Made by a program: the position numbers and the translations under genes. Below, piece by piece: positions 1-47,657 of a DNA stretch of 47,657 bases. The stretch comes from an uncultured Pirellula sp. (lineage in GTDB: Bacteria > Planctomycetota > Planctomycetia > Pirellulales > Pirellulaceae), in NCBI GenBank assembly GCA_903930765.1, contig CAIYZV010000337.1, positions 1 through 47,657 of the forward strand, given 5' to 3'. Position 1 is the first letter of the stretch; each line of letters starts with the position of its first letter. The notes below the pieces were generated by a model. It did not search any database and was not told the origin of the DNA. It saw only the letters and a program-made list of their open reading frames with translations.

Positions 1-959
1 GCCACGTCCGACCTGGAGATCAACGCGATATCGCCGGGAATGCTGTATTTCAATTGCGCGGTGGCATTGGCCCAACGGAGTGCCCGTTCGATGTCTTGAT
101 CGTCCAGCCAAGCATCTAGAAAACCCGCCGAAAAAGCATCCCCGCCACCGAGGCGACCGATAGGTTCCACGGGGGTCGTGCCCACGAAGTGCGTTTCAAA
201 ACCCGAGAGTGCTGAAGTGCTATTGGCAGCGCCAGCCATCGCGCCTCGAGCACCTAGGGTTATTACCGTAAGCTTGCCATTCCGCAATCGGATCAACTCT
301 TCGAGAACCAAAGCATCTTCTGGTTCCTGAGGTAGCCCCAGCCACGCAACCGCATCCCGTTTGGCGATGAATACCAAATCCGAATCGGTCATCCAGGACT
401 CACAAGCCTGTTTGGCTTGCTCCATCGACCAAAGTTTGGCTCGATAATTGAAATCGAAGCTGACGGCTGCCCCCGAGGCGACTGCCGTCGATCGAGCCGT
501 GCCCAAGACTTCCCGGACGGAATCCGAGAGCGCCAAGGAAATACCAGTCGTGTGAAAGACGCGCGTGCTCTTCAACGGTTCGAGAATGAGTTCGTCAGGT
601 GGAAAGTGGGCAAACGCAGATCCGGCCCGGTCATAGACCACTTCGCTGGCACGAGGGGGAGATCCCAACTCGTAGTAATACACCCCGACGCGATCGCGAT
701 CGGTCCAAATCACGTGCGAAGTATCCACACCGTGGCTGGCGAGCGTGCGGGTTATTTTTCGACCCAATGCATTCTCAGTCAATCGCGATAGCCAGCAAAC
801 CGATTTTCCTAATCGTGCCAAACCTGCCGCCGTATTCGATTCGCTGCCACCGACGTGCAATTCGTAGGTGTCCGACTGTTCCAACCGAAGAAACCCTGGC
901 GGGGAAAAGCGAATCATCGTTTCGCCGATCGCTACAACGTCGTACCGAGGATTCGTCAC
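1..959 (-). CDS. PfkB-family sugar kinase (2-keto-3-deoxygluconate kinase-like), 3' end outside the window
   Basis: Ribokinase/PfkB-fold kinase, probably phosphorylating a keto-sugar acid such as 2-keto-3-deoxygluconate in the cytoplasm. The reverse strand is open from a GTG at 959 to position 1 (319 codons) with no stop, so only the last residues are missing; family members are about 310-340 aa. The N-terminus reads VTNPRYDVVAIGETMIRF, the usual first strand. A Gly/Asn cluster GGSESNTAAGLARLG follows, and near the C-terminus lies GGGDAFSAGFL, the anion-hole and catalytic-Asp motif of PfkB kinases. The next ATG would cut off the first beta strand, so GTG is preferred. The start lies 2 nt after the stop of the OmpA-like gene, so the two are probably cotranscribed. 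The exact sugar cannot be told from sequence alone. Confidence 0.85.
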   Translation of the reverse strand, partial: MTNPRYDVVAIGETMIRFSPPGFLRLEQSDTYELHVGGSESNTAAGLARLGKSVCWLSRLTENALGRKITRTLASHGVDTSHVIWTDRDRVGVYYYELGSPPRASEVVYDRAGSAFAHFPPDELILEPLKSTRVFHTTGISLALSDSVREVLGTARSTAVASGAAVSFDFNYRAKLWSMEQAKQACESWMTDSDLVFIAKRDAVAWLGLPQEPEDALVLEELIRLRNGKLTVITLGARGAMAGAANSTSALSGFETHFVGTTPVEPIGRLGGGDAFSAGFLDAWLDDQDIERALRWANATAQLKYSIPGDIALISRSDV

Positions 960-961
960 GC

Positions 962-2035
962 TCAGTAGGTCTCCGTGTAGATGACAAACTCGATGCGCCG
1001 ATTGGATGCCCGACCTGCAGGAGTCTGGTTGTCCATCAGGGGATAGTTGGATCCATGGGCGAGGGTAAACAACTGAGCCTGAGGAATCTGATTCCGTTTC
1101 GTCAGATGCTCGAACACCGCATTGGTCTGAGCGGAAGCCAGTTGATGGCTGGTCGAGTAAGTACCACCGTACAAAGGCGCATTGTCGGTATGCCCTTCGA
1201 TCGCGATCCGTTGCTTGGGATAATCTGTCTTAATCACCTCAGCCACTCGGTCCAAGATCCCTGCGGCGCTGGTGGTCGGCTGGGCGCTTCCCGATTGGAA
1301 GAGTTGATCCGACGGGATCCTTAGACGCACGACTCCGTTCTTCACCTCAACTTCGTATCCGAGGCTCTTGAGACCATCGGGGGTTACCCCGCCACTGGTA
1401 TTTGCCGTCAAACGAGCACCGCTGCGTCGAGTGCTGTCGGTCGGGGGAGACTTGGATAGCGTAGACGGGGTCGCCGAAGACGTAGAGGGGCTCGCCAAAG
1501 ACGTGGATGGGCTCGCCAAAGACGTGGATGGGCTCGCCGAAGACGTAGAGGGGGGCGCCGTGCGTGAGGATGCGATTTTAGCTTGCTGCAGTTGTCCCGA
1601 CATATCGCTCAATTGACGCTGCATCAGGTCGGAGCGTTCCTTGTACAGCTGCATTTGCTGTTGCGATTGAGCGAGTTGCGTGTGGAGTTGGCGATTGTTT
1701 TCGTCGAGCAATTTTGCCCGGCGTTCCAGTTCGGCCATTTGTGCAGCATAAGCGTTCGGGCCGAGGGATGCAGATCCCGCCGCTGCGGCTCCAGGGGTGG
1801 ATCCAGCTGCGGTCGCTGCGGGAACGGTCGGAGACGCACCACTGCCGGCCCCTGCGCTTAGAAAGCCAGATGGCGAGGAGACCAAGTACGGCTGGCTGCG
1901 ATTGCAGCCGAAGGATGCAACAAGAAGCCCCATCAAACTAGACAAAAGCAATGCCCATCCGCAGGCGCGATGCGCCGTCGCGAAACGACCAAGTCGTCCG
2001 TGGGGATCAGGGTTTGAATTGCTTAGCACTTTCAT
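962..2035 (-). CDS. OmpA-family peptidoglycan-binding lipoprotein with coiled coil and Ser/Pro/Thr repeat linker
   Basis: Probable envelope lipoprotein that anchors to peptidoglycan. From the ATG at 2035 (the frame extends to a TTG at 2101, less likely) residues 26-43 are hydrophobic and end in LVASFGC, a loose lipobox with Cys44. Next come an Ala/Gly-rich stretch, a coiled coil of about 55 residues (beginning LERRAKLLDENNRQ), and a linker of five 7-residue Ala-Ser-Pro-Ser-Thr repeats. The C-terminal OmpA/MotB domain has the motifs IAIEGHTDNAP and ASNRRIEFVIY, with the Asp and Arg that bind diaminopimelate in the family. It is transcribed away from the flagellar cluster. The domain is shared with MotB, but no proton-channel transmembrane Asp is visible, so a stator role is not supported. 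Confidence 0.8.
   Translation of the reverse strand: MKVLSNSNPDPHGRLGRFATAHRACGWALLLSSLMGLLVASFGCNRSQPYLVSSPSGFLSAGAGSGASPTVPAATAAGSTPGAAAAGSASLGPNAYAAQMAELERRAKLLDENNRQLHTQLAQSQQQMQLYKERSDLMQRQLSDMSGQLQQAKIASSRTAPPSTSSASPSTSLASPSTSLASPSTSSATPSTLSKSPPTDSTRRSGARLTANTSGGVTPDGLKSLGYEVEVKNGVVRLRIPSDQLFQSGSAQPTTSAAGILDRVAEVIKTDYPKQRIAIEGHTDNAPLYGGTYSTSHQLASAQTNAVFEHLTKRNQIPQAQLFTLAHGSNYPLMDNQTPAGRASNRRIEFVIYTETY
1455..1559. repeat. In-frame 21-bp tandem repeat, five units, in the OmpA-like gene
   Basis: Five adjacent 21-bp units at 1455, 1476, 1497, 1518 and 1539, differing at a few bases, encode the 7-residue unit Ala-Ser/Thr-Pro-Ser-Thr-Ser/Leu-Ser/Leu on the minus strand. The unit is a multiple of three, so copy-number change would only alter linker length. 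Confidence 0.9.
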
Positions 2036-2210
2036 CGTGGATTCGACATAACAGTTCACCTTGTGCGAGGGCAAGAGCAACCGCTCTGATCGCGACGGCA
2101 AAGAATGTATCAGTTAGGTCCATCCCAACTCACCGAAGCGCGCCACAAGAGCCATTTGCCAGCATTCAAAGCCCGGTACGCAGCGATGGTTACGTGGGAG
2201 CGACGTCTAT

Positions 2211-2250
2211 GCTTCCTTCTTACATTCCAAGCTTCCTTCTTACATTCCAA
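2211..2250. repeat. 20-bp direct duplication upstream of fliG
   Basis: Two perfect copies of GCTTCCTTCTTACATTCCAA stand at 2211-2230 and 2231-2250, just upstream of fliG in the spacer that separates it from the divergent OmpA-like gene. A promoter is expected in this spacer, but I could not recognise a sigma-28 or sigma-54 consensus. Confidence 0.9.
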
Positions 2251-2345
2251 CCGTGGCTGCCGGAAACTCCTCTGGACGTGATCGTGCGATCGCGATTAAA
2301 AGCGATGGAGTTCAGTTTGCCCAAACCTCTTGCTTTCACACCGTC

Positions 2346-3704
2346 ATGGCCAGCGATTCGGATCAGAAAGTACGCCGCGTTGCCATTGTGCTTCAAAGCA
2401 TGGACGCAACTACGGCAAAGAAACTGCTATCGCAATTTCCTGACCAAGTCGCGAGGGATATCAAGCGGACATTAGCGACCTTGGGCCGCGTCGATCCGGC
2501 GGAACGAGCCGCAGCGATGGAAGAACTCCGCGGGTTCATGGGTGCCGTCTCCACTCCATCGAAATTAGGCGGGCAAGCATCATCTGGTTCGCGAGCTTCG
2601 TCACCAGCGGCGCAGTTGCTCGCCGCCTCCGAAGGAGCCCTCGACTCGCTCCAGATCTCGCGAGAGGCACTACGCCAAACCGCAGCCTCCCCGACCATAT
2701 CCGCACCGGGATCGGCAGCTACCGCACACGGGCATGGCTCACAACAACACCATGAATCAGGCGGCTCGCCCTCCGCCACCATGAACTCATCAGGATTGCA
2801 TCCGACCGAACCGTGGGACGATCTCGCTCCCTCATCGTTGGCAGAACTCTTAAAAAACGAGCGTGGGATCGTCATCGCGACGGTGATCAACCAACTCCCT
2901 GTTCCAGTTGCGACCGCGATGTTGCAACATCTTCCGGTCCAGACAGCGACCGAAGCCATGGCGCACCTACCCAACCTGCATCGCACAGACACCAAGATTC
3001 TCGACGAGATCCTCGAAGAGATGAAAACGAAGATGCGGAGCATGGAGCATTCCAAGCGGATGAGCCAATCCGGGATCGAGAAACTGAGGGCCATCGTCGC
3101 CAACGTGCCTGTCGACCAACAAGGCTTATGGACCACGGCATTGCACCAGCATGCACCGGATTTGGTCCGGACGTTGGGTCCATTGTCCCCCGCAGCGATC
3201 CCGATGACCGCCACAGGTACTACAGCCGCAACCGTTGGCGCGGAGACAACTAAAACTTCATCGCACCAAAACCAAACGCTCGGCACGGGTCATCCCGCCA
3301 ACATGAACGCCGAGTCTACCGACTTAACGTTTAGCGAAGGCATGCGAACCGCTCACGGAGACATCTTGCCGTTCCCTGGAAACAGTCGCCCTTTGCGATC
3401 GTTGGATGAACTTCTTCCACTCGCCGATGCCGATCTGGTCCGAGTTCTGCACGCCAACGACCCGGAGCAGGTGCTGTTGGCGCTCTCGAATGCCAGCAAG
3501 AAATTCCGATCGCGATTTGAGCGGCTCATTCCAGCCAAAGAACTCAAACGCTTTCGAGAACGATTGAATCAACTTCATGATGTTTCGCTGAGAGACATCG
3601 ACGATGCGAGCACCGATATTGTTGAGCGGGCGGACACCATGGTGACCACTCAAGCCATTCCAACATTCCGAAAGCCGAAGGGTTTTTTCCGCCGAGCCGC
3701 CTAA
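2346..3704 (+). CDS. fliG: Flagellar motor switch protein FliG, with two long low-complexity linkers
   Basis: Rotor protein of the flagellar C-ring that joins the MS ring to FliM and transmits torque. FliG_N is recognisable from VRRVAIVLQSMDATTAKKLL, FliG_M from IVIATVINQLPVPVATAMLQ to ILDEILEEM, and FliG_C from SLDELLPLADADLVRVL to the end. At about 452 aa it exceeds the usual 330-350 because Ser/Ala/Thr/His-rich linkers of about 80-100 and 80 residues separate the three domains. A GTG at 2253 would add 31 residues; the ATG at 2346 stands just before the conserved N domain and is preferred. It is first of the fliG-H-I-J cluster, which fixes the identity; fliF is not in the window. In the torque helix the two conserved Asp positions appear to be Glu405 and Arg406. 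Confidence 0.88.
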   Translation: MASDSDQKVRRVAIVLQSMDATTAKKLLSQFPDQVARDIKRTLATLGRVDPAERAAAMEELRGFMGAVSTPSKLGGQASSGSRASSPAAQLLAASEGALDSLQISREALRQTAASPTISAPGSAATAHGHGSQQHHESGGSPSATMNSSGLHPTEPWDDLAPSSLAELLKNERGIVIATVINQLPVPVATAMLQHLPVQTATEAMAHLPNLHRTDTKILDEILEEMKTKMRSMEHSKRMSQSGIEKLRAIVANVPVDQQGLWTTALHQHAPDLVRTLGPLSPAAIPMTATGTTAATVGAETTKTSSHQNQTLGTGHPANMNAESTDLTFSEGMRTAHGDILPFPGNSRPLRSLDELLPLADADLVRVLHANDPEQVLLALSNASKKFRSRFERLIPAKELKRFRERLNQLHDVSLRDIDDASTDIVERADTMVTTQAIPTFRKPKGFFRRAA

Positions 3705-3804
3705 CCTTTCGGCGAATGAGGTCATTCGCGAGAGATCGACGGGGCGAACCGTCCGTGCGGAAGAACATTCTGGACCTCATCCTCCTACAAAACCACCCGA
3801 CCGC

Positions 3805-4479
3805 ATGGCCACCGTCTTAAAATCCAATTCCTTGGCAACGGGTATCAATACCACACAAGCAGAGGTATTCAACTGGGAAGATGTCGCCGGTCGAGCCAAG
3901 GACTATTTAGAAACGATTCGAACACAAGCGAGGGCCATGCTCGATGCCTGCACCAAGGAGTGTGAACAGCTCCGCGAAAAGGCTCGCAAGGAGGGTATGA
4001 GCGCTGGGGAATCGCATGTGGAACGATTGGCGACGACCATCGCCAACCAGATCGCGACCGACAAAATCCAAAGCTCCGCTTCAGCGATCACGCAAATCTG
4101 CAACGAACTCGAATTGGCAACCACGCAATGGCTTCGCGAATGGCAACATGAAACCGTCGCGATCGCCATCGGCATCGCTGAGAAACTGATGATTCGGCAG
4201 ATGGAGAAAGATCCATCGATCTTGCTCAAATGGATCGAAGACTCGGTGCGGTTGCTCCATGGTCAAAAGAAAATCACACTTCGGCTGCACTCCGAAGACG
4301 CGATGATTCTCTCGAGCGCGTTACCCGATCTACTCGAACAGGTTTCTCCGGGTATTGAAATTCAAGTCATCGATGATGCGTCGGTCGGAAGATGTGGCGT
4401 GATTATCCAGACTGCCGATACGACGATCGATCGGACGATCAAGAGCCAGCTCAAGCGGTTGGAACAGGAGCTAGGCTAA
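3805..4479 (+). CDS. fliH: Flagellar assembly protein FliH
   Basis: Regulator and stator-like partner of the flagellar export ATPase FliI at the cytoplasmic export gate. The 224-aa product has a long N-terminal helical region with charged heptads (residues about 25-85) and a C-terminal globular part. Diagnostic stretches are VAIAIGIAEKLMIRQ, the helix expected before the FliI-contacting domain, and GIEIQVIDDASVGRCGVII, matching the FliH/HrpE/YscL ending in which a Gly-Gly-like turn precedes a beta strand. The length fits FliH (about 220-260). It lies 100 bp after fliG and 4 bp before fliI, so it should be cotranscribed and translated with fliI. Identification rests on both sequence and position. 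Confidence 0.87.
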   Translation: MATVLKSNSLATGINTTQAEVFNWEDVAGRAKDYLETIRTQARAMLDACTKECEQLREKARKEGMSAGESHVERLATTIANQIATDKIQSSASAITQICNELELATTQWLREWQHETVAIAIGIAEKLMIRQMEKDPSILLKWIEDSVRLLHGQKKITLRLHSEDAMILSSALPDLLEQVSPGIEIQVIDDASVGRCGVIIQTADTTIDRTIKSQLKRLEQELG

Positions 4480-4483
4480 GCTC

Positions 4484-5929
4484 ATGCGAGACCCTGTCAT
4501 CGATCGCCATCTCCAAAAGTTCCCGAGCATCCCTCAGAGTCGCGACTGGAGTTCGACCCTGCATCGGATTATCCCGTATGGAATCACTGGACGGGTGCGC
4601 AGCATTCGCGGCACCACCGTGGTCGTGGATGGCCTACCCGTCCCTGTCGGCGCGATTGTCAAAATACAGCGGCGCAGCCAATCGCCACTCGACGCCGAAG
4701 TGATCGGATTCGATGCGGGGCGTACGCTCTTAGCACCTCTCGATCCGTTGGAAGGGGTGAGTTCCGGCGATCAAGTCGAATTGTTTCAATCGTATCGATC
4801 GGTCCATATTTGCCCGGAACTCGTTGGCCGCGTGCTCGATGCGACCGGAACGCCGATGGATGATGGACCCGGCCTCCCCTTCGGCATGCGTGTCCCGTGC
4901 GATGCCCCGCCGGCAGCCGCGTTATCCCGACCGCCCATTGAAAAGATCCTACCGACACGAGTGCGGGCGATCGACACGATGTTGACTGTCGGTGAAGGCC
5001 AGCGATTGGGTATTTTTGCTGGTTCCGGCGTGGGAAAAAGCACGCTCCTTGGGATGCTGGCGCGAGGTACCGAGGCGGAACGCGTGGTTATTGCGTTGAT
5101 CGGTGAACGAGGTCGTGAAGTCCGCGAGTTTCTCGAACGGGACCTGGGGGAAGAAGGTCGCCAAAAATGCATCACCGTGGTCGCCACCAGCGATCAGCCA
5201 GCCCCTAAAAGAATATTGGCTGCAAAAACAGCCACCGCAATCGCGGAATCGCTGAGAGATCAAGGCAAATCCGTACTCCTGCTGATGGACTCGGTGACTC
5301 GGTTCGCCATGGCCCAACGAGAAATCGGTTTGGCCGCTGGCGAGGTCCCCACCACACGAGGCTATCCACCGAGTGTCTTCGCGATGCTCCCTCAACTGGT
5401 CGAGCGTTCGGGGGTCACTCAACGAGGCAGTATCACCGCGTTCTACACCGTTCTCGTCGAAGGGGACGACGCCAACGAACCGATCAGCGATGCCTTGAGA
5501 GGTTTGCTCGACGGGCACATTCACCTCTCTCGAAATATCGCTGCGCGCGGTCGCTATCCGGCGCTCGATATTTTACCGAGCCTAAGTCGACTTCAATCCC
5601 AATTGATCACTCCAGAGATGCGATATGCCGTCGAGACGGTCCGCAAATCGATGGCGATCTACCGCGACAACGAAGATTTGATCAACATCGGAGCGTACAC
5701 TCGCGGCAGCAATCCGCAAATCGACATGGCGATCCAAATGCGTCCTGTCATCGAAGCCTTCCTCGCGCAGCAGACCCGCGAATTGATCAGCTGGGATAAG
5801 AGCTTGAGCGACCTGCAGCAGATTGCATTGGCCCTCAATGCACCAGGAAATCCAGCCACGACCAATGCTGCGACTGCACCAGCAGCCAACAGCATGGCTT
5901 CTAACATGCCGATGAGAGCCGCCGGATGA
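4484..5929 (+). CDS. fliI: Flagellum-specific export ATPase FliI
   Basis: Hexameric ATPase of the flagellar type III export apparatus, unfolding and feeding substrates to the export gate in the cytoplasm. It is 481 aa, slightly longer than the usual 440-460 because of an Ala/Asn/Thr-rich tail. The Walker A motif FAGSGVGKSTLLGM is at about residues 178-191 and the Walker B region VLLLMDSVTRFAMAQRE at about 264-280, followed by the F1/T3SS-type GEVPTTRGYPPSVFAMLPQL block. The N-terminal beta-barrel domain (GITGRVRSIRGTTVVVDGLP) is intact. The ATG at 4484 has an AGGAG about 12 nt upstream. Its stop overlaps the fliJ start as ATGA, indicating translational coupling. Confidence 0.95.
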   Translation: MRDPVIDRHLQKFPSIPQSRDWSSTLHRIIPYGITGRVRSIRGTTVVVDGLPVPVGAIVKIQRRSQSPLDAEVIGFDAGRTLLAPLDPLEGVSSGDQVELFQSYRSVHICPELVGRVLDATGTPMDDGPGLPFGMRVPCDAPPAAALSRPPIEKILPTRVRAIDTMLTVGEGQRLGIFAGSGVGKSTLLGMLARGTEAERVVIALIGERGREVREFLERDLGEEGRQKCITVVATSDQPAPKRILAAKTATAIAESLRDQGKSVLLLMDSVTRFAMAQREIGLAAGEVPTTRGYPPSVFAMLPQLVERSGVTQRGSITAFYTVLVEGDDANEPISDALRGLLDGHIHLSRNIAARGRYPALDILPSLSRLQSQLITPEMRYAVETVRKSMAIYRDNEDLINIGAYTRGSNPQIDMAIQMRPVIEAFLAQQTRELISWDKSLSDLQQIALALNAPGNPATTNAATAPAANSMASNMPMRAAG

Positions 5930-6408
5930 GCCGAAAATTCCGACTCGCAACACTTCTAAAGATCCGAGAACGGGAACGGGATCAAGCCGGCCAAGCCGTT
6001 TCCGATGCCCTTATCGCGATCGCCAAAATGGATGAAGCGAAACGCGATATCGACCAACAAAATCGAGCCATGGACGAACTGCGAAAGCAGTCTAGCAACG
6101 GCAGAATCTCACTCGGCCAAATTCTCGATGCACAGCGTTATCAGTTGGTGCTCGCCGCGCAAGCCGCACACATTGCCCAAGACAGATCGCTGCTGGTCCA
6201 AGAGTTGGAACGCCGGCAAGCGAAACTCCTCAAATGCCAACAAGCAGTCAAGTCATTGGAGAAACTGCGGGATAATCGTTTCGCGGCTGAGGACGAATTG
6301 GCTCTCAAGAAGGAACAGGAACGTCTCGACGAATGGTCCAACACACGCGTGGCCTCCACAAGTGCCCAAACGACCGCAGAAGAATCGGTGGCTCGAGCCA
6401 GTTTGTAA
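5926..6408 (+). CDS. fliJ: Flagellar export protein FliJ
   Basis: Small coiled-coil chaperone-escort protein that sits in the FliI hexamer like the gamma subunit of F1-ATPase. The 160-aa product starts SRKFRLATLLKIRERERDQA, typical of FliJ, where residues near the N-terminus form the first helix. Almost the whole chain is predicted helical, with charged heptads and no Cys or transmembrane segment, as expected for a long antiparallel coiled coil. It overlaps fliI by 4 bp (ATGA). Length and position match FliJ (about 145-160 aa). FliJ is poorly conserved in sequence, so the call depends partly on its place directly after fliI. Confidence 0.88.
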   Translation: MSRKFRLATLLKIRERERDQAGQAVSDALIAIAKMDEAKRDIDQQNRAMDELRKQSSNGRISLGQILDAQRYQLVLAAQAAHIAQDRSLLVQELERRQAKLLKCQQAVKSLEKLRDNRFAAEDELALKKEQERLDEWSNTRVASTSAQTTAEESVARASL

Positions 6409-6582
6409 GCTATTCTTTTGTATGGACCTGTAAAGCGATCTGTACAGTGACCTGTACACAAAACCTAGCTTTTGCTAACCCCATCCAATGGGTGCATGCG
6501 ACCATCGTCTGAGTGTGCGCGAGGGTCCGAACATGCCAATGGCTGCTCATCTCCTTTTTTCACAGGACAATGTTATCAAGCA

Positions 6583-7251
6583 ATGATCAAGAAACTGTCA
6601 GGCTTGTTCCTTTGGTTTTGTGCGGCGACATGCTTTGCCCAACTGTGTATTCTCGGAATCGCCGCTGGTCGTGGAAACTTGAACTCCAAAACGATGGCGC
6701 GCGTTTTAGCAGCCCTCAACGGTGTGGATATTCAAGGCGAAAAGCTCAAAAACGTGCTTGTCAGCGCACGAGAAGCACCCACTCCTACGTACGACGACGT
6801 TCTTAAATCGAAAGTGAAAGCTAGCTTAGAGCTCGATTCGCGCCAGGAATCGCTCGACCGCTTCCAACGCCAGATAGCGGACAAGGAACGGCTGCTCAAA
6901 GAGGAAATCGCAAGGTTCGAAACCCGGCGGAACGAGTTCACCCTCGAACTGGACAGGTTGAAGAAGGGTGCCAGCAAGGACAGCATGAGCGAAACTAACA
7001 AAATCATGGAGAACCTCTCCCCAGAGCAAGCAAAATCGCAGCTGTTCCTGATGATGAAAAATAACGAGAAAGGCGAGGTTGTATCGATTATTCGGACAAT
7101 GCCGGCCGATAAACAAAAAAAGTTACTTGCTGAATTTAATACCGACGAAGACCAAGCACGACTGAACGAGATCCTTAAGGAACTCCGCAACAATGCTCCA
7201 CTCGACCGTTCGATTGAGAACGCTCGGGCGGACAGAAATGGGAGTCCATAG
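6583..7251 (+). CDS. MotE-like flagellar protein (one TM segment, coiled coil, MgtE-N-like domain)
   Basis: Probable MotE-type protein, a periplasmic chaperone or structural helper linked to the stator in other flagellated bacteria. From the ATG at 6583 (preceded by AGGACA; the frame opens earlier at a TTG) the N-terminus has one hydrophobic helix, GLFLWFCAATCFAQLCILGIA. Next is a charged coiled coil (residues about 75-130), then a helical segment MENLSPEQAKSQLFLMM and IIRTMPADKQKKLLAEF, matching the MgtE intracellular N domain that also appears in MotE and resembles FliG helices. It lies between fliJ and fliK, the usual MotE position. No motA/motB is present here. The function is inferred from domain order and context. 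Confidence 0.7.
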   Translation: MIKKLSGLFLWFCAATCFAQLCILGIAAGRGNLNSKTMARVLAALNGVDIQGEKLKNVLVSAREAPTPTYDDVLKSKVKASLELDSRQESLDRFQRQIADKERLLKEEIARFETRRNEFTLELDRLKKGASKDSMSETNKIMENLSPEQAKSQLFLMMKNNEKGEVVSIIRTMPADKQKKLLAEFNTDEDQARLNEILKELRNNAPLDRSIENARADRNGSP

Positions 7252-7300
7252 CGGATCAACGCCTTCGCGAAGGGGACTTGGGTTTTGGGGAGAATCAAGG

Positions 7301-8929
7301 ATGAAAACGGAACTCGATTCCAACCGACTCCAAACAACCGACTATCAAAAGCGATCGTCCCGATGGAACGATAGCATTCACGCAACGGCACAAAGCTTCG
7401 TCGATGAGCTTCTTAAGATGCCGGTGATGGAAGTCATCGCGTCCGAACCAGTCATCCAAGTAAAGCCAGAGAAAACAGAAGACAAGTCCGATCGGGACGA
7501 AGAGAAAGTCGACGACAAGAACGAAGAAAAGCCAACCGACTCGCTGTGCGCGTTGCCTATCCCCCAGCAGTTTCTCATCAAAGACGATACGGCATCGACC
7601 GACCAGCCTACAGATTCTCTGATCAACGAAGATACGATCACGGAGAATCCCGTCCAAGCCGTCGTTGCCGAGACGAAGAAAAATCCTGAGACCGAGTTGC
7701 AGGAGTCTCCGTTGAAGGCGGTGGAACCTGTTGCTGAACAAGCAACCACCGAGACGATAGAGACGGCAACTTCTCTCATCGAGCAAGCCACCGAAGACAC
7801 CTCGACCGTTGATGCTGAGAGCAGGAATCAAACCCTTGAGGAACTCTTTCCGAATCTACAGGTCCGGGACAAGGGGGATGGTCGAAAAGCTCGCAATTCG
7901 AAAGAGGTGAAGCCCGGGTCAGCTTCGGATACCGCAGTCTCCAATAACGCTATCTCAGCGGCAACTCAGGCCAATCAAGAGATCGCCTCCAAGGTCAAAT
8001 CCCATCGACATGAGGACGAAAAGAAAGAAATAGAGGTTAAGCCCACCGACGATGAACCAAAGCTAAATCGTCGTTCGGAACGCTTGGCAAGCCGCGCACG
8101 CAATGAGGACCGAAACGATGCGAACGACAATTCGGCGTCGCGATCCGAAAACAACCGTGATGTTCCCTCGGTATCCGAAAAGACAGCCGCAATAGCCGAT
8201 CGGGTGACTCCGGCAGAGTCATCCCCCGCGACCACATCATCAACCCCTCAAGCCGTTCCAACGCCTCCATCGTCCACCGCGACTCCTGTTCCAGTGGGAC
8301 CAGTCCCATCGAACGTCTCCGAGGTGGCGCGAGCGACGACCGCTACGGCAAACACCGCAGATCGCGGTGCGTCACTCGGGGGCATCTCATCCACAAGCAC
8401 CACCAGCAGTTCGACGTCTGGGTCGCGTGCCGAGTCGACGCGGGGTAGCGTTCCAACCTCGTTGTCCCGCTATCAAGAGACCAAGTTGGTCCAACGCGTG
8501 TTGCGAGGCATCGAACAACTGAGTAATGGCGGAGGCCAAGTCCGATTGCGTCTCCATCCGCAGGAACTGGGCACGCTGCAAATGACCCTTCGAATCGAAG
8601 GAAGTCAAATGTCCGCAAAACTCGAAGTCGAGAACAGTACCGCGAAAGAAGCGCTCCTGCAAAACCTACAAGGATTGAAGGATCGGCTGGCCGATCAAGG
8701 GATGCAGGTCGAACGATTTGAGGTCACTGTTTCTAGCCAATCCAACTCGTTCGGCGCCGATGCAGGTTTGGCCAATGGAAACCAAGACCGTCGATCTTGG
8801 GAGCAGCAAGCCACCAGCCGCTACGCGACTCAAAACAACAACACGATCTCCGGCGAACGGAACACTGCTTCCGCAGAACCATCCCGAACTTGGTCGCGAA
8901 CCAACGGGTCCCTGGATGTAAAGGTCTAG
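7301..8929 (+). CDS. fliK: Flagellar hook-length control protein FliK
   Basis: Molecular ruler secreted during hook assembly that switches export specificity at FlhB. The 542-aa product has the standard two-part architecture: a long, low-complexity N-terminal ruler rich in Glu, Ser, Thr, Lys and Pro (residues 1 to about 390) and a C-terminal Flg_hook domain with QVRLRLHPQELGTLQMTLRI and LQGLKDRLADQGMQVERFEV, the conserved Leu-x-P-x-x-L-G-x-L signature. A tail of about 60 Gln/Asn/Ser-rich residues follows. The ATG at 7301 has AAGG just upstream; the earlier ATG at 7193 would overlap the preceding gene by 59 bp and is less likely. Being last in the cluster and before a convergent gene, it probably ends the operon. 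Confidence 0.88.
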   Translation: MKTELDSNRLQTTDYQKRSSRWNDSIHATAQSFVDELLKMPVMEVIASEPVIQVKPEKTEDKSDRDEEKVDDKNEEKPTDSLCALPIPQQFLIKDDTASTDQPTDSLINEDTITENPVQAVVAETKKNPETELQESPLKAVEPVAEQATTETIETATSLIEQATEDTSTVDAESRNQTLEELFPNLQVRDKGDGRKARNSKEVKPGSASDTAVSNNAISAATQANQEIASKVKSHRHEDEKKEIEVKPTDDEPKLNRRSERLASRARNEDRNDANDNSASRSENNRDVPSVSEKTAAIADRVTPAESSPATTSSTPQAVPTPPSSTATPVPVGPVPSNVSEVARATTATANTADRGASLGGISSTSTTSSSTSGSRAESTRGSVPTSLSRYQETKLVQRVLRGIEQLSNGGGQVRLRLHPQELGTLQMTLRIEGSQMSAKLEVENSTAKEALLQNLQGLKDRLADQGMQVERFEVTVSSQSNSFGADAGLANGNQDRRSWEQQATSRYATQNNNTISGERNTASAEPSRTWSRTNGSLDVKV

Positions 8930-8970
8930 CCATCGCGCACGAAAAACCATCTCATCAACGCGCTATCCGC

Positions 8971-9046
8971 CAGCCATGTTAGCGGCATAGCGCCAGCCAT
9001 GTTAGCGGCATAGCGCCAGCCATGTTAGCGGCATCGCGCCAGCCAT
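8971..9046. repeat. 23-bp tandem array between convergent genes fliK and DUF1501
   Basis: Three 23-bp units (starts 8971, 8994, 9017) of CAGCCATGTTAGCGGCATAG plus CGC, and a partial fourth at 9040. Only one base differs (TAG versus TCG in the third). The array fills most of the 130-bp spacer between the ends of two converging genes. No other feature is visible in the spacer. Confidence 0.95.
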
Positions 9047-9059
9047 CCGGTGCTGCGCA

Positions 9060-10574
9060 CTAACTAATAATCTCATGAAGCACTTTGCCATGCACATCGG
9101 TTAGCCGGAAATCGCGGCCCGAATACCGGTACGTCAACCGTTCGTGGTCGAACCCCATCAAATGCAGGATGGTGGCGTGCAAGTCATGAACGCTGGTCGG
9201 TTTGTCTTGGGCTTTGAATCCGAAGTCATCGGTGGCTCCGTAAGCCGTTCCACCACGGACTCCACCGCCAGCCATCCAGACCGAGAATCCATAGTGATTA
9301 TGGTCTCGGCCTGAGCCACCTTCGGAAACGGGAGTGCGACCAAATTCTCCTCCCCACAAGACCAATGTGTCCTCGAGCATGCCACGTTGTTTCAAATCGC
9401 TCAAAAACGCGGCGATCGGCTGGTCGATTTCACCGCTGTTGGTTCTCATGTTCTTTTCGATATCGCCGTGATGGTCCCAAGGTTGGCCGGCACCATGCCA
9501 GAGTTGCACATAACGAACACCTCGTTCGAGCAAACGCCTCGCCATCAAGGTTTGCCGACCGTGCACGGTATCCCCATACATATCGCGAATCGACTGAGGT
9601 TCTTTGCTGATATCAAAAACATCAGCCGCTTCGGTTTGCATCCGAAACGCGAGTTCAAACGACTCAATCCTGGCCTCGAGTCTCGCATCGACTCGTTCCC
9701 CGAGCTGCTTTGCGTTCAATTGCCGCAACAGCTTCAACTGACGGCGCTGGGACTCCAGATTCGCAAAGGGACTCCGAATGTTCTCGATCAATTTTTCAAT
9801 CTCGGAGTTCTTCGGATCCACAAAGGTACCTTGGAACGATCCAGGCAAAAAGCCAGACTCCCAATTCGCAGTATCTTTGATCGGATACCCACCCGGGCAC
9901 ATCGCAATGAAGCCAGGCAAATTCTCGTTCACGGAACCGAGACCGTACATCAACCAAGCCCCTAAGCTGGGACGGGACTGCACCGAATCCCCGCAATTCA
10001 TCAGCATCAGCGAAGGCTCATGGTTGGGGACTTGCGCGTACATCGAGCGAATCACCGCAATCTCGTCGGCATGCGCGGCGGTCTTGGCAAACAGCTCGCT
10101 GATCTCGAGCCCACTTTGCCCATAGCGATCGAATCGGAATGGAGACGGCAGAGCCCCACCCGTACGTCGTTCTGTAAGCAGCGATGTAGGGAGCGGTTTC
10201 CCCGCGTATTCTTTGAGCATCGGCTTCGGATCGAACGTATCGACGTGCGATGGACCACCATTCAAAAAGAAATGGATCATGCGTTTCGCCCGCGGCGCAA
10301 AGTGAGGCGGCCTCGCTCGCAAGGAGTTCCCCATGCTATGCGTACCTGACGTCGCTGGGTTACCCGACGCTGGGTTTCCCGACGCTGGGTTTCCCGACGC
10401 TGTGGCGTTCGAGGAAACACCATCGGCTGGATTCCTGGGATCCTGTCCTAGCAATCGTCCCAGCGACATCAAACCCATCCCCATCCCGGCCCCTTGAAGA
10501 AGCGATCGACGCGACGCGAGTCCTCGGACTGCCGATCCTATTTCCCGATCTGATGCTGAATGCATAGGGTTCAT
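9060..10574 (-). CDS. DUF1501 family protein, Tat-exported
   Basis: Planctomycete-type DUF1501 protein, a sulfatase/alkaline-phosphatase-like fold whose substrate is not known. The N-terminus contains ASRRSLLQGAGMGMGLMSLG, a twin-arginine signal, so export as a folded protein is likely. Family blocks are present: FLNGGPSHVDTFDPKPML after the linker, VLWGGEFGRTP, and GRDHNHYGFSVWMAGGGVRGG, which hold the expected metal-binding Asp/His residues. At 504 aa it has the usual size. A Gly-Asn-Pro-Ala-Ser linker (DNA tandem repeat at 10350-10402) separates the signal from the catalytic domain. It starts 22 bp after the PSCyt1/DUF1549/DUF1553 gene ends, the standard pair in this phylum, probably one operon. 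Confidence 0.9.
   Translation of the reverse strand: MNPMHSASDREIGSAVRGLASRRSLLQGAGMGMGLMSLGRLLGQDPRNPADGVSSNATASGNPASGNPASGNPATSGTHSMGNSLRARPPHFAPRAKRMIHFFLNGGPSHVDTFDPKPMLKEYAGKPLPTSLLTERRTGGALPSPFRFDRYGQSGLEISELFAKTAAHADEIAVIRSMYAQVPNHEPSLMLMNCGDSVQSRPSLGAWLMYGLGSVNENLPGFIAMCPGGYPIKDTANWESGFLPGSFQGTFVDPKNSEIEKLIENIRSPFANLESQRRQLKLLRQLNAKQLGERVDARLEARIESFELAFRMQTEAADVFDISKEPQSIRDMYGDTVHGRQTLMARRLLERGVRYVQLWHGAGQPWDHHGDIEKNMRTNSGEIDQPIAAFLSDLKQRGMLEDTLVLWGGEFGRTPVSEGGSGRDHNHYGFSVWMAGGGVRGGTAYGATDDFGFKAQDKPTSVHDLHATILHLMGFDHERLTYRYSGRDFRLTDVHGKVLHEIIS
10350..10402. repeat. In-frame 15-bp tandem repeat in the DUF1501 gene
   Basis: Units of CGACGCTGGGTTTCC start at 10350 (variant), 10365 and 10380, with a partial copy at 10395. 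On the minus strand they encode Ser-Gly-Asn-Pro-Ala repeated three times in the linker after the Tat signal. Confidence 0.9.
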
Positions 10575-10596
10575 GCCGTGCTATCCTTTGTTCCGG

Positions 10597-13593
10597 TCAG
10601 TCCAAAAATATGGCTTCGTTGGAGATAAGAATCACCTGAGCCAGCAACTCCCGAGGCTTCAATCGCCCCACAGCATTTACACCGGTACCATCGTGATGGG
10701 CGCTAGCGTCGAGATCGGCGGCCGACTCCGCGAGAAACGACGTCGCGATCGCCAGTTCATCCGGCGATGGCGAACGCTGCAGCAGATGCCGATAAAGCAC
10801 CTCGACGTAGCCTTGATCGGTCGCCGTGCTCTCCGCATATTCGCGATCTAAGCGTGAAGCGATCGATTGGCTGCAGGCGGCGACCAAGGGATGATTCAGC
10901 AAAAAAAGGCCTTGTTGAGGTACCGTCGTCTCCGATCGTACCGGCGTATGCAGGTCCGGATTGGCGAAATCAAACATTTGGAAGGTCAGCGGCAGATACT
11001 GTCGATCGATGGTGGTGTAGATAGACCGTCGACTGGTTCCATTGGGCAGCAACACAAAGGCATCGACCGATTTCCCGCCCAGTCTAGAGTCAAGCGTGCC
11101 AGCAGAGACCAGGAACGAATCTCGCATCTGCTCCCACGTCAGACGCTGCTTGGTCGCTCTCCATAAAAGGCGGTTGGCCGGATCCACCTCGCTCGGTTCT
11201 CCCACGGCGACGCTACCCACGGCGACGCCACCCACGGCGACGCTACCCACCGAGGCAACATCCACCGAGGCAACATCCACCGAGGCGGTTGGGGCAAGCA
11301 CCACTTCAGAGCTTCTCTGATATGCCTGACTCATGAGGATCTCGCGGACGAGCCATCGGGTGCTCCAATCATGTTCCATAAAACGTAGGGCGAGATCATC
11401 GAGAAGCTGTGGATGGCTTGGTGCATCGCATCGCAATCCAAAATCGCTTGCGCTTTTCACGAGACCGGCGCCGAACAACTGCTGCCAAACTCGGTTCACC
11501 CACACACGCGCGGTGAGCGGATTCGTTTTCGATACGATCTCTTGGGCCATTTCCAGCCGACCGCTTCCGTGTGCAAAGGGGGTGCGATCTGGTCCCGCGA
11601 CGAGTGACAGGAAACGGCGAGGAACACTTCGACCTTTTTGATTGGGGTCCCCACGCCGAAAAATCCGGCCATCGCTTTTTAAGGGGCGGTCGACCATGAT
11701 TCCGATTTCAGGTGGGTGTTCGGTCGCCTGCAACAGCCAGCGATCCAATTCGCCTTGGGCCTTCCAAATTTCGACGCACGTACCATTGTCCCAGTACCAC
11801 TCCGTACTATCGATGGGTTCCTCGGGAATGTAAAAAGGTGAATCGACGTCGATCAGCAACGCTCTCAAGGATTCCAGCGAGGCATCTTTCGAAGTACGCG
11901 GCGCGACCTCACCGGCACCGACGCGAGCCTCCGATTCCTGCTTCCAACGTTTGGCCGTCTCATCGACCAACTGCCCGTACCGTTCCGCCGTTTCAGCGAT
12001 CGACGCCGGCGTCGTTTCGAACTTGGCCAGAACCGTCGGGTGACAAGCACCTTCTTCGGTTCTCAGTCGCTGCAAAACCTCGGCAGCTCGAGTTGTAAAG
12101 TCGTCTGCGGGCAAGCGAGACAGTTCGTTCCAAACACGAAGTCTTGGGTCTGCGACCGATTCAGGCAGGGCAAAAAACCATTCCCAGCGATGGACCAGTG
12201 CGGGGATTAAATCCTCTTTCGTCGAAAGCTGATTGAACGATCCTTCCGGGTATTTCTCCATCTGAGTCTGGGTTAACAGGTATTCCTTGAATCGCGATTG
12301 GATCCGCGCGTTGGCTTCGGAGCGCTGAACGGCGGTTACCTCCTTGAGTTTCTGCCGACGTTCTTCGAGTCCTGTGAGAAACTCGGCCGAGTGGAAGGCA
12401 AGGTTTTGGTCGAGCGAAACCCGCTGATCGATGCCGCTTTGGAAAACACCGTACAGCGAGTAATAGTCCTCGGTGGGTATCGGGTCAAATTTATGATCGT
12501 GGCATCGCGAGCATCCGACGGTGAGCCCCATCAAACCGCGGAACACCGTGTCGATCCGATCCTCGATGATGTCCGAGGGTATCGCGAGGAAGCGACGTCC
12601 CAAGGTCAAAAACCCCATGGCCGCAAGATCGGGGGAGCCTTGGTCGACCAACTGATCCGCGGCGATCTGCAGCAGGACAAATCGGTCATACGGCAGATCC
12701 TCATTGAATGCGTTGATCACCCAATCGCGGTATGCAGGAGCAAACACAAACGTTCGCTCTTCCCGGCCATAAACGTAGCCCTTAGTGTCGGAGTACCGAG
12801 CGACATCGAGCCAAACTCGACCCCAGCGTTCGCCGTAGGCTTTGTTCGCCAACAACCGATCGACCGCCTTTTGCCAAGCATCCGGACTTAAATCGAAGTC
12901 AAAAGCATGAACCTCGTCAATGGTCGGTGGCAACCCGGTGATCGCATAACTCGCGCGACGCAAACGCTCCCGCCGCGAAGCGATGGGGGCCGAGGCTAGT
13001 GATTCGCGGCGCAGTCCTGAATCGATCCAGGCGTCGACGGTGCGTCCCGTCCCCTCCATTTCCGAGACCGAGGGGATCGCCAATGGTTGAAACGCCCAAT
13101 GCGCTGCAGGATCCATTGCGCGATTACCAGGCGCCGACATCGGTTGTTTTGGCCAAGCAGCACCGCCGCTGATCCAAATGCGCAACGCATCCCGCTGCGC
13201 TGTGTCCAACGCAGGACCTGAATCCTCGGGAGGCATGCGGACCTCAGGATCGTCCGAATTGATACGGCGGAGAAGTTCGCTATCAAGCGGCTCCGACGAA
13301 GAAAGCGCGGGACCACTGTCACCGCCGCGCATCATCCCCTCGCGGGAATCCAATCGCAGGCTCGCCCATTGCTTGTTCGCACCATGGCATCCCAAGCATC
13401 GTTCGGCAAGAACCGGACGAATCTTCGACTCGAAAAAATCCTCGTCCACCTCCGACGCGAACGTTTCGCTCGCAAACGCACCCAATAGCACATTGCTAAG
13501 CAGGTTGCAAAATAGCAACATCGTCACCAACACGTTGGCCACGCGCATCGACCGGATGTACCACGCTTTCAAATTTCGCGCAAACCACGCCAC
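10597..13593 (-). CDS. PSCyt1-DUF1549-DUF1553 (PSD1) family protein
   Basis: Large planctomycete-specific exported protein with a c-type cytochrome motif; its reaction is unknown. After an N-terminal hydrophobic segment (VANVLVTMLLFCNLLSNVLL) comes the Planctomycete cytochrome C domain with CLGCH at residues 66-70 (one haem site) and GGDSGPALSSSEP. DUF1549 (about residues 150-360) includes GCSRCHDHKFDPIPTEDYY, a second CxxCH. DUF1553 (about 660-960) includes NPLTARVWVNRVWQQLFGAGLV and the ending RELLAQVILISNEAIFLD. At 998 aa it is normal for the family. An ATG at 13548 would give a shorter signal peptide. An Ala/Ser/Val/Asp repeat stretch at 11201-11290 interrupts DUF1553. It is followed by the DUF1501 partner. 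Confidence 0.92.
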   Translation of the reverse strand: MAWFARNLKAWYIRSMRVANVLVTMLLFCNLLSNVLLGAFASETFASEVDEDFFESKIRPVLAERCLGCHGANKQWASLRLDSREGMMRGGDSGPALSSSEPLDSELLRRINSDDPEVRMPPEDSGPALDTAQRDALRIWISGGAAWPKQPMSAPGNRAMDPAAHWAFQPLAIPSVSEMEGTGRTVDAWIDSGLRRESLASAPIASRRERLRRASYAITGLPPTIDEVHAFDFDLSPDAWQKAVDRLLANKAYGERWGRVWLDVARYSDTKGYVYGREERTFVFAPAYRDWVINAFNEDLPYDRFVLLQIAADQLVDQGSPDLAAMGFLTLGRRFLAIPSDIIEDRIDTVFRGLMGLTVGCSRCHDHKFDPIPTEDYYSLYGVFQSGIDQRVSLDQNLAFHSAEFLTGLEERRQKLKEVTAVQRSEANARIQSRFKEYLLTQTQMEKYPEGSFNQLSTKEDLIPALVHRWEWFFALPESVADPRLRVWNELSRLPADDFTTRAAEVLQRLRTEEGACHPTVLAKFETTPASIAETAERYGQLVDETAKRWKQESEARVGAGEVAPRTSKDASLESLRALLIDVDSPFYIPEEPIDSTEWYWDNGTCVEIWKAQGELDRWLLQATEHPPEIGIMVDRPLKSDGRIFRRGDPNQKGRSVPRRFLSLVAGPDRTPFAHGSGRLEMAQEIVSKTNPLTARVWVNRVWQQLFGAGLVKSASDFGLRCDAPSHPQLLDDLALRFMEHDWSTRWLVREILMSQAYQRSSEVVLAPTASVDVASVDVASVGSVAVGGVAVGSVAVGEPSEVDPANRLLWRATKQRLTWEQMRDSFLVSAGTLDSRLGGKSVDAFVLLPNGTSRRSIYTTIDRQYLPLTFQMFDFANPDLHTPVRSETTVPQQGLFLLNHPLVAACSQSIASRLDREYAESTATDQGYVEVLYRHLLQRSPSPDELAIATSFLAESAADLDASAHHDGTGVNAVGRLKPRELLAQVILISNEAIFLD
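11201..11290. repeat. Two adjacent in-frame 15-bp tandem families in the PSD1 gene
   Basis: CCCACGGCGACGCTA occurs at 11201, 11216 (one difference) and 11231; directly beside it CCACCGAGGCAACAT occurs at 11247 and 11262 with a partial copy after. Together they encode a Val/Ala/Gly/Ser insertion in DUF1553 on the minus strand. Confidence 0.9.
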
Positions 13594-13900
13594 AGTACGC
13601 TCCTGAAGGCATCAAAATTCGTGGGGAGCTCGGCTCCACAATCCGCAAAAGCAGAGCAACGCTCCGTTTCTTCGGAGCGTTCCACCCAAGCTTGACGATT
13701 CGCTGGGAATAGAACGCATTATGGACTACGCCCAACCGGATGGGAATGGTTACAATCTAGATGGCGGTGGTAACCACATCAAATCCAAGGCATCTCCAAA
13801 GCAACCAGGGAGGGGCTTCATGGTGACTGTGGGGGACATGAAGTGCGATGTTTCGCCTTCCTAGCCGTCGGTCGCTTCCTTCCATTTTTCTCGATGCATT
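13594..13900. other. Divergent spacer with a perfect 9-bp hairpin
   Basis: This 307-bp spacer separates the minus-strand PSD1 gene from the plus-strand cyclase and should hold both promoters; none is recognisable. At 13658-13681 AACGCTCCG and CGGAGCGTT form a perfect 9-bp stem around TTTCTT. No T-run follows on either strand, so it is more likely a leader structure or protein site than a terminator. No convincing gene is seen. Confidence 0.5.
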
Positions 13901-15865
13901 ATGCCCGACTTGATCGCGCAAGGCCCTAGTCCAACGGACCGTTGGCGTCGACCATTGCCAAAATCACCGGAATTGCTTGAGTTTACCTTGGGCCGTGTCG
14001 CTCCGGGCTGGGCGGTTCCGTGGGATGATCGAGTTTCTCGATTGCATGCGGACGTTACATGGAACGGCGAGCGATTGTCGGTGAACCGTTTGCCAGACGC
14101 GAAAAATCCAATTTTCCACCGAGGTCTTCGCAAGGACCAGTTCGACGTTGGCATCGGCGACCATTTTGTGATCGGGCAGACCACGTTCAGTCTCGTCGAT
14201 CAGAGGATTCGCGTTTTGTCCAAAGCGGATGAGCCACCGGCGCTCACGGAGCAGACATACGCTCCGTCACAGCTTCGCCAAGTCCGTTACCGAGACGCAG
14301 ATCGACGGATCGAGGTACTGAGTCGTTTGCCTGAAATTATCTCCAGCAGCAGCAGCGACGAAGAGCTTCATGTTCGCGTCGTGAACCTGCTGATGCAAGG
14401 CATCCCGCAAGCCACATTCGTCGCGATCGTTAGCAAAGCGTTGCCAGCACAAGCCAACCAAGATGCGAATTCGGCAAGCGCGGTCCCCGGCAGCACAGAT
14501 CGGGTCGGTACCTCCAGCGATCAACGCAGTTCCGCTGCCGGAGAGTTCAGAAACGCTCGACCGCAACTCGACCTGACACCGAATGCTCGAACCTGGGTTG
14601 ATCCAAGCGAAAGTGGTATTCGGGTACTACACTGGGACTCTCGCGGTTTGGCCATCAAACCTTTTTCCCCGTCGGAACAACTGATTCACCAAGCGGTCAG
14701 TACTTATGAAAGCGTTCTCCACGTGTGGAGCCGCAGCGTCGATCGCAATACACCTTCCGTGTACACCCAAAGCGAGAATATCGATTGGGCGTTTTGCACT
14801 CCGATCACCAACGAAGCATGTCCAGGTTGGGCCATCTACGCGGCGGGTGACTTTGCGAGCATCGCTGCTGCTGGCAATCGGGATGCAACGATGGCATTAA
14901 CCGATGATCTCCAGGACGATATTAAATTCGCCGAGTTGACCGCCACAACGCTGGCTACGTTGCGGCAGACCCGATTGCTGCAACGCCGCCAAGACTCCTT
15001 GCGACCATTCTTTGCACCTGTGGTTCGCCAAGCGTTGGCGACGCGGGATCCCGATCAAGTCCTCGCGCCGCGCGAAGCGAACGTATCGGTCCTCTTTTGC
15101 GACCTTCGAGGGTTCTCGCGTCAAAGCGAAGAGTCAGGCAACCGGTTGCTCGATCTGCTACGACGGGTCAGCGACGCACTGGGCGTGATGACTCACCACA
15201 TCTTAGATCGCAATGGCGTCGTCGGTGACTTTCATGGGGACGCAGCGATGGGATTCTGGGGCTGGCCACTCGAACAGGCGAATTCGGTTACCCATGCTGC
15301 CAATGCAGCTCTGGCAATTCGCGCCGAGTTCGAACAGTCTGCTGCGATTCCTACCCATCCTCTCGCTGGATTCCGCGCAGGGATCGGGATCGCGACCGGA
15401 AAAGCCGTCGCGGGGCGCATTGGAACAGTCGATCAGGTCAAAGTCACTGTGTTCGGTCCGGTCGTGAATTTGGCGTCGCGATTGGAAAGCATGACCAAGC
15501 AGTTGCAAGCACAGATTTTGATCGATGAAGCCACCGCGGCTCGTATTCGAGCCGAGGTCCCGACCTCGGTCGCTCGTATCCGGCGCGTGGCCCGCGTCAT
15601 CCCATTCGGGATGAATACGCCGCTGATGGTCAGCGAATTACTCCCTCCCGAATCGCCGCAATTCCACCTCACGGATTACCATATCCAAGCCTACGAAAAG
15701 GCGTTGGATAGCTTTCAAGACGGGAACTGGAGCGAAGCATTTCGTATGCTCCACCAAGTACCCGCCGAAGACCGGGTCAAGGATTTTTTAACCGTTTTCA
15801 TCGCCCAGCACGGTCGCTCTGCTCCCCCGGACTGGAACGGTATCATTAAACTACCAGACAAGTAA
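13901..15865 (+). CDS. FHA - GAF-like - class III nucleotide cyclase
   Basis: Predicted cytoplasmic signalling enzyme making a cyclic nucleotide. Residues about 25-100 form an FHA domain (GRV, then DDRVSRLHADV, the phosphothreonine-binding Arg/Ser/His pattern). Residues about 130-360 look like a GAF-type sensor with a Ser/Ala-rich insert. Residues about 390-575 are a class III cyclase: metal Asp401 in FCDLRGFS, metal Asp447 in GDFHGDAAMGFWG, transition-state Asn523 and Arg527 in GPVVNLASRLE. The purine-selecting Lys of adenylate cyclases is Asp443, while the second selector is Thr516 as in class IIIb enzymes. Substrate is therefore uncertain (ATP or GTP). The product is 654 aa with no transmembrane segment. 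It is probably monocistronic. Confidence 0.87.
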   Translation: MPDLIAQGPSPTDRWRRPLPKSPELLEFTLGRVAPGWAVPWDDRVSRLHADVTWNGERLSVNRLPDAKNPIFHRGLRKDQFDVGIGDHFVIGQTTFSLVDQRIRVLSKADEPPALTEQTYAPSQLRQVRYRDADRRIEVLSRLPEIISSSSSDEELHVRVVNLLMQGIPQATFVAIVSKALPAQANQDANSASAVPGSTDRVGTSSDQRSSAAGEFRNARPQLDLTPNARTWVDPSESGIRVLHWDSRGLAIKPFSPSEQLIHQAVSTYESVLHVWSRSVDRNTPSVYTQSENIDWAFCTPITNEACPGWAIYAAGDFASIAAAGNRDATMALTDDLQDDIKFAELTATTLATLRQTRLLQRRQDSLRPFFAPVVRQALATRDPDQVLAPREANVSVLFCDLRGFSRQSEESGNRLLDLLRRVSDALGVMTHHILDRNGVVGDFHGDAAMGFWGWPLEQANSVTHAANAALAIRAEFEQSAAIPTHPLAGFRAGIGIATGKAVAGRIGTVDQVKVTVFGPVVNLASRLESMTKQLQAQILIDEATAARIRAEVPTSVARIRRVARVIPFGMNTPLMVSELLPPESPQFHLTDYHIQAYEKALDSFQDGNWSEAFRMLHQVPAEDRVKDFLTVFIAQHGRSAPPDWNGIIKLPDK

Positions 15866-15876
15866 CCCGTTGGCGT

Positions 15877-15952
15877 TCCGAATGAGTTCTCCGAATGAGT
15901 TCTCCGAATGAGTTCTCCGTGTAGTTGCTACATTACGTGTCGTTGCTACATG
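15877..15952. repeat. 13-bp x3 and about 18-bp x2 tandem repeats downstream of the cyclase gene
   Basis: TCCGAATGAGTTC is repeated at 15877, 15890 and 15903, followed directly by two copies of a GTGT-A/C-GTTGCTACAT unit (about 15918-15952). They fill the spacer before the hydrolase gene. Confidence 0.85.
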
Positions 15953-15995
15953 GAGTTAGAAAGCCCACTCCTCTCCTTTGCACCCTAAATCCATC

Positions 15996-16859
15996 ATGCG
16001 AATTGCTCGTCGTTGTTTGAAACTCGGTATTGGTTTGGCTACCGGTACGATGCTTGCTGCTCTAAGTACTCCCGCACTTCGCGCCGACGATACGTTGCCT
16101 CGGGTTCGCCCTGACGTGGTGTATGGGCACAAAGACGGGATGGCCTTGACCATGGATGTGATTGAACCCAAGGCAAACCGGAAGGGAATCGCCTTGATGT
16201 TCATGGTCAGCGGTGGATGGGTTTCGACATGGATGCCGGTGGAAACTATGGCGGGACTGTTCCAACCCTTGAGCGATGAAGGATATACCATCATCGCCAT
16301 TCGGCACGGGAGCAGCCCCAAGTATGTCATTCCCGAAATCGTTGAGGATGTTCGCAAAGCGCTCACGCATGTGCACGAACATGCCAGCGAATGGCAAATC
16401 GACCCGAAGAAGCTCGGGGTTTTCGGATTCTCAGCAGGTGGCCATCTCTCGTTGATGCTCGGAACCACGGCCAACGACAAGGCATCCGATGGGGATGGAC
16501 CGAAAATAGCAGCGGTCGCCGCTGTCTTCCCACCCACGGATTTGGCACCTTACAAAACACCGGATAATCCCCTTCAGGAGCAATTCCCGGCCTTGAAATT
16601 TGATTCGAAAAAAACCGACGATTATTCACCGCTCAAACAGGTCAGCAAGGTCGACGCGCCAACGTTGTTGGTCCACGGGGACAAGGATGAACTCGTGCCA
16701 CTCTGGCACAGTGAAAAGATCGACGCGGCATTCAACGAGATCGGTGTTCCGAGCAAGCTCGTCGTGATCAAGGGCGCCGCGCACGGATTCAATGCCGACG
16801 GGAACAAGGTCATGTTCAACTCGATGCTGGATTGGTTCCGGCAGCATTTGACCCCGTGA
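15996..16859 (+). CDS. Exported alpha/beta hydrolase (esterase/lipase-like)
   Basis: Secreted serine hydrolase, probably a carboxylesterase or feruloyl-esterase-like enzyme of the BD-FAE/Abhydrolase_3 group. From ATG 15996 (the frame opens at a TTG at 15978) the N-terminus is a signal peptide, RRCLKLGIGLATGTMLAAL, ending near ALRA-DD. The nucleophile elbow is GFSAGGH (Gly-x-Ser-x-Gly). The acid is in LVHGDKDELVP and the His in KGAAHGF. An oxyanion segment FMVSGGW replaces the usual HGGG. About 287 aa, normal for the family. Its TGA stop lies inside the first unit of a 22-bp tandem array. The substrate is not determinable from sequence. Confidence 0.85.
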   Translation: MRIARRCLKLGIGLATGTMLAALSTPALRADDTLPRVRPDVVYGHKDGMALTMDVIEPKANRKGIALMFMVSGGWVSTWMPVETMAGLFQPLSDEGYTIIAIRHGSSPKYVIPEIVEDVRKALTHVHEHASEWQIDPKKLGVFGFSAGGHLSLMLGTTANDKASDGDGPKIAAVAAVFPPTDLAPYKTPDNPLQEQFPALKFDSKKTDDYSPLKQVSKVDAPTLLVHGDKDELVPLWHSEKIDAAFNEIGVPSKLVVIKGAAHGFNADGNKVMFNSMLDWFRQHLTP

Positions 16860-16987
16860 GCCCGTAGGAATGGCACCGTGAGCCCGTAGGAATGACACCG
16901 TGAGCCCGTAGGAATGACACCGTGAGCCCGTAGGAGTGGCACCGTGAGCCCGTAGGAGTGGCACCGTGAGCCCGTAAGAATGGCACA
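16856..16987. repeat. 22-bp tandem array, six units, overlapping a stop codon
   Basis: Six head-to-tail 22-bp units begin at 16856, 16878, 16900, 16922, 16944 and 16966. The consensus is GTGAGCCCGTAGGAATGGCA followed by CC; variants differ at one or two bases. The first unit contains the TGA of the hydrolase gene. The array occupies the spacer between two convergent genes. Confidence 0.95.
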
Positions 16988-17071
16988 GTAGGATGCCATC
17001 GAGCCGCTCACGATTTCGAGCAGTTCACTGGCGGTTAGGTGTGCGAGAACCAAGCATGTCACCCGGCGTGG

Positions 17072-18925
17072 TTAGCTCAATCCCATCTGCTCCCAGTCGT
17101 CCAACGTGTTCAATACACGCTGAACTGCGGTTTCGGTGCTATCGATGTGGTTCTCGTCTGGATAGAAAAAAACCTCCACCGCCTCAACCGTTGCTGGCGA
17201 TGGAGACTTCGCTCTGTGCGGCGCGGGCACCTCGGAACTGGAATCGATGCGCTGCATCAATTCCGCTTCGCGTTGGCTGAGGGTTTTGACCGCATCGGAC
17301 AAGTGCTCTAAGCGACTTGCAAGGTCATGAATTTGCATCGACTTCTTGCGGTGCTCGGTCGATTTGGTTTCGAGCCGTTGCGTCAGCTCGTCCACGGAAA
17401 CCTCCATGGCCCCCTTCACGTTCGACAGTCGGTCGATGGTTTGCTGAAGTTCGACTGCCAACTGTCGGTTTTGCTCCATGCCTTTCGTTTGGTCGTCCAA
17501 CTCCGATGTCATCCGGTCGAGTTGGACCTGGATTGCATCGCGACGTTCGATCACATTCTCAAGATCGCGTCTTGAGGCGACCTGCAACTCCGACAACTCG
17601 TAGACCACCCGCTCCTGCTCGAGCTTTCGCTCGGCCAAATCGTTCTGGATTTCCGCCAACGCAGTCTGCTGCGATTCCCAGTCTTCTTTCTGGTTGCCGA
17701 TGGTGGCAACCAAGGCTGACTTCTCGTTTTCGAGCTCCGATTTGGCGGACCGAAGTTGCTCCACGTCTTCGAGCAGCAGCCCTTTTTCCACTTGCAGATC
17801 TTCGAGCGTTGACTTCATCGACGCTAGGTTCTGCGATGCGATTTCGGCGTTGCGCTCGTACTCGCCTCGGATCATATCGAGTTCGCAAACGAGTTCGCTC
17901 TTTTCGGCGAGGAGTCGATTTTCTTCCGCCTGGAGTTCCTCGGCAGCTTCGTGGAGACGCTGCATGCCTTGCTCGAGTTCCTCCAAATCGCGCTCGAATT
18001 TCGCGCGGTTCGCATCGAATTCGGCTTCCATCCGCTGGGTGCTATCCTTCAGTTCGTCCCGACGCTCTTCGAGGGCTGCGATCTCTTCCGCGAGTGCGGC
18101 TTTGTCCTTTTTCGCATCAGCAATTTCGTAGCTGAGCCGAGCGATGCTGGACTCCAAGCTTTTCAATTCCCGCGAGAGGGCCGAAGATTTTTCCGTCTGC
18201 TGCTGGATGGATTGGTTGAGTCCCGACAGTTCGTCCGTCAGAAGGCGTTTGACGATATCCAATTCGGAGTTTTGCGACCGAAGTCCTTCGATCTGTGAAC
18301 GGAGATCCAATTGTTGACCCGTTAGAACAAGCAGTTCACCCTCGAGCGCTACGATCGATGCCTGATGCTTCTTGCCAAGGGACTTCCAACGGGACATCAG
18401 CGAGGAGAGGCCATCCAACTGTGCCGCCATCTCTTCGACTTGACGGGCACAGATGCGTCTCCTGGGGTCTTCACCTAGCCCCCGAACTGTGCGATCGTAA
18501 AACAGGCTGATCCCGGCCAGCATCATCACTGCCGCAGCTGCCAAATTGCTCAGAGCCATTTGCTGGCCCGTTGTATCCCATGTGATCACCGCCATATTCA
18601 CTGTGATCAGCAGCGCAGTCCCCAGAGCGAATAAGGAAACGGTGATGCCGCTTGGTAAGTAATCGCGAAGACGACGGGGAGCGGATTCGTTACCCCAGCT
18701 GGATACGCGCTCCGTATAAATCCGCAGAGTCTGCTCGATCCGCGTCGCAATCGGATCCTGGAGATCGATCGCGGCGGTTCCTTCCGAGCCCGTTAGGTTT
18801 GCCGGATCAATCGCGTTTTCCTCGCGAATCGGCAATGCAACGGGCGCATCGTTCTCCATGACTCCCGGAAGTTGATACCGCGAGCGGGATATTTGATGGA
18901 TCGATTCGGCGACATCGGACTTCAT
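17072..18925 (-). CDS. Two-TM membrane protein with a very long coiled coil, function unknown
   Basis: Unrecognised 617-aa protein. Residues 1-90 are soluble and acidic. Two hydrophobic helices (about 93-116 and 125-143) form a hairpin. From about 155 to 560 the chain is nearly continuous charged heptads (for example QIEGLRSQNSELDIVKRLL), a coiled coil that could span about 60 nm. The C-terminal 50 residues are Pro/Ser-rich and then helical, ending DDWEQMGLS. The frame is open to 19306, but that would overlap the divergent dehydrogenase gene; the ATG at 18925 is the natural start. Both ends and the coiled coil are likely on the same side of the membrane. It could be a structural or tethering protein; SMC-type ATPase motifs are absent. 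Confidence 0.75.
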   Translation of the reverse strand: MKSDVAESIHQISRSRYQLPGVMENDAPVALPIREENAIDPANLTGSEGTAAIDLQDPIATRIEQTLRIYTERVSSWGNESAPRRLRDYLPSGITVSLFALGTALLITVNMAVITWDTTGQQMALSNLAAAAVMMLAGISLFYDRTVRGLGEDPRRRICARQVEEMAAQLDGLSSLMSRWKSLGKKHQASIVALEGELLVLTGQQLDLRSQIEGLRSQNSELDIVKRLLTDELSGLNQSIQQQTEKSSALSRELKSLESSIARLSYEIADAKKDKAALAEEIAALEERRDELKDSTQRMEAEFDANRAKFERDLEELEQGMQRLHEAAEELQAEENRLLAEKSELVCELDMIRGEYERNAEIASQNLASMKSTLEDLQVEKGLLLEDVEQLRSAKSELENEKSALVATIGNQKEDWESQQTALAEIQNDLAERKLEQERVVYELSELQVASRRDLENVIERRDAIQVQLDRMTSELDDQTKGMEQNRQLAVELQQTIDRLSNVKGAMEVSVDELTQRLETKSTEHRKKSMQIHDLASRLEHLSDAVKTLSQREAELMQRIDSSSEVPAPHRAKSPSPATVEAVEVFFYPDENHIDSTETAVQRVLNTLDDWEQMGLS

Positions 18926-18936
18926 GATTTGGAGAT

Positions 18937-18975
18937 CCGTAACTCTGGGCCGTAACTCTGGGCTGCAACTCTGGG
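18937..18975. repeat. 13-bp tandem repeat, three units
   Basis: CCGTAACTCTGGG at 18937 and 18950 and CTGCAACTCTGGG at 18963, immediately upstream of the coiled-coil gene start (minus strand). They could lie within its leader. Confidence 0.9.
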
Positions 18976-19166
18976 GGGAGAGCGTACCAAGCCCCTTATC
19001 GGACAACTCCACCCAATCAAGCCATCTTTCCTGACCGCATCCTTTTGCCTTCCCCTCTGAGAATACGCTACAAACGTTACAATCGTCACAGGTGACCAAG
19101 GCGCGTAGCAATGCCGAGCCGGCAACAAGAACGAAGTGTGCATGTAGATTGGATGGGAAGAGGGCA

Positions 19167-20192
19167 ATGCGATCAGGTTGGAAGATACTGGTAACCGCAC
19201 AGGCGTTCGCCGTGAGCGGCGGCGACGCCCGACGCGAGCTCGAGGCTGCTGGTTGTGAATTACTACCTTCGAACTCGTGGGGGCCGCTTACCGAGTCGGA
19301 GCTCATCGCGCAAGCTCACGACGTTGACGCGGTGATTGCCGCTACGGACCCCTACGTCTCCAATGTTTTTGAATCGCTACCGAGATTGAAATTGGTTGCT
19401 AGGTGCGGAGTGGGAATCGATTCCGTCGATCTCGCGGATGCGAGTGGGGCAGGGGTCTTGGTCACGAATGTGCCATTCGCAATGACTGATGCCGTCGCCG
19501 ATTACTGCATGGGATTGCTACTGACGATGGTACGCCGCATCCATGAGGGTTACATCTGCATGCAACAAGGAGGATGGGCCGAGTTTCCCGGGGTGGAACT
19601 GCGCGACAAAACACTCGGGCTGATTGGCTTCGGGAAAATCGGCCAAGCGGTCGCGGATCGCGCGTTGGGATTTGGATTGCGGGTTATCGCTTACGATCCT
19701 GCGGTCGCTCCTGCCTCGATCCCGGAATGGGCAACCCAGCGATACTCTCGCGTTCAATTTCATTCGCTCGAAGATGTGCTTTCGCAATCGCACTTCGTTT
19801 CGGTACACGCCCCCAACAATCCATCGACCAAGCATTTGATCAACGCGGATACACTCAATAAGATGCGACCCGATGGATACCTAATCAACACCTCGCGTGG
19901 CGCGTTGATCGACGAGTCAGCGCTGATCGATTGCTTGACCCGAGGAAAAATCGCAGGTGCTGCAATCGATGTCTATGAGCGAGAGCCGCTACCGCCACAG
20001 CACCCTCTTCGAACCACACCGCGACTCCTCTTGACCCCGCACAACGCATTCAATTCGCGTGAAGCTGCGGTACGCATGAGTTGGGGTTGCGCCCATCCGA
20101 TCTTGGATGCGATCCAGCAGAAAACCCCCGAGTTTCTCTGCAACCCCGACGTGCTGAGATCGCCAGCGCTCCGTTGTACCGCAGGTGCGTAG
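19167..20192 (+). CDS. D-isomer-specific 2-hydroxyacid dehydrogenase (phosphoglycerate dehydrogenase-like)
   Basis: NAD-dependent oxidoreductase that interconverts 2-hydroxy and 2-oxo acids. ATG 19167 is preceded by GGAAGAGGG, a good ribosome site; the longer frame from 19092 is not needed. The Rossmann motif is GLIGFGKIGQAVADRALGFG. The catalytic triad of the family is visible: Arg in INTSRGALIDE, Glu in DVYEREPLP and His in LLTPHNAFNS. At 341 aa it is a short form without the ACT domain of classical SerA, so a dedicated sugar-acid or hydroxyacid dehydrogenase is as likely as serine synthesis. The next gene, an HpcH/HpaI aldolase, produces 2-oxo acids, so the pair may act in one catabolic route (inference). 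Confidence 0.87.
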   Translation: MRSGWKILVTAQAFAVSGGDARRELEAAGCELLPSNSWGPLTESELIAQAHDVDAVIAATDPYVSNVFESLPRLKLVARCGVGIDSVDLADASGAGVLVTNVPFAMTDAVADYCMGLLLTMVRRIHEGYICMQQGGWAEFPGVELRDKTLGLIGFGKIGQAVADRALGFGLRVIAYDPAVAPASIPEWATQRYSRVQFHSLEDVLSQSHFVSVHAPNNPSTKHLINADTLNKMRPDGYLINTSRGALIDESALIDCLTRGKIAGAAIDVYEREPLPPQHPLRTTPRLLLTPHNAFNSREAAVRMSWGCAHPILDAIQQKTPEFLCNPDVLRSPALRCTAGA

Positions 20193-20220
20193 AAAGCATG
20201 CAGCAATGACGCTCTAAGAC

Positions 20221-20256
20221 AACTCCGAATACGATCAACTCCGACTACGATCAACT
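20221..20256. repeat. 16-bp direct duplication before the aldolase gene
   Basis: AACTCCGAATACGATC at 20221 and AACTCCGACTACGATC at 20237, followed by AACT. It lies in the 99-bp spacer between the dehydrogenase and aldolase genes. Confidence 0.9.
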
Positions 20257-20291
20257 TCCTTATATTCCCTCACCATCAACAACCATACATC

Positions 20292-21086
20292 ATGCGAAAA
20301 AATCTCGTCAAGGCTGCGCTTTCTGCAGGTAAAGCCCAAGTGGGAACGTGGCTGTCCCTCTCGAGTCCCACCGCCGCTCGCTTCATGGCCCGATCTGGAT
20401 TTCATTGGTTGACGCTCGATATGGAACACAGCAGCGCTGGCTGGGAGACCGCGTCGCAGATCTTTGGCGCGATCGCCGATGCTGGAAACACACCGCTGAT
20501 CCGAGTCCCATCGATATCGCACGAGAATGCGAAGAGGGCATTGGATTTAGGAGCCCATGGAATCGTCTTCCCGATGTGCAATAGTGTTGAACAAGCCCAA
20601 TTGGCGGTTTCCTCATGCCTCTATCCACCCGCGGGGACCCGAAGTGTCGGAGGCAGTTCTCATGCATTGAACTTTGGGTGCAAGGCGGCGGAGTATTACC
20701 AGCATGCCAACGAGGAGATTCTGGTCGTCGTCCAAGCCGAACACATCGATGCCGTCCAACGCATCGATGAGATTCTCGCGGTCCCTGGGATCGACGCGGT
20801 CTTTGTCGGACCAAACGATCTGCTGGCTTCGATGGGTAAAACTCCGCAGATGGAAACCGACGATCCCGAGTTTGTCGAAGCACTTCGCCGGATTCGGGTG
20901 GCAGCCGTGAACGCGGGTGTCGCACCAGGCATTCACGTTGCGGATGCATCTGCCGCCGCACGTCGGCTCGAAGAAGGGTGGCGGTTTATCGCCATTAGCA
21001 GTGAGCTCGGCTTCATGAATAGCGCCGCATCGCAAACCGTCTCGCAGCTGTTCGGAAATAGCGCCGGCGAACTATCGAGATACTAG
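20292..21086 (+). CDS. HpcH/HpaI-family aldolase
   Basis: Class II, metal-dependent aldolase of the 4-hydroxy-2-oxoheptanedioate / 2-keto-3-deoxyrhamnonate group, cleaving a 4-hydroxy-2-oxoacid to pyruvate and an aldehyde. Family blocks are FHWLTLDMEHSSAGWE (catalytic His), PLIRVPS, LDLGAHGIVFPMCNSVEQA, VVQAEH (metal Glu) and DAVFVGPNDLLASMG (metal Asp). At 264 aa the length matches (about 250-270). The start codon ATG 20292 fits the conserved N-terminus. It lies 99 bp after the 2-hydroxyacid dehydrogenase on the same strand. The physiological substrate is not set by the sequence. Confidence 0.88.
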   Translation: MRKNLVKAALSAGKAQVGTWLSLSSPTAARFMARSGFHWLTLDMEHSSAGWETASQIFGAIADAGNTPLIRVPSISHENAKRALDLGAHGIVFPMCNSVEQAQLAVSSCLYPPAGTRSVGGSSHALNFGCKAAEYYQHANEEILVVVQAEHIDAVQRIDEILAVPGIDAVFVGPNDLLASMGKTPQMETDDPEFVEALRRIRVAAVNAGVAPGIHVADASAAARRLEEGWRFIAISSELGFMNSAASQTVSQLFGNSAGELSRY

Positions 21087-21144
21087 CTGCACTATCTCCC
21101 GCCAAACGTTCGCATGCGCATGGCGCATTTTCGTAGGCGGATCG

Positions 21145-22629
21145 TTAAAAGTCCAATTGGCATCGCATTCCAAATGCGCTGGTATCTGCATGGATCAACG
21201 GTGTGTCTTCGACGATGCCGTTTCGAATGCGACGGGAATTGCTGCTGGAATGGATGTAATTGAATACGCACTTGCAATACGGGTTCACATACCAATTCAC
21301 ACCCGCAGTAAAGTTATCCATGTCGCCGCCACGCACATTGCGATCGAGCAAGTCTAGATAGGACCAGCGCACGGCAAGTTCCCAGGCTCCAATTCCGCCA
21401 CCCGTCTTGCTCACACTGTGGAGCGGTTTCACACGATCGATCGCACCCGCTATGCGATCGTAAGGCCGATGCTCACCCGTTAAAAAATATCCGATTTGCG
21501 AATACCCGCCCCAAAGGAGAGCATTGCCAATCGAGTCCGTATCGATGTGATGAGCCATCACTTCGGACTGCCACGAGAATGGGCCTCGAACCCACAGCGA
21601 TTCGGTCCCATAGGTGTTGATTAAATTCACCTTGTCCAACAAACCCGTGTCCGCAAAAAACGGTGTGCCATTTGCGACGGTACCGACAGGTTGGCCGCTG
21701 GTTCCGCTAGGACCTGAGGGGAAAAACTCACCCACGAAGATCTCGGGAATGCTTCTCGCACGCGTGCGATCGTATGGCGGTGCATTCAAATAGTACCCAA
21801 GCCCGAGATGGAGGTATCGATCACCGCAACCTTCGTTGTACCACAGCAAATGGGTCAAACGCCCGGCCATCCCATTGCCGCCGTCGGTGCTGATCGATCC
21901 GCCATATTGGTCTTGACCGGTTCTGAAGTACGACATCGCCCACGTCGACATCAAATCCTCGGCGTTGTTGTAAAACCCAACACCGATGCGCCGGAATGGA
22001 ACAAACGCTTGGAATACACTGGCTCGCTCCATAAATGTTGTGTATCGAAAACTGCTTACCGTTTCGAGGGAAAACGGTTGCTTCCATTGGCCGACCCGGA
22101 TCGTTCCGAGCGGGCCAGCTTGTTTGAAGTCCACCCAAACATCGGTAAACGTAGGCCGCCCGAAGAACCCAAAATCCATCTGCAGAAAGTAGTCCATACG
22201 GTCGGTGACGGACCCTCTCGCGCTCAATCGAGCTCTTCGAAAATCGGCTCCGTTTTCAATCCTTCCGTAGGCATCGAAACTCCCTGGATCCTGATCGAAA
22301 AGAACAGCGTCTGCTTGGAACACTCCGTTGATTTGAACACTGGGAAGTTTAGCTGCATCTGCTTTGGCTTTCTTGGCACCATCTTGAAGCAGTTTGAGCT
22401 TCTCGTTCATTTCGGCCGCTTGTCGTTCCAATTCCGCGAAACGACTTTCGTACGACCCCGAAGCTTCCTGGGGATCCGGGCTGGGTTCCGGGCTGGGATC
22501 CTGGTCCGCGAAACCGACATAACTCGCCTCGCTGGTCACGGCGACGATCGCTTGCTGCGAAAAGGAGCGAGAGGGAAGCAACAAGCATGCGTATAGCACC
22601 GCGATAGCAAGCTTTGTTCGAGCAATCAT
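21145..22629 (-). CDS. Phosphate-selective porin O/P family outer-membrane protein
   Basis: Outer-membrane beta-barrel porin of the OprO/OprP family, possibly anion- or phosphate-selective. The N-terminus is a Sec signal (AIAVLYACLLLPSRSFSQQ). A Pro/Ser/Glu spacer with small repeats follows, then a short coiled coil (SRFAELERQAAEMNEKLKLL), a common N-terminal feature of planctomycete porins. The barrel begins near GVFQADAVLFDQDPGSF and includes RIENGADFRRARLSARGSV and GTIRVGQWKQPFSLETVSS. It ends in Phe (FGMRCQLDF), the classical C-terminal barrel signal. 494 aa. It converges on the aldolase gene with 58 bp between them. Ion selectivity is not shown by the sequence. Confidence 0.87.
   Translation of the reverse strand: MIARTKLAIAVLYACLLLPSRSFSQQAIVAVTSEASYVGFADQDPSPEPSPDPQEASGSYESRFAELERQAAEMNEKLKLLQDGAKKAKADAAKLPSVQINGVFQADAVLFDQDPGSFDAYGRIENGADFRRARLSARGSVTDRMDYFLQMDFGFFGRPTFTDVWVDFKQAGPLGTIRVGQWKQPFSLETVSSFRYTTFMERASVFQAFVPFRRIGVGFYNNAEDLMSTWAMSYFRTGQDQYGGSISTDGGNGMAGRLTHLLWYNEGCGDRYLHLGLGYYLNAPPYDRTRARSIPEIFVGEFFPSGPSGTSGQPVGTVANGTPFFADTGLLDKVNLINTYGTESLWVRGPFSWQSEVMAHHIDTDSIGNALLWGGYSQIGYFLTGEHRPYDRIAGAIDRVKPLHSVSKTGGGIGAWELAVRWSYLDLLDRNVRGGDMDNFTAGVNWYVNPYCKCVFNYIHSSSNSRRIRNGIVEDTPLIHADTSAFGMRCQLDF
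22471..22502. repeat. In-frame 12-bp repeats in the porin N-terminal spacer
   Basis: Imperfect units of GGGCTGGGTTCC / GGGCTGGGATCC encode the Pro-Ser-Pro-Glu/Asp spacer just after the porin signal peptide (minus strand). Confidence 0.7.
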
Positions 22630-22963
22630 TTTGAAGCGATCCGGGGATATCCGTTCAGCCGATGCGTTTTCGACGTTACCGGTTGTATCGATTATTCGGA
22701 TTGTGACGCATGAAGCGCATTCCGCGTATCTGATCGAAAATCCACCGAAGCAGAGGAATGCCTAACGCTTGCATAATGAATGGCGTTACCAAAAACCAAT
22801 AGCGAAGATTACAAAGGCCTCACAATCGCCCGATTGGTAATTGCAGGCTTTCACAAAGCTGATCACGAAAAAGTTGTGGAATTTTTCTCTCGGAAACAAC
22901 GCAGCTTGAAATAAGTCCTATGTTTTCGAGTCTTCCAACTTGAGCCACATCACGAAATCCCCA
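22630..22963. other. Divergent spacer between porin and receiver-GGDEF-EAL genes
   Basis: This 334-bp spacer is AT-richer than its surroundings near 22790-22920. It must hold the promoters of the two diverging genes. I see no recognisable box, repeat or small gene in it. Confidence 0.5.
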
Positions 22964-24775
22964 ATGCATCCTACCGAAGTCACACAACCTGCTCCGGACT
23001 CACCCGTCATCCTCTTGGTCGAGGATGACCAAGACACCCATGTCTTGGTGAAATCGTACCTGCAAGGCATGGGGATTGTTTTAACGCATGCATACAATGG
23101 CAAAGAAGGTCTCGAGAAGGCCATCAGCTTGAATCCTGACATGGTGATTCTGGATTACGACCTTCCCGAGATGGATGGCTTGACGGTTCTGAAATCGATC
23201 CGAGCGTCGAAGTCGGGTGCTAAGACCCCGGTGGTGTTCCTGACATCGAGCGAGAGCCAGTCCTTGGTCGAAAGCGCCTTTTCTGAGGGTGCTGTGGACT
23301 TCCTGCGGAAACCGATCTATCCCTCGGAATTCCAAGCGAGAATCCGTTCCGTTTTGCGAACTCAAACGCTGCTGAATCGCCTTCGATTTCTAGCCCACAA
23401 TGACCCGCTGACCGGCATTCCCAATCGAAACGCGCTCAAGCAAGTCTTGGAATACGCTTCCGACCACCCAGACGAATACACCACACCGTATGCCGTCCTT
23501 TTGATGGGGATCGATCGAATCTCGACGATCAACCATCTGCTGGGATCGAGCGCAGGGGACGAACTCCTTTGCTGCATCGCATCGCGGCTGCAATGCGTTT
23601 TGTCGACCTCGACCGCATTAGATCGATGCTGCTCCCAGCATTATCTCGCCCGGTATGGTGGAGACCAATTCATTTTGATTTTGTCGGGAGTCGAAGGAAA
23701 TCGCTCGGCGATGCGGATCGCGGAATGCATCAGCGAGGCGCTGACGACGGGATACCAGTTGGCTGGAACGCACCAATTTGTCAGCGTGAGCGTTGGGGTC
23801 TGTTTTAGCTGCGATCCCAAGGCGAGTTTTGCTGAATTGATACGCTGCGCGAATATTTCCTTGCAGGAGGCAAAGAAAGTTGGGCGTGGCGAGATCAAGC
23901 TTTACGACGACTCGATGCAGAACAATCTCAAGGAACGAGAGAGTCGTCAAGACTCACTACGTGTTTCGGTGCGCAACCGCGAACTACAGATGCTGTACCA
24001 GCCGATCATGAACTTACAAACATGGCAGTACGATGCGGTGGAAGCCATCGTGCGGTGGGATCATCCGCAGCATGGTGGCATGCCCGAATCCCACTTCATG
24101 CCACTGATTCACGAGAGTGGACTTCTCAAGGAGATCGGAGAATGGACCCTTTCGACCGCGTGCCAACAATCCTCTCAATGGTTCTATGAGTCGCCCACCG
24201 ATGCCCCGAAACGCGTCAGCATCAATGTGACGCATTCGCAAGTCAAGCAGCCACGGTTCCTGGACACCGTCATCAAATCCGCGCAACGGGCCCGCCTGCG
24301 ACTGGACAGAATTCAGTTGGAGGTATGCGAGTCGGGGCTCACCGTCGAGGACTCAGAAGGTGTTGCGGCACTCCACCGATTGCGAAACGCTGGAATCCGC
24401 GTCGTGGTCGACAATTTCGGAACCGCGATCTCCAGCGTCAAAACACTGGGAAAATTCCCTGCGGAAGGATTCAAACTCGACAAACGCCTCATCACGGAGT
24501 TTGAGAACAACAGTCACTCCGCAAGTTTGGTGCAGTCCTTGGTTTCCGAGGCAAAGACGCAGCAAGCCACCATCATCTCCAGTGGCATCGAAAAAGAGTC
24601 CCAGCTCAAACAATTGGTCGCTTGGGGATGTCGCCATGCCCAAGGCGACTTCTTTTCAAAGCCACTTCCGGCCGACGAAGTCCTGAACACCATCTCGCAT
24701 TGGAACACCAACGTACGCTCAGCAGCGCGTGCTGCGTTTGGCTCACGAAGGAGCAACACTCCAGCCATGAGCTAG
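22964..24775 (+). CDS. Response regulator with degenerate GGDEF and EAL domains
   Basis: Cytoplasmic two-component output protein of the cyclic-di-GMP network. The receiver domain (about residues 18-130) has the acidic pair in VEDDQD, phospho-Asp in ILDYDLPEMDG and Lys in LRKPI. The GGDEF domain (about 140-310) has DPLTGIPNRNAL but the active-site loop reads RYGGDQF (Gln235 for Glu). The EAL domain (about 330-600) keeps Glu360 (EAI), Asn of SINVT, Lys of FKLDK and Gln of AQGDFF, but DDFGTG is DNFGTA (Asn484) and AEGVE is SSGIE. Both catalytic activities are doubtful; it may bind c-di-GMP instead. ATG 22964 is preferred over the TTG at 22940. A single-domain receiver gene follows 31 bp later. 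Confidence 0.9.
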   Translation: MHPTEVTQPAPDSPVILLVEDDQDTHVLVKSYLQGMGIVLTHAYNGKEGLEKAISLNPDMVILDYDLPEMDGLTVLKSIRASKSGAKTPVVFLTSSESQSLVESAFSEGAVDFLRKPIYPSEFQARIRSVLRTQTLLNRLRFLAHNDPLTGIPNRNALKQVLEYASDHPDEYTTPYAVLLMGIDRISTINHLLGSSAGDELLCCIASRLQCVLSTSTALDRCCSQHYLARYGGDQFILILSGVEGNRSAMRIAECISEALTTGYQLAGTHQFVSVSVGVCFSCDPKASFAELIRCANISLQEAKKVGRGEIKLYDDSMQNNLKERESRQDSLRVSVRNRELQMLYQPIMNLQTWQYDAVEAIVRWDHPQHGGMPESHFMPLIHESGLLKEIGEWTLSTACQQSSQWFYESPTDAPKRVSINVTHSQVKQPRFLDTVIKSAQRARLRLDRIQLEVCESGLTVEDSEGVAALHRLRNAGIRVVVDNFGTAISSVKTLGKFPAEGFKLDKRLITEFENNSHSASLVQSLVSEAKTQQATIISSGIEKESQLKQLVAWGCRHAQGDFFSKPLPADEVLNTISHWNTNVRSAARAAFGSRRSNTPAMS

Positions 24776-24806
24776 CTGCTCATTTTTTTCATCTTGAGAC
24801 CGCATC

Positions 24807-25268
24807 ATGAATTTGACTCCAAAGTTAGTCTTACATGTCGATGACGACCCATCAGTGTCGAAACTGATTTCGTATCATTTAAAGAAACATGGCTACGAGG
24901 TCGTGAGCGTTCAGGACCCGAACCAAGTCATGGAAGCACTGATGCGGACGGGAGCTCGTGTCGTATTGCTCGATATCGATATGCCGCACAAGGATGGCCT
25001 AACGGTTCTCAGGGAGATAAAGCTGCGCGATGCGGGTATTCAGGTGACGATGTGCACAGGGATGGTATCGATGCAAACCGTGCTGCGTTCGACGTCGATG
25101 GGGGCGGAGGGACTGATCTTCAAACCGCTGAGCGACCTGACCAAGGTCTCCGAGGCGATCGATATCTCGTTCGGAAAAATCGACAAGTGGTGGAGTGCGC
25201 TTGCCGAGTGGAAGGAAATCAATCGCTCGGAAAACGAATCGGTAGCCAACGAAGTAGCCGCTCGCTAG
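24807..25268 (+). CDS. Single-domain response regulator (paralogue of the one at 27.9 kb)
   Basis: Receiver domain without a DNA-binding output. Acidic pocket in LHVDDDP, phospho-acceptor Asp56 in LLDIDMPHKDG, switch Thr in MCTGM and Lys in IFKPLSD are all present, so it should be phosphorylated normally. After the receiver comes a tail FGKIDKWWSALAEWKEIN with three Trp that is shared with the second copy. 153 aa. It lies 31 bp after the receiver-GGDEF-EAL gene, likely in one operon. Its TAG stop overlaps, in the palindrome CTAG, the TAG stop of the convergent HPt gene. It could act as a phosphate sink or relay with that HPt protein. Confidence 0.88.
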   Translation: MNLTPKLVLHVDDDPSVSKLISYHLKKHGYEVVSVQDPNQVMEALMRTGARVVLLDIDMPHKDGLTVLREIKLRDAGIQVTMCTGMVSMQTVLRSTSMGAEGLIFKPLSDLTKVSEAIDISFGKIDKWWSALAEWKEINRSENESVANEVAAR

Positions 25269-25624
25269 AGAGATGCATCAGGCGCCGCCGTTAGGCAACT
25301 CAATTTGAAGGTGAACGCTTCCAGTTGATGCTCGATGTCCTCGACCGAACATCCGCGGTCGAGCGAGCGCTCCAATACGGACGCGTCGTCGGTGAGGGAT
25401 GGGAACCCATACCCCCCACAGGAACCTTTGAGTTGGTGGACGCAACGGCGCAACGCGTCTCGGTCTCCGGCACGCTCCGCCTCGAGAATCGCTTGGATGC
25501 GATCGGGCATGTTCGAAACGAACTCGGTCAACAATTCACGAAAATCCGGATCCGACGCGAACTCCGAGTGGATGCGAACGTTCGACCTAGAATGGATAAA
25601 TCCTTCATTGGACATTGGGTTCAT
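25265..25624 (-). CDS. Histidine phosphotransfer (HPt) domain protein
   Basis: Stand-alone HPt protein carrying phosphoryl groups between a hybrid kinase and response regulators. The motif VHQLKGSCGGYGF places the phospho-His at residue 63, within the four-helix-bundle pattern of the family (helices about 25-50, 55-75, 80-95, 98-112). 119 aa, typical for free-standing HPt domains. A second ATG three codons downstream is also possible. It overlaps the preceding receiver gene tail-to-tail by 3 bp. The natural partners are the three receivers encoded nearby; no histidine kinase is encoded in this window. Confidence 0.85.
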   Translation of the reverse strand: MNPMSNEGFIHSRSNVRIHSEFASDPDFRELLTEFVSNMPDRIQAILEAERAGDRDALRRCVHQLKGSCGGYGFPSLTDDASVLERSLDRGCSVEDIEHQLEAFTFKLSCLTAAPDASL

Positions 25625-25786
25625 CCCATAACGAATACTGCAGAGACAGTGCTGCCATCAAAACCAATCGCCGAACAGATCGTTGAAACGATTGCGAAGA
25701 ATATCCGGAAGTATTACCTACGGTTTGGCGAACGCAAGCCAACCACAATGAAACTCCGTGAGTTTGCCGATCGGTGCGCGGCGTAG
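25592..25786 (+). CDS. Possible small protein, unknown
   Basis: An open frame of 64 codons starting at ATG 25592, with a fairly gene-like codon pattern and a balanced composition (ending GERKPTTMKLREFADRCAA). It overlaps the 5' end of the divergent HPt gene by 33 bp, which argues against it. No family is recognised. If it is not a gene, this 160-bp stretch is simply the HPt promoter region. Confidence 0.25.
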   Translation: MDKSFIGHWVHPITNTAETVLPSKPIAEQIVETIAKNIRKYYLRFGERKPTTMKLREFADRCAA

Positions 25787-25798
25787 CATTCCCACTGT

Positions 25799-25843
25799 TT
25801 TTCCCGTGTGGAATTTTCCCGTATTGAATTTTCCCGTGTAGAA
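25799..25843. repeat. 15-bp tandem repeat, three units
   Basis: TTTTCCCGTGTGGAA, TTTTCCCGTATTGAA and TTTTCCCGTGTAGAA at 25799, 25814 and 25829, in the short spacer just past the end of dprA (minus strand). Confidence 0.9.
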
Positions 25844-25868
25844 ATCCAATCGCGCCGGGATCGACACG

Positions 25869-27209
25869 TTATCGCCGAATGAGCGTACGGCCACCAGTAC
25901 GGGCGACCAAGCCTTTCAGTTCCAGGACGCTGATGGTGCTGAGCACTCGGGGGACCGGTAATCCCGATCGCGAGATGACTTGATCGATATCCGTCGCTTG
26001 GACATCGATCGCCAGCAGCACTTTCTGTTCGATCTCGTTAAGCTGCAATTCCGAAGGCTTGTGAACGACAACTCCTGGGCTAACCTCGGTTCGGAACGCC
26101 ATGGGGCCGAGATGTTCGATGATCTCGTCTGCATCTTCAATGAGCACTGCGCCATCCCGAATCAATTGATGGCAGCCCCGCGAAGTCCTCGAGGTCACAG
26201 GACCGGGAATCGCGAACACGTCACGGCCTTGCTCACCCGCATGGCGAGCGGTGATCAAGGAGCCAGATCTATCGGCCGCTTCCACGACCACAACCCCAAG
26301 GCTCAATCCGCTGATGATGCGGTTTCGCTGCGGAAAGACACCTGCTTTTGGTTTCGAGAAAGGAGGCGTCTCGCTCAACAGAACGCCATTCTCGGAAACC
26401 TGTTGCGCCAGATCCTTGTGCTCAGGGGGGTATACCTCGGACAGACTGCCACCTAAAACCGCGATCGTTCGTCCCGAGGCCTCGATCGCAGCGCGATGGC
26501 AAACCGCATCGATTCCGCGCGCCAGTCCGCTGACAATGGTGAATTGGAATCTGCACAAACCGGTCGCCACACGCTCCGCCATTTGTCGGCCGTAATGGGT
26601 CGCGTGCCGCGTGCCAACCATTCCAATCGCCATCGAATCCGATGGCCGGAAGGAACCTTTGGCAAATAGAACCAACGGGGGGTCTGGGATCTGGCCAAGC
26701 AGTTTCGGGTAACTACGATCCCATGGAAGTAGGATATCGATCGCGTGATCATGACAATGATCGAGGATGCGCGATGCCATTCCTTCCTGATTCGCATCGC
26801 GAATAGCGGTCGCCAGCTTCGGGCCAACACGGTGAACGCGACTGAGTTGGCTGAGCGTGGCCGTCAAAACATTCTCTGCAGATGAAAAGGCTTCCAGAAG
26901 CCGAAACATCGTTTTCGGGCCGATGCCCGGCACCAACGCCAAGCGAATAAACGAATCACGGTCCTCATGAGGAACTCGCTCAAAGGCTTCGACAGGAGTG
27001 GCCGACTCCTCTTCGGTCGGGAAATCGTTCTTCTCATCGCTCTGATCGAGCAAATAATCGAAATGCTCTTTGTCGACCATACCGTCGGCTATACCGTCGG
27101 CTATACCGTCGAATGTATGTTCCATCGGATCCACTTCCAGTGCATCCAACGGAAAGAACGATTGGCGGGGAGGCAAAGGATCGTTGGGAGAGTCGTGGTG
27201 GCTGGACAT
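25869..27209 (-). CDS. dprA: DNA-processing protein DprA (Smf)
   Basis: Single-stranded-DNA-binding RecA loader used in natural transformation and recombination. ATG 27209 has AGGAG 6 nt upstream. Residues 1-75 are an acidic N-terminal extension with the small repeat DGIADGIADGM. A helix-hairpin-helix segment follows (RLALVPGIGPKTMFRLLEAF). The Rossmann-like DprA core contains MVGTRHATHYGRQ, IVSGLARGIDAVCHRAA, GGSLSEVYPPEH, FPQRNRIISGLS and AADRSGSLITARHAGEQGRDVFAIPG. A C-terminal winged-helix domain ends with VLELKGLVARTGGRTLIRR. 446 aa; family members without the extension are about 360-390. Other competence genes are not in the window. Confidence 0.95.
   Translation of the reverse strand: MSSHHDSPNDPLPPRQSFFPLDALEVDPMEHTFDGIADGIADGMVDKEHFDYLLDQSDEKNDFPTEEESATPVEAFERVPHEDRDSFIRLALVPGIGPKTMFRLLEAFSSAENVLTATLSQLSRVHRVGPKLATAIRDANQEGMASRILDHCHDHAIDILLPWDRSYPKLLGQIPDPPLVLFAKGSFRPSDSMAIGMVGTRHATHYGRQMAERVATGLCRFQFTIVSGLARGIDAVCHRAAIEASGRTIAVLGGSLSEVYPPEHKDLAQQVSENGVLLSETPPFSKPKAGVFPQRNRIISGLSLGVVVVEAADRSGSLITARHAGEQGRDVFAIPGPVTSRTSRGCHQLIRDGAVLIEDADEIIEHLGPMAFRTEVSPGVVVHKPSELQLNEIEQKVLLAIDVQATDIDQVISRSGLPVPRVLSTISVLELKGLVARTGGRTLIRR
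27079..27114. repeat. In-frame 12-bp tandem repeat in dprA
   Basis: ATACCGTCGGCT at 27079 and 27091 and ATACCGTCGAAT at 27103 encode repeated Asp-Gly-Ile/Met-Ala/Val in the N-terminal extension of DprA (minus strand). Confidence 0.9.
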
Positions 27210-27555
27210 GGGTAGCTCCTAAGACGCATCGAGGGTGCCTCTAAGATACCTTGGTCATCGGACCATTGTCGAACCACTTCGCTGCCGACCCACTCCCAGC
27301 AAGGACACGTGCCCCCTTAAGCCGCAATGGCAGCTTAGGCACCACTAATTCGACACCACTAATTCGACACCGCTAAATCGATTTGTCGCGAAAACCAGCC
27401 CTCGCGAATTACGCCACGACCGTTGCGGAAACAGGATAGTTGCGTCCTATTTTCAATACACATGGTTTTTTCGACAATCACCCACGATTAATTCACAAAT
27501 CCAGACGCTCGAGACTAAACCGTAACCCTTTATCTAAAAGGGACTTAGGACCAAT
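27210..27555. other. Spacer upstream of dprA with a 14-bp tandem repeat
   Basis: About 345 bp with no convincing gene. ACCACTAATTCGAC is repeated at 27341 and 27355, with a degenerate third copy at 27369. The dprA promoter should lie at its left end, but I cannot point to boxes. Confidence 0.6.
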
Positions 27556-27795
27556 TTACCAACGTTCGTTGCGGAAACGAATCGCAGGATTCTTTCCGTG
27601 TCTCCCAAGTTTTTTGGCGTATTCTTTACTGACACCACAGCGATCTGCGAGGAAGTCTGCTTTCCGTCGAGACTCCCTGCTTCTTGTCGAGGCACCTTGC
27701 TTCCTGTCAAGACAATGGGTGTGGTCGAACACGAAACGCTGCAACGCACAGGCGTCGTACGATAGATAGACATTGATGAATCGAAAATGTCCCAC
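27556..27795 (-). CDS. Possible 79-aa basic protein, unknown
   Basis: Open frame from a GTG at 27795 with AAAGGG just upstream (overlapping the expected ribosome site). Many codons end in C as in neighbouring genes, which supports coding. The N-terminal half has FVFDHTHCLDRK; a middle stretch is Arg/Ser-rich and coincides with a degenerate DNA repeat; the C-terminal half RKADFLADRCGVSKEYAKKLG resembles a small helix-turn-helix. No family is recognised. It could be a small DNA-binding protein or chance; it is the only candidate gene in the 660-bp gap between dprA and the second receiver gene. Confidence 0.35.
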   Translation of the reverse strand: MGHFRFINVYLSYDACALQRFVFDHTHCLDRKQGASTRSRESRRKADFLADRCGVSKEYAKKLGRHGKNPAIRFRNERW

Positions 27796-27870
27796 CCTTT
27801 AGGGACTAGAAAGCCTCTCTTGGAAACGACTGATTTCTAAATCACATTTTTTTCGGCATGCGAGTATCTC

Positions 27871-28344
27871 ATGGCTCAAGTTCGCAAATTGGTCCTTCAC
27901 ATCGACGACGATCCTGACTTCTTAAAGTTGGCCGCATACCATCTTCAGAAGGAAGGGTATGAAGTGGTCAGCGTCCAGGACCCCCAAAAAGCCATGGATT
28001 CATTGTTGCGAAGTGGTGCCCGTGTGGTGCTACTCGACATCGACATGCCCGGCAAAGACGGACTTACTCTGCTTCGTGAGATCAAGCTTCGGGATTCGGG
28101 GATTCAGGTCACGATGTGCACAGGGATGGTTTCGATGCAGACCGTTCTTCGTTCCACGTCGCTCGGGGCCGAAGGATTGCTCTTCAAGCCCTTGAGCGAT
28201 GTGAAAAAACTTTCCGAAGCCGTTTCGATCTCGTTTCGGAAGATCGAGAAATGGTGGGAATCCCTCGCAGAGTGGAAAGCAATCAACGCATCGATTCGAC
28301 CTCTCGCGACGTCTTCTCCGACAGTAGCCGCGCTATCCAAGTGA
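27871..28344 (+). CDS. Single-domain response regulator (second copy)
   Basis: Receiver-only protein, about three quarters identical by eye to the one at 24807-25268 over 132 residues. The same key residues are present: LHIDDDP, phospho-acceptor Asp56 in LLDIDMPGKDG, Thr in MCTGM, Lys in LFKPLSD. The Trp-rich tail FRKIEKWWESLAEWKAIN is also conserved, so it is a functional part of this family and not a random extension. 157 aa. Its last 12 bp overlap the end of the convergent ABC transporter gene. It is separated from its paralogue by HPt and dprA, so the pair probably arose by an old local duplication. Confidence 0.87.
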   Translation: MAQVRKLVLHIDDDPDFLKLAAYHLQKEGYEVVSVQDPQKAMDSLLRSGARVVLLDIDMPGKDGLTLLREIKLRDSGIQVTMCTGMVSMQTVLRSTSLGAEGLLFKPLSDVKKLSEAVSISFRKIEKWWESLAEWKAINASIRPLATSSPTVAALSK

Positions 28345-29673
28345 TTCCGTCGACCAGTCCAAGCGTGGACGAATGACTGGGCCATGCCAGGACCCGAGAT
28401 ATTCTCGTCGCATCGCGCCTGTGTCGTGCACCACGAACGACAAAACCGAATCGCAAGCGATGGTTGGTTGACCGACCTCGGGTCCCAAGAAGACGCTCAC
28501 GACATACCTGGAATCGTTCAGGAAGTTTGCTGGAATTTTGCAAACAGAACGGTATCTCCCTCGCTGGAGCGGTCGGCCGAAAGTAAGGTCGCTTCCTGAG
28601 TTCATCGATGGCGCATTCGCGGACGAAAAGACGAATACGCCTGTCTCATCGCGCAAATGGATCTGTACGCAATTCACTGCATTGTCTCGGAGAACGTCGT
28701 ACTCTACTGCCAACTCGATTTCCCGATCGATGTCGACTTGAGGGGTTGGCGTTTCCGATACCGTTCCACGAACGGCGACACGACGCAATCGAACCATCGG
28801 TGACTGGGGCGCCTCCTGCTCGCCCCATTCCACCAGTCCATCCATCGAGTTCATGGAAAGCAGGTATTTTTCGATGACTTGGCTCGGTACGCCATCCAAT
28901 CCTAGTCTGCCTGCATCGATCAGCAGCGCGCGCGAGCACATATTCGAGATCGCGGCAAGATTATGGGACACGACGAGCACGGTTCGCCCTTCACTCCCTA
29001 ATTCCGTTGCCTTACCCATGCATTTGCGCTGGAACGCTTGATCGCCAACACTAAGGACTTCGTCGATGATTAAAACATCGGGTTGCAAGTGAGCGGCCAC
29101 GGAGAAACCCAATCGCACCGTCATTCCACTGGAATAGCGTTTGACCGGCGTATCCAAAAACGGTGCGATCTCGGCGAATTCCACGATTTGTTCAAAACGT
29201 TTTTTAATCTCGGAGCGTTGAAGTCCCAGAATGGCACCGTTGAGGTAGATATTTTCTCGGCCGGTCAACTCGGGGTGAAAACCCGTTCCAACCTCGAGCA
29301 AACTTCCAACGCGTCCTCGGACCCCGACACGCCCTGACGTTGGGGTCACGATTCGGGACAAGATCTTCAGGAGTGTGCTTTTCCCAGCGCCATTATGTCC
29401 GACGACCCCAACCACTTCTCCGCGTGCTATTGAAAAACTGACATCGCGAAGCGCCCAGAAATCATTCCCTTCAAAACGCTCATCGGCCCGTCCGTCCTTG
29501 TTGAATGCAACCTTGGCCTCCGCACCTAGTAGATTGCGACTCAACCAATTCTTAGCATTCGACGCGATTACTTCCGTGAGTCGACTGTATTCGTTCCCCG
29601 ATCCCAAGCGGAACCGCTTGGAGACGCGGTCGACATGGATCGTGGTATTGTGCGAGGCGTCCATCGGTTTCAT
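28333..29673 (-). CDS. ABC transporter ATPase for polysaccharide export (Wzt-like)
   Basis: Nucleotide-binding subunit of an O-antigen/teichoic-acid-type exporter. Walker A is VVGHNGAGKSTLLKILS, the signature region is VKRYSSGMTVRLGFSVAAHL (Ser-Ser-Gly-Met, typical of Wzt/TagH), and Walker B is PDVLIIDEVLSVGDQAF. The C-terminal 170 residues match the position of the Wzt carbohydrate-binding domain (FSSANAPSMNSGSD and similar beta-rich stretches), so glycan recognition may be built in. 446 aa, standard for Wzt with this domain. Its ATG overlaps the permease stop by one base (TGATG), showing coupling. No glycosyltransferases are nearby, so the exported polymer is unknown. Confidence 0.9.
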   Translation of the reverse strand: MKPMDASHNTTIHVDRVSKRFRLGSGNEYSRLTEVIASNAKNWLSRNLLGAEAKVAFNKDGRADERFEGNDFWALRDVSFSIARGEVVGVVGHNGAGKSTLLKILSRIVTPTSGRVGVRGRVGSLLEVGTGFHPELTGRENIYLNGAILGLQRSEIKKRFEQIVEFAEIAPFLDTPVKRYSSGMTVRLGFSVAAHLQPDVLIIDEVLSVGDQAFQRKCMGKATELGSEGRTVLVVSHNLAAISNMCSRALLIDAGRLGLDGVPSQVIEKYLLSMNSMDGLVEWGEQEAPQSPMVRLRRVAVRGTVSETPTPQVDIDREIELAVEYDVLRDNAVNCVQIHLRDETGVFVFSSANAPSMNSGSDLTFGRPLQRGRYRSVCKIPANFLNDSRYVVSVFLGPEVGQPTIACDSVLSFVVHDTGAMRREYLGSWHGPVIRPRLDWSTESLG

Positions 29674-30548
29674 CAGATCCTATCTGCAATCCATTGATTG
29701 GCTCGCTGGAACCATGCGAGACCGGAGACCACCAATCCTAGGGTTACCAAGAAAGCAGTCACCAGCCCGAGGACGCTCGGCAAGGGATTTCCAAACAACC
29801 CGTACCTCGCCAGTGAAATTGTTGCAGCAACGGGGTTGGACTCGTACACGACCAGCGCCCAAGGGCTCAGTAGATCTCGAATCTTCTCCGTTCCATAAAC
29901 CACGGGCGACACGAACATTCCGATCTGCAGGACGAACGGTAGCGCGTACCCGACGTCGCGATAGTGAGCGTTAAGGGCGGATAGCCATAGGATGCAACCA
30001 AAGCAAAACACGACCAACCATAGGGCGGCCACCAACGCCAGGATCGCGGTGTCCCAATGGATCGTTACACCGGAAAAAAAGCAAACCGGCAGGATGAGGA
30101 CCGAACCGACCAGCATGTCAAATACCGCACACAGAAGGCTGGATAGGGGCAAAAGCATCCTGGGAAAATAGATCTTGGTGATGACATGCCGGTAATTGAC
30201 CAGCGAGCCTGTCGCGTCGCGCAGGCTGTTATTCACCATTTGCCAAAGAAGCATGCCGACGAGGATGATCGGGGCATAAGCCCACGTCGAAGTGACTTCG
30301 CCCGACTCGGTTCGATTCGCACCCAGAACGAAAAACAATGCCAGAAAGATGAGCGTACTCATCAATGGCTGGATCAGCACCCACAGGACGCCGACGAAAA
30401 CCTGACGGTATCGAATCAGCAGGTCGCGAAGGAAGAAACTGTAGAGCAGCTCGCGGGACTTCCAGCCTTCACGCAGTTGCCCCAGGCCCCAGATGTCACG
30501 TTGACCGTAGTACCGAATGGGTTGGCTTGTTGTTTCATCCGATGCCAT
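29673..30548 (-). CDS. ABC-2 type polysaccharide export permease (Wzm-like)
   Basis: Inner-membrane permease partner of the Wzt-like ATPase. The 291-aa product has an N-terminal cytoplasmic segment (GQRDIWGLGQLREGWKSREL), then six hydrophobic helices, including VGVLWVLIQPLMSTLIFLAL and AIILVG-type stretches. The motif LLIRYRQVFVGVLWVLIQP is characteristic of Wzm/KpsM/TagG permeases. It ends SGLAWFQRANQWIADRI. It is the first gene of the two-gene transcription unit. Lipid-linked polysaccharide or lipopolysaccharide O-chain is the likely cargo (family knowledge). Confidence 0.9.
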   Translation of the reverse strand: MASDETTSQPIRYYGQRDIWGLGQLREGWKSRELLYSFFLRDLLIRYRQVFVGVLWVLIQPLMSTLIFLALFFVLGANRTESGEVTSTWAYAPIILVGMLLWQMVNNSLRDATGSLVNYRHVITKIYFPRMLLPLSSLLCAVFDMLVGSVLILPVCFFSGVTIHWDTAILALVAALWLVVFCFGCILWLSALNAHYRDVGYALPFVLQIGMFVSPVVYGTEKIRDLLSPWALVVYESNPVAATISLARYGLFGNPLPSVLGLVTAFLVTLGLVVSGLAWFQRANQWIADRI

Positions 30549-30856
30549 GGTACGCCGCGAACCCGCACACTTCGCCTAAAAGGAAAAATGTACCCCCTGT
30601 TCGCATGCACTACAAGCGAATAGGGGCCGAGCCTTGTTAGGTCACCGGCCCTATCGCGCCCGATGTATCGGTTGTGTCGCCCACGGGCAGCCGTGTCGCC
30701 AACGGGCAGCCGTGTCGCCAACGAGCAGTCCCGACATTTCGGAAGAATTGTCGACGGTTCCGAGCGTCGATCTCCTGCCCGACGCTGGTGGACTCGTTCG
30801 AGACCTTCAGCATTTCCTCCGAGGAAAATCAACCCGCAGCAGGACGAACCATCGGC
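30549..30856. other. Spacer with a 19-bp tandem array
   Basis: About 308 bp between the end of the Gly-rich gene and the start of the permease gene (both minus). Three 19-bp units of GTGTCGCCAACGGGCAGCC lie at 30674, 30693 and 30712, one or two changes apart. No gene is convincing here; the exporter promoter is expected near 30560-30660. Confidence 0.7.
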
Positions 30857-31300
30857 TTATCGACCGTAGATCGAGACGCCCCAACCACCACCACCCCAGC
30901 CACCACCACCATAGGATGGGCCACTGGGAAACCCGCCTCCGCCGAACGACGGCCCTGCAGGCCAGTTTCCACCGTTGAATCCGTTGCCGTAATAACTGTT
31001 GTTGAAACCGTTATTGAAATTCCCGTAGTAGGATCCGTAATTGCCGTTGCCGTAATTGCCGTTGCCGTAATTCCCATAGCCGAGCGGCCGACCGTATGCA
31101 TACGGGGTCACGATCATCGGACGGTTGCTGATTACCTGCCCTCCGTAACGATACCCATGGCCATGATGATGCGAGGGAGCGCAGTGCGACGGAGCCCGAA
31201 AGCGGTTGTGATCCGCCTTTGCTTCGGAAAATACGTTGCCTACGCTGAACACCCCTACGGCGATCCCAAGCCCCCAACCCATCCAATTTCGAAATAACAT
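30857..31300 (-). CDS. Exported Gly/Asn/Tyr-rich low-complexity protein
   Basis: Unrecognised 147-aa protein. ATG 31300 has a strong GGAGG 8 nt upstream, one of the best ribosome sites in the window, which sets the start (the frame opens further, to 31390). The N-terminus is a signal peptide (WMGWGLGIAVGVFSVGNVFS, then EAKADH). The mature part starts His-rich (HCAPSHHHGHGYRYGG), then carries repeated Asn-Tyr-Gly-Asn-Gly units and Phe/Tyr-Gly-Gly-Gly-Gly segments and ends SIYGR. Such sequences are typical of disordered surface or matrix proteins, and the His cluster could bind metal. It is transcribed divergently from the ABC ATPase gene. Confidence 0.75.
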   Translation of the reverse strand: MLFRNWMGWGLGIAVGVFSVGNVFSEAKADHNRFRAPSHCAPSHHHGHGYRYGGQVISNRPMIVTPYAYGRPLGYGNYGNGNYGNGNYGSYYGNFNNGFNNSYYGNGFNGGNWPAGPSFGGGGFPSGPSYGGGGWGGGGWGVSIYGR

Positions 31301-31698
31301 CTTTGTAGCCTCCAAACAGACTTCTTCTCGACGCCGCCAGCATCGCGAGTGGTAGCGTCCTCGTTTCCTTCTTCGCGTGCACCACGTCAAAAGAACAAAT
31401 GCCGTGCCGTAAACTTTGGTATTTTCAAAAATAGGCTCAAGCCATACTGGGTATGTTCATGGGTATGTTCACGGGTATGTTGTAGTGATGCAAGGCGCCG
31501 TTCCAACGACCCTCGCCGAAAATCCTGAAAAACGATCATTGCCGACCTAGGCTCTGGCGTCGGATCCCCTACCATGTCCGGAACCATCCTTGCGTGACTT
31601 GTCCAGAGTTGCCGTTGTTCCGTTTTCATGCACACCAATTCCTTTTCGTGTTTCCGTTCCAGTATCCTCCCACTGCTAGATCAAATTGAGCGCGCACA
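31301..31698. other. Divergent spacer with a 12-bp tandem repeat
   Basis: About 398 bp between the Gly-rich gene and the ABC ATPase gene. GGGTATGTTCAT, GGGTATGTTCAC and GGGTATGTTGTA follow one another at 31449, 31461 and 31473. No small gene is convincing; both promoters must lie here. Confidence 0.7.
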
Positions 31699-32604
31699 GT
31701 GTCCTCTGAATTGCTTCAAGTCGATAACTTGGTGAAACGCTACGGCGATTTTCTTGCGCTCAACGGATGCACGCTCTCGGTGAAGCCTGGTTCCATTTTT
31801 GGGTTGCTCGGTCCCAATGGAGCTGGCAAAACCACGTTGATCCGATGCTTGCTCGGTTACTTGAAACCCACCTCTGGCCAAGCGACGATCGGTGGTGTGG
31901 ATTGCATTAGCAACTCTTTAGAAGTCCGTCGGAGCGTCAGCTATCTCCCGGCAGAATCCAAACTGTTTCGCTTGATGCGAGGTTCGGATTGCCTTCAATT
32001 CTTTACCTCCGTGCATCCGCGCGGAGACCGGAACCTTGCCGATTCCATCGCAAAGCGATTGGATTTGGATCTGTCCCGGAGAGTTGCCTTTATGTCGACC
32101 GGCATGCGGCAAAAACTGGCGATTTGCTGCGTAATGAGTTGCCCGAGTCCCCTGATTGTTCTCGACGAACCGACGGCCAACCTCGACCCAACCGTCCGTT
32201 CGATCGTTCTGGAACTGGTAAGGGAAGCGCGGGATCGAGGCTCAACGGTTGCCTTTTGCTCTCACGTTTTGAGTGAAATCGAAGAGATCTGCGATAGCGT
32301 CGCGATCCTGCGTTCGGGCAAGGTCGTTCATAGCGGTCTGCTCTCGTCGATCCGGCAAACGCATCGTGTCACCGCCAAGAAAACGGCGGCACTGGAACGA
32401 GGCGACGTGCCGGACGGTGCTCGTATTCTGGAGTGGACAGAGGAGAAACTCGTGATCGATTTGCCCGGCACACTCGACCGGTATGTGGAATGGATAGGAA
32501 ACCGAGGGCTAACCGAGGTGCAGGTTGAAATGGTGGGACTGCGAAACCTCTACGAAGAGCATCACAACGGCTCCATGGTCCCCACCCCCAGAAAAACAGA
32601 CTAG
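31699..32604 (+). CDS. ABC transporter ATP-binding protein without a neighbouring permease
   Basis: ATPase subunit of an ABC-2-type exporter (CcmA/NodI-like class). Starts at GTG 31699. Walker A is LLGPNGAGKTTLIRCLLGYL, the signature is MSTGMRQKLAI, Walker B is PLIVLDEPTANLDP, and the switch His is in AFCSHVLSEIEE. The C-terminal 90 residues are the usual variable regulatory part. 301 aa, normal. The next gene, only 41 bp downstream, encodes a response regulator, and no membrane subunit is present within the window. It must pair with a permease encoded elsewhere, or with an unknown partner. Confidence 0.87.
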   Translation: MSSELLQVDNLVKRYGDFLALNGCTLSVKPGSIFGLLGPNGAGKTTLIRCLLGYLKPTSGQATIGGVDCISNSLEVRRSVSYLPAESKLFRLMRGSDCLQFFTSVHPRGDRNLADSIAKRLDLDLSRRVAFMSTGMRQKLAICCVMSCPSPLIVLDEPTANLDPTVRSIVLELVREARDRGSTVAFCSHVLSEIEEICDSVAILRSGKVVHSGLLSSIRQTHRVTAKKTAALERGDVPDGARILEWTEEKLVIDLPGTLDRYVEWIGNRGLTEVQVEMVGLRNLYEEHHNGSMVPTPRKTD

Positions 32605-32645
32605 AATAGAGGGTGTCAGGCAACATTCCCTCACAGGCTACGATC

Positions 32646-33200
32646 ATGGAACCGGATTTGAACGCTCAGTACTCGAGCATCATGCTTGTCGACGACAGCA
32701 CGATCCTTCGCGACAGGCTTGCAGAAGCATTCCAAGAACGAGGGTACCGGGTGGAACTGGCCAGCAACTGCGACGAAGCGGTCGAAGTTTACCGAGGGAA
32801 TCCGACGGAACTCGCGGTGGTTGACCTGCGGATGCCCGGTCGACCTGGTCTGACATTGATCAGCGATCTCAAGGAGATCAACCCAGACGTCTTGGTTCTG
32901 ATCCTATCCGGGTTTGGGAGCATTTCGACGGCGATCGACGCGATCAAGTTGGGCGCGGTCAATTTTCTGCCAAAGCCTGCCGACGTGGACGACATCCTGT
33001 CGGCCTTTAAACGGGGTGGTGCCGAGGTGGATATGCCGGAGACAGACGAAGAAATTCCCGTTCCGACGTTGGCCCAAGCCGAATGGGAGCACATCCATCG
33101 AGTGCTCGCGGACTGCAGCAACAACATCTCGGAAGCTGCGAGACGACTCGGGATCCATCGGCGATCCTTGCAACGAAAACTCCGCAAGCGGGCACCTTAG
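32646..33200 (+). CDS. RegA/PrrA/ActR-type response regulator with Fis-type helix-turn-helix
   Basis: Two-component transcription factor. The receiver (about residues 10-120) has LVDDS, phospho-Asp60 in VVDLRMPGRPG, SGFGSIS and Lys in LPKPAD. After an acidic linker, the C-terminal Fis-type domain reads WEHIHRVLADCSNNISEAAR and RLGIHRRSLQRKLRKRAP, very close to the nearly invariant recognition helix of RegA/PrrA/ActR redox regulators of proteobacteria. About 184 aa, exactly that family's size. ATG 32646 is preferred to the upstream frame start at 32613. A RegB-type sensor kinase is not adjacent, so the input signal is unknown. Confidence 0.87.
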   Translation: MEPDLNAQYSSIMLVDDSTILRDRLAEAFQERGYRVELASNCDEAVEVYRGNPTELAVVDLRMPGRPGLTLISDLKEINPDVLVLILSGFGSISTAIDAIKLGAVNFLPKPADVDDILSAFKRGGAEVDMPETDEEIPVPTLAQAEWEHIHRVLADCSNNISEAARRLGIHRRSLQRKLRKRAP

Positions 33201-33293
33201 CGGCCGGCTTCGAGACCGCCGTACCGCCCTTGGCCAATCGTAAATGCCGATTGCACTTCCAACGATTCACGTCACCTCTTCGAGGACGTCCCT

Positions 33294-34385
33294 ATGGCAC
33301 TCATCGTTCGCGAAGCATCCACCGCAGACCTGGATTCCCTTTGGGATTTGATCGGGCATGCTAATACGGGCATGACTTCCTTGAAAATCGATCAAGAGCA
33401 ACTCGCGGATCGGATCGAGCGTTCCCATTTCGCGTTTCGCCGGACGCAAGAGCACCCGGAGGGGGCTCCTTATGTCTTTGTCATGCAGGATTCGGACACA
33501 GGAAAGCTCGTCGGCACCTCCTGTATATTTTCGAAAACAGGTGGATACGAACCTTTCTACGCGTACCGCGTGGTCCGTGAGATCCACACCTCTGCGCTGC
33601 TCGAGCAATCGCGCGAGATCCGGGCCTTGCACTTGATCAAGATCCACAACGGGCCGACCGAACTTGGCGGGCTCTTTCTTCTCCCCGAATCTCGAGGCTG
33701 CGGCGGCGGGCGTTTATTGAGTTTGTCTCGCTTTTTGTACATCGCTGCGCACCTCAAGCGCTTTGCAAACGAAACAATCGCGGAGATGCGCGGGTACCAA
33801 GACGAAAACGGAGAGAGTCCGTTTTGGAACGCGATCGGCTCTCATTTTTTCCCGATCGATTTCCCACGAGCCGATGCCCTATCGATGATCAACAAGCAGT
33901 TCATCGAAGATTTGATGCCTCAGTACCCGATTTACTTGGAACTGCTGCCGGAGGACGCCATCGCGGCCATCGGCAAGGTTCATACGCAGACGCAACCGGC
34001 GCTGGAGATGTTGAAGCGACAAGGCTTCGTGCAGAAGGACTTGGTGGACATCTTTGACGCGGGTGCCGTCGTCCATTGCAATACGCGAGAGATCGCAGCG
34101 GTCCGAAACGCTCGGCCGTGTGTCTTAAGCCGGATTCTTAAGGCGGGAACTCACCTTCAGTACCAGGAGCGAACCCCTCGTCATGGAGATCCAAAGCGGC
34201 AGAGTTTAATCAGTACCGAAAACCCGCGGTTCCAGTGCACGCTGGGCTACTGCGAAGGGGACGGGGGACACTCCGAAAGTGATGGGGTTATCGACAATCA
34301 CGAGCGGGTAGCCATCGATGCCGAAACCGCGGAACATCTGAAAGCGGGCCTCGGAGATCGACTCTGGGTGCTATCGAACTGGTAG
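33294..34385 (+). CDS. astA: Arginine N-succinyltransferase (AstA/AruF family)
   Basis: Acetyltransferase-fold enzyme that transfers succinyl from succinyl-CoA to the alpha-amino group of arginine, the first step of the AST catabolic pathway. Family blocks are clear: GMTSLKIDQEQLADRI, GTSCIFSKTGGYEPFYAYR, GGLFLLPESRGCGGGRLLSL, IAEMRGYQDENGESPFWNAI, FIEDLMPQYPIYLELLPEDA and GKVHTQTQPALEMLKRQGF. GAGGA precedes ATG 33294. 363 aa versus about 340 in the family; the last 70 residues are poorly conserved. No astB, C, D or E is in the window, so either the rest is elsewhere or the enzyme has another acceptor. It ends before the palindromic element at 34408. Confidence 0.88.
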   Translation: MALIVREASTADLDSLWDLIGHANTGMTSLKIDQEQLADRIERSHFAFRRTQEHPEGAPYVFVMQDSDTGKLVGTSCIFSKTGGYEPFYAYRVVREIHTSALLEQSREIRALHLIKIHNGPTELGGLFLLPESRGCGGGRLLSLSRFLYIAAHLKRFANETIAEMRGYQDENGESPFWNAIGSHFFPIDFPRADALSMINKQFIEDLMPQYPIYLELLPEDAIAAIGKVHTQTQPALEMLKRQGFVQKDLVDIFDAGAVVHCNTREIAAVRNARPCVLSRILKAGTHLQYQERTPRHGDPKRQSLISTENPRFQCTLGYCEGDGGHSESDGVIDNHERVAIDAETAEHLKAGLGDRLWVLSNW

Positions 34386-34407
34386 CCTTGGGTACACCTA
34401 GCCGCCC

Positions 34408-34511
34408 GTTGAAAAACGATTGAACTGGTAGCGGTGCAGCGCAAGCCGCCCGGTTTCTCCTAAAGCCAGACTTACCGGACGGCTTGCGCCGTGCCGCTTC
34501 CGTTTTTCAAT
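34408..34511. repeat. 104-bp long inverted repeat (palindromic element)
   Basis: Outer arms GTTGAAAAACG (34408-34418) and CGTTTTTCAAT (34501-34511) and inner arms at 34431-34454 and 34474-34497 (20 of 24 positions pair; core GCGCAAGCCG / CGGCTTGCGC) surround a 19-nt loop. It sits between the ends of two convergent genes. It could be a strong bidirectional terminator or a dispersed REP/MITE-like intergenic element. There is no transposase. Confidence 0.85.
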
Positions 34512-34518
34512 AGCCTGC

Positions 34519-34560
34519 TAGACCCAGCACTTTAGACCCAGCGCTTTAGACCCAGTACCT
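34519..34560. repeat. 14-bp tandem repeat, three units, overlapping the end of murB
   Basis: TAGACCCAGCACTT, TAGACCCAGCGCTT and TAGACCCAGTACCT at 34519, 34533 and 34547. The last unit runs into the murB stop codon (34559-34561). It lies beside the 104-bp palindrome in the same convergent spacer. Confidence 0.9.
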
Positions 34561-35443
34561 ACCAGACCACGAGATGGGGTTGCAGTCGCACACCTGTCTT
34601 TTCGTGCACCCCCTTCTTCACCTTATCCAGCATCACGAGAACTTGGTCGGCCGTGGCCCCCGTTCCTGCGGTGATGTAATTGGGGTAAGTCGCATTCATC
34701 TGGACGGAACCTTCGATGAGGCCCGAAAACCCGGTTCTATGAATGAGTTCTCCAGCGGACTCTCCATCGGGATCGATGAAGGCCAGCGCGGAGCGGGTCG
34801 GATGGTTAGGCTGTCGCGAACGCTTGAGTATCCAAAACGTTTGCTCGCGTTTGGTCAAGTACTTCACGTCGCCTGGCTGCAGTTCGAGGGTTGCTTCCAA
34901 GATCGCGAGTTCATCCAAACTGCTTCGACGGTGTGAGAAGGCGAGTTGGTTTCCGGCGACGTCGACGAGGTCGCCGTTTCGCCGAAGCATCTGCGCCGCT
35001 TTAACCGCGTGGCCTATGTCACCTTCCTCGGTACCTGAGTTTGCGCGGAGCGCACCTCCGACGGTACCTGGGATACCGACCAAGTGCTCGACACCTGCGA
35101 GTCCGTTCGCGACACAAGCCGTCACGAGGTGAGAGAGCCTCACCCCACCCCCACAGGTCACTCGGTTTCCCTGAAAACTGATCTTTTGAAAAGCGGGGGC
35201 GATCAGTTGGATGACCAAGCCATCAAATCCGGAATCCTTGACGAGGACATTGGAGCCCCCGCCCAGGAGACGGATTGCAATGGATTGGCGAGAGGCTTCG
35301 GCCACCAATCGCTGCAGTTGCTCAACATCCACCGGCTCGGCGAAATACTTTGCATTTCCGCCGAGCTGGAGCCAAGTGTAAGGAGCGAGAGGAACATTCT
35401 CCCGCACAATGCTTTTGAATTGATCGAGCAACATGACAACCAT
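34559..35443 (-). CDS. murB: UDP-N-acetylenolpyruvoylglucosamine reductase MurB (short type)
   Basis: FAD-dependent reductase forming UDP-N-acetylmuramate in peptidoglycan synthesis. FAD-binding blocks APYTWLQLGGNAKYF, IRLLGGGSNVLV and GIPGTVGGALRANSGTEEGD are clear, with the active-site Arg in FSHRRSSL and Ser in RSALAFIDPDGESAGELI. 294 aa, a type II enzyme. The C-terminal block reads GVRLQPHLVVW; in the family the position of His290 is the catalytic Glu, so the proton donor looks altered. The usual HANFIVN block is also changed (MNATYPNYITA). Start at 35443 or the ATG three codons later. It lies 22 bp after the thioredoxin gene, so probably one operon. Confidence 0.87.
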   Translation of the reverse strand: MVVMLLDQFKSIVRENVPLAPYTWLQLGGNAKYFAEPVDVEQLQRLVAEASRQSIAIRLLGGGSNVLVKDSGFDGLVIQLIAPAFQKISFQGNRVTCGGGVRLSHLVTACVANGLAGVEHLVGIPGTVGGALRANSGTEEGDIGHAVKAAQMLRRNGDLVDVAGNQLAFSHRRSSLDELAILEATLELQPGDVKYLTKREQTFWILKRSRQPNHPTRSALAFIDPDGESAGELIHRTGFSGLIEGSVQMNATYPNYITAGTGATADQVLVMLDKVKKGVHEKTGVRLQPHLVVW

Positions 35444-35465
35444 TTTACAGAGTGCCGACGTTTCG

Positions 35466-35918
35466 TTAACGCCGCTGGGGCAAAACTTCAGAAGCTTTCC
35501 GAATCAAGTCCTTGACCCGCCGCTGCGTTTGCATGCCCGTCAGGGAGAATCGCTTCCAACCGGAGTCGCTTTCGCAGAAAACGACCAGTTGAGGAAGCAT
35601 TTTGCCCTGCATCACCTGATCTGCCAATTCCGGATTGGCATCTTTGTCGAGTTGGGTGTACACCACTTCCTTGAGTTCCCCCGATTGCTTCATCGTAGCA
35701 ATCGTATCGGATTTCATGGTTTTGCACGCCGGGCACCAATCGGCACCGACCAAAACCACCAACGGCTTCTTTTCCTCCTGAGCCTTGCGATATGCAGCCT
35801 CATAGGTCAGTTGCTCGGGCTCGCCCGCGACAACCGGCGGTTTGCCAGAGTCGCCGTCACTCGCCAATCCCGATCCATTCAAAACGAACACCAGTGCCAA
35901 AGTTGCAACGTGCAACAT
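35466..35918 (-). CDS. Exported thioredoxin-like protein
   Basis: Periplasmic thiol-disulfide protein. The N-terminus LHVATLALVFVLNGSGLAS is a signal peptide with cleavage near Ser20. The thioredoxin-fold domain has VVLVGADWCPACKTMKSDTI, with Cys62-Pro-Ala-Cys65 in the reactive loop, and the cis-Pro in GKMLPQLVVF. 150 aa, close to DUF255/thioredoxin_7 proteins. A GGAAAGGGGG stretch precedes the start. It sits directly upstream of murB and, further upstream on the same strand, of the Cys-rich YTV protein. Reduction or shuffling of disulfides in envelope proteins is a plausible role (inference). Confidence 0.85.
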   Translation of the reverse strand: MLHVATLALVFVLNGSGLASDGDSGKPPVVAGEPEQLTYEAAYRKAQEEKKPLVVLVGADWCPACKTMKSDTIATMKQSGELKEVVYTQLDKDANPELADQVMQGKMLPQLVVFCESDSGWKRFSLTGMQTQRRVKDLIRKASEVLPQRR

Positions 35919-36508
35919 GTTGGGACCCCCTTTCCGTGTTTAGGACAAGTAAAAACTAGTCGTACTGTGCTGCGAGGTCCTTCTCGTTGCCAGCTGATCC
36001 ATAGCCGGCGTTGCAGCTTACCAGCACGCACCGTCCGAAATTGCCCTACAAAATTCGAGGAGGCAACATCTAGTCAGTCTGCATGCTTCGGGGCGATCGT
36101 TGGAATCGATCGGTGAAGCTTTGCCGACTGGGCAAACTCGAACGGCGTCCGATAAGTGGGGCCAGTATAGGGACGAGTCCCTACCGTTCAACCGCTCCGC
36201 GGCCTCCCACTCCAATTTGCATCGCCCAATTAAGTACTCAGATTGCGTCAAAATTCCCCCCACCGCGGAATCACCATCCCGAAGGCTAGCAAAACCGACA
36301 CAACCACTAAGTCTCGACTCAGCTGTGGGTTACCAACCGGCCCCAAGGTTTCGAGAAAACTTGAAAAAACATGGTTACGGCGGCGTTCATGTTCCCCGAA
36401 AGGAGCCCAAAAAAAGTTCCGTTTTTTGCCTCGGGGTCGCCAGAAACCAGCCCTTGCGAGGGGGTCACGGGGCGTTGCGCGGAGGTGTTTGGATGGCTGC
36501 AAACGAAA
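35919..36508. other. Long spacer between the YTV gene terminator and the thioredoxin gene
   Basis: About 590 bp without a convincing gene; plus-strand open frames here have no protein-like composition. It should contain the promoter of the thioredoxin-murB unit. On the minus strand AAAAAAC-GGAAC-TTTTTTT at about 36409-36430 may be a weak second terminator behind the YTV gene. Confidence 0.5.
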
Positions 36509-36536
36509 ACGGCCGGCGTCGCAAGACACCGGCCGT
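36509..36536 (-). terminator. Putative Rho-independent terminator of the YTV gene
   Basis: Stem ACGGCCGGYGTC with one G-T pair closes a 4-nt loop at 36521-36524. On the minus strand it is followed by TTTTCGTTT. It lies 100 bp past the YTV stop codon, the right place and strand for its terminator. Confidence 0.6.
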
Positions 36537-36636
36537 TCGTATTTATAGTTGCCGAGTTTGGGTCGTCGTCGGGAGCGAGCCTAGCGAACAGAGCCAGTCA
36601 CTTTGCTCCCGAGTCCTTCCGAACTCAGGTTTTTAA

Positions 36637-38322
36637 TTAGGAAGCGCATCCGCAGCTTGGAGCTGCATCGCATCCGCTGCTAGCAGCTGCACAACCGCTG
36701 TGGCTGTGGCAACCGCCGTGGCATCGGAGACCTCGGAGGAGGTTTCGGAGGCGACCATTGAACAGGCCGTTACCACCGAAGAGACCGTTTCCGAGACGAC
36801 CACCACCGATACCAGCTCCGGAACCTGCACATGGATCGCAGCTAACGGTTACTGGAACTTCTTCGCAGACAACCTTAGGAACGCATCGGGTGTAGGTGTA
36901 AGGAACGCAAGTCTTGACGCACTTCGCAACCTTGATGGTGTCGCAGTAGGTCACTGGCTTGCAAACGGTGTAAGGAACCATCTTGGTGCGGCACTCCTTC
37001 ACGATCTTGCAGGTCGTGTAGGTGTATGGGCAGCTCTTTTGCTCGCAAACCCAGTTGCAAACGGTGTAGCAAACATCTTTAACTCGTTGTTCGCAAACCA
37101 TCTTGCAGGTCTTGTAGCAAACGGTCTTTTGACGGCATTCTGAAACCATTTTGCAGGTGGTGTAGGTGCAAACCTTGGTCTTTGGCTCGCATACCCAGTT
37201 GCAGACCGTGTAGGAAACTTCCTTCGATCGGCATTCTGGAACCATCTTGCAGGTGGTGTAGGAAACCGTCTTGCTGCGGCATTCTGGAACCAGCTTGCAA
37301 ACGTTGTAGGTAACCGTCTTGGTGCGGCATTCTGGAACGCACTTGGTAACGGTGTACGGAACAACCTTGCTCAGGCATTCGGTTTCATACTTGACGCAAT
37401 TGATGGTCTTCTCTTCGCAAGTTGGAACCCAAACCTTCTTGCAAACCTTCTTCGGTGGGCACTGTACGCATTCGACTCGGCACTCACCTGGGCAATAAAC
37501 GTTTCGGCAGGTCGAAGCATCGAATGTCCAAGTACCTGGTTCGCGAACGGTTCGGCGAACGACGGCACCTGGGACTTCTTCTTCAACTGTTTGCCAGCTT
37601 CCACCCTTGACCGTAACGGTCTTGGTGTAGTTGACAGGCTTGGTAACCGTGTAGTTGACCGTGCGCTCACGGGTTTCGGTAACGGGAACCATAACCTTGT
37701 AGTTGATCACTTGCTCGCGAGCTTCCATGACCCGATTCATCACGGTGTAGTTGATCACTTTTTCGTGGGTTTCACGAACAGGTGTCATCACTGTGTAGTT
37801 AACGGTCTTGGTCTTGGTCTCGTAAACAGGACGGCGAACCGTGTAGTTGATCACCTTTTCGTGGGTTTCACGAACGGGAACCATCACCGTGTAGTTCACA
37901 ACCTTGCTGTGTGTTTCGTACACTGGGCGAGAGACGTTGTACGTCACTTGCTTGGTACGGGTTTCATACACAGGTCGGCGAACGGTGTAGTTACGAACGC
38001 CAGTGTGTGTTTCACGTACAGGTACATTGACCGTGTAGGAAACTTCACGCTGATGTTGTTCACGCTCGTAGCGAACTCGCTGAACTTGTTTGTCTTCGTA
38101 CACGAGTTGGTTCACCATTTTGGTGGCGTTGACCGTTTCGTTCTCGTATACAACTTTTTTCACAGTCTTCATAACGGTGTAGGTCGATGGGCCACAAGGA
38201 TCCACGACATTACAACCGCAGTTTTCATAGCTGATCGCGCCGCCATATGCAGCATGAGCAGCTCCAGCACCAAAAGCGGACAAAAGACCCGCAAGGGCTG
38301 GCAGAGCCAAAAGCTTTCTCAT
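36637..38322 (-). CDS. YTV-repeat, Cys-rich exported surface protein
   Basis: Probable cell-wall/surface structural protein of the planctomycete YTV type. Signal peptide LALPALAGLLSAFGAGAAHA, then about nine 16-residue repeats without Cys (pattern THEKVINYTVRRPVYE), a linker with GGSWQTVEEEVPGAVVRR, and about nine 16-residue repeats with one to four Cys each (pattern CRSKTVSYTTCKMVPE). The C-terminus is a Gly/Asn/Leu segment (GNGLFGGNGLFNGRLRN) and a His/Cys/Ser/Ala-rich tail. 561 aa, over 50 Cys by rough count, so extensive disulfides are likely. Codons look strongly biased (AAG, GTC/GTT, TAC), suggesting high expression. It is flanked by long spacers and a terminator, so probably monocistronic. 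Confidence 0.85.
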   Translation of the reverse strand: MRKLLALPALAGLLSAFGAGAAHAAYGGAISYENCGCNVVDPCGPSTYTVMKTVKKVVYENETVNATKMVNQLVYEDKQVQRVRYEREQHQREVSYTVNVPVRETHTGVRNYTVRRPVYETRTKQVTYNVSRPVYETHSKVVNYTVMVPVRETHEKVINYTVRRPVYETKTKTVNYTVMTPVRETHEKVINYTVMNRVMEAREQVINYKVMVPVTETRERTVNYTVTKPVNYTKTVTVKGGSWQTVEEEVPGAVVRRTVREPGTWTFDASTCRNVYCPGECRVECVQCPPKKVCKKVWVPTCEEKTINCVKYETECLSKVVPYTVTKCVPECRTKTVTYNVCKLVPECRSKTVSYTTCKMVPECRSKEVSYTVCNWVCEPKTKVCTYTTCKMVSECRQKTVCYKTCKMVCEQRVKDVCYTVCNWVCEQKSCPYTYTTCKIVKECRTKMVPYTVCKPVTYCDTIKVAKCVKTCVPYTYTRCVPKVVCEEVPVTVSCDPCAGSGAGIGGGRLGNGLFGGNGLFNGRLRNLLRGLRCHGGCHSHSGCAAASSGCDAAPSCGCAS

Positions 38323-38931
38323 TGTTCCATTCTCCCTAGAACTTTTGCAGTACCACGCAGGACACTAGTATCGAACGAGGCGACGCTCTGCTAACTCGTC
38401 ACTCCGTTGTCGTTGTGCATTTGGTAACCAAGCCACCAGAGCCAGCGATGCCTAACGGCCGCCAACAAATTTGCTCAGGTGGGTCTCGTCCCTGGACGCC
38501 CTCGCGAACTCGCCGCATCGCCAAAGTAGTTGCGGCTACTTTGACCAGCGTCGACGCACCAAGGGGCGACTCGTCCCCTCGATGTGACTCGAGGGCGTAC
38601 TTGACGAGACCGGAGCAACCAGCCATCACGGCGATTGACCCGATGTACTCGGAAACTAATACCCAACAGGCGACATAAATCGACTGGTGAAGAAGAATGA
38701 AACAGGAAAAATAGTTGAGTCGGGTAAAATGCGCGGTTCCAGTCGATTCACCGGAAAGACTTTGCAGGTTGTACCGATTTTGCGCTTTGGATCAGCGGTC
38801 GCTAAAGTCAAAACCAGGGCTACAAATCCCTTTTGGTCGCCCGCAGCCTGGCCCGCTTCGTCGCGCGCAGCCTACCCCCCCGCTTCTAAGGAGGGAAGCC
38901 ATGAAGAAAGGCTTCTCAGATACCGGGGGCA
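38323..38931. other. Long spacer upstream of the YTV gene with two perfect hairpins
   Basis: About 609 bp between the start of the YTV gene and the end of miaB (both minus). No frame looks coding. AAAGTAG-TTGCGG-CTACTTT (38523-38542) and CCCTCGA-TGTGAC-TCGAGGG (38576-38595) are perfect 7-bp stems, about 200-270 nt upstream of the YTV start. They could be part of a structured leader or a small RNA. A weak GAAGCC/GGCTTC hairpin at 38895-38915 is a possible miaB terminator. Confidence 0.5.
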
Positions 38932-40362
38932 CTAAATTCCCAACTGCACCAGTTCCGGGACCACTTCCTTGGTTTCCACCGCTCCGAACATCGTGAATGC
39001 GAAGACATCCGTCACCTTGACGGGAAGAATCTCACCGGTCTGACGCATATTGCCATCCCAAACCAAGATCCGGTCGCATCGTGTCCGACCGGTCATCTGC
39101 CGAAGATCCCCGGTCTGCCCCTTGCGAACCGACCATTTGCTGGGACCCTCGACCAGCACCTCCACCGTTTTTCCTAGAAATGGCAAGTTATCCTCGAGCG
39201 AGATCTGATTCTGCACTTCCAGCAATTCCAAATTCCGCCGGTGCTTTACCTCCTCGGGAATATCGTCCGCGTACAAATCCGCACCCTTCGTTCCTGGGCG
39301 AACGCTGTACTGGAAGACAAAGCTATTTTTGAACCGACATCGTCGGACCATATCCACGGTCATCTGGAACTCTTCTTCGGTCTCACCGCAGAAACCGACA
39401 ATGAAGTCGCTGGATACGGCTGCACCCGGAAGGATCTCACCGATGCGATCCATCATGCCGTAATAATCCGCCGTCGTATAACCCCGCTTCATCCGTTTTA
39501 GTATGTTGTCGCTCCCACTCTGGGCCGGAACATGCAAATACGGCACGCATTTTGGCAAGTCTCGGACTGTCTCCAACAGCTCCCGAGTCATATCCTTGGG
39601 ATAATTGGTGACGAACTTGATTCTTTCAATGCCATCAATCGGATGAAGCATTTCTAGAAGCTCAGCAAGCCGCGTTGTCCGCTCCCCGTCAACCCATCTG
39701 TAGGAGTTCACGGTCTGCCCCAGGAGCGTGATCTCCTTCGCTCCCTGCCGCGCCAGCTCCTGTGCCTCGGCCACAATCTCATGCGGCGGACGACCTTGCT
39801 CCGGCCCCCGAGTCATCGGAACAATGCAGTACGTGCAAAACTTATCGCAACCGATCTGGATCCGCAGGTACGCTTGCGCGGGAGACGGCCGCATCTGCGG
39901 ATCGCGAAGTGGATCGAAGGTCTCATGCGACCGCTTGATGTCATCCGTGTTCCCATCGCGACGAGAAAGACTAACCGCCAACTGATGCTTCTCCCCTTCC
40001 CGAACCTTGGCAATCATCTCCGGAATCCGATGCAATTGCCCAGGCCCCACCACCATGTCCACAAACGGAACACGATCGAAGATGCCTTGTTGGTCTTTCT
40101 GAGCCATGCAACCCATCACCCCAATCACCATTTCAGGATTAGCTAGCTTTAGCTGCTTGAGCCGGTGGAGATTGTTGTAGGCTTTTTCTTCCGCATGCTC
40201 TCGCACCGAACAGGTATTGAAGAGCACCGCGTCCGCGTCCGCCGGAGTTTGAGTCAATGCATAACCATGCTTTCTGAGCGCAGCGACAACCATCTCGCTG
40301 TCGAGAACATTCATCTGACAGCCGACAGTTTCAATGTAAAGACGTTTGTTGATGTCGCTCAT
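38932..40362 (-). CDS. miaB: tRNA-2-methylthio-N6-dimethylallyladenosine synthase MiaB
   Basis: Radical-SAM methylthiotransferase that adds the 2-methylthio group to i6A37 of tRNA. The UPF0004 domain has the three auxiliary-cluster Cys in ETVGCQMN, FNTCSVREHAEEKA and VMGCMAQ. The radical-SAM motif is GCDKFCTYCIVPMTRG. The TRAM domain ends the protein (LVEGPSK and GQILPVKVT-type stretches). 476 aa, slightly longer than the usual 440-470. NTCSVRE and ETVGCQMN are diagnostic of MiaB as opposed to RimO or MtaB. It lies 76 bp upstream of the repeat at the PQQ-protein end. Confidence 0.95.
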   Translation of the reverse strand: MSDINKRLYIETVGCQMNVLDSEMVVAALRKHGYALTQTPADADAVLFNTCSVREHAEEKAYNNLHRLKQLKLANPEMVIGVMGCMAQKDQQGIFDRVPFVDMVVGPGQLHRIPEMIAKVREGEKHQLAVSLSRRDGNTDDIKRSHETFDPLRDPQMRPSPAQAYLRIQIGCDKFCTYCIVPMTRGPEQGRPPHEIVAEAQELARQGAKEITLLGQTVNSYRWVDGERTTRLAELLEMLHPIDGIERIKFVTNYPKDMTRELLETVRDLPKCVPYLHVPAQSGSDNILKRMKRGYTTADYYGMMDRIGEILPGAAVSSDFIVGFCGETEEEFQMTVDMVRRCRFKNSFVFQYSVRPGTKGADLYADDIPEEVKHRRNLELLEVQNQISLEDNLPFLGKTVEVLVEGPSKWSVRKGQTGDLRQMTGRTRCDRILVWDGNMRQTGEILPVKVTDVFAFTMFGAVETKEVVPELVQLGI

Positions 40363-40394
40363 TCGCGGTACAGATCGATTCGATGGCTATCGGG

Positions 40395-40452
40395 AGGGCT
40401 ATTGGTATGGGCTATCGGTACGGGGCTATTGGTAGGGTCTATTGGTTCGGAA
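40395..40452. repeat. About 13-bp degenerate tandem repeat at the end of the PQQ-protein gene
   Basis: Four copies of GGGCTATTGGTA-like units (GGGCTATTGGTAT, GGGCTATCGGTACG, GGGCTATTGGTA, GGGTCTATTGGTT). The last runs over the stop codon of the PQQ-repeat protein gene (40439). Confidence 0.8.
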
Positions 40453-42703
40453 CGACCGAAACATTATCGACGTAGAACTCGGCGTCGGTCGAGTTTCCGA
40501 ACAGTCCGGGACTACCAGTGACGTTCGGTGTGAGATCCTCACCTTGGATGGTCCAGTCGGCGGGTTCTTGATCCCCCTTCTTCCAGACCTTGCCTCTCAA
40601 GATAGCCTTTCCATCCGCGGTCTCGCTACGGAACTTCAAGACATACCACGTATTGGCTTGCCACTCGTAAGGCATGGTGACCGCAAAGCGTTGCTCGAGC
40701 AGAGACACCCATGATCGGATCTGCAGTCGCTGTGCTCCTTCGAGCGCGAGCGTGTAGCGTTGGTTCACAAGTCCCATGTCTGGCAGTTTTGTCGTCGGGA
40801 CTTTGTTCTTGGTATCGAGCGCGTAGAACTCCGCTTGGACCGTGTAGTCGTGCAGTTTCGGTAAACCGATGAAGCCTTGACTGCGCGTGCCACGGGGAAT
40901 CGTACTGATCTTGACCAAGCCGTTTCCTCCGGTTGGGAGTTCCGCGGGTTGGTGCCGATAGGCCATCCCGTTCCAATGAAGAGGCACTTTCTTATCTTCG
41001 AAATCGAAAGTCCATGGGAGCGGCGGCAAGATACGGGCCCGCGCGGAGCTCTTCAACTCACCATGGGTGGCTTGGAGCATGACGGCTGTTCCGGTCTGGC
41101 TTTCCCCAGGCACGAACACATGGTCATCGCTTACTTGGCCGCCACCTTCTGCGACTACCGTCGCTTGTGGAACCAACCCCACGAACTGACCGATCTTGTT
41201 GTAACCTCGAACTTGAAGTTTGACCTTTTGTCCCGGTTGCATCAACAACTCCACGGGGCACACTTGGATGTGCGCGATCTCTTTGTCGGTCACCGGTGGC
41301 TCTTGTGGCCCTTCCGGCAACTTCAAATCTCCCGCAGGCTTCGCATCGGCAGTTCCAATGCAGTAAAGGGCTTTGCTCGTGGGCAAGTACAATCGTCCGT
41401 TGGAAGCGGCAAACGAACCAAAGATTTCGCTATTGTCGTTGAGCCGCATTTGGCCGAGGACCTTGATCTCCGTATCGGTGGGTTCCAAACACCAAACGCG
41501 GCCGGTGTTCTCTCCGATATAAATCTTTCCTCCGGAGACCACGGGGGAGCCAAACATGTTTCGGCCGAGCTTCTTTTCCACCTCGACTTCACCCGTTTTT
41601 GCGTTCACACCAAACATCGCGCTACCATCGTCCACAAAGTAGATCCGGTTGCCAATCTTCACCGGACTACTGCGGCTGACCGTCTTTTTGGGTACCTTCC
41701 AAAGCAGCTTGTCCTCGCCAATGTCCCCGCTGGTATTTCCATCGAATGCAAAGACTGCACCTAGGATTGTTCGGTCGGTTTCATTCTGTTCCCCGTGCCC
41801 CATGTAGATGATCCCTTCGTCGATCAACGGAGCGACATTCAAACCCCGCGGGGAGGCTTGGTACTTCCAAATCACCTTGCCTGTTCGAGGCTGCAATGCA
41901 TAAACAGCCCCATCGGCCGCACCGAGAACCATCGCGGCTTGTCCGTTCAGAACCGTGTAGATAGGCGTGCTGTAGGTCGTATCCTCTGGACGAACCCGCG
42001 TGCTCATCAACCACACAGCAGCGCCGGTGTTCTTGTCCATCGCGAGGAAACGGTGGCCAGGAACCGCAGTCTGGTCCCAGCCGGTCATGACCCCACTGAT
42101 GATGACCATGTCCTCAAACAAGGTTGGAAAATTCGTTCGACCACCGTACGTGGATAGCATCCCGTACTCTTCGAGCATCGAATGCTCCCAAACGATCTTG
42201 CCCGTCTTCCCGTCCAGACATTGGAACGTACATCCCAACCCCAACACATAAACACGGTCGGTTTCAGGGTCCGCGATCACGCTCGCCCATCCAACACGCT
42301 CCGAAGGAGCATCGGACAAATAAATGTTGTGCACACTTTCCCAGATCAACTCCCCCGTCTCCGCATTGAGGCAAACGGTCTTTTCGCCTTCCTTCTTAGT
42401 GTCTGGTTCCGCGCGGCATACGATGTAGACACGCCCATTCATGACCACCGGCGCCGAACGCGTGGCGTATTCTTCCTTGCGCCACAGAATGTTCTCTCCA
42501 TCGGCGGAAAAAGTCGTCGGAAACGCGGTCTCGACGCTCTGACCATTCTGCATTGGGCCACGCCAATGCGGCCAATCTGTGGCCTTGCTCCCCTTGGGCG
42601 TACCCTCCTGAGCAACTCCAACGGATACAAACGCCGAGACTGACGCAGCAGCCATCGACCAAGCCAAACACAACGCAACAATCCGACGTACTCTGGTTTT
42701 CAT
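40439..42703 (-). CDS. Exported PQQ-type beta-propeller protein
   Basis: Secreted or periplasmic eight-bladed-propeller-like protein of the planctomycete PQQ-binding-like family; cofactor binding and reaction are not known. Signal peptide IVALCLAWSMAAASVSAFV. The family start DWPHWRGPMQNGQS follows, then PQQ/pyrrolo repeats such as YIVCRAEPDTKKEG, KTVCLNAETGELIWESVHN, QCLDGKTGKIVWEHSM and VYALQPRTGKVIWKYQA. From about residue 480 there is a linker and then a beta-rich domain (about 560-750) resembling a DUF1080/LamG-type lectin fold, ending NSTDAEFYVDNVSVVPNQ. 754 aa. It is transcribed away from parAB. Confidence 0.85.
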   Translation of the reverse strand: MKTRVRRIVALCLAWSMAAASVSAFVSVGVAQEGTPKGSKATDWPHWRGPMQNGQSVETAFPTTFSADGENILWRKEEYATRSAPVVMNGRVYIVCRAEPDTKKEGEKTVCLNAETGELIWESVHNIYLSDAPSERVGWASVIADPETDRVYVLGLGCTFQCLDGKTGKIVWEHSMLEEYGMLSTYGGRTNFPTLFEDMVIISGVMTGWDQTAVPGHRFLAMDKNTGAAVWLMSTRVRPEDTTYSTPIYTVLNGQAAMVLGAADGAVYALQPRTGKVIWKYQASPRGLNVAPLIDEGIIYMGHGEQNETDRTILGAVFAFDGNTSGDIGEDKLLWKVPKKTVSRSSPVKIGNRIYFVDDGSAMFGVNAKTGEVEVEKKLGRNMFGSPVVSGGKIYIGENTGRVWCLEPTDTEIKVLGQMRLNDNSEIFGSFAASNGRLYLPTSKALYCIGTADAKPAGDLKLPEGPQEPPVTDKEIAHIQVCPVELLMQPGQKVKLQVRGYNKIGQFVGLVPQATVVAEGGGQVSDDHVFVPGESQTGTAVMLQATHGELKSSARARILPPLPWTFDFEDKKVPLHWNGMAYRHQPAELPTGGNGLVKISTIPRGTRSQGFIGLPKLHDYTVQAEFYALDTKNKVPTTKLPDMGLVNQRYTLALEGAQRLQIRSWVSLLEQRFAVTMPYEWQANTWYVLKFRSETADGKAILRGKVWKKGDQEPADWTIQGEDLTPNVTGSPGLFGNSTDAEFYVDNVSVVPNQ

Positions 42704-43081
42704 TTTGCACGGCTGGTTTTAAAAGGAGGGTATCACCACTCAGACACAGGGCTCGTTCCAAGCCCAACGGAAATCTGCAAAGGCGATCGAAAAAGGCAAA
42801 GGAGTCCGAACCATCGGGTAAGCCCATCAGTATGGCCCATCAGTCTGGCCAGTATCCGCTTCCGGTGACCAACCTTTGCCGCTCTCCGCATTGTAGCAGA
42901 CCCCCAGCAGACCTAAAGTCCTTGCGAAAACCCTTGGGAAAGGTACGGCAAAGTCCATGTTTGCCCGAAAAGTTTGCGTGAATCGTGGAACTGGCATTCC
43001 CCCCAGCCCCGTAGTTTTCGTAATTTCCCAAATGCGTTCCTCGCAACCTCATTCCAATCCAGCGAGAACTCCCGAAGGGCC
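42704..43081. other. Divergent spacer between the PQQ gene and parA
   Basis: 378 bp. GCCCATCAGTATG and GCCCATCAGTCTG form a 13-bp direct duplication at 42822 and 42835. No parS-like 16-bp palindrome (TGTTTCACGTGAAACA) was found here. Both promoters are expected in it; no gene is convincing. Confidence 0.6.
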
Positions 43082-43828
43082 ATGGCAAGAATCTTTTGTG
43101 TTGCAAATCAGAAAGGTGGAGTCGGCAAGACCACCACTGCCGTGAACCTGGCATGGACCTTCGCCATGGCCGGGCAACGGACGCTGCTGGTCGACCTCGA
43201 CCCACAATGCAACGCAACCAGCGGACTCGGCTTTTCGCCCGCGGCCAGACACCCTCTCCTCATCGACGACCCGCTCCGGGAAAGCATCCAAAACACGCAC
43301 CAGCCCAACCTGCAACTCCTCAAGGGCTGCAGGACCTTTCAAGATGTCGATCAGCTCGAAAAAGGGATATCCACACGGCGAACCCTTCTCAAGCAACACC
43401 TCGACGCGGGCATGGGCGGGTTCGACGCCGTCTTCATCGATTGCCCCCCATCGCTCGGGGAGCTGACCCAAGCAGCCTTGGCATCGAGCACCGAAGTCCT
43501 CATGCCCATCCAATGCGAATACTACGCCATGGAAGGGCTCACCCAAATGATCCACGTCATCCGCGACATCATGCACCATCAGCCCGGAAAACTCACCTTT
43601 GGTGGGATCCTGTTAACGATGGTCGACCCGCGTTTTGAACTTACCGCCGAAGTCGATTCCGAAGTTCGCGACTTCTTCGGCGATATCGTCTTTGACACAG
43701 TGATCCCTCGCGATATCGCTATCTGCGAGTCACCCAGCCATGGACAACCCGTTATTTCCTACGCCCCTCGCTCGCGGGGGACTCGAGCCTATATCGAACT
43801 CTGCATGGAGGTTTTAAATCATGACTAA
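43082..43828 (+). CDS. parA: Chromosome partitioning ATPase ParA (Soj)
   Basis: Deviant-Walker ATPase that drives segregation of the origin region with ParB. ATG 43082 follows GAAGGG; the upstream frame from 42974 is spurious. The motif is ANQKGGVGKTTTAVNLAW with the signature Lys, then LLVDLDPQCNATSGLGF, VFIDCPPSLGELTQAALAS and PIQCEYYAMEGLTQM, all typical of chromosomal Soj proteins. 248 aa, a short form lacking the N-terminal HTH of plasmid ParA. It overlaps parB by 8 bp, so the two are coupled. Chromosomal parAB usually lies near the origin, which suggests the window might too (inference). Confidence 0.93.
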   Translation: MARIFCVANQKGGVGKTTTAVNLAWTFAMAGQRTLLVDLDPQCNATSGLGFSPAARHPLLIDDPLRESIQNTHQPNLQLLKGCRTFQDVDQLEKGISTRRTLLKQHLDAGMGGFDAVFIDCPPSLGELTQAALASSTEVLMPIQCEYYAMEGLTQMIHVIRDIMHHQPGKLTFGGILLTMVDPRFELTAEVDSEVRDFFGDIVFDTVIPRDIAICESPSHGQPVISYAPRSRGTRAYIELCMEVLNHD

Positions 43829-44966
43829 AGACCGACGACTCGGGCGCGGACTAGCCGCACTCTTGGGTACCCCCATCGAGGAATCCAACTCCCAAGACAA
43901 CGCTAGCATTGCATCCCCCAAGGACACGAACGCGAACAGTTCGCCAGCAAACGCTAGCACTGCCACAGCGCGCGGCGTGGATCCGATAGCACGAAACCAA
44001 ACCATCCGGGCGCTGACCGACGAAGCCCATCAGCGCACCGCTGCATCCGAACATGCTTCCCGCAACGAGGAGACTGGGCCCGTCACGGTCCCGATGGAAA
44101 ACTACGCGCCCGCGAAAACCACAACCGCAAACCACGAGCTCAGTTTGCAGATCGCCGTCGATCAAATCGACGCGAACCCGTTCCAGCCTCGCCGACATTT
44201 CAGCGAAACGGAACTGCAATCGTTGGCCGAGAGTATCAAGGAACATCAGCAACTTCAGCCGATCCTGGTCCGACGTGTCGGCGAACGCTATCAACTCATC
44301 AGCGGCGAACGCCGACTCCGTGCGACCATCCGAGCCGGGCTAACGACCATTCGCGCGGAAATCCGTCAAGCCGACGATCGATTGGTCGCGGAACTCGCTA
44401 TCATCGAAAACCTCCAACGCAAAGACTTGAATGCGATCGAGAAGGCGATGTCGTTCAAACGCTACCTCACCGAGCATCAATGCACCCAAGACGATCTCGC
44501 GAAGCGTCTGAAAATCGATCGCAGCACCATCGCCAACATGATGCGTCTGCTCGAACTCCCAGAACAAATCACCGATGCCATTCAAAGGGACGAAATCACC
44601 GCAGGCCATGCCAAAGCCCTTTTAAGCCTGGGAAGCGTCAAAGAACAAGTCGCCACCATGCAACGGATTCGTGAAGAAGGCTGGAGTGTGCGGGAAACCG
44701 AAGCGGTCGTGGCCGATGCGGTCGCCGAAGCTGCCGCTTCCGAAGAGGGATTCCTCAAAGCCGTCCCTCGTCGCAAACCCTCCAAATCCGATCAGCTCGC
44801 ATCCCTGGAACGGGACTTAAAGATGTCCATGGGGACCCGAGTCGATATCAGCCAAACCAGCCGAGGTCGCGGCCGTATCACCATCCACTTCACCAGCATC
44901 GAGGAATTCGACCGAATCCGTCATGTCCTGATGAACACAACCCAGCGTTCTCAAAAGGCGGCTTAG
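43821..44966 (+). CDS. parB: Chromosome partitioning protein ParB (Spo0J)
   Basis: CTP-dependent DNA clamp that loads at parS and spreads. Residues 1 to about 108 are low complexity (Ser/Ala/Asn/Thr-rich) after the ParA-stimulating start MTKDRRLGRGLAALLG. The CTPase/N domain starts IDANPFQPRRHFSETELQSL and contains ISGERRLRATIRAGL and ENLQRKDLNAIEKAMSF. A helix-turn-helix is in TQDDLAKRLKIDRSTIANMM. The C-terminal dimer domain is about residues 315-381 (GRGRITIHF). 381 aa; most ParB are 280-340, the difference being the N-terminal linker. It overlaps parA by 8 bp, and a small membrane protein gene follows 4 bp later. Confidence 0.93.
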   Translation: MTKDRRLGRGLAALLGTPIEESNSQDNASIASPKDTNANSSPANASTATARGVDPIARNQTIRALTDEAHQRTAASEHASRNEETGPVTVPMENYAPAKTTTANHELSLQIAVDQIDANPFQPRRHFSETELQSLAESIKEHQQLQPILVRRVGERYQLISGERRLRATIRAGLTTIRAEIRQADDRLVAELAIIENLQRKDLNAIEKAMSFKRYLTEHQCTQDDLAKRLKIDRSTIANMMRLLELPEQITDAIQRDEITAGHAKALLSLGSVKEQVATMQRIREEGWSVRETEAVVADAVAEAAASEEGFLKAVPRRKPSKSDQLASLERDLKMSMGTRVDISQTSRGRGRITIHFTSIEEFDRIRHVLMNTTQRSQKAA

Positions 44967-44970
44967 TTCC

Positions 44971-45246
44971 ATGACGAACAACCTGATCTCGCTCGCCGTC
45001 ACTGCGATTGCAACCTTGATCGCCATCAAATGCTTGCTTTCGCTCATGTTCCTGCTTCGAGATCGATTGCAAACTCTGCTCAAGAAACACTACCAAGAAA
45101 AAATGGCGGAGGTGAAGAAACGCAGAGCTATCCGAGAATTGCGAATAGTGATGCGCGAGCGCAAAGCTCGAGAGTTGGCTGCCGCTCAGCAAACGATCCC
45201 GTTCCCCGTTGAAGAATCCGATCCGAACACAGCCAAGGCCGCGTGA
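44971..45246 (+). CDS. Small membrane protein with one TM helix and a charged helix
   Basis: Unrecognised 91-aa protein. Residues about 5-28 are hydrophobic (LISLAVTAIATLIAIKCLLS), followed by a very basic amphipathic helix (about 30-70, rich in Lys/Arg/Glu) and an acidic tail ending SDPNTAKAA. It starts 4 bp after the parB stop, so it is translated in the same operon and could link ParB or the nucleoid to the membrane (inference). It has no Cys cluster and no enzymatic motif. Codon use is like its neighbours. Confidence 0.7.
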   Translation: MTNNLISLAVTAIATLIAIKCLLSLMFLLRDRLQTLLKKHYQEKMAEVKKRRAIRELRIVMRERKARELAAAQQTIPFPVEESDPNTAKAA

Positions 45247-45377
45247 GCTAGCATTCCCCACAACCTCAACAAGCACTTCGGTCACCCCATCACTCGCATC
45301 CTGATTCCACTCGAAAACGACCGATTGCTCCATAACTTGTCCAACCAATTTCCCTTCATGCGTTTGCGAGTCGCCCT

Positions 45378-46667
45378 ATGTCCCTAGTTCTTTTCGAAGA
45401 TGCCCAGTGCGAACGACTGGCTCCCGTTACCTACGCTAGGCTCGCGTGCAATATCCACTGCGGCAGCTTTCGACTCGCGGATGTAGTTGAGCAGCTTCAA
45501 ACCCCTGTCCATGCGATCGTACGGCAGCATCTGGAGTCCCAGCAGCGGATCGATCACCCTCTGCTTCAGACACTCGATTCGATCCCACCCGAGAACGCAA
45601 CGAGTCGCCCAACGATCATGCTCAACGCTCGGTTGACTCCATCGATTGCGACCCGCGAAGGAATCGCCGCTGCGCTCCAGCACGGCCGCGAACACCCCAA
45701 CGAATCGTTGGCAATTCTCGACAGAGACCACGTCGCAGCGATCATCAACCCTCCTTGGTCCTATGCGGATCTCCAACTCGCAGGTTTTGACGGCTTGAAA
45801 CAACTGCTGGAATCCGCAAAGGATTTCGCAACTCCCACCAATGCGCCCAAACTGACAACGTTCGCTTTCCCGCATGAAATCGTCGCCTGCAATATGGCTT
45901 GCATCGAGGAAAATCTGGAACTCAGAATCCGCAGCGGACTCGAGAACCATTCGCTCACACAACTCCAAGATGGCGTGTTCGTCGCACAAGGAGCCCAAAT
46001 CGGCGAATACGTACTGACCGATACCCGAAAAGGACCCATTATCGTTGAACGAGGTGCGCAAATTGGCCCATACACCTTGCTCCGTGGACCAATCTACATC
46101 GGACCAAAAACGAAAGTCCTCGAGCACTCCGCGATCAAAGATTGCGTGACGCTAGCGCATACCACCAAGATCGGTGGAGAAGTCGAAGCGTCGATCGTGG
46201 AACCCTTCACCAACAAACAGCATCACGGGTTTCTAGGCCACAGCTACTTAGGTAGTTGGATCAACTTGGGCGCAGGAACTTGCAACAGCGACTTGAAGAA
46301 CACCTATGGCACCGTCAACATGGAATACAGCCTCGGCAAAGCCGCAACGCAGATGCAATTTTTAGGGTGCATCATGGGTGATTATTCAAAAACGGCGATC
46401 AACACCGGTATCTTTACAGGCAAAGTCATCGGCGTCTGCAGCATGATGTACGGATTCGTCACCAGCAACGTTCCTAGCTTCGTGAATTACGCGAGGCTAT
46501 TCGGACAAGTGGCCAGTCTCCCACCTGAGGTCATGGTCAGCACACAGCAACGCATGTTCGCACGACGCGATGTCGCGCAACGAGGTTGCGATATCCAACT
46601 GATCTACGACATGCACCGCATCACACAATCCGAACGAGATCGACTCGGCGAAGCCCTCGTGTTTTAG
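45378..46667 (+). CDS. GlmU-like sugar-nucleotidyltransferase with left-handed beta helix
   Basis: Predicted bifunctional-type enzyme of the alternative GlmU family (nucleotidyltransferase plus acyltransferase of UDP-GlcNAc synthesis in several bacterial phyla). The N-terminal ~200 residues start LVLFEDAQCERLAPVTYARLA instead of the GxGTRM loop of classical GlmU, which is the rule in that alternative group. From about residue 200 hexapeptide repeats form a left-handed beta helix: QIGEYVLTDTRKGPIIVERG, IYIGPKTKVLEHSAIKDCVT, and YLGSWINLGAGTCNSDLKN, with the acyl-transfer His in KQHHGFLGHS. 429 aa. Its substrate pair is inferred from the family. It ends before the 21-bp array. Confidence 0.8.
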   Translation: MSLVLFEDAQCERLAPVTYARLACNIHCGSFRLADVVEQLQTPVHAIVRQHLESQQRIDHPLLQTLDSIPPENATSRPTIMLNARLTPSIATREGIAAALQHGREHPNESLAILDRDHVAAIINPPWSYADLQLAGFDGLKQLLESAKDFATPTNAPKLTTFAFPHEIVACNMACIEENLELRIRSGLENHSLTQLQDGVFVAQGAQIGEYVLTDTRKGPIIVERGAQIGPYTLLRGPIYIGPKTKVLEHSAIKDCVTLAHTTKIGGEVEASIVEPFTNKQHHGFLGHSYLGSWINLGAGTCNSDLKNTYGTVNMEYSLGKAATQMQFLGCIMGDYSKTAINTGIFTGKVIGVCSMMYGFVTSNVPSFVNYARLFGQVASLPPEVMVSTQQRMFARRDVAQRGCDIQLIYDMHRITQSERDRLGEALVF

Positions 46668-46697
46668 AGGAAACGCTTCGATTTGGAATCGGCAGCA

Positions 46698-46802
46698 CGG
46701 TGCTTGTGCCCAGCGATACGGGGCTTGTGCCCAGCGATACAGGGCTTGTGCCCAGCGATACAGGGCTTGTGCCCAGCGATACGGGGCTTGTGCCCAGCGA
46801 TA
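46698..46802. repeat. 21-bp tandem array of mini-hairpins, five units
   Basis: Five 21-bp units start at 46698, 46719, 46740, 46761 and 46782, with consensus CGGGGCTTGTGCCCAGCGAT then A. Four of the five contain GGGC-TTGT-GCCC, a small perfect hairpin (the first has GGTGC at its start). The array fills the spacer between the convergent GlmU-like and adk genes. Confidence 0.95.
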
Positions 46803-46809
46803 CGGGCAA

Positions 46810-47394
46810 CTAGCCCTTCGGCGATGGCTTGTGCTTCGCGATCGCTCGCTCGATTTCAGCAAAGACCGCTTCCTCGGGTTGCTCACCGTTGATGGTCTCG
46901 AGCTTCCCTTGCTTGGCGTAATACTCGATCAAGGGTGAGGTCTGCTCTCGGAAGACTCTCAATCGCTCCCGAATCGTTTCGTAGTTATCATCGGCACGCC
47001 CATCGATCTGCGCACGCTTGAGCAACCGCTCCACCAAGATCCCTTCCTCAACCTGCAATTCCAAAGCGACATCGAGTGGCTTGAAATGCTCGACGAGGTA
47101 ATCATCCAAGAGTTGTGCTTGAATGATGGTGCGTGGAAAACCGTCGAAAAGCGCACCGTTCGCGCATTCATCGCTCTGAAGCTTCTGCGCAACGATCCGC
47201 ATCACCAGGTGATCGGGGGCTAATCGTCCAGCATCGATATACGACGCAACCCAACGCGACAACGCCGACTCCTGCCGCTTGACAGCTCGAAGCATCTCAC
47301 CTGTCGAAAGATGCGGGATACTCAGCGAATCCACCAACCGTCGGCACTGAGTCCCTTTACCGGCACCAGGGGGGCCGATGAACACGATCAACAT
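46810..47394 (-). CDS. adk: Adenylate kinase (short-LID type)
   Basis: Catalyses AMP + ATP = 2 ADP. The P-loop GPPGAGKGTQCRRLV is at residues 7-21, AMP-binding motifs are HLSTGEMLR and DGFPRT, and the LID region is GRADDNYETIRERL. 194 aa; the short LID without a zinc finger resembles AK1-type enzymes rather than the 214-aa E. coli form. GGAAAGGG lies upstream of the ATG at 47394. It ends next to the 21-bp array. Confidence 0.94.
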   Translation of the reverse strand: MLIVFIGPPGAGKGTQCRRLVDSLSIPHLSTGEMLRAVKRQESALSRWVASYIDAGRLAPDHLVMRIVAQKLQSDECANGALFDGFPRTIIQAQLLDDYLVEHFKPLDVALELQVEEGILVERLLKRAQIDGRADDNYETIRERLRVFREQTSPLIEYYAKQGKLETINGEQPEEAVFAEIERAIAKHKPSPKG

Positions 47395-47657
47395 GATTGT
47401 GGCCCTTTCCTGGGGTTTTTTCGTGATAGAATCGGAAAAGATCTACAATCGCACAGGCGGCGAGGGGGGAAACGCCAAGCTGTTTTCAAACCTGACAACC
47501 ATCAGTGCTTGCTGTATCCAGTGCTCGCTGTATCCAGTGCTCGCTGTATCCAGTGCTCGCTATACCGAGGCTTGATGCGATGTTGCACCGCATCATTGCC
47601 TACGAGTCCAAGCTTACGACTCCAAGAGCCCCTTGTAGTTTCTCATCAACAAGTGGC
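47395..47657. other. Region upstream of adk with a 16-bp tandem array; possible gene end
   Basis: Three 16-bp units GTGCTCGCTGTATCCA (first is a variant) lie at 47505, 47521 and 47537, with a partial fourth at 47553. On the minus strand an open frame enters from the right and ends at a TAG at 47600-47602 (ending LQGALGVVSLDS); it may be the tail of a gene outside the window, with low confidence. No other feature is seen. Confidence 0.5.

Follow-up and report, generated by a model that had tools for sequence, protein, structure and literature searches.

Tandem repeat arrays between convergent genes of an uncultured Pirellula: probable by-products of lineage-wide short duplication

Introduction

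Variable intergenic tandem repeats have been reported in lake Planctomycetota, where slippage was proposed for them and noncoding deletions were tied to them (PMC9426551). The sections of that paper considered here give no period spectrum, gene-orientation bias or between-species birth of arrays. Bacterial satellites (Subirana and Messeguer 2019, PMC6749651) resemble the present repeats in being tandem arrays of short units, and Rhodopirellula baltica is among the satellite-rich species, with 4.06 satellites per Mb having at least four repeats. These densities are not directly comparable with ours, in which arrays were counted at two or more copies; relative to the portions of the satellite survey considered, what differs is that our arrays were tested for units private to each array and for a bias in gene orientation.

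In Escherichia coli, topA R168C gives head-to-tail duplications of short unique sequence (2–19 bp), as seen here in kind, and the mechanism forming tandem repeats from non-repeating sequence was called unknown in the same source (PMC6954433, in part). Our arrays differ in having periods of 12–24 bp, microhomology in two of three genomes, and intact R168 and R35 in TopA. REP elements, as described in the part of PMC3733652 considered, likewise lie mostly between convergent and codirectional genes; they are dispersed palindromes, whereas the arrays studied here are private and unstructured beyond repetition. Among the matches listed, no mention of an orientation bias of tandem arrays was found in titles or abstract openings.

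In this work, we analysed a stretch of 47,657 nucleotides (the window; contig CAIYZV010000337.1 of assembly GCA_903930765.1) from an uncultured Pirellula sp., in which a preliminary description had reported an array at each of the four long convergent gene junctions.

Materials and Methods

The genome of the window (G000) was compared with a 90%-identical relative (G018), a third species (G007) and a further genome of the same genus (G005). The DNA covered was 0.97 of 5.74 Mb for G000, 0.65 of about 6.2 Mb for G018 and 0.80 of 6.53 Mb for G005, mostly as long contigs or blocks, and about 154 kb was aligned between G000 and G018. Arrays were called with Tandem Repeats Finder (TRF), excluding periods below 9 or above 100, fewer than 1.9 copies and weaker overlapping rows; the period ceiling was 60 in the shuffle comparison and the gene-end test, and short or weakly scored genes were dropped from the latter. 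Spacers shorter than 10 bp were dropped from the odds-ratio analysis. The window was excluded from the counts of array-bearing convergent spacers, the odds ratios, and the pooled perfect-pair and 13-mer tests. G018 stretches syntenic with G000 were dropped from the odds ratios, the pooled pair and 13-mer tests and the gene-end test. Gene starts came from our own caller and are uncertain; spacer-class counts, odds ratios and profiles of distance from stops and starts used starts both as called and extended, and later analyses extended starts only.

Results

TRF recovered the 23-, 22-, 14- and 21-bp units previously described in four convergent spacers, and these arrays are real. According to gene calls and Pfam matches, the first spacer (8930–9059) separates a FliK-like gene on the forward strand from a DUF1501 gene on the reverse strand, and contains 3.4 copies of the 23-bp unit at 98% match (8968–9046). 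The second (16860–17071), between an alpha/beta hydrolase gene (+) and a gene for a large protein of unknown function (−), contains 6.0 copies of the 22-bp unit at 95% match (16854–16986), and the first of these overlaps the left gene at its stop codon. The third (34386–34558), between an AstA-like gene (+) and a MurB-like gene (−), contains 2.6 copies of the 14-bp unit at 95% match (34519–34555), or three copies when the partial one is included. The fourth (46668–46809), between a sugar nucleotidyltransferase-like gene (+) and an adenylate kinase gene (−), contains 5.2 copies of the 21-bp unit at 96% match (46697–46806). Our own gene caller located the stop codons on either side at 8929/9060, 16859/17072, 34385/34559 and 46667/46810. 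A fifth was absent from that list: an 82-bp spacer (25787–25868), between a small ORF (+) without Pfam match and a DprA-like gene (−), is likewise convergent by our gene calls and has a 15-bp unit in 3.0 copies (25799–25843). The other convergent junctions of the window are one of 58 bp (21087–21144), as described, and one overlapping (28333–28344), where two overlaps had been counted.

The arrays are composed of head-to-tail units in the minisatellite or VNTR range (about 10–100 bp), and their copies abut directly, without the unique spacers of a CRISPR array. The main occupant of the third spacer is a different element, a dispersed 126-bp stem-loop (34395–34520) found by folding and by its related copies in G018. 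It is REP-like, unlike the tandem arrays, and the spacer as a whole folds with z = −6.0.

Tandem duplication in this organism is genome-wide, and this is the underlying oddity. The own genome has 239 TRF arrays per Mb, against 5 per Mb in its dinucleotide-shuffled DNA, and arrays are common in its divergent and codirectional spacers as well. The earlier remark that arrays occur elsewhere in the window agrees with the 52 partly overlapping TRF rows found there at a score of at least 30. Because arrays are so abundant, four junctions in a row are less striking than they look. Perfect tandem pairs with a period of at least 12 number 123 in the 0.97 Mb (127 per Mb, window included), compared with 10 per Mb in loci of other taxa and none in shuffled DNA. 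Of these, 117 lie inside genes or spacers, and all have periods of 12–24 in a search up to period 150. Their density per kb is 1.60 in convergent, 0.58 in codirectional and 0.48 in divergent spacers and 0.06 in coding DNA; the period is divisible by 3 in 43 of 53 pairs in genes and in 25 of 64 in spacers.

Comparison with relatives showed that the arrays are born in place and turn over between close relatives. In G018, a single unit corresponds to the first (23 bp) and third (14 bp) arrays, the former region also having a separate 19-bp × 3 array that spans the stop codon of the gene to the left. The second array has about 4.6 units of 22 bp there (called as 44 bp × 2.3), the fourth is a diverged array (43 bp × 2.0), and the fifth has one 15-bp unit fewer. 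All five junctions therefore differ in copy number from G018, as VNTRs do, here between species. Of 51 G000 arrays in aligned DNA, 29 lack a counterpart array at the corresponding G018 position. At the fourth junction, G007 has an unrelated 16-bp array (read by eye), so that arrays of differing sequence occupy this place in three species; at the second and third junctions, between the same gene pairs, no array was seen in G007, and the spacers are about 81 bp and 12 bp long, respectively. The units are private: 13-mers recur elsewhere in the 0.97 Mb for 131 of 231 arrays and for 347 of 526 control segments, so that sharing is no higher than for plain spacer DNA. This bears out the view that the arrays are not a mobile repeat family, which we rejected.

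Outside the window, arrays were found in 23 of 101 convergent spacers and in 16 of 39 long ones. The proposed positional habit thus generalises as a tendency but not as a rule, and the pattern of an array at every long junction fails elsewhere; it is also partly circular, because arrays themselves lengthen spacers. The length-stratified odds ratio of convergent versus codirectional spacers was 1.8–3.6 in three pooled genome samples of the same genus, and fell to 1.4–2.1 (p 0.09 to 0.004 by setting) after 100 bp beside gene starts was excised. The length-corrected enrichment suggested as a check was present in the sampled own genome alone (p 0.04 to 0.0025 by setting), and lost significance without start-proximal DNA (p 0.12–0.21). 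Perfect pairs were 2.3 times denser in convergent spacers, with 36 in 43.6 kb, than in codirectional spacers, with 50 in 138.5 kb (p = 3e-4; pooled, window left out). In codirectional spacers, array density was low within 100 bp of starts as called, and in G000 was roughly even at all distances from the stop; arrays as a 3′-end mark of all genes were thus rejected. That the window merely shows chance clustering, aided by a circular choice of long junctions, is highly improbable in our judgement. Four of four at the 16/39 rate has a probability of about 0.03 before counting the patterns that a reader could notice, and arrays do lengthen spacers, but the enrichment recurs without the window when the three samples are pooled, single samples often being not significant.

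The enrichment could also be read as function, with arrays acting as terminators or insulators of converging genes through their length and not their sequence. The differing arrays at the fourth junction would fit this, as would the sharing of arrays with G018, which is somewhat more frequent for convergent spacers (7/11 of array-bearing G000 spacers) than for codirectional (4/11) or divergent ones (2/5), in small numbers. Retention of this kind could also mean use. Folding argues otherwise: among 111 own-genome spacer arrays of all classes, the 36 convergent ones folded no better than shuffled-unit arrays (mean z −0.02; codirectional 0.20, divergent 0.05), and the arrays, with their private units, thereby lack REP or REPIN character. 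Against dinucleotide shuffles the mean z was −0.77 in convergent spacers, yet the other two classes gave −0.68 and −0.59; this similarly slight gain indicates a by-product of repetition. In a simple pattern scan, no terminator-like site (a G+C-rich hairpin followed by a T run) was found in the four named spacers. Array positions show no sharp peak at any set distance from the stop codon, gene ends that face a convergent neighbour are no richer in arrays than other ends (counts below), arrays are absent from 78 of the 101 convergent spacers, and G007 does without one at two junctions. The suggested role in termination or buffering is therefore unsupported, and we regard it as very unlikely.

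With arrays masked, convergent spacers evolve faster between G000 and G018. Substitutions were 0.188 against 0.113 and 0.119 in the codirectional zones. Gap events outside arrays numbered 10.2 per kb in convergent spacers and 6.4 and 5.6 per kb in those zones. The convergent estimate comes from 20 spacers with 1,761 unmasked bases and overlapping intervals. Tolerance is therefore the probable explanation for most of the bias. Non-tandem indels of at least 8 bp were about 2.1 times denser in convergent spacers (13 in 2,393 vs 20 in 7,828 aligned bases), near the factor for arrays.

A further reading is that convergent transcription, through colliding polymerases, supercoiling or R-loops, raises the local duplication rate, and that arrays are scars of collision. 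It gains from the 2.3-fold excess of perfect, presumably youngest pairs, which is above the masked-substitution factor of 1.6, and from the de novo tandem duplications of 2–19 bp in an E. coli topA point mutant (PMC6954433, in part). However, non-tandem indels show a like excess, divergent and codirectional spacers often carry arrays too, and gene ends facing a convergent neighbour had no excess in their last 150 or 300 coding bases (5/447 vs 17/864; 8/331 vs 14/594). The known mutator sites R35 and R168 are also intact in 11 planctomycete TopA sequences (G000, G018, G005 and eight others, N-terminal part), and a mutator of the R168C/R35P type was rejected. We consider this reading unlikely.

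Among strict two-copy pairs, at least two extra bases were shared in 30 of 46 (G000) and 17 of 33 (G018), against about 16% by chance, a hand estimate assuming equal base use; the excess was absent in G005 (2 of 11 two-copy pairs). The excess in G000 and G018 would be as slippage at microhomology predicts. Some of these pairs have long extensions, which may represent an incomplete third copy instead of microhomology present in the ancestor.

Discussion

Our analysis suggests that the arrays are young, private minisatellites from lineage-wide duplication, and that their positional habit is probably, in the main, a survival bias. A mutational process acting throughout the genome would duplicate unique local stretches of 12–24 bp in head-to-tail orientation, probably by strand slippage at short microhomologies, and slippage inside the array would later lengthen it. 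Selection would then purge nearly all out-of-frame and most in-frame events in genes, and a selective filter may likewise have removed many events beside promoters and start sites. Convergent spacers contain neither promoter nor ribosome-binding site and little else that an array could disrupt, so that arrays would persist and lengthen in them. The arrays are thus probably densest there because little can be harmed, and they resemble tolerated by-products more closely than devices of gene control. The enrichment left after removing start-proximal DNA indicates that tolerance may not explain everything.

Simple slippage would yield short units more often than long ones, but the observed spectrum peaks near 15–17 with few at 10–11. 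A second cause is therefore needed, such as mismatch repair removing small loops. More speculatively, and improbably, the lineage may possess a naturally occurring mutator that generates tandem duplications of unique DNA against a molecular ruler of 12–24 bp (mostly 14–17), acts chiefly at convergent units and drives spacer evolution in freshwater planctomycetes; the responsible agent could be an enzyme or a defect. Among candidate agents, loss of MutS or RecJ was rejected, both being found in six of six genomes. No Ku was found in the six genomes at E ≤ 0.001 (G000 is 96% complete), which argues against Ku-dependent end joining.

These results caution against reading a signal into repeats that occupy every long convergent junction, since survival bias can produce the same pattern. 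With more than 100 perfect short duplications per Mb and a sharply bounded unit size, this lineage is a ready system for the question of how repeats are born, the more so as a close relative has often retained the single-unit form.

Tandem arrays in the convergent spacers

The window is one entire contig of a draft source genome (5.74 Mb in 527 contigs). For one window protein the best named matches were planctomycetes, an uncultured Pirellula among them, so the source is probably a Pirellula-like planctomycete. The preliminary description had placed arrays at four convergent junctions, with units of 23 bp (junction 1, 8930-9059), 22 bp (junction 2, 16860-17071), 14 bp (junction 3, 34386-34558) and 21 bp (junction 4, 46668-46809). 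These arrays are real: all were recovered by TRF, and the convergent stops were identical in independent gene calls. We identified a fifth array-bearing convergent spacer (junction 5, 25787-25868; 15-bp x 3). That all long convergent junctions carry arrays held for those four but not elsewhere in the source genome (G000), where, with the window excluded, only 16 of 39 convergent spacers of at least 100 bp had one (codirectional 36/143, divergent 14/84). The wording is misleading because spacer length includes the array itself. Between the same gene pairs, junctions 2 and 3 measure 212 and 173 bp in the window versus ~81 and ~12 bp (from match ends) in G007, a third species. The DUF1501 gene at 9060-10574 (-) had, among the matches listed, many partial DNA matches elsewhere in five related genomes, which suggests a member of a large paralogous family.

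Junction 3 is occupied chiefly by a dispersed 126-bp stem-loop (34395-34520) rather than by the 14-bp array; the predicted fold of the entire spacer has an energy of -70.9 kcal/mol (z -6.0). Eleven places were examined: the window, three in contigs of G018, a relative ~90% identical, and seven more in G018. Five were convergent (including the window and its G018 counterpart), five codirectional, one of them overlapping a called gene start, and one at a contig end; none was in a divergent spacer, two placements being based on weak gene calls. The stem-loop may act as a bidirectional terminator or be a REP-like element.

Turnover of arrays between relatives

The G018 alignment comprised eight blocks (~154 kb, 87-94% identity; 90% in the window's two blocks). 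Junction 1 has 3.4 copies in the window and a single unit in G018, which carries its own 19-bp array at the opposite end of the spacer. Similarly, junction 3 has a single 14-bp unit in G018, plus that genome's own 14-bp duplication elsewhere in the spacer. Junctions 2 and 4 bear arrays in both, with unequal copy numbers and diverged units, and junction 5 differs by one unit. In G007, junction 4 holds an unrelated 16-bp unit in ~3.4 copies (by-eye reading of the alignment).

Within the aligned DNA, 22 of 51 G000 arrays had an array at the corresponding place and 29 had none. Array-bearing G000 spacers were also array-bearing in G018 in 7/11 convergent, 4/11 codirectional and 2/5 divergent cases (window included). 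Tandem duplications made up 22 of the 96 indels of at least 8 bp.

Orientation bias

Outside the window, 0.92 Mb of G000 was surveyed (TRF score >=50, period 9-100) with extended gene starts. Arrays were found in 23/101 convergent, 48/357 codirectional and 14/100 divergent spacers, or 2.54, 1.19 and 0.62 per kb of non-array DNA. A length-stratified label permutation pooling G000, G018 and G005 (a further same-genus genome), leaving out the window and G018 stretches syntenic to G000, gave odds ratios of 1.82-3.58 for convergent versus codirectional (p 0.0025 to 0.0005), 1.36-2.10 after removing 100 bp beside starts (p 0.093 to 0.0035), and 1.84-4.74 for convergent versus divergent (p 0.054 to 0.0005). 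Perfect tandem pairs, presumably the youngest duplications, agreed in density: 36 in 43.6 kb convergent, 50 in 138.5 kb codirectional and 15 in 60.2 kb divergent DNA, pooled without the window.

Thus length-corrected enrichment beyond the window stands for the three pooled samples, but single genomes were often not significant with start-proximal DNA cut (p: G000 0.12-0.21, G018 0.13-0.33, G005 0.31-0.0075), and the majority of convergent spacers are array-free. An unstratified convergent-codirectional comparison with the same cut reached significance at no setting in G005 (ratios 1.2-2.0), and the perfect-pair bias in G018 by itself gave p = 0.14. The convergent bias is real, though modest.

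A probable lineage-wide duplication process

Perfect pairs of period 12-150 numbered 123 in 0.97 Mb of G000 (127/Mb), 76 in 0.65 Mb of G018 (117/Mb), 25 in 0.80 Mb of G005 (31/Mb) and none in 45 kb of G007; other taxa had 12 in 1.16 Mb from 80 loci (10/Mb), two with periods 29 and 39. Within that range, every pair in genes and spacers of G000, G018 and G005 had a period of 12-24; a slightly different filter (periods 4-60) added two longer pairs, of period 30 (G018) and 28 (G005). G000 counts were 3 at period 10, 2 at 11, up to 38 at 15 and down to 1 at 24, and shuffled G000 gave none from period 10 upward (scan of 4-60). Periods divisible by 3 occurred in 43/53 G000 pairs in genes versus 25/64 in spacers, a surplus that shows a frame filter.

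TRF arrays per Mb numbered 239 (G000), 229 (G018), 96 (G005) and 89 (G007, 4 in 45 kb), and in small samples 247 (G010, 4 in 16 kb) and 300 (G014, 6 in 20 kb), against 5 in shuffled G000. Densities were 29-44/Mb in 69 of the 80 loci, those from other Planctomycetes and from Verrucomicrobia and Acidobacteria, with single loci reaching 222-441. High densities in several genomes indicate that the process is not confined to the window's species. G005 shows near-identical 21-bp arrays in several spacers (L107-L126, L147-L166) and a surplus of 7-bp pairs; dispersed families therefore add to its TRF counts.

Coding sequences are rich in in-frame 15-bp duplications: of the 53 perfect pairs within genes of the 0.97-Mb G000 sample, 25 have period 15. 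Window examples lie at 10353-10402, 11201-11286 and 31035-31072. A coding 21-bp x 4.8 array (1460-1560, gene 962-1885 (-)) has no array at the corresponding place in G018. At 37035-37920, within gene 36637-38322 (-), 48- and 96-bp repeats form a long coding array, and G018 likewise has arrays at the corresponding places.

At least two extra bases were shared by 30/46 strict two-copy pairs in G000 and 17/33 in G018, a microhomology excess not seen in G005 (2/11). MutS and RecJ were present in all six genomes searched, and Ku in none. Slippage at microhomology, with mismatch repair clearing small loops, would set the lower size bound; this model does not explain the upper bound at 24. An E. coli topA R168C mutator is described as making comparable tandem duplications (PMC6954433), but TopA R168 and R35 are intact here. 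Deletions in noncoding DNA that are linked to tandem repeats between genes have been reported for lake planctomycetes (PMC9426551). Neither the orientation bias of arrays nor the bounded 12-24 bp spectrum appeared among the papers listed in our literature search.

Cause of the convergent bias

A termination role had been proposed for the arrays. They showed no folding beyond that of shuffled-unit arrays, and no terminator-like pattern was found inside the four spacers (junctions 1-4), which speaks against it.

With all arrays masked (G000 versus G018, 95% bootstrap intervals), convergent DNA had 0.188 substitutions per site (0.136-0.261), and codirectional DNA 0.113 (0.087-0.139) near and 0.119 (0.092-0.153) far from starts. 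Non-array gap events were 10.2 per kb (5.1-16.5) in convergent versus 6.4 near and 5.6 far from starts in codirectional DNA; non-tandem indels of at least 8 bp were 5.4 per kb in convergent (13 events) against 2.6 per kb in codirectional spacers (20 events). Convergent transcription may be a smaller mutational contributor to the bias. Divergent DNA far from starts was also fast (0.212; 0.090-0.305). This agrees with tolerance rather than with an effect of convergence itself. Gene ends facing a convergent neighbour had no array surplus over other gene ends. Together, the masked rates, indels, gene ends, folding and terminator scan speak for duplication as a general process, with selection as the filter.
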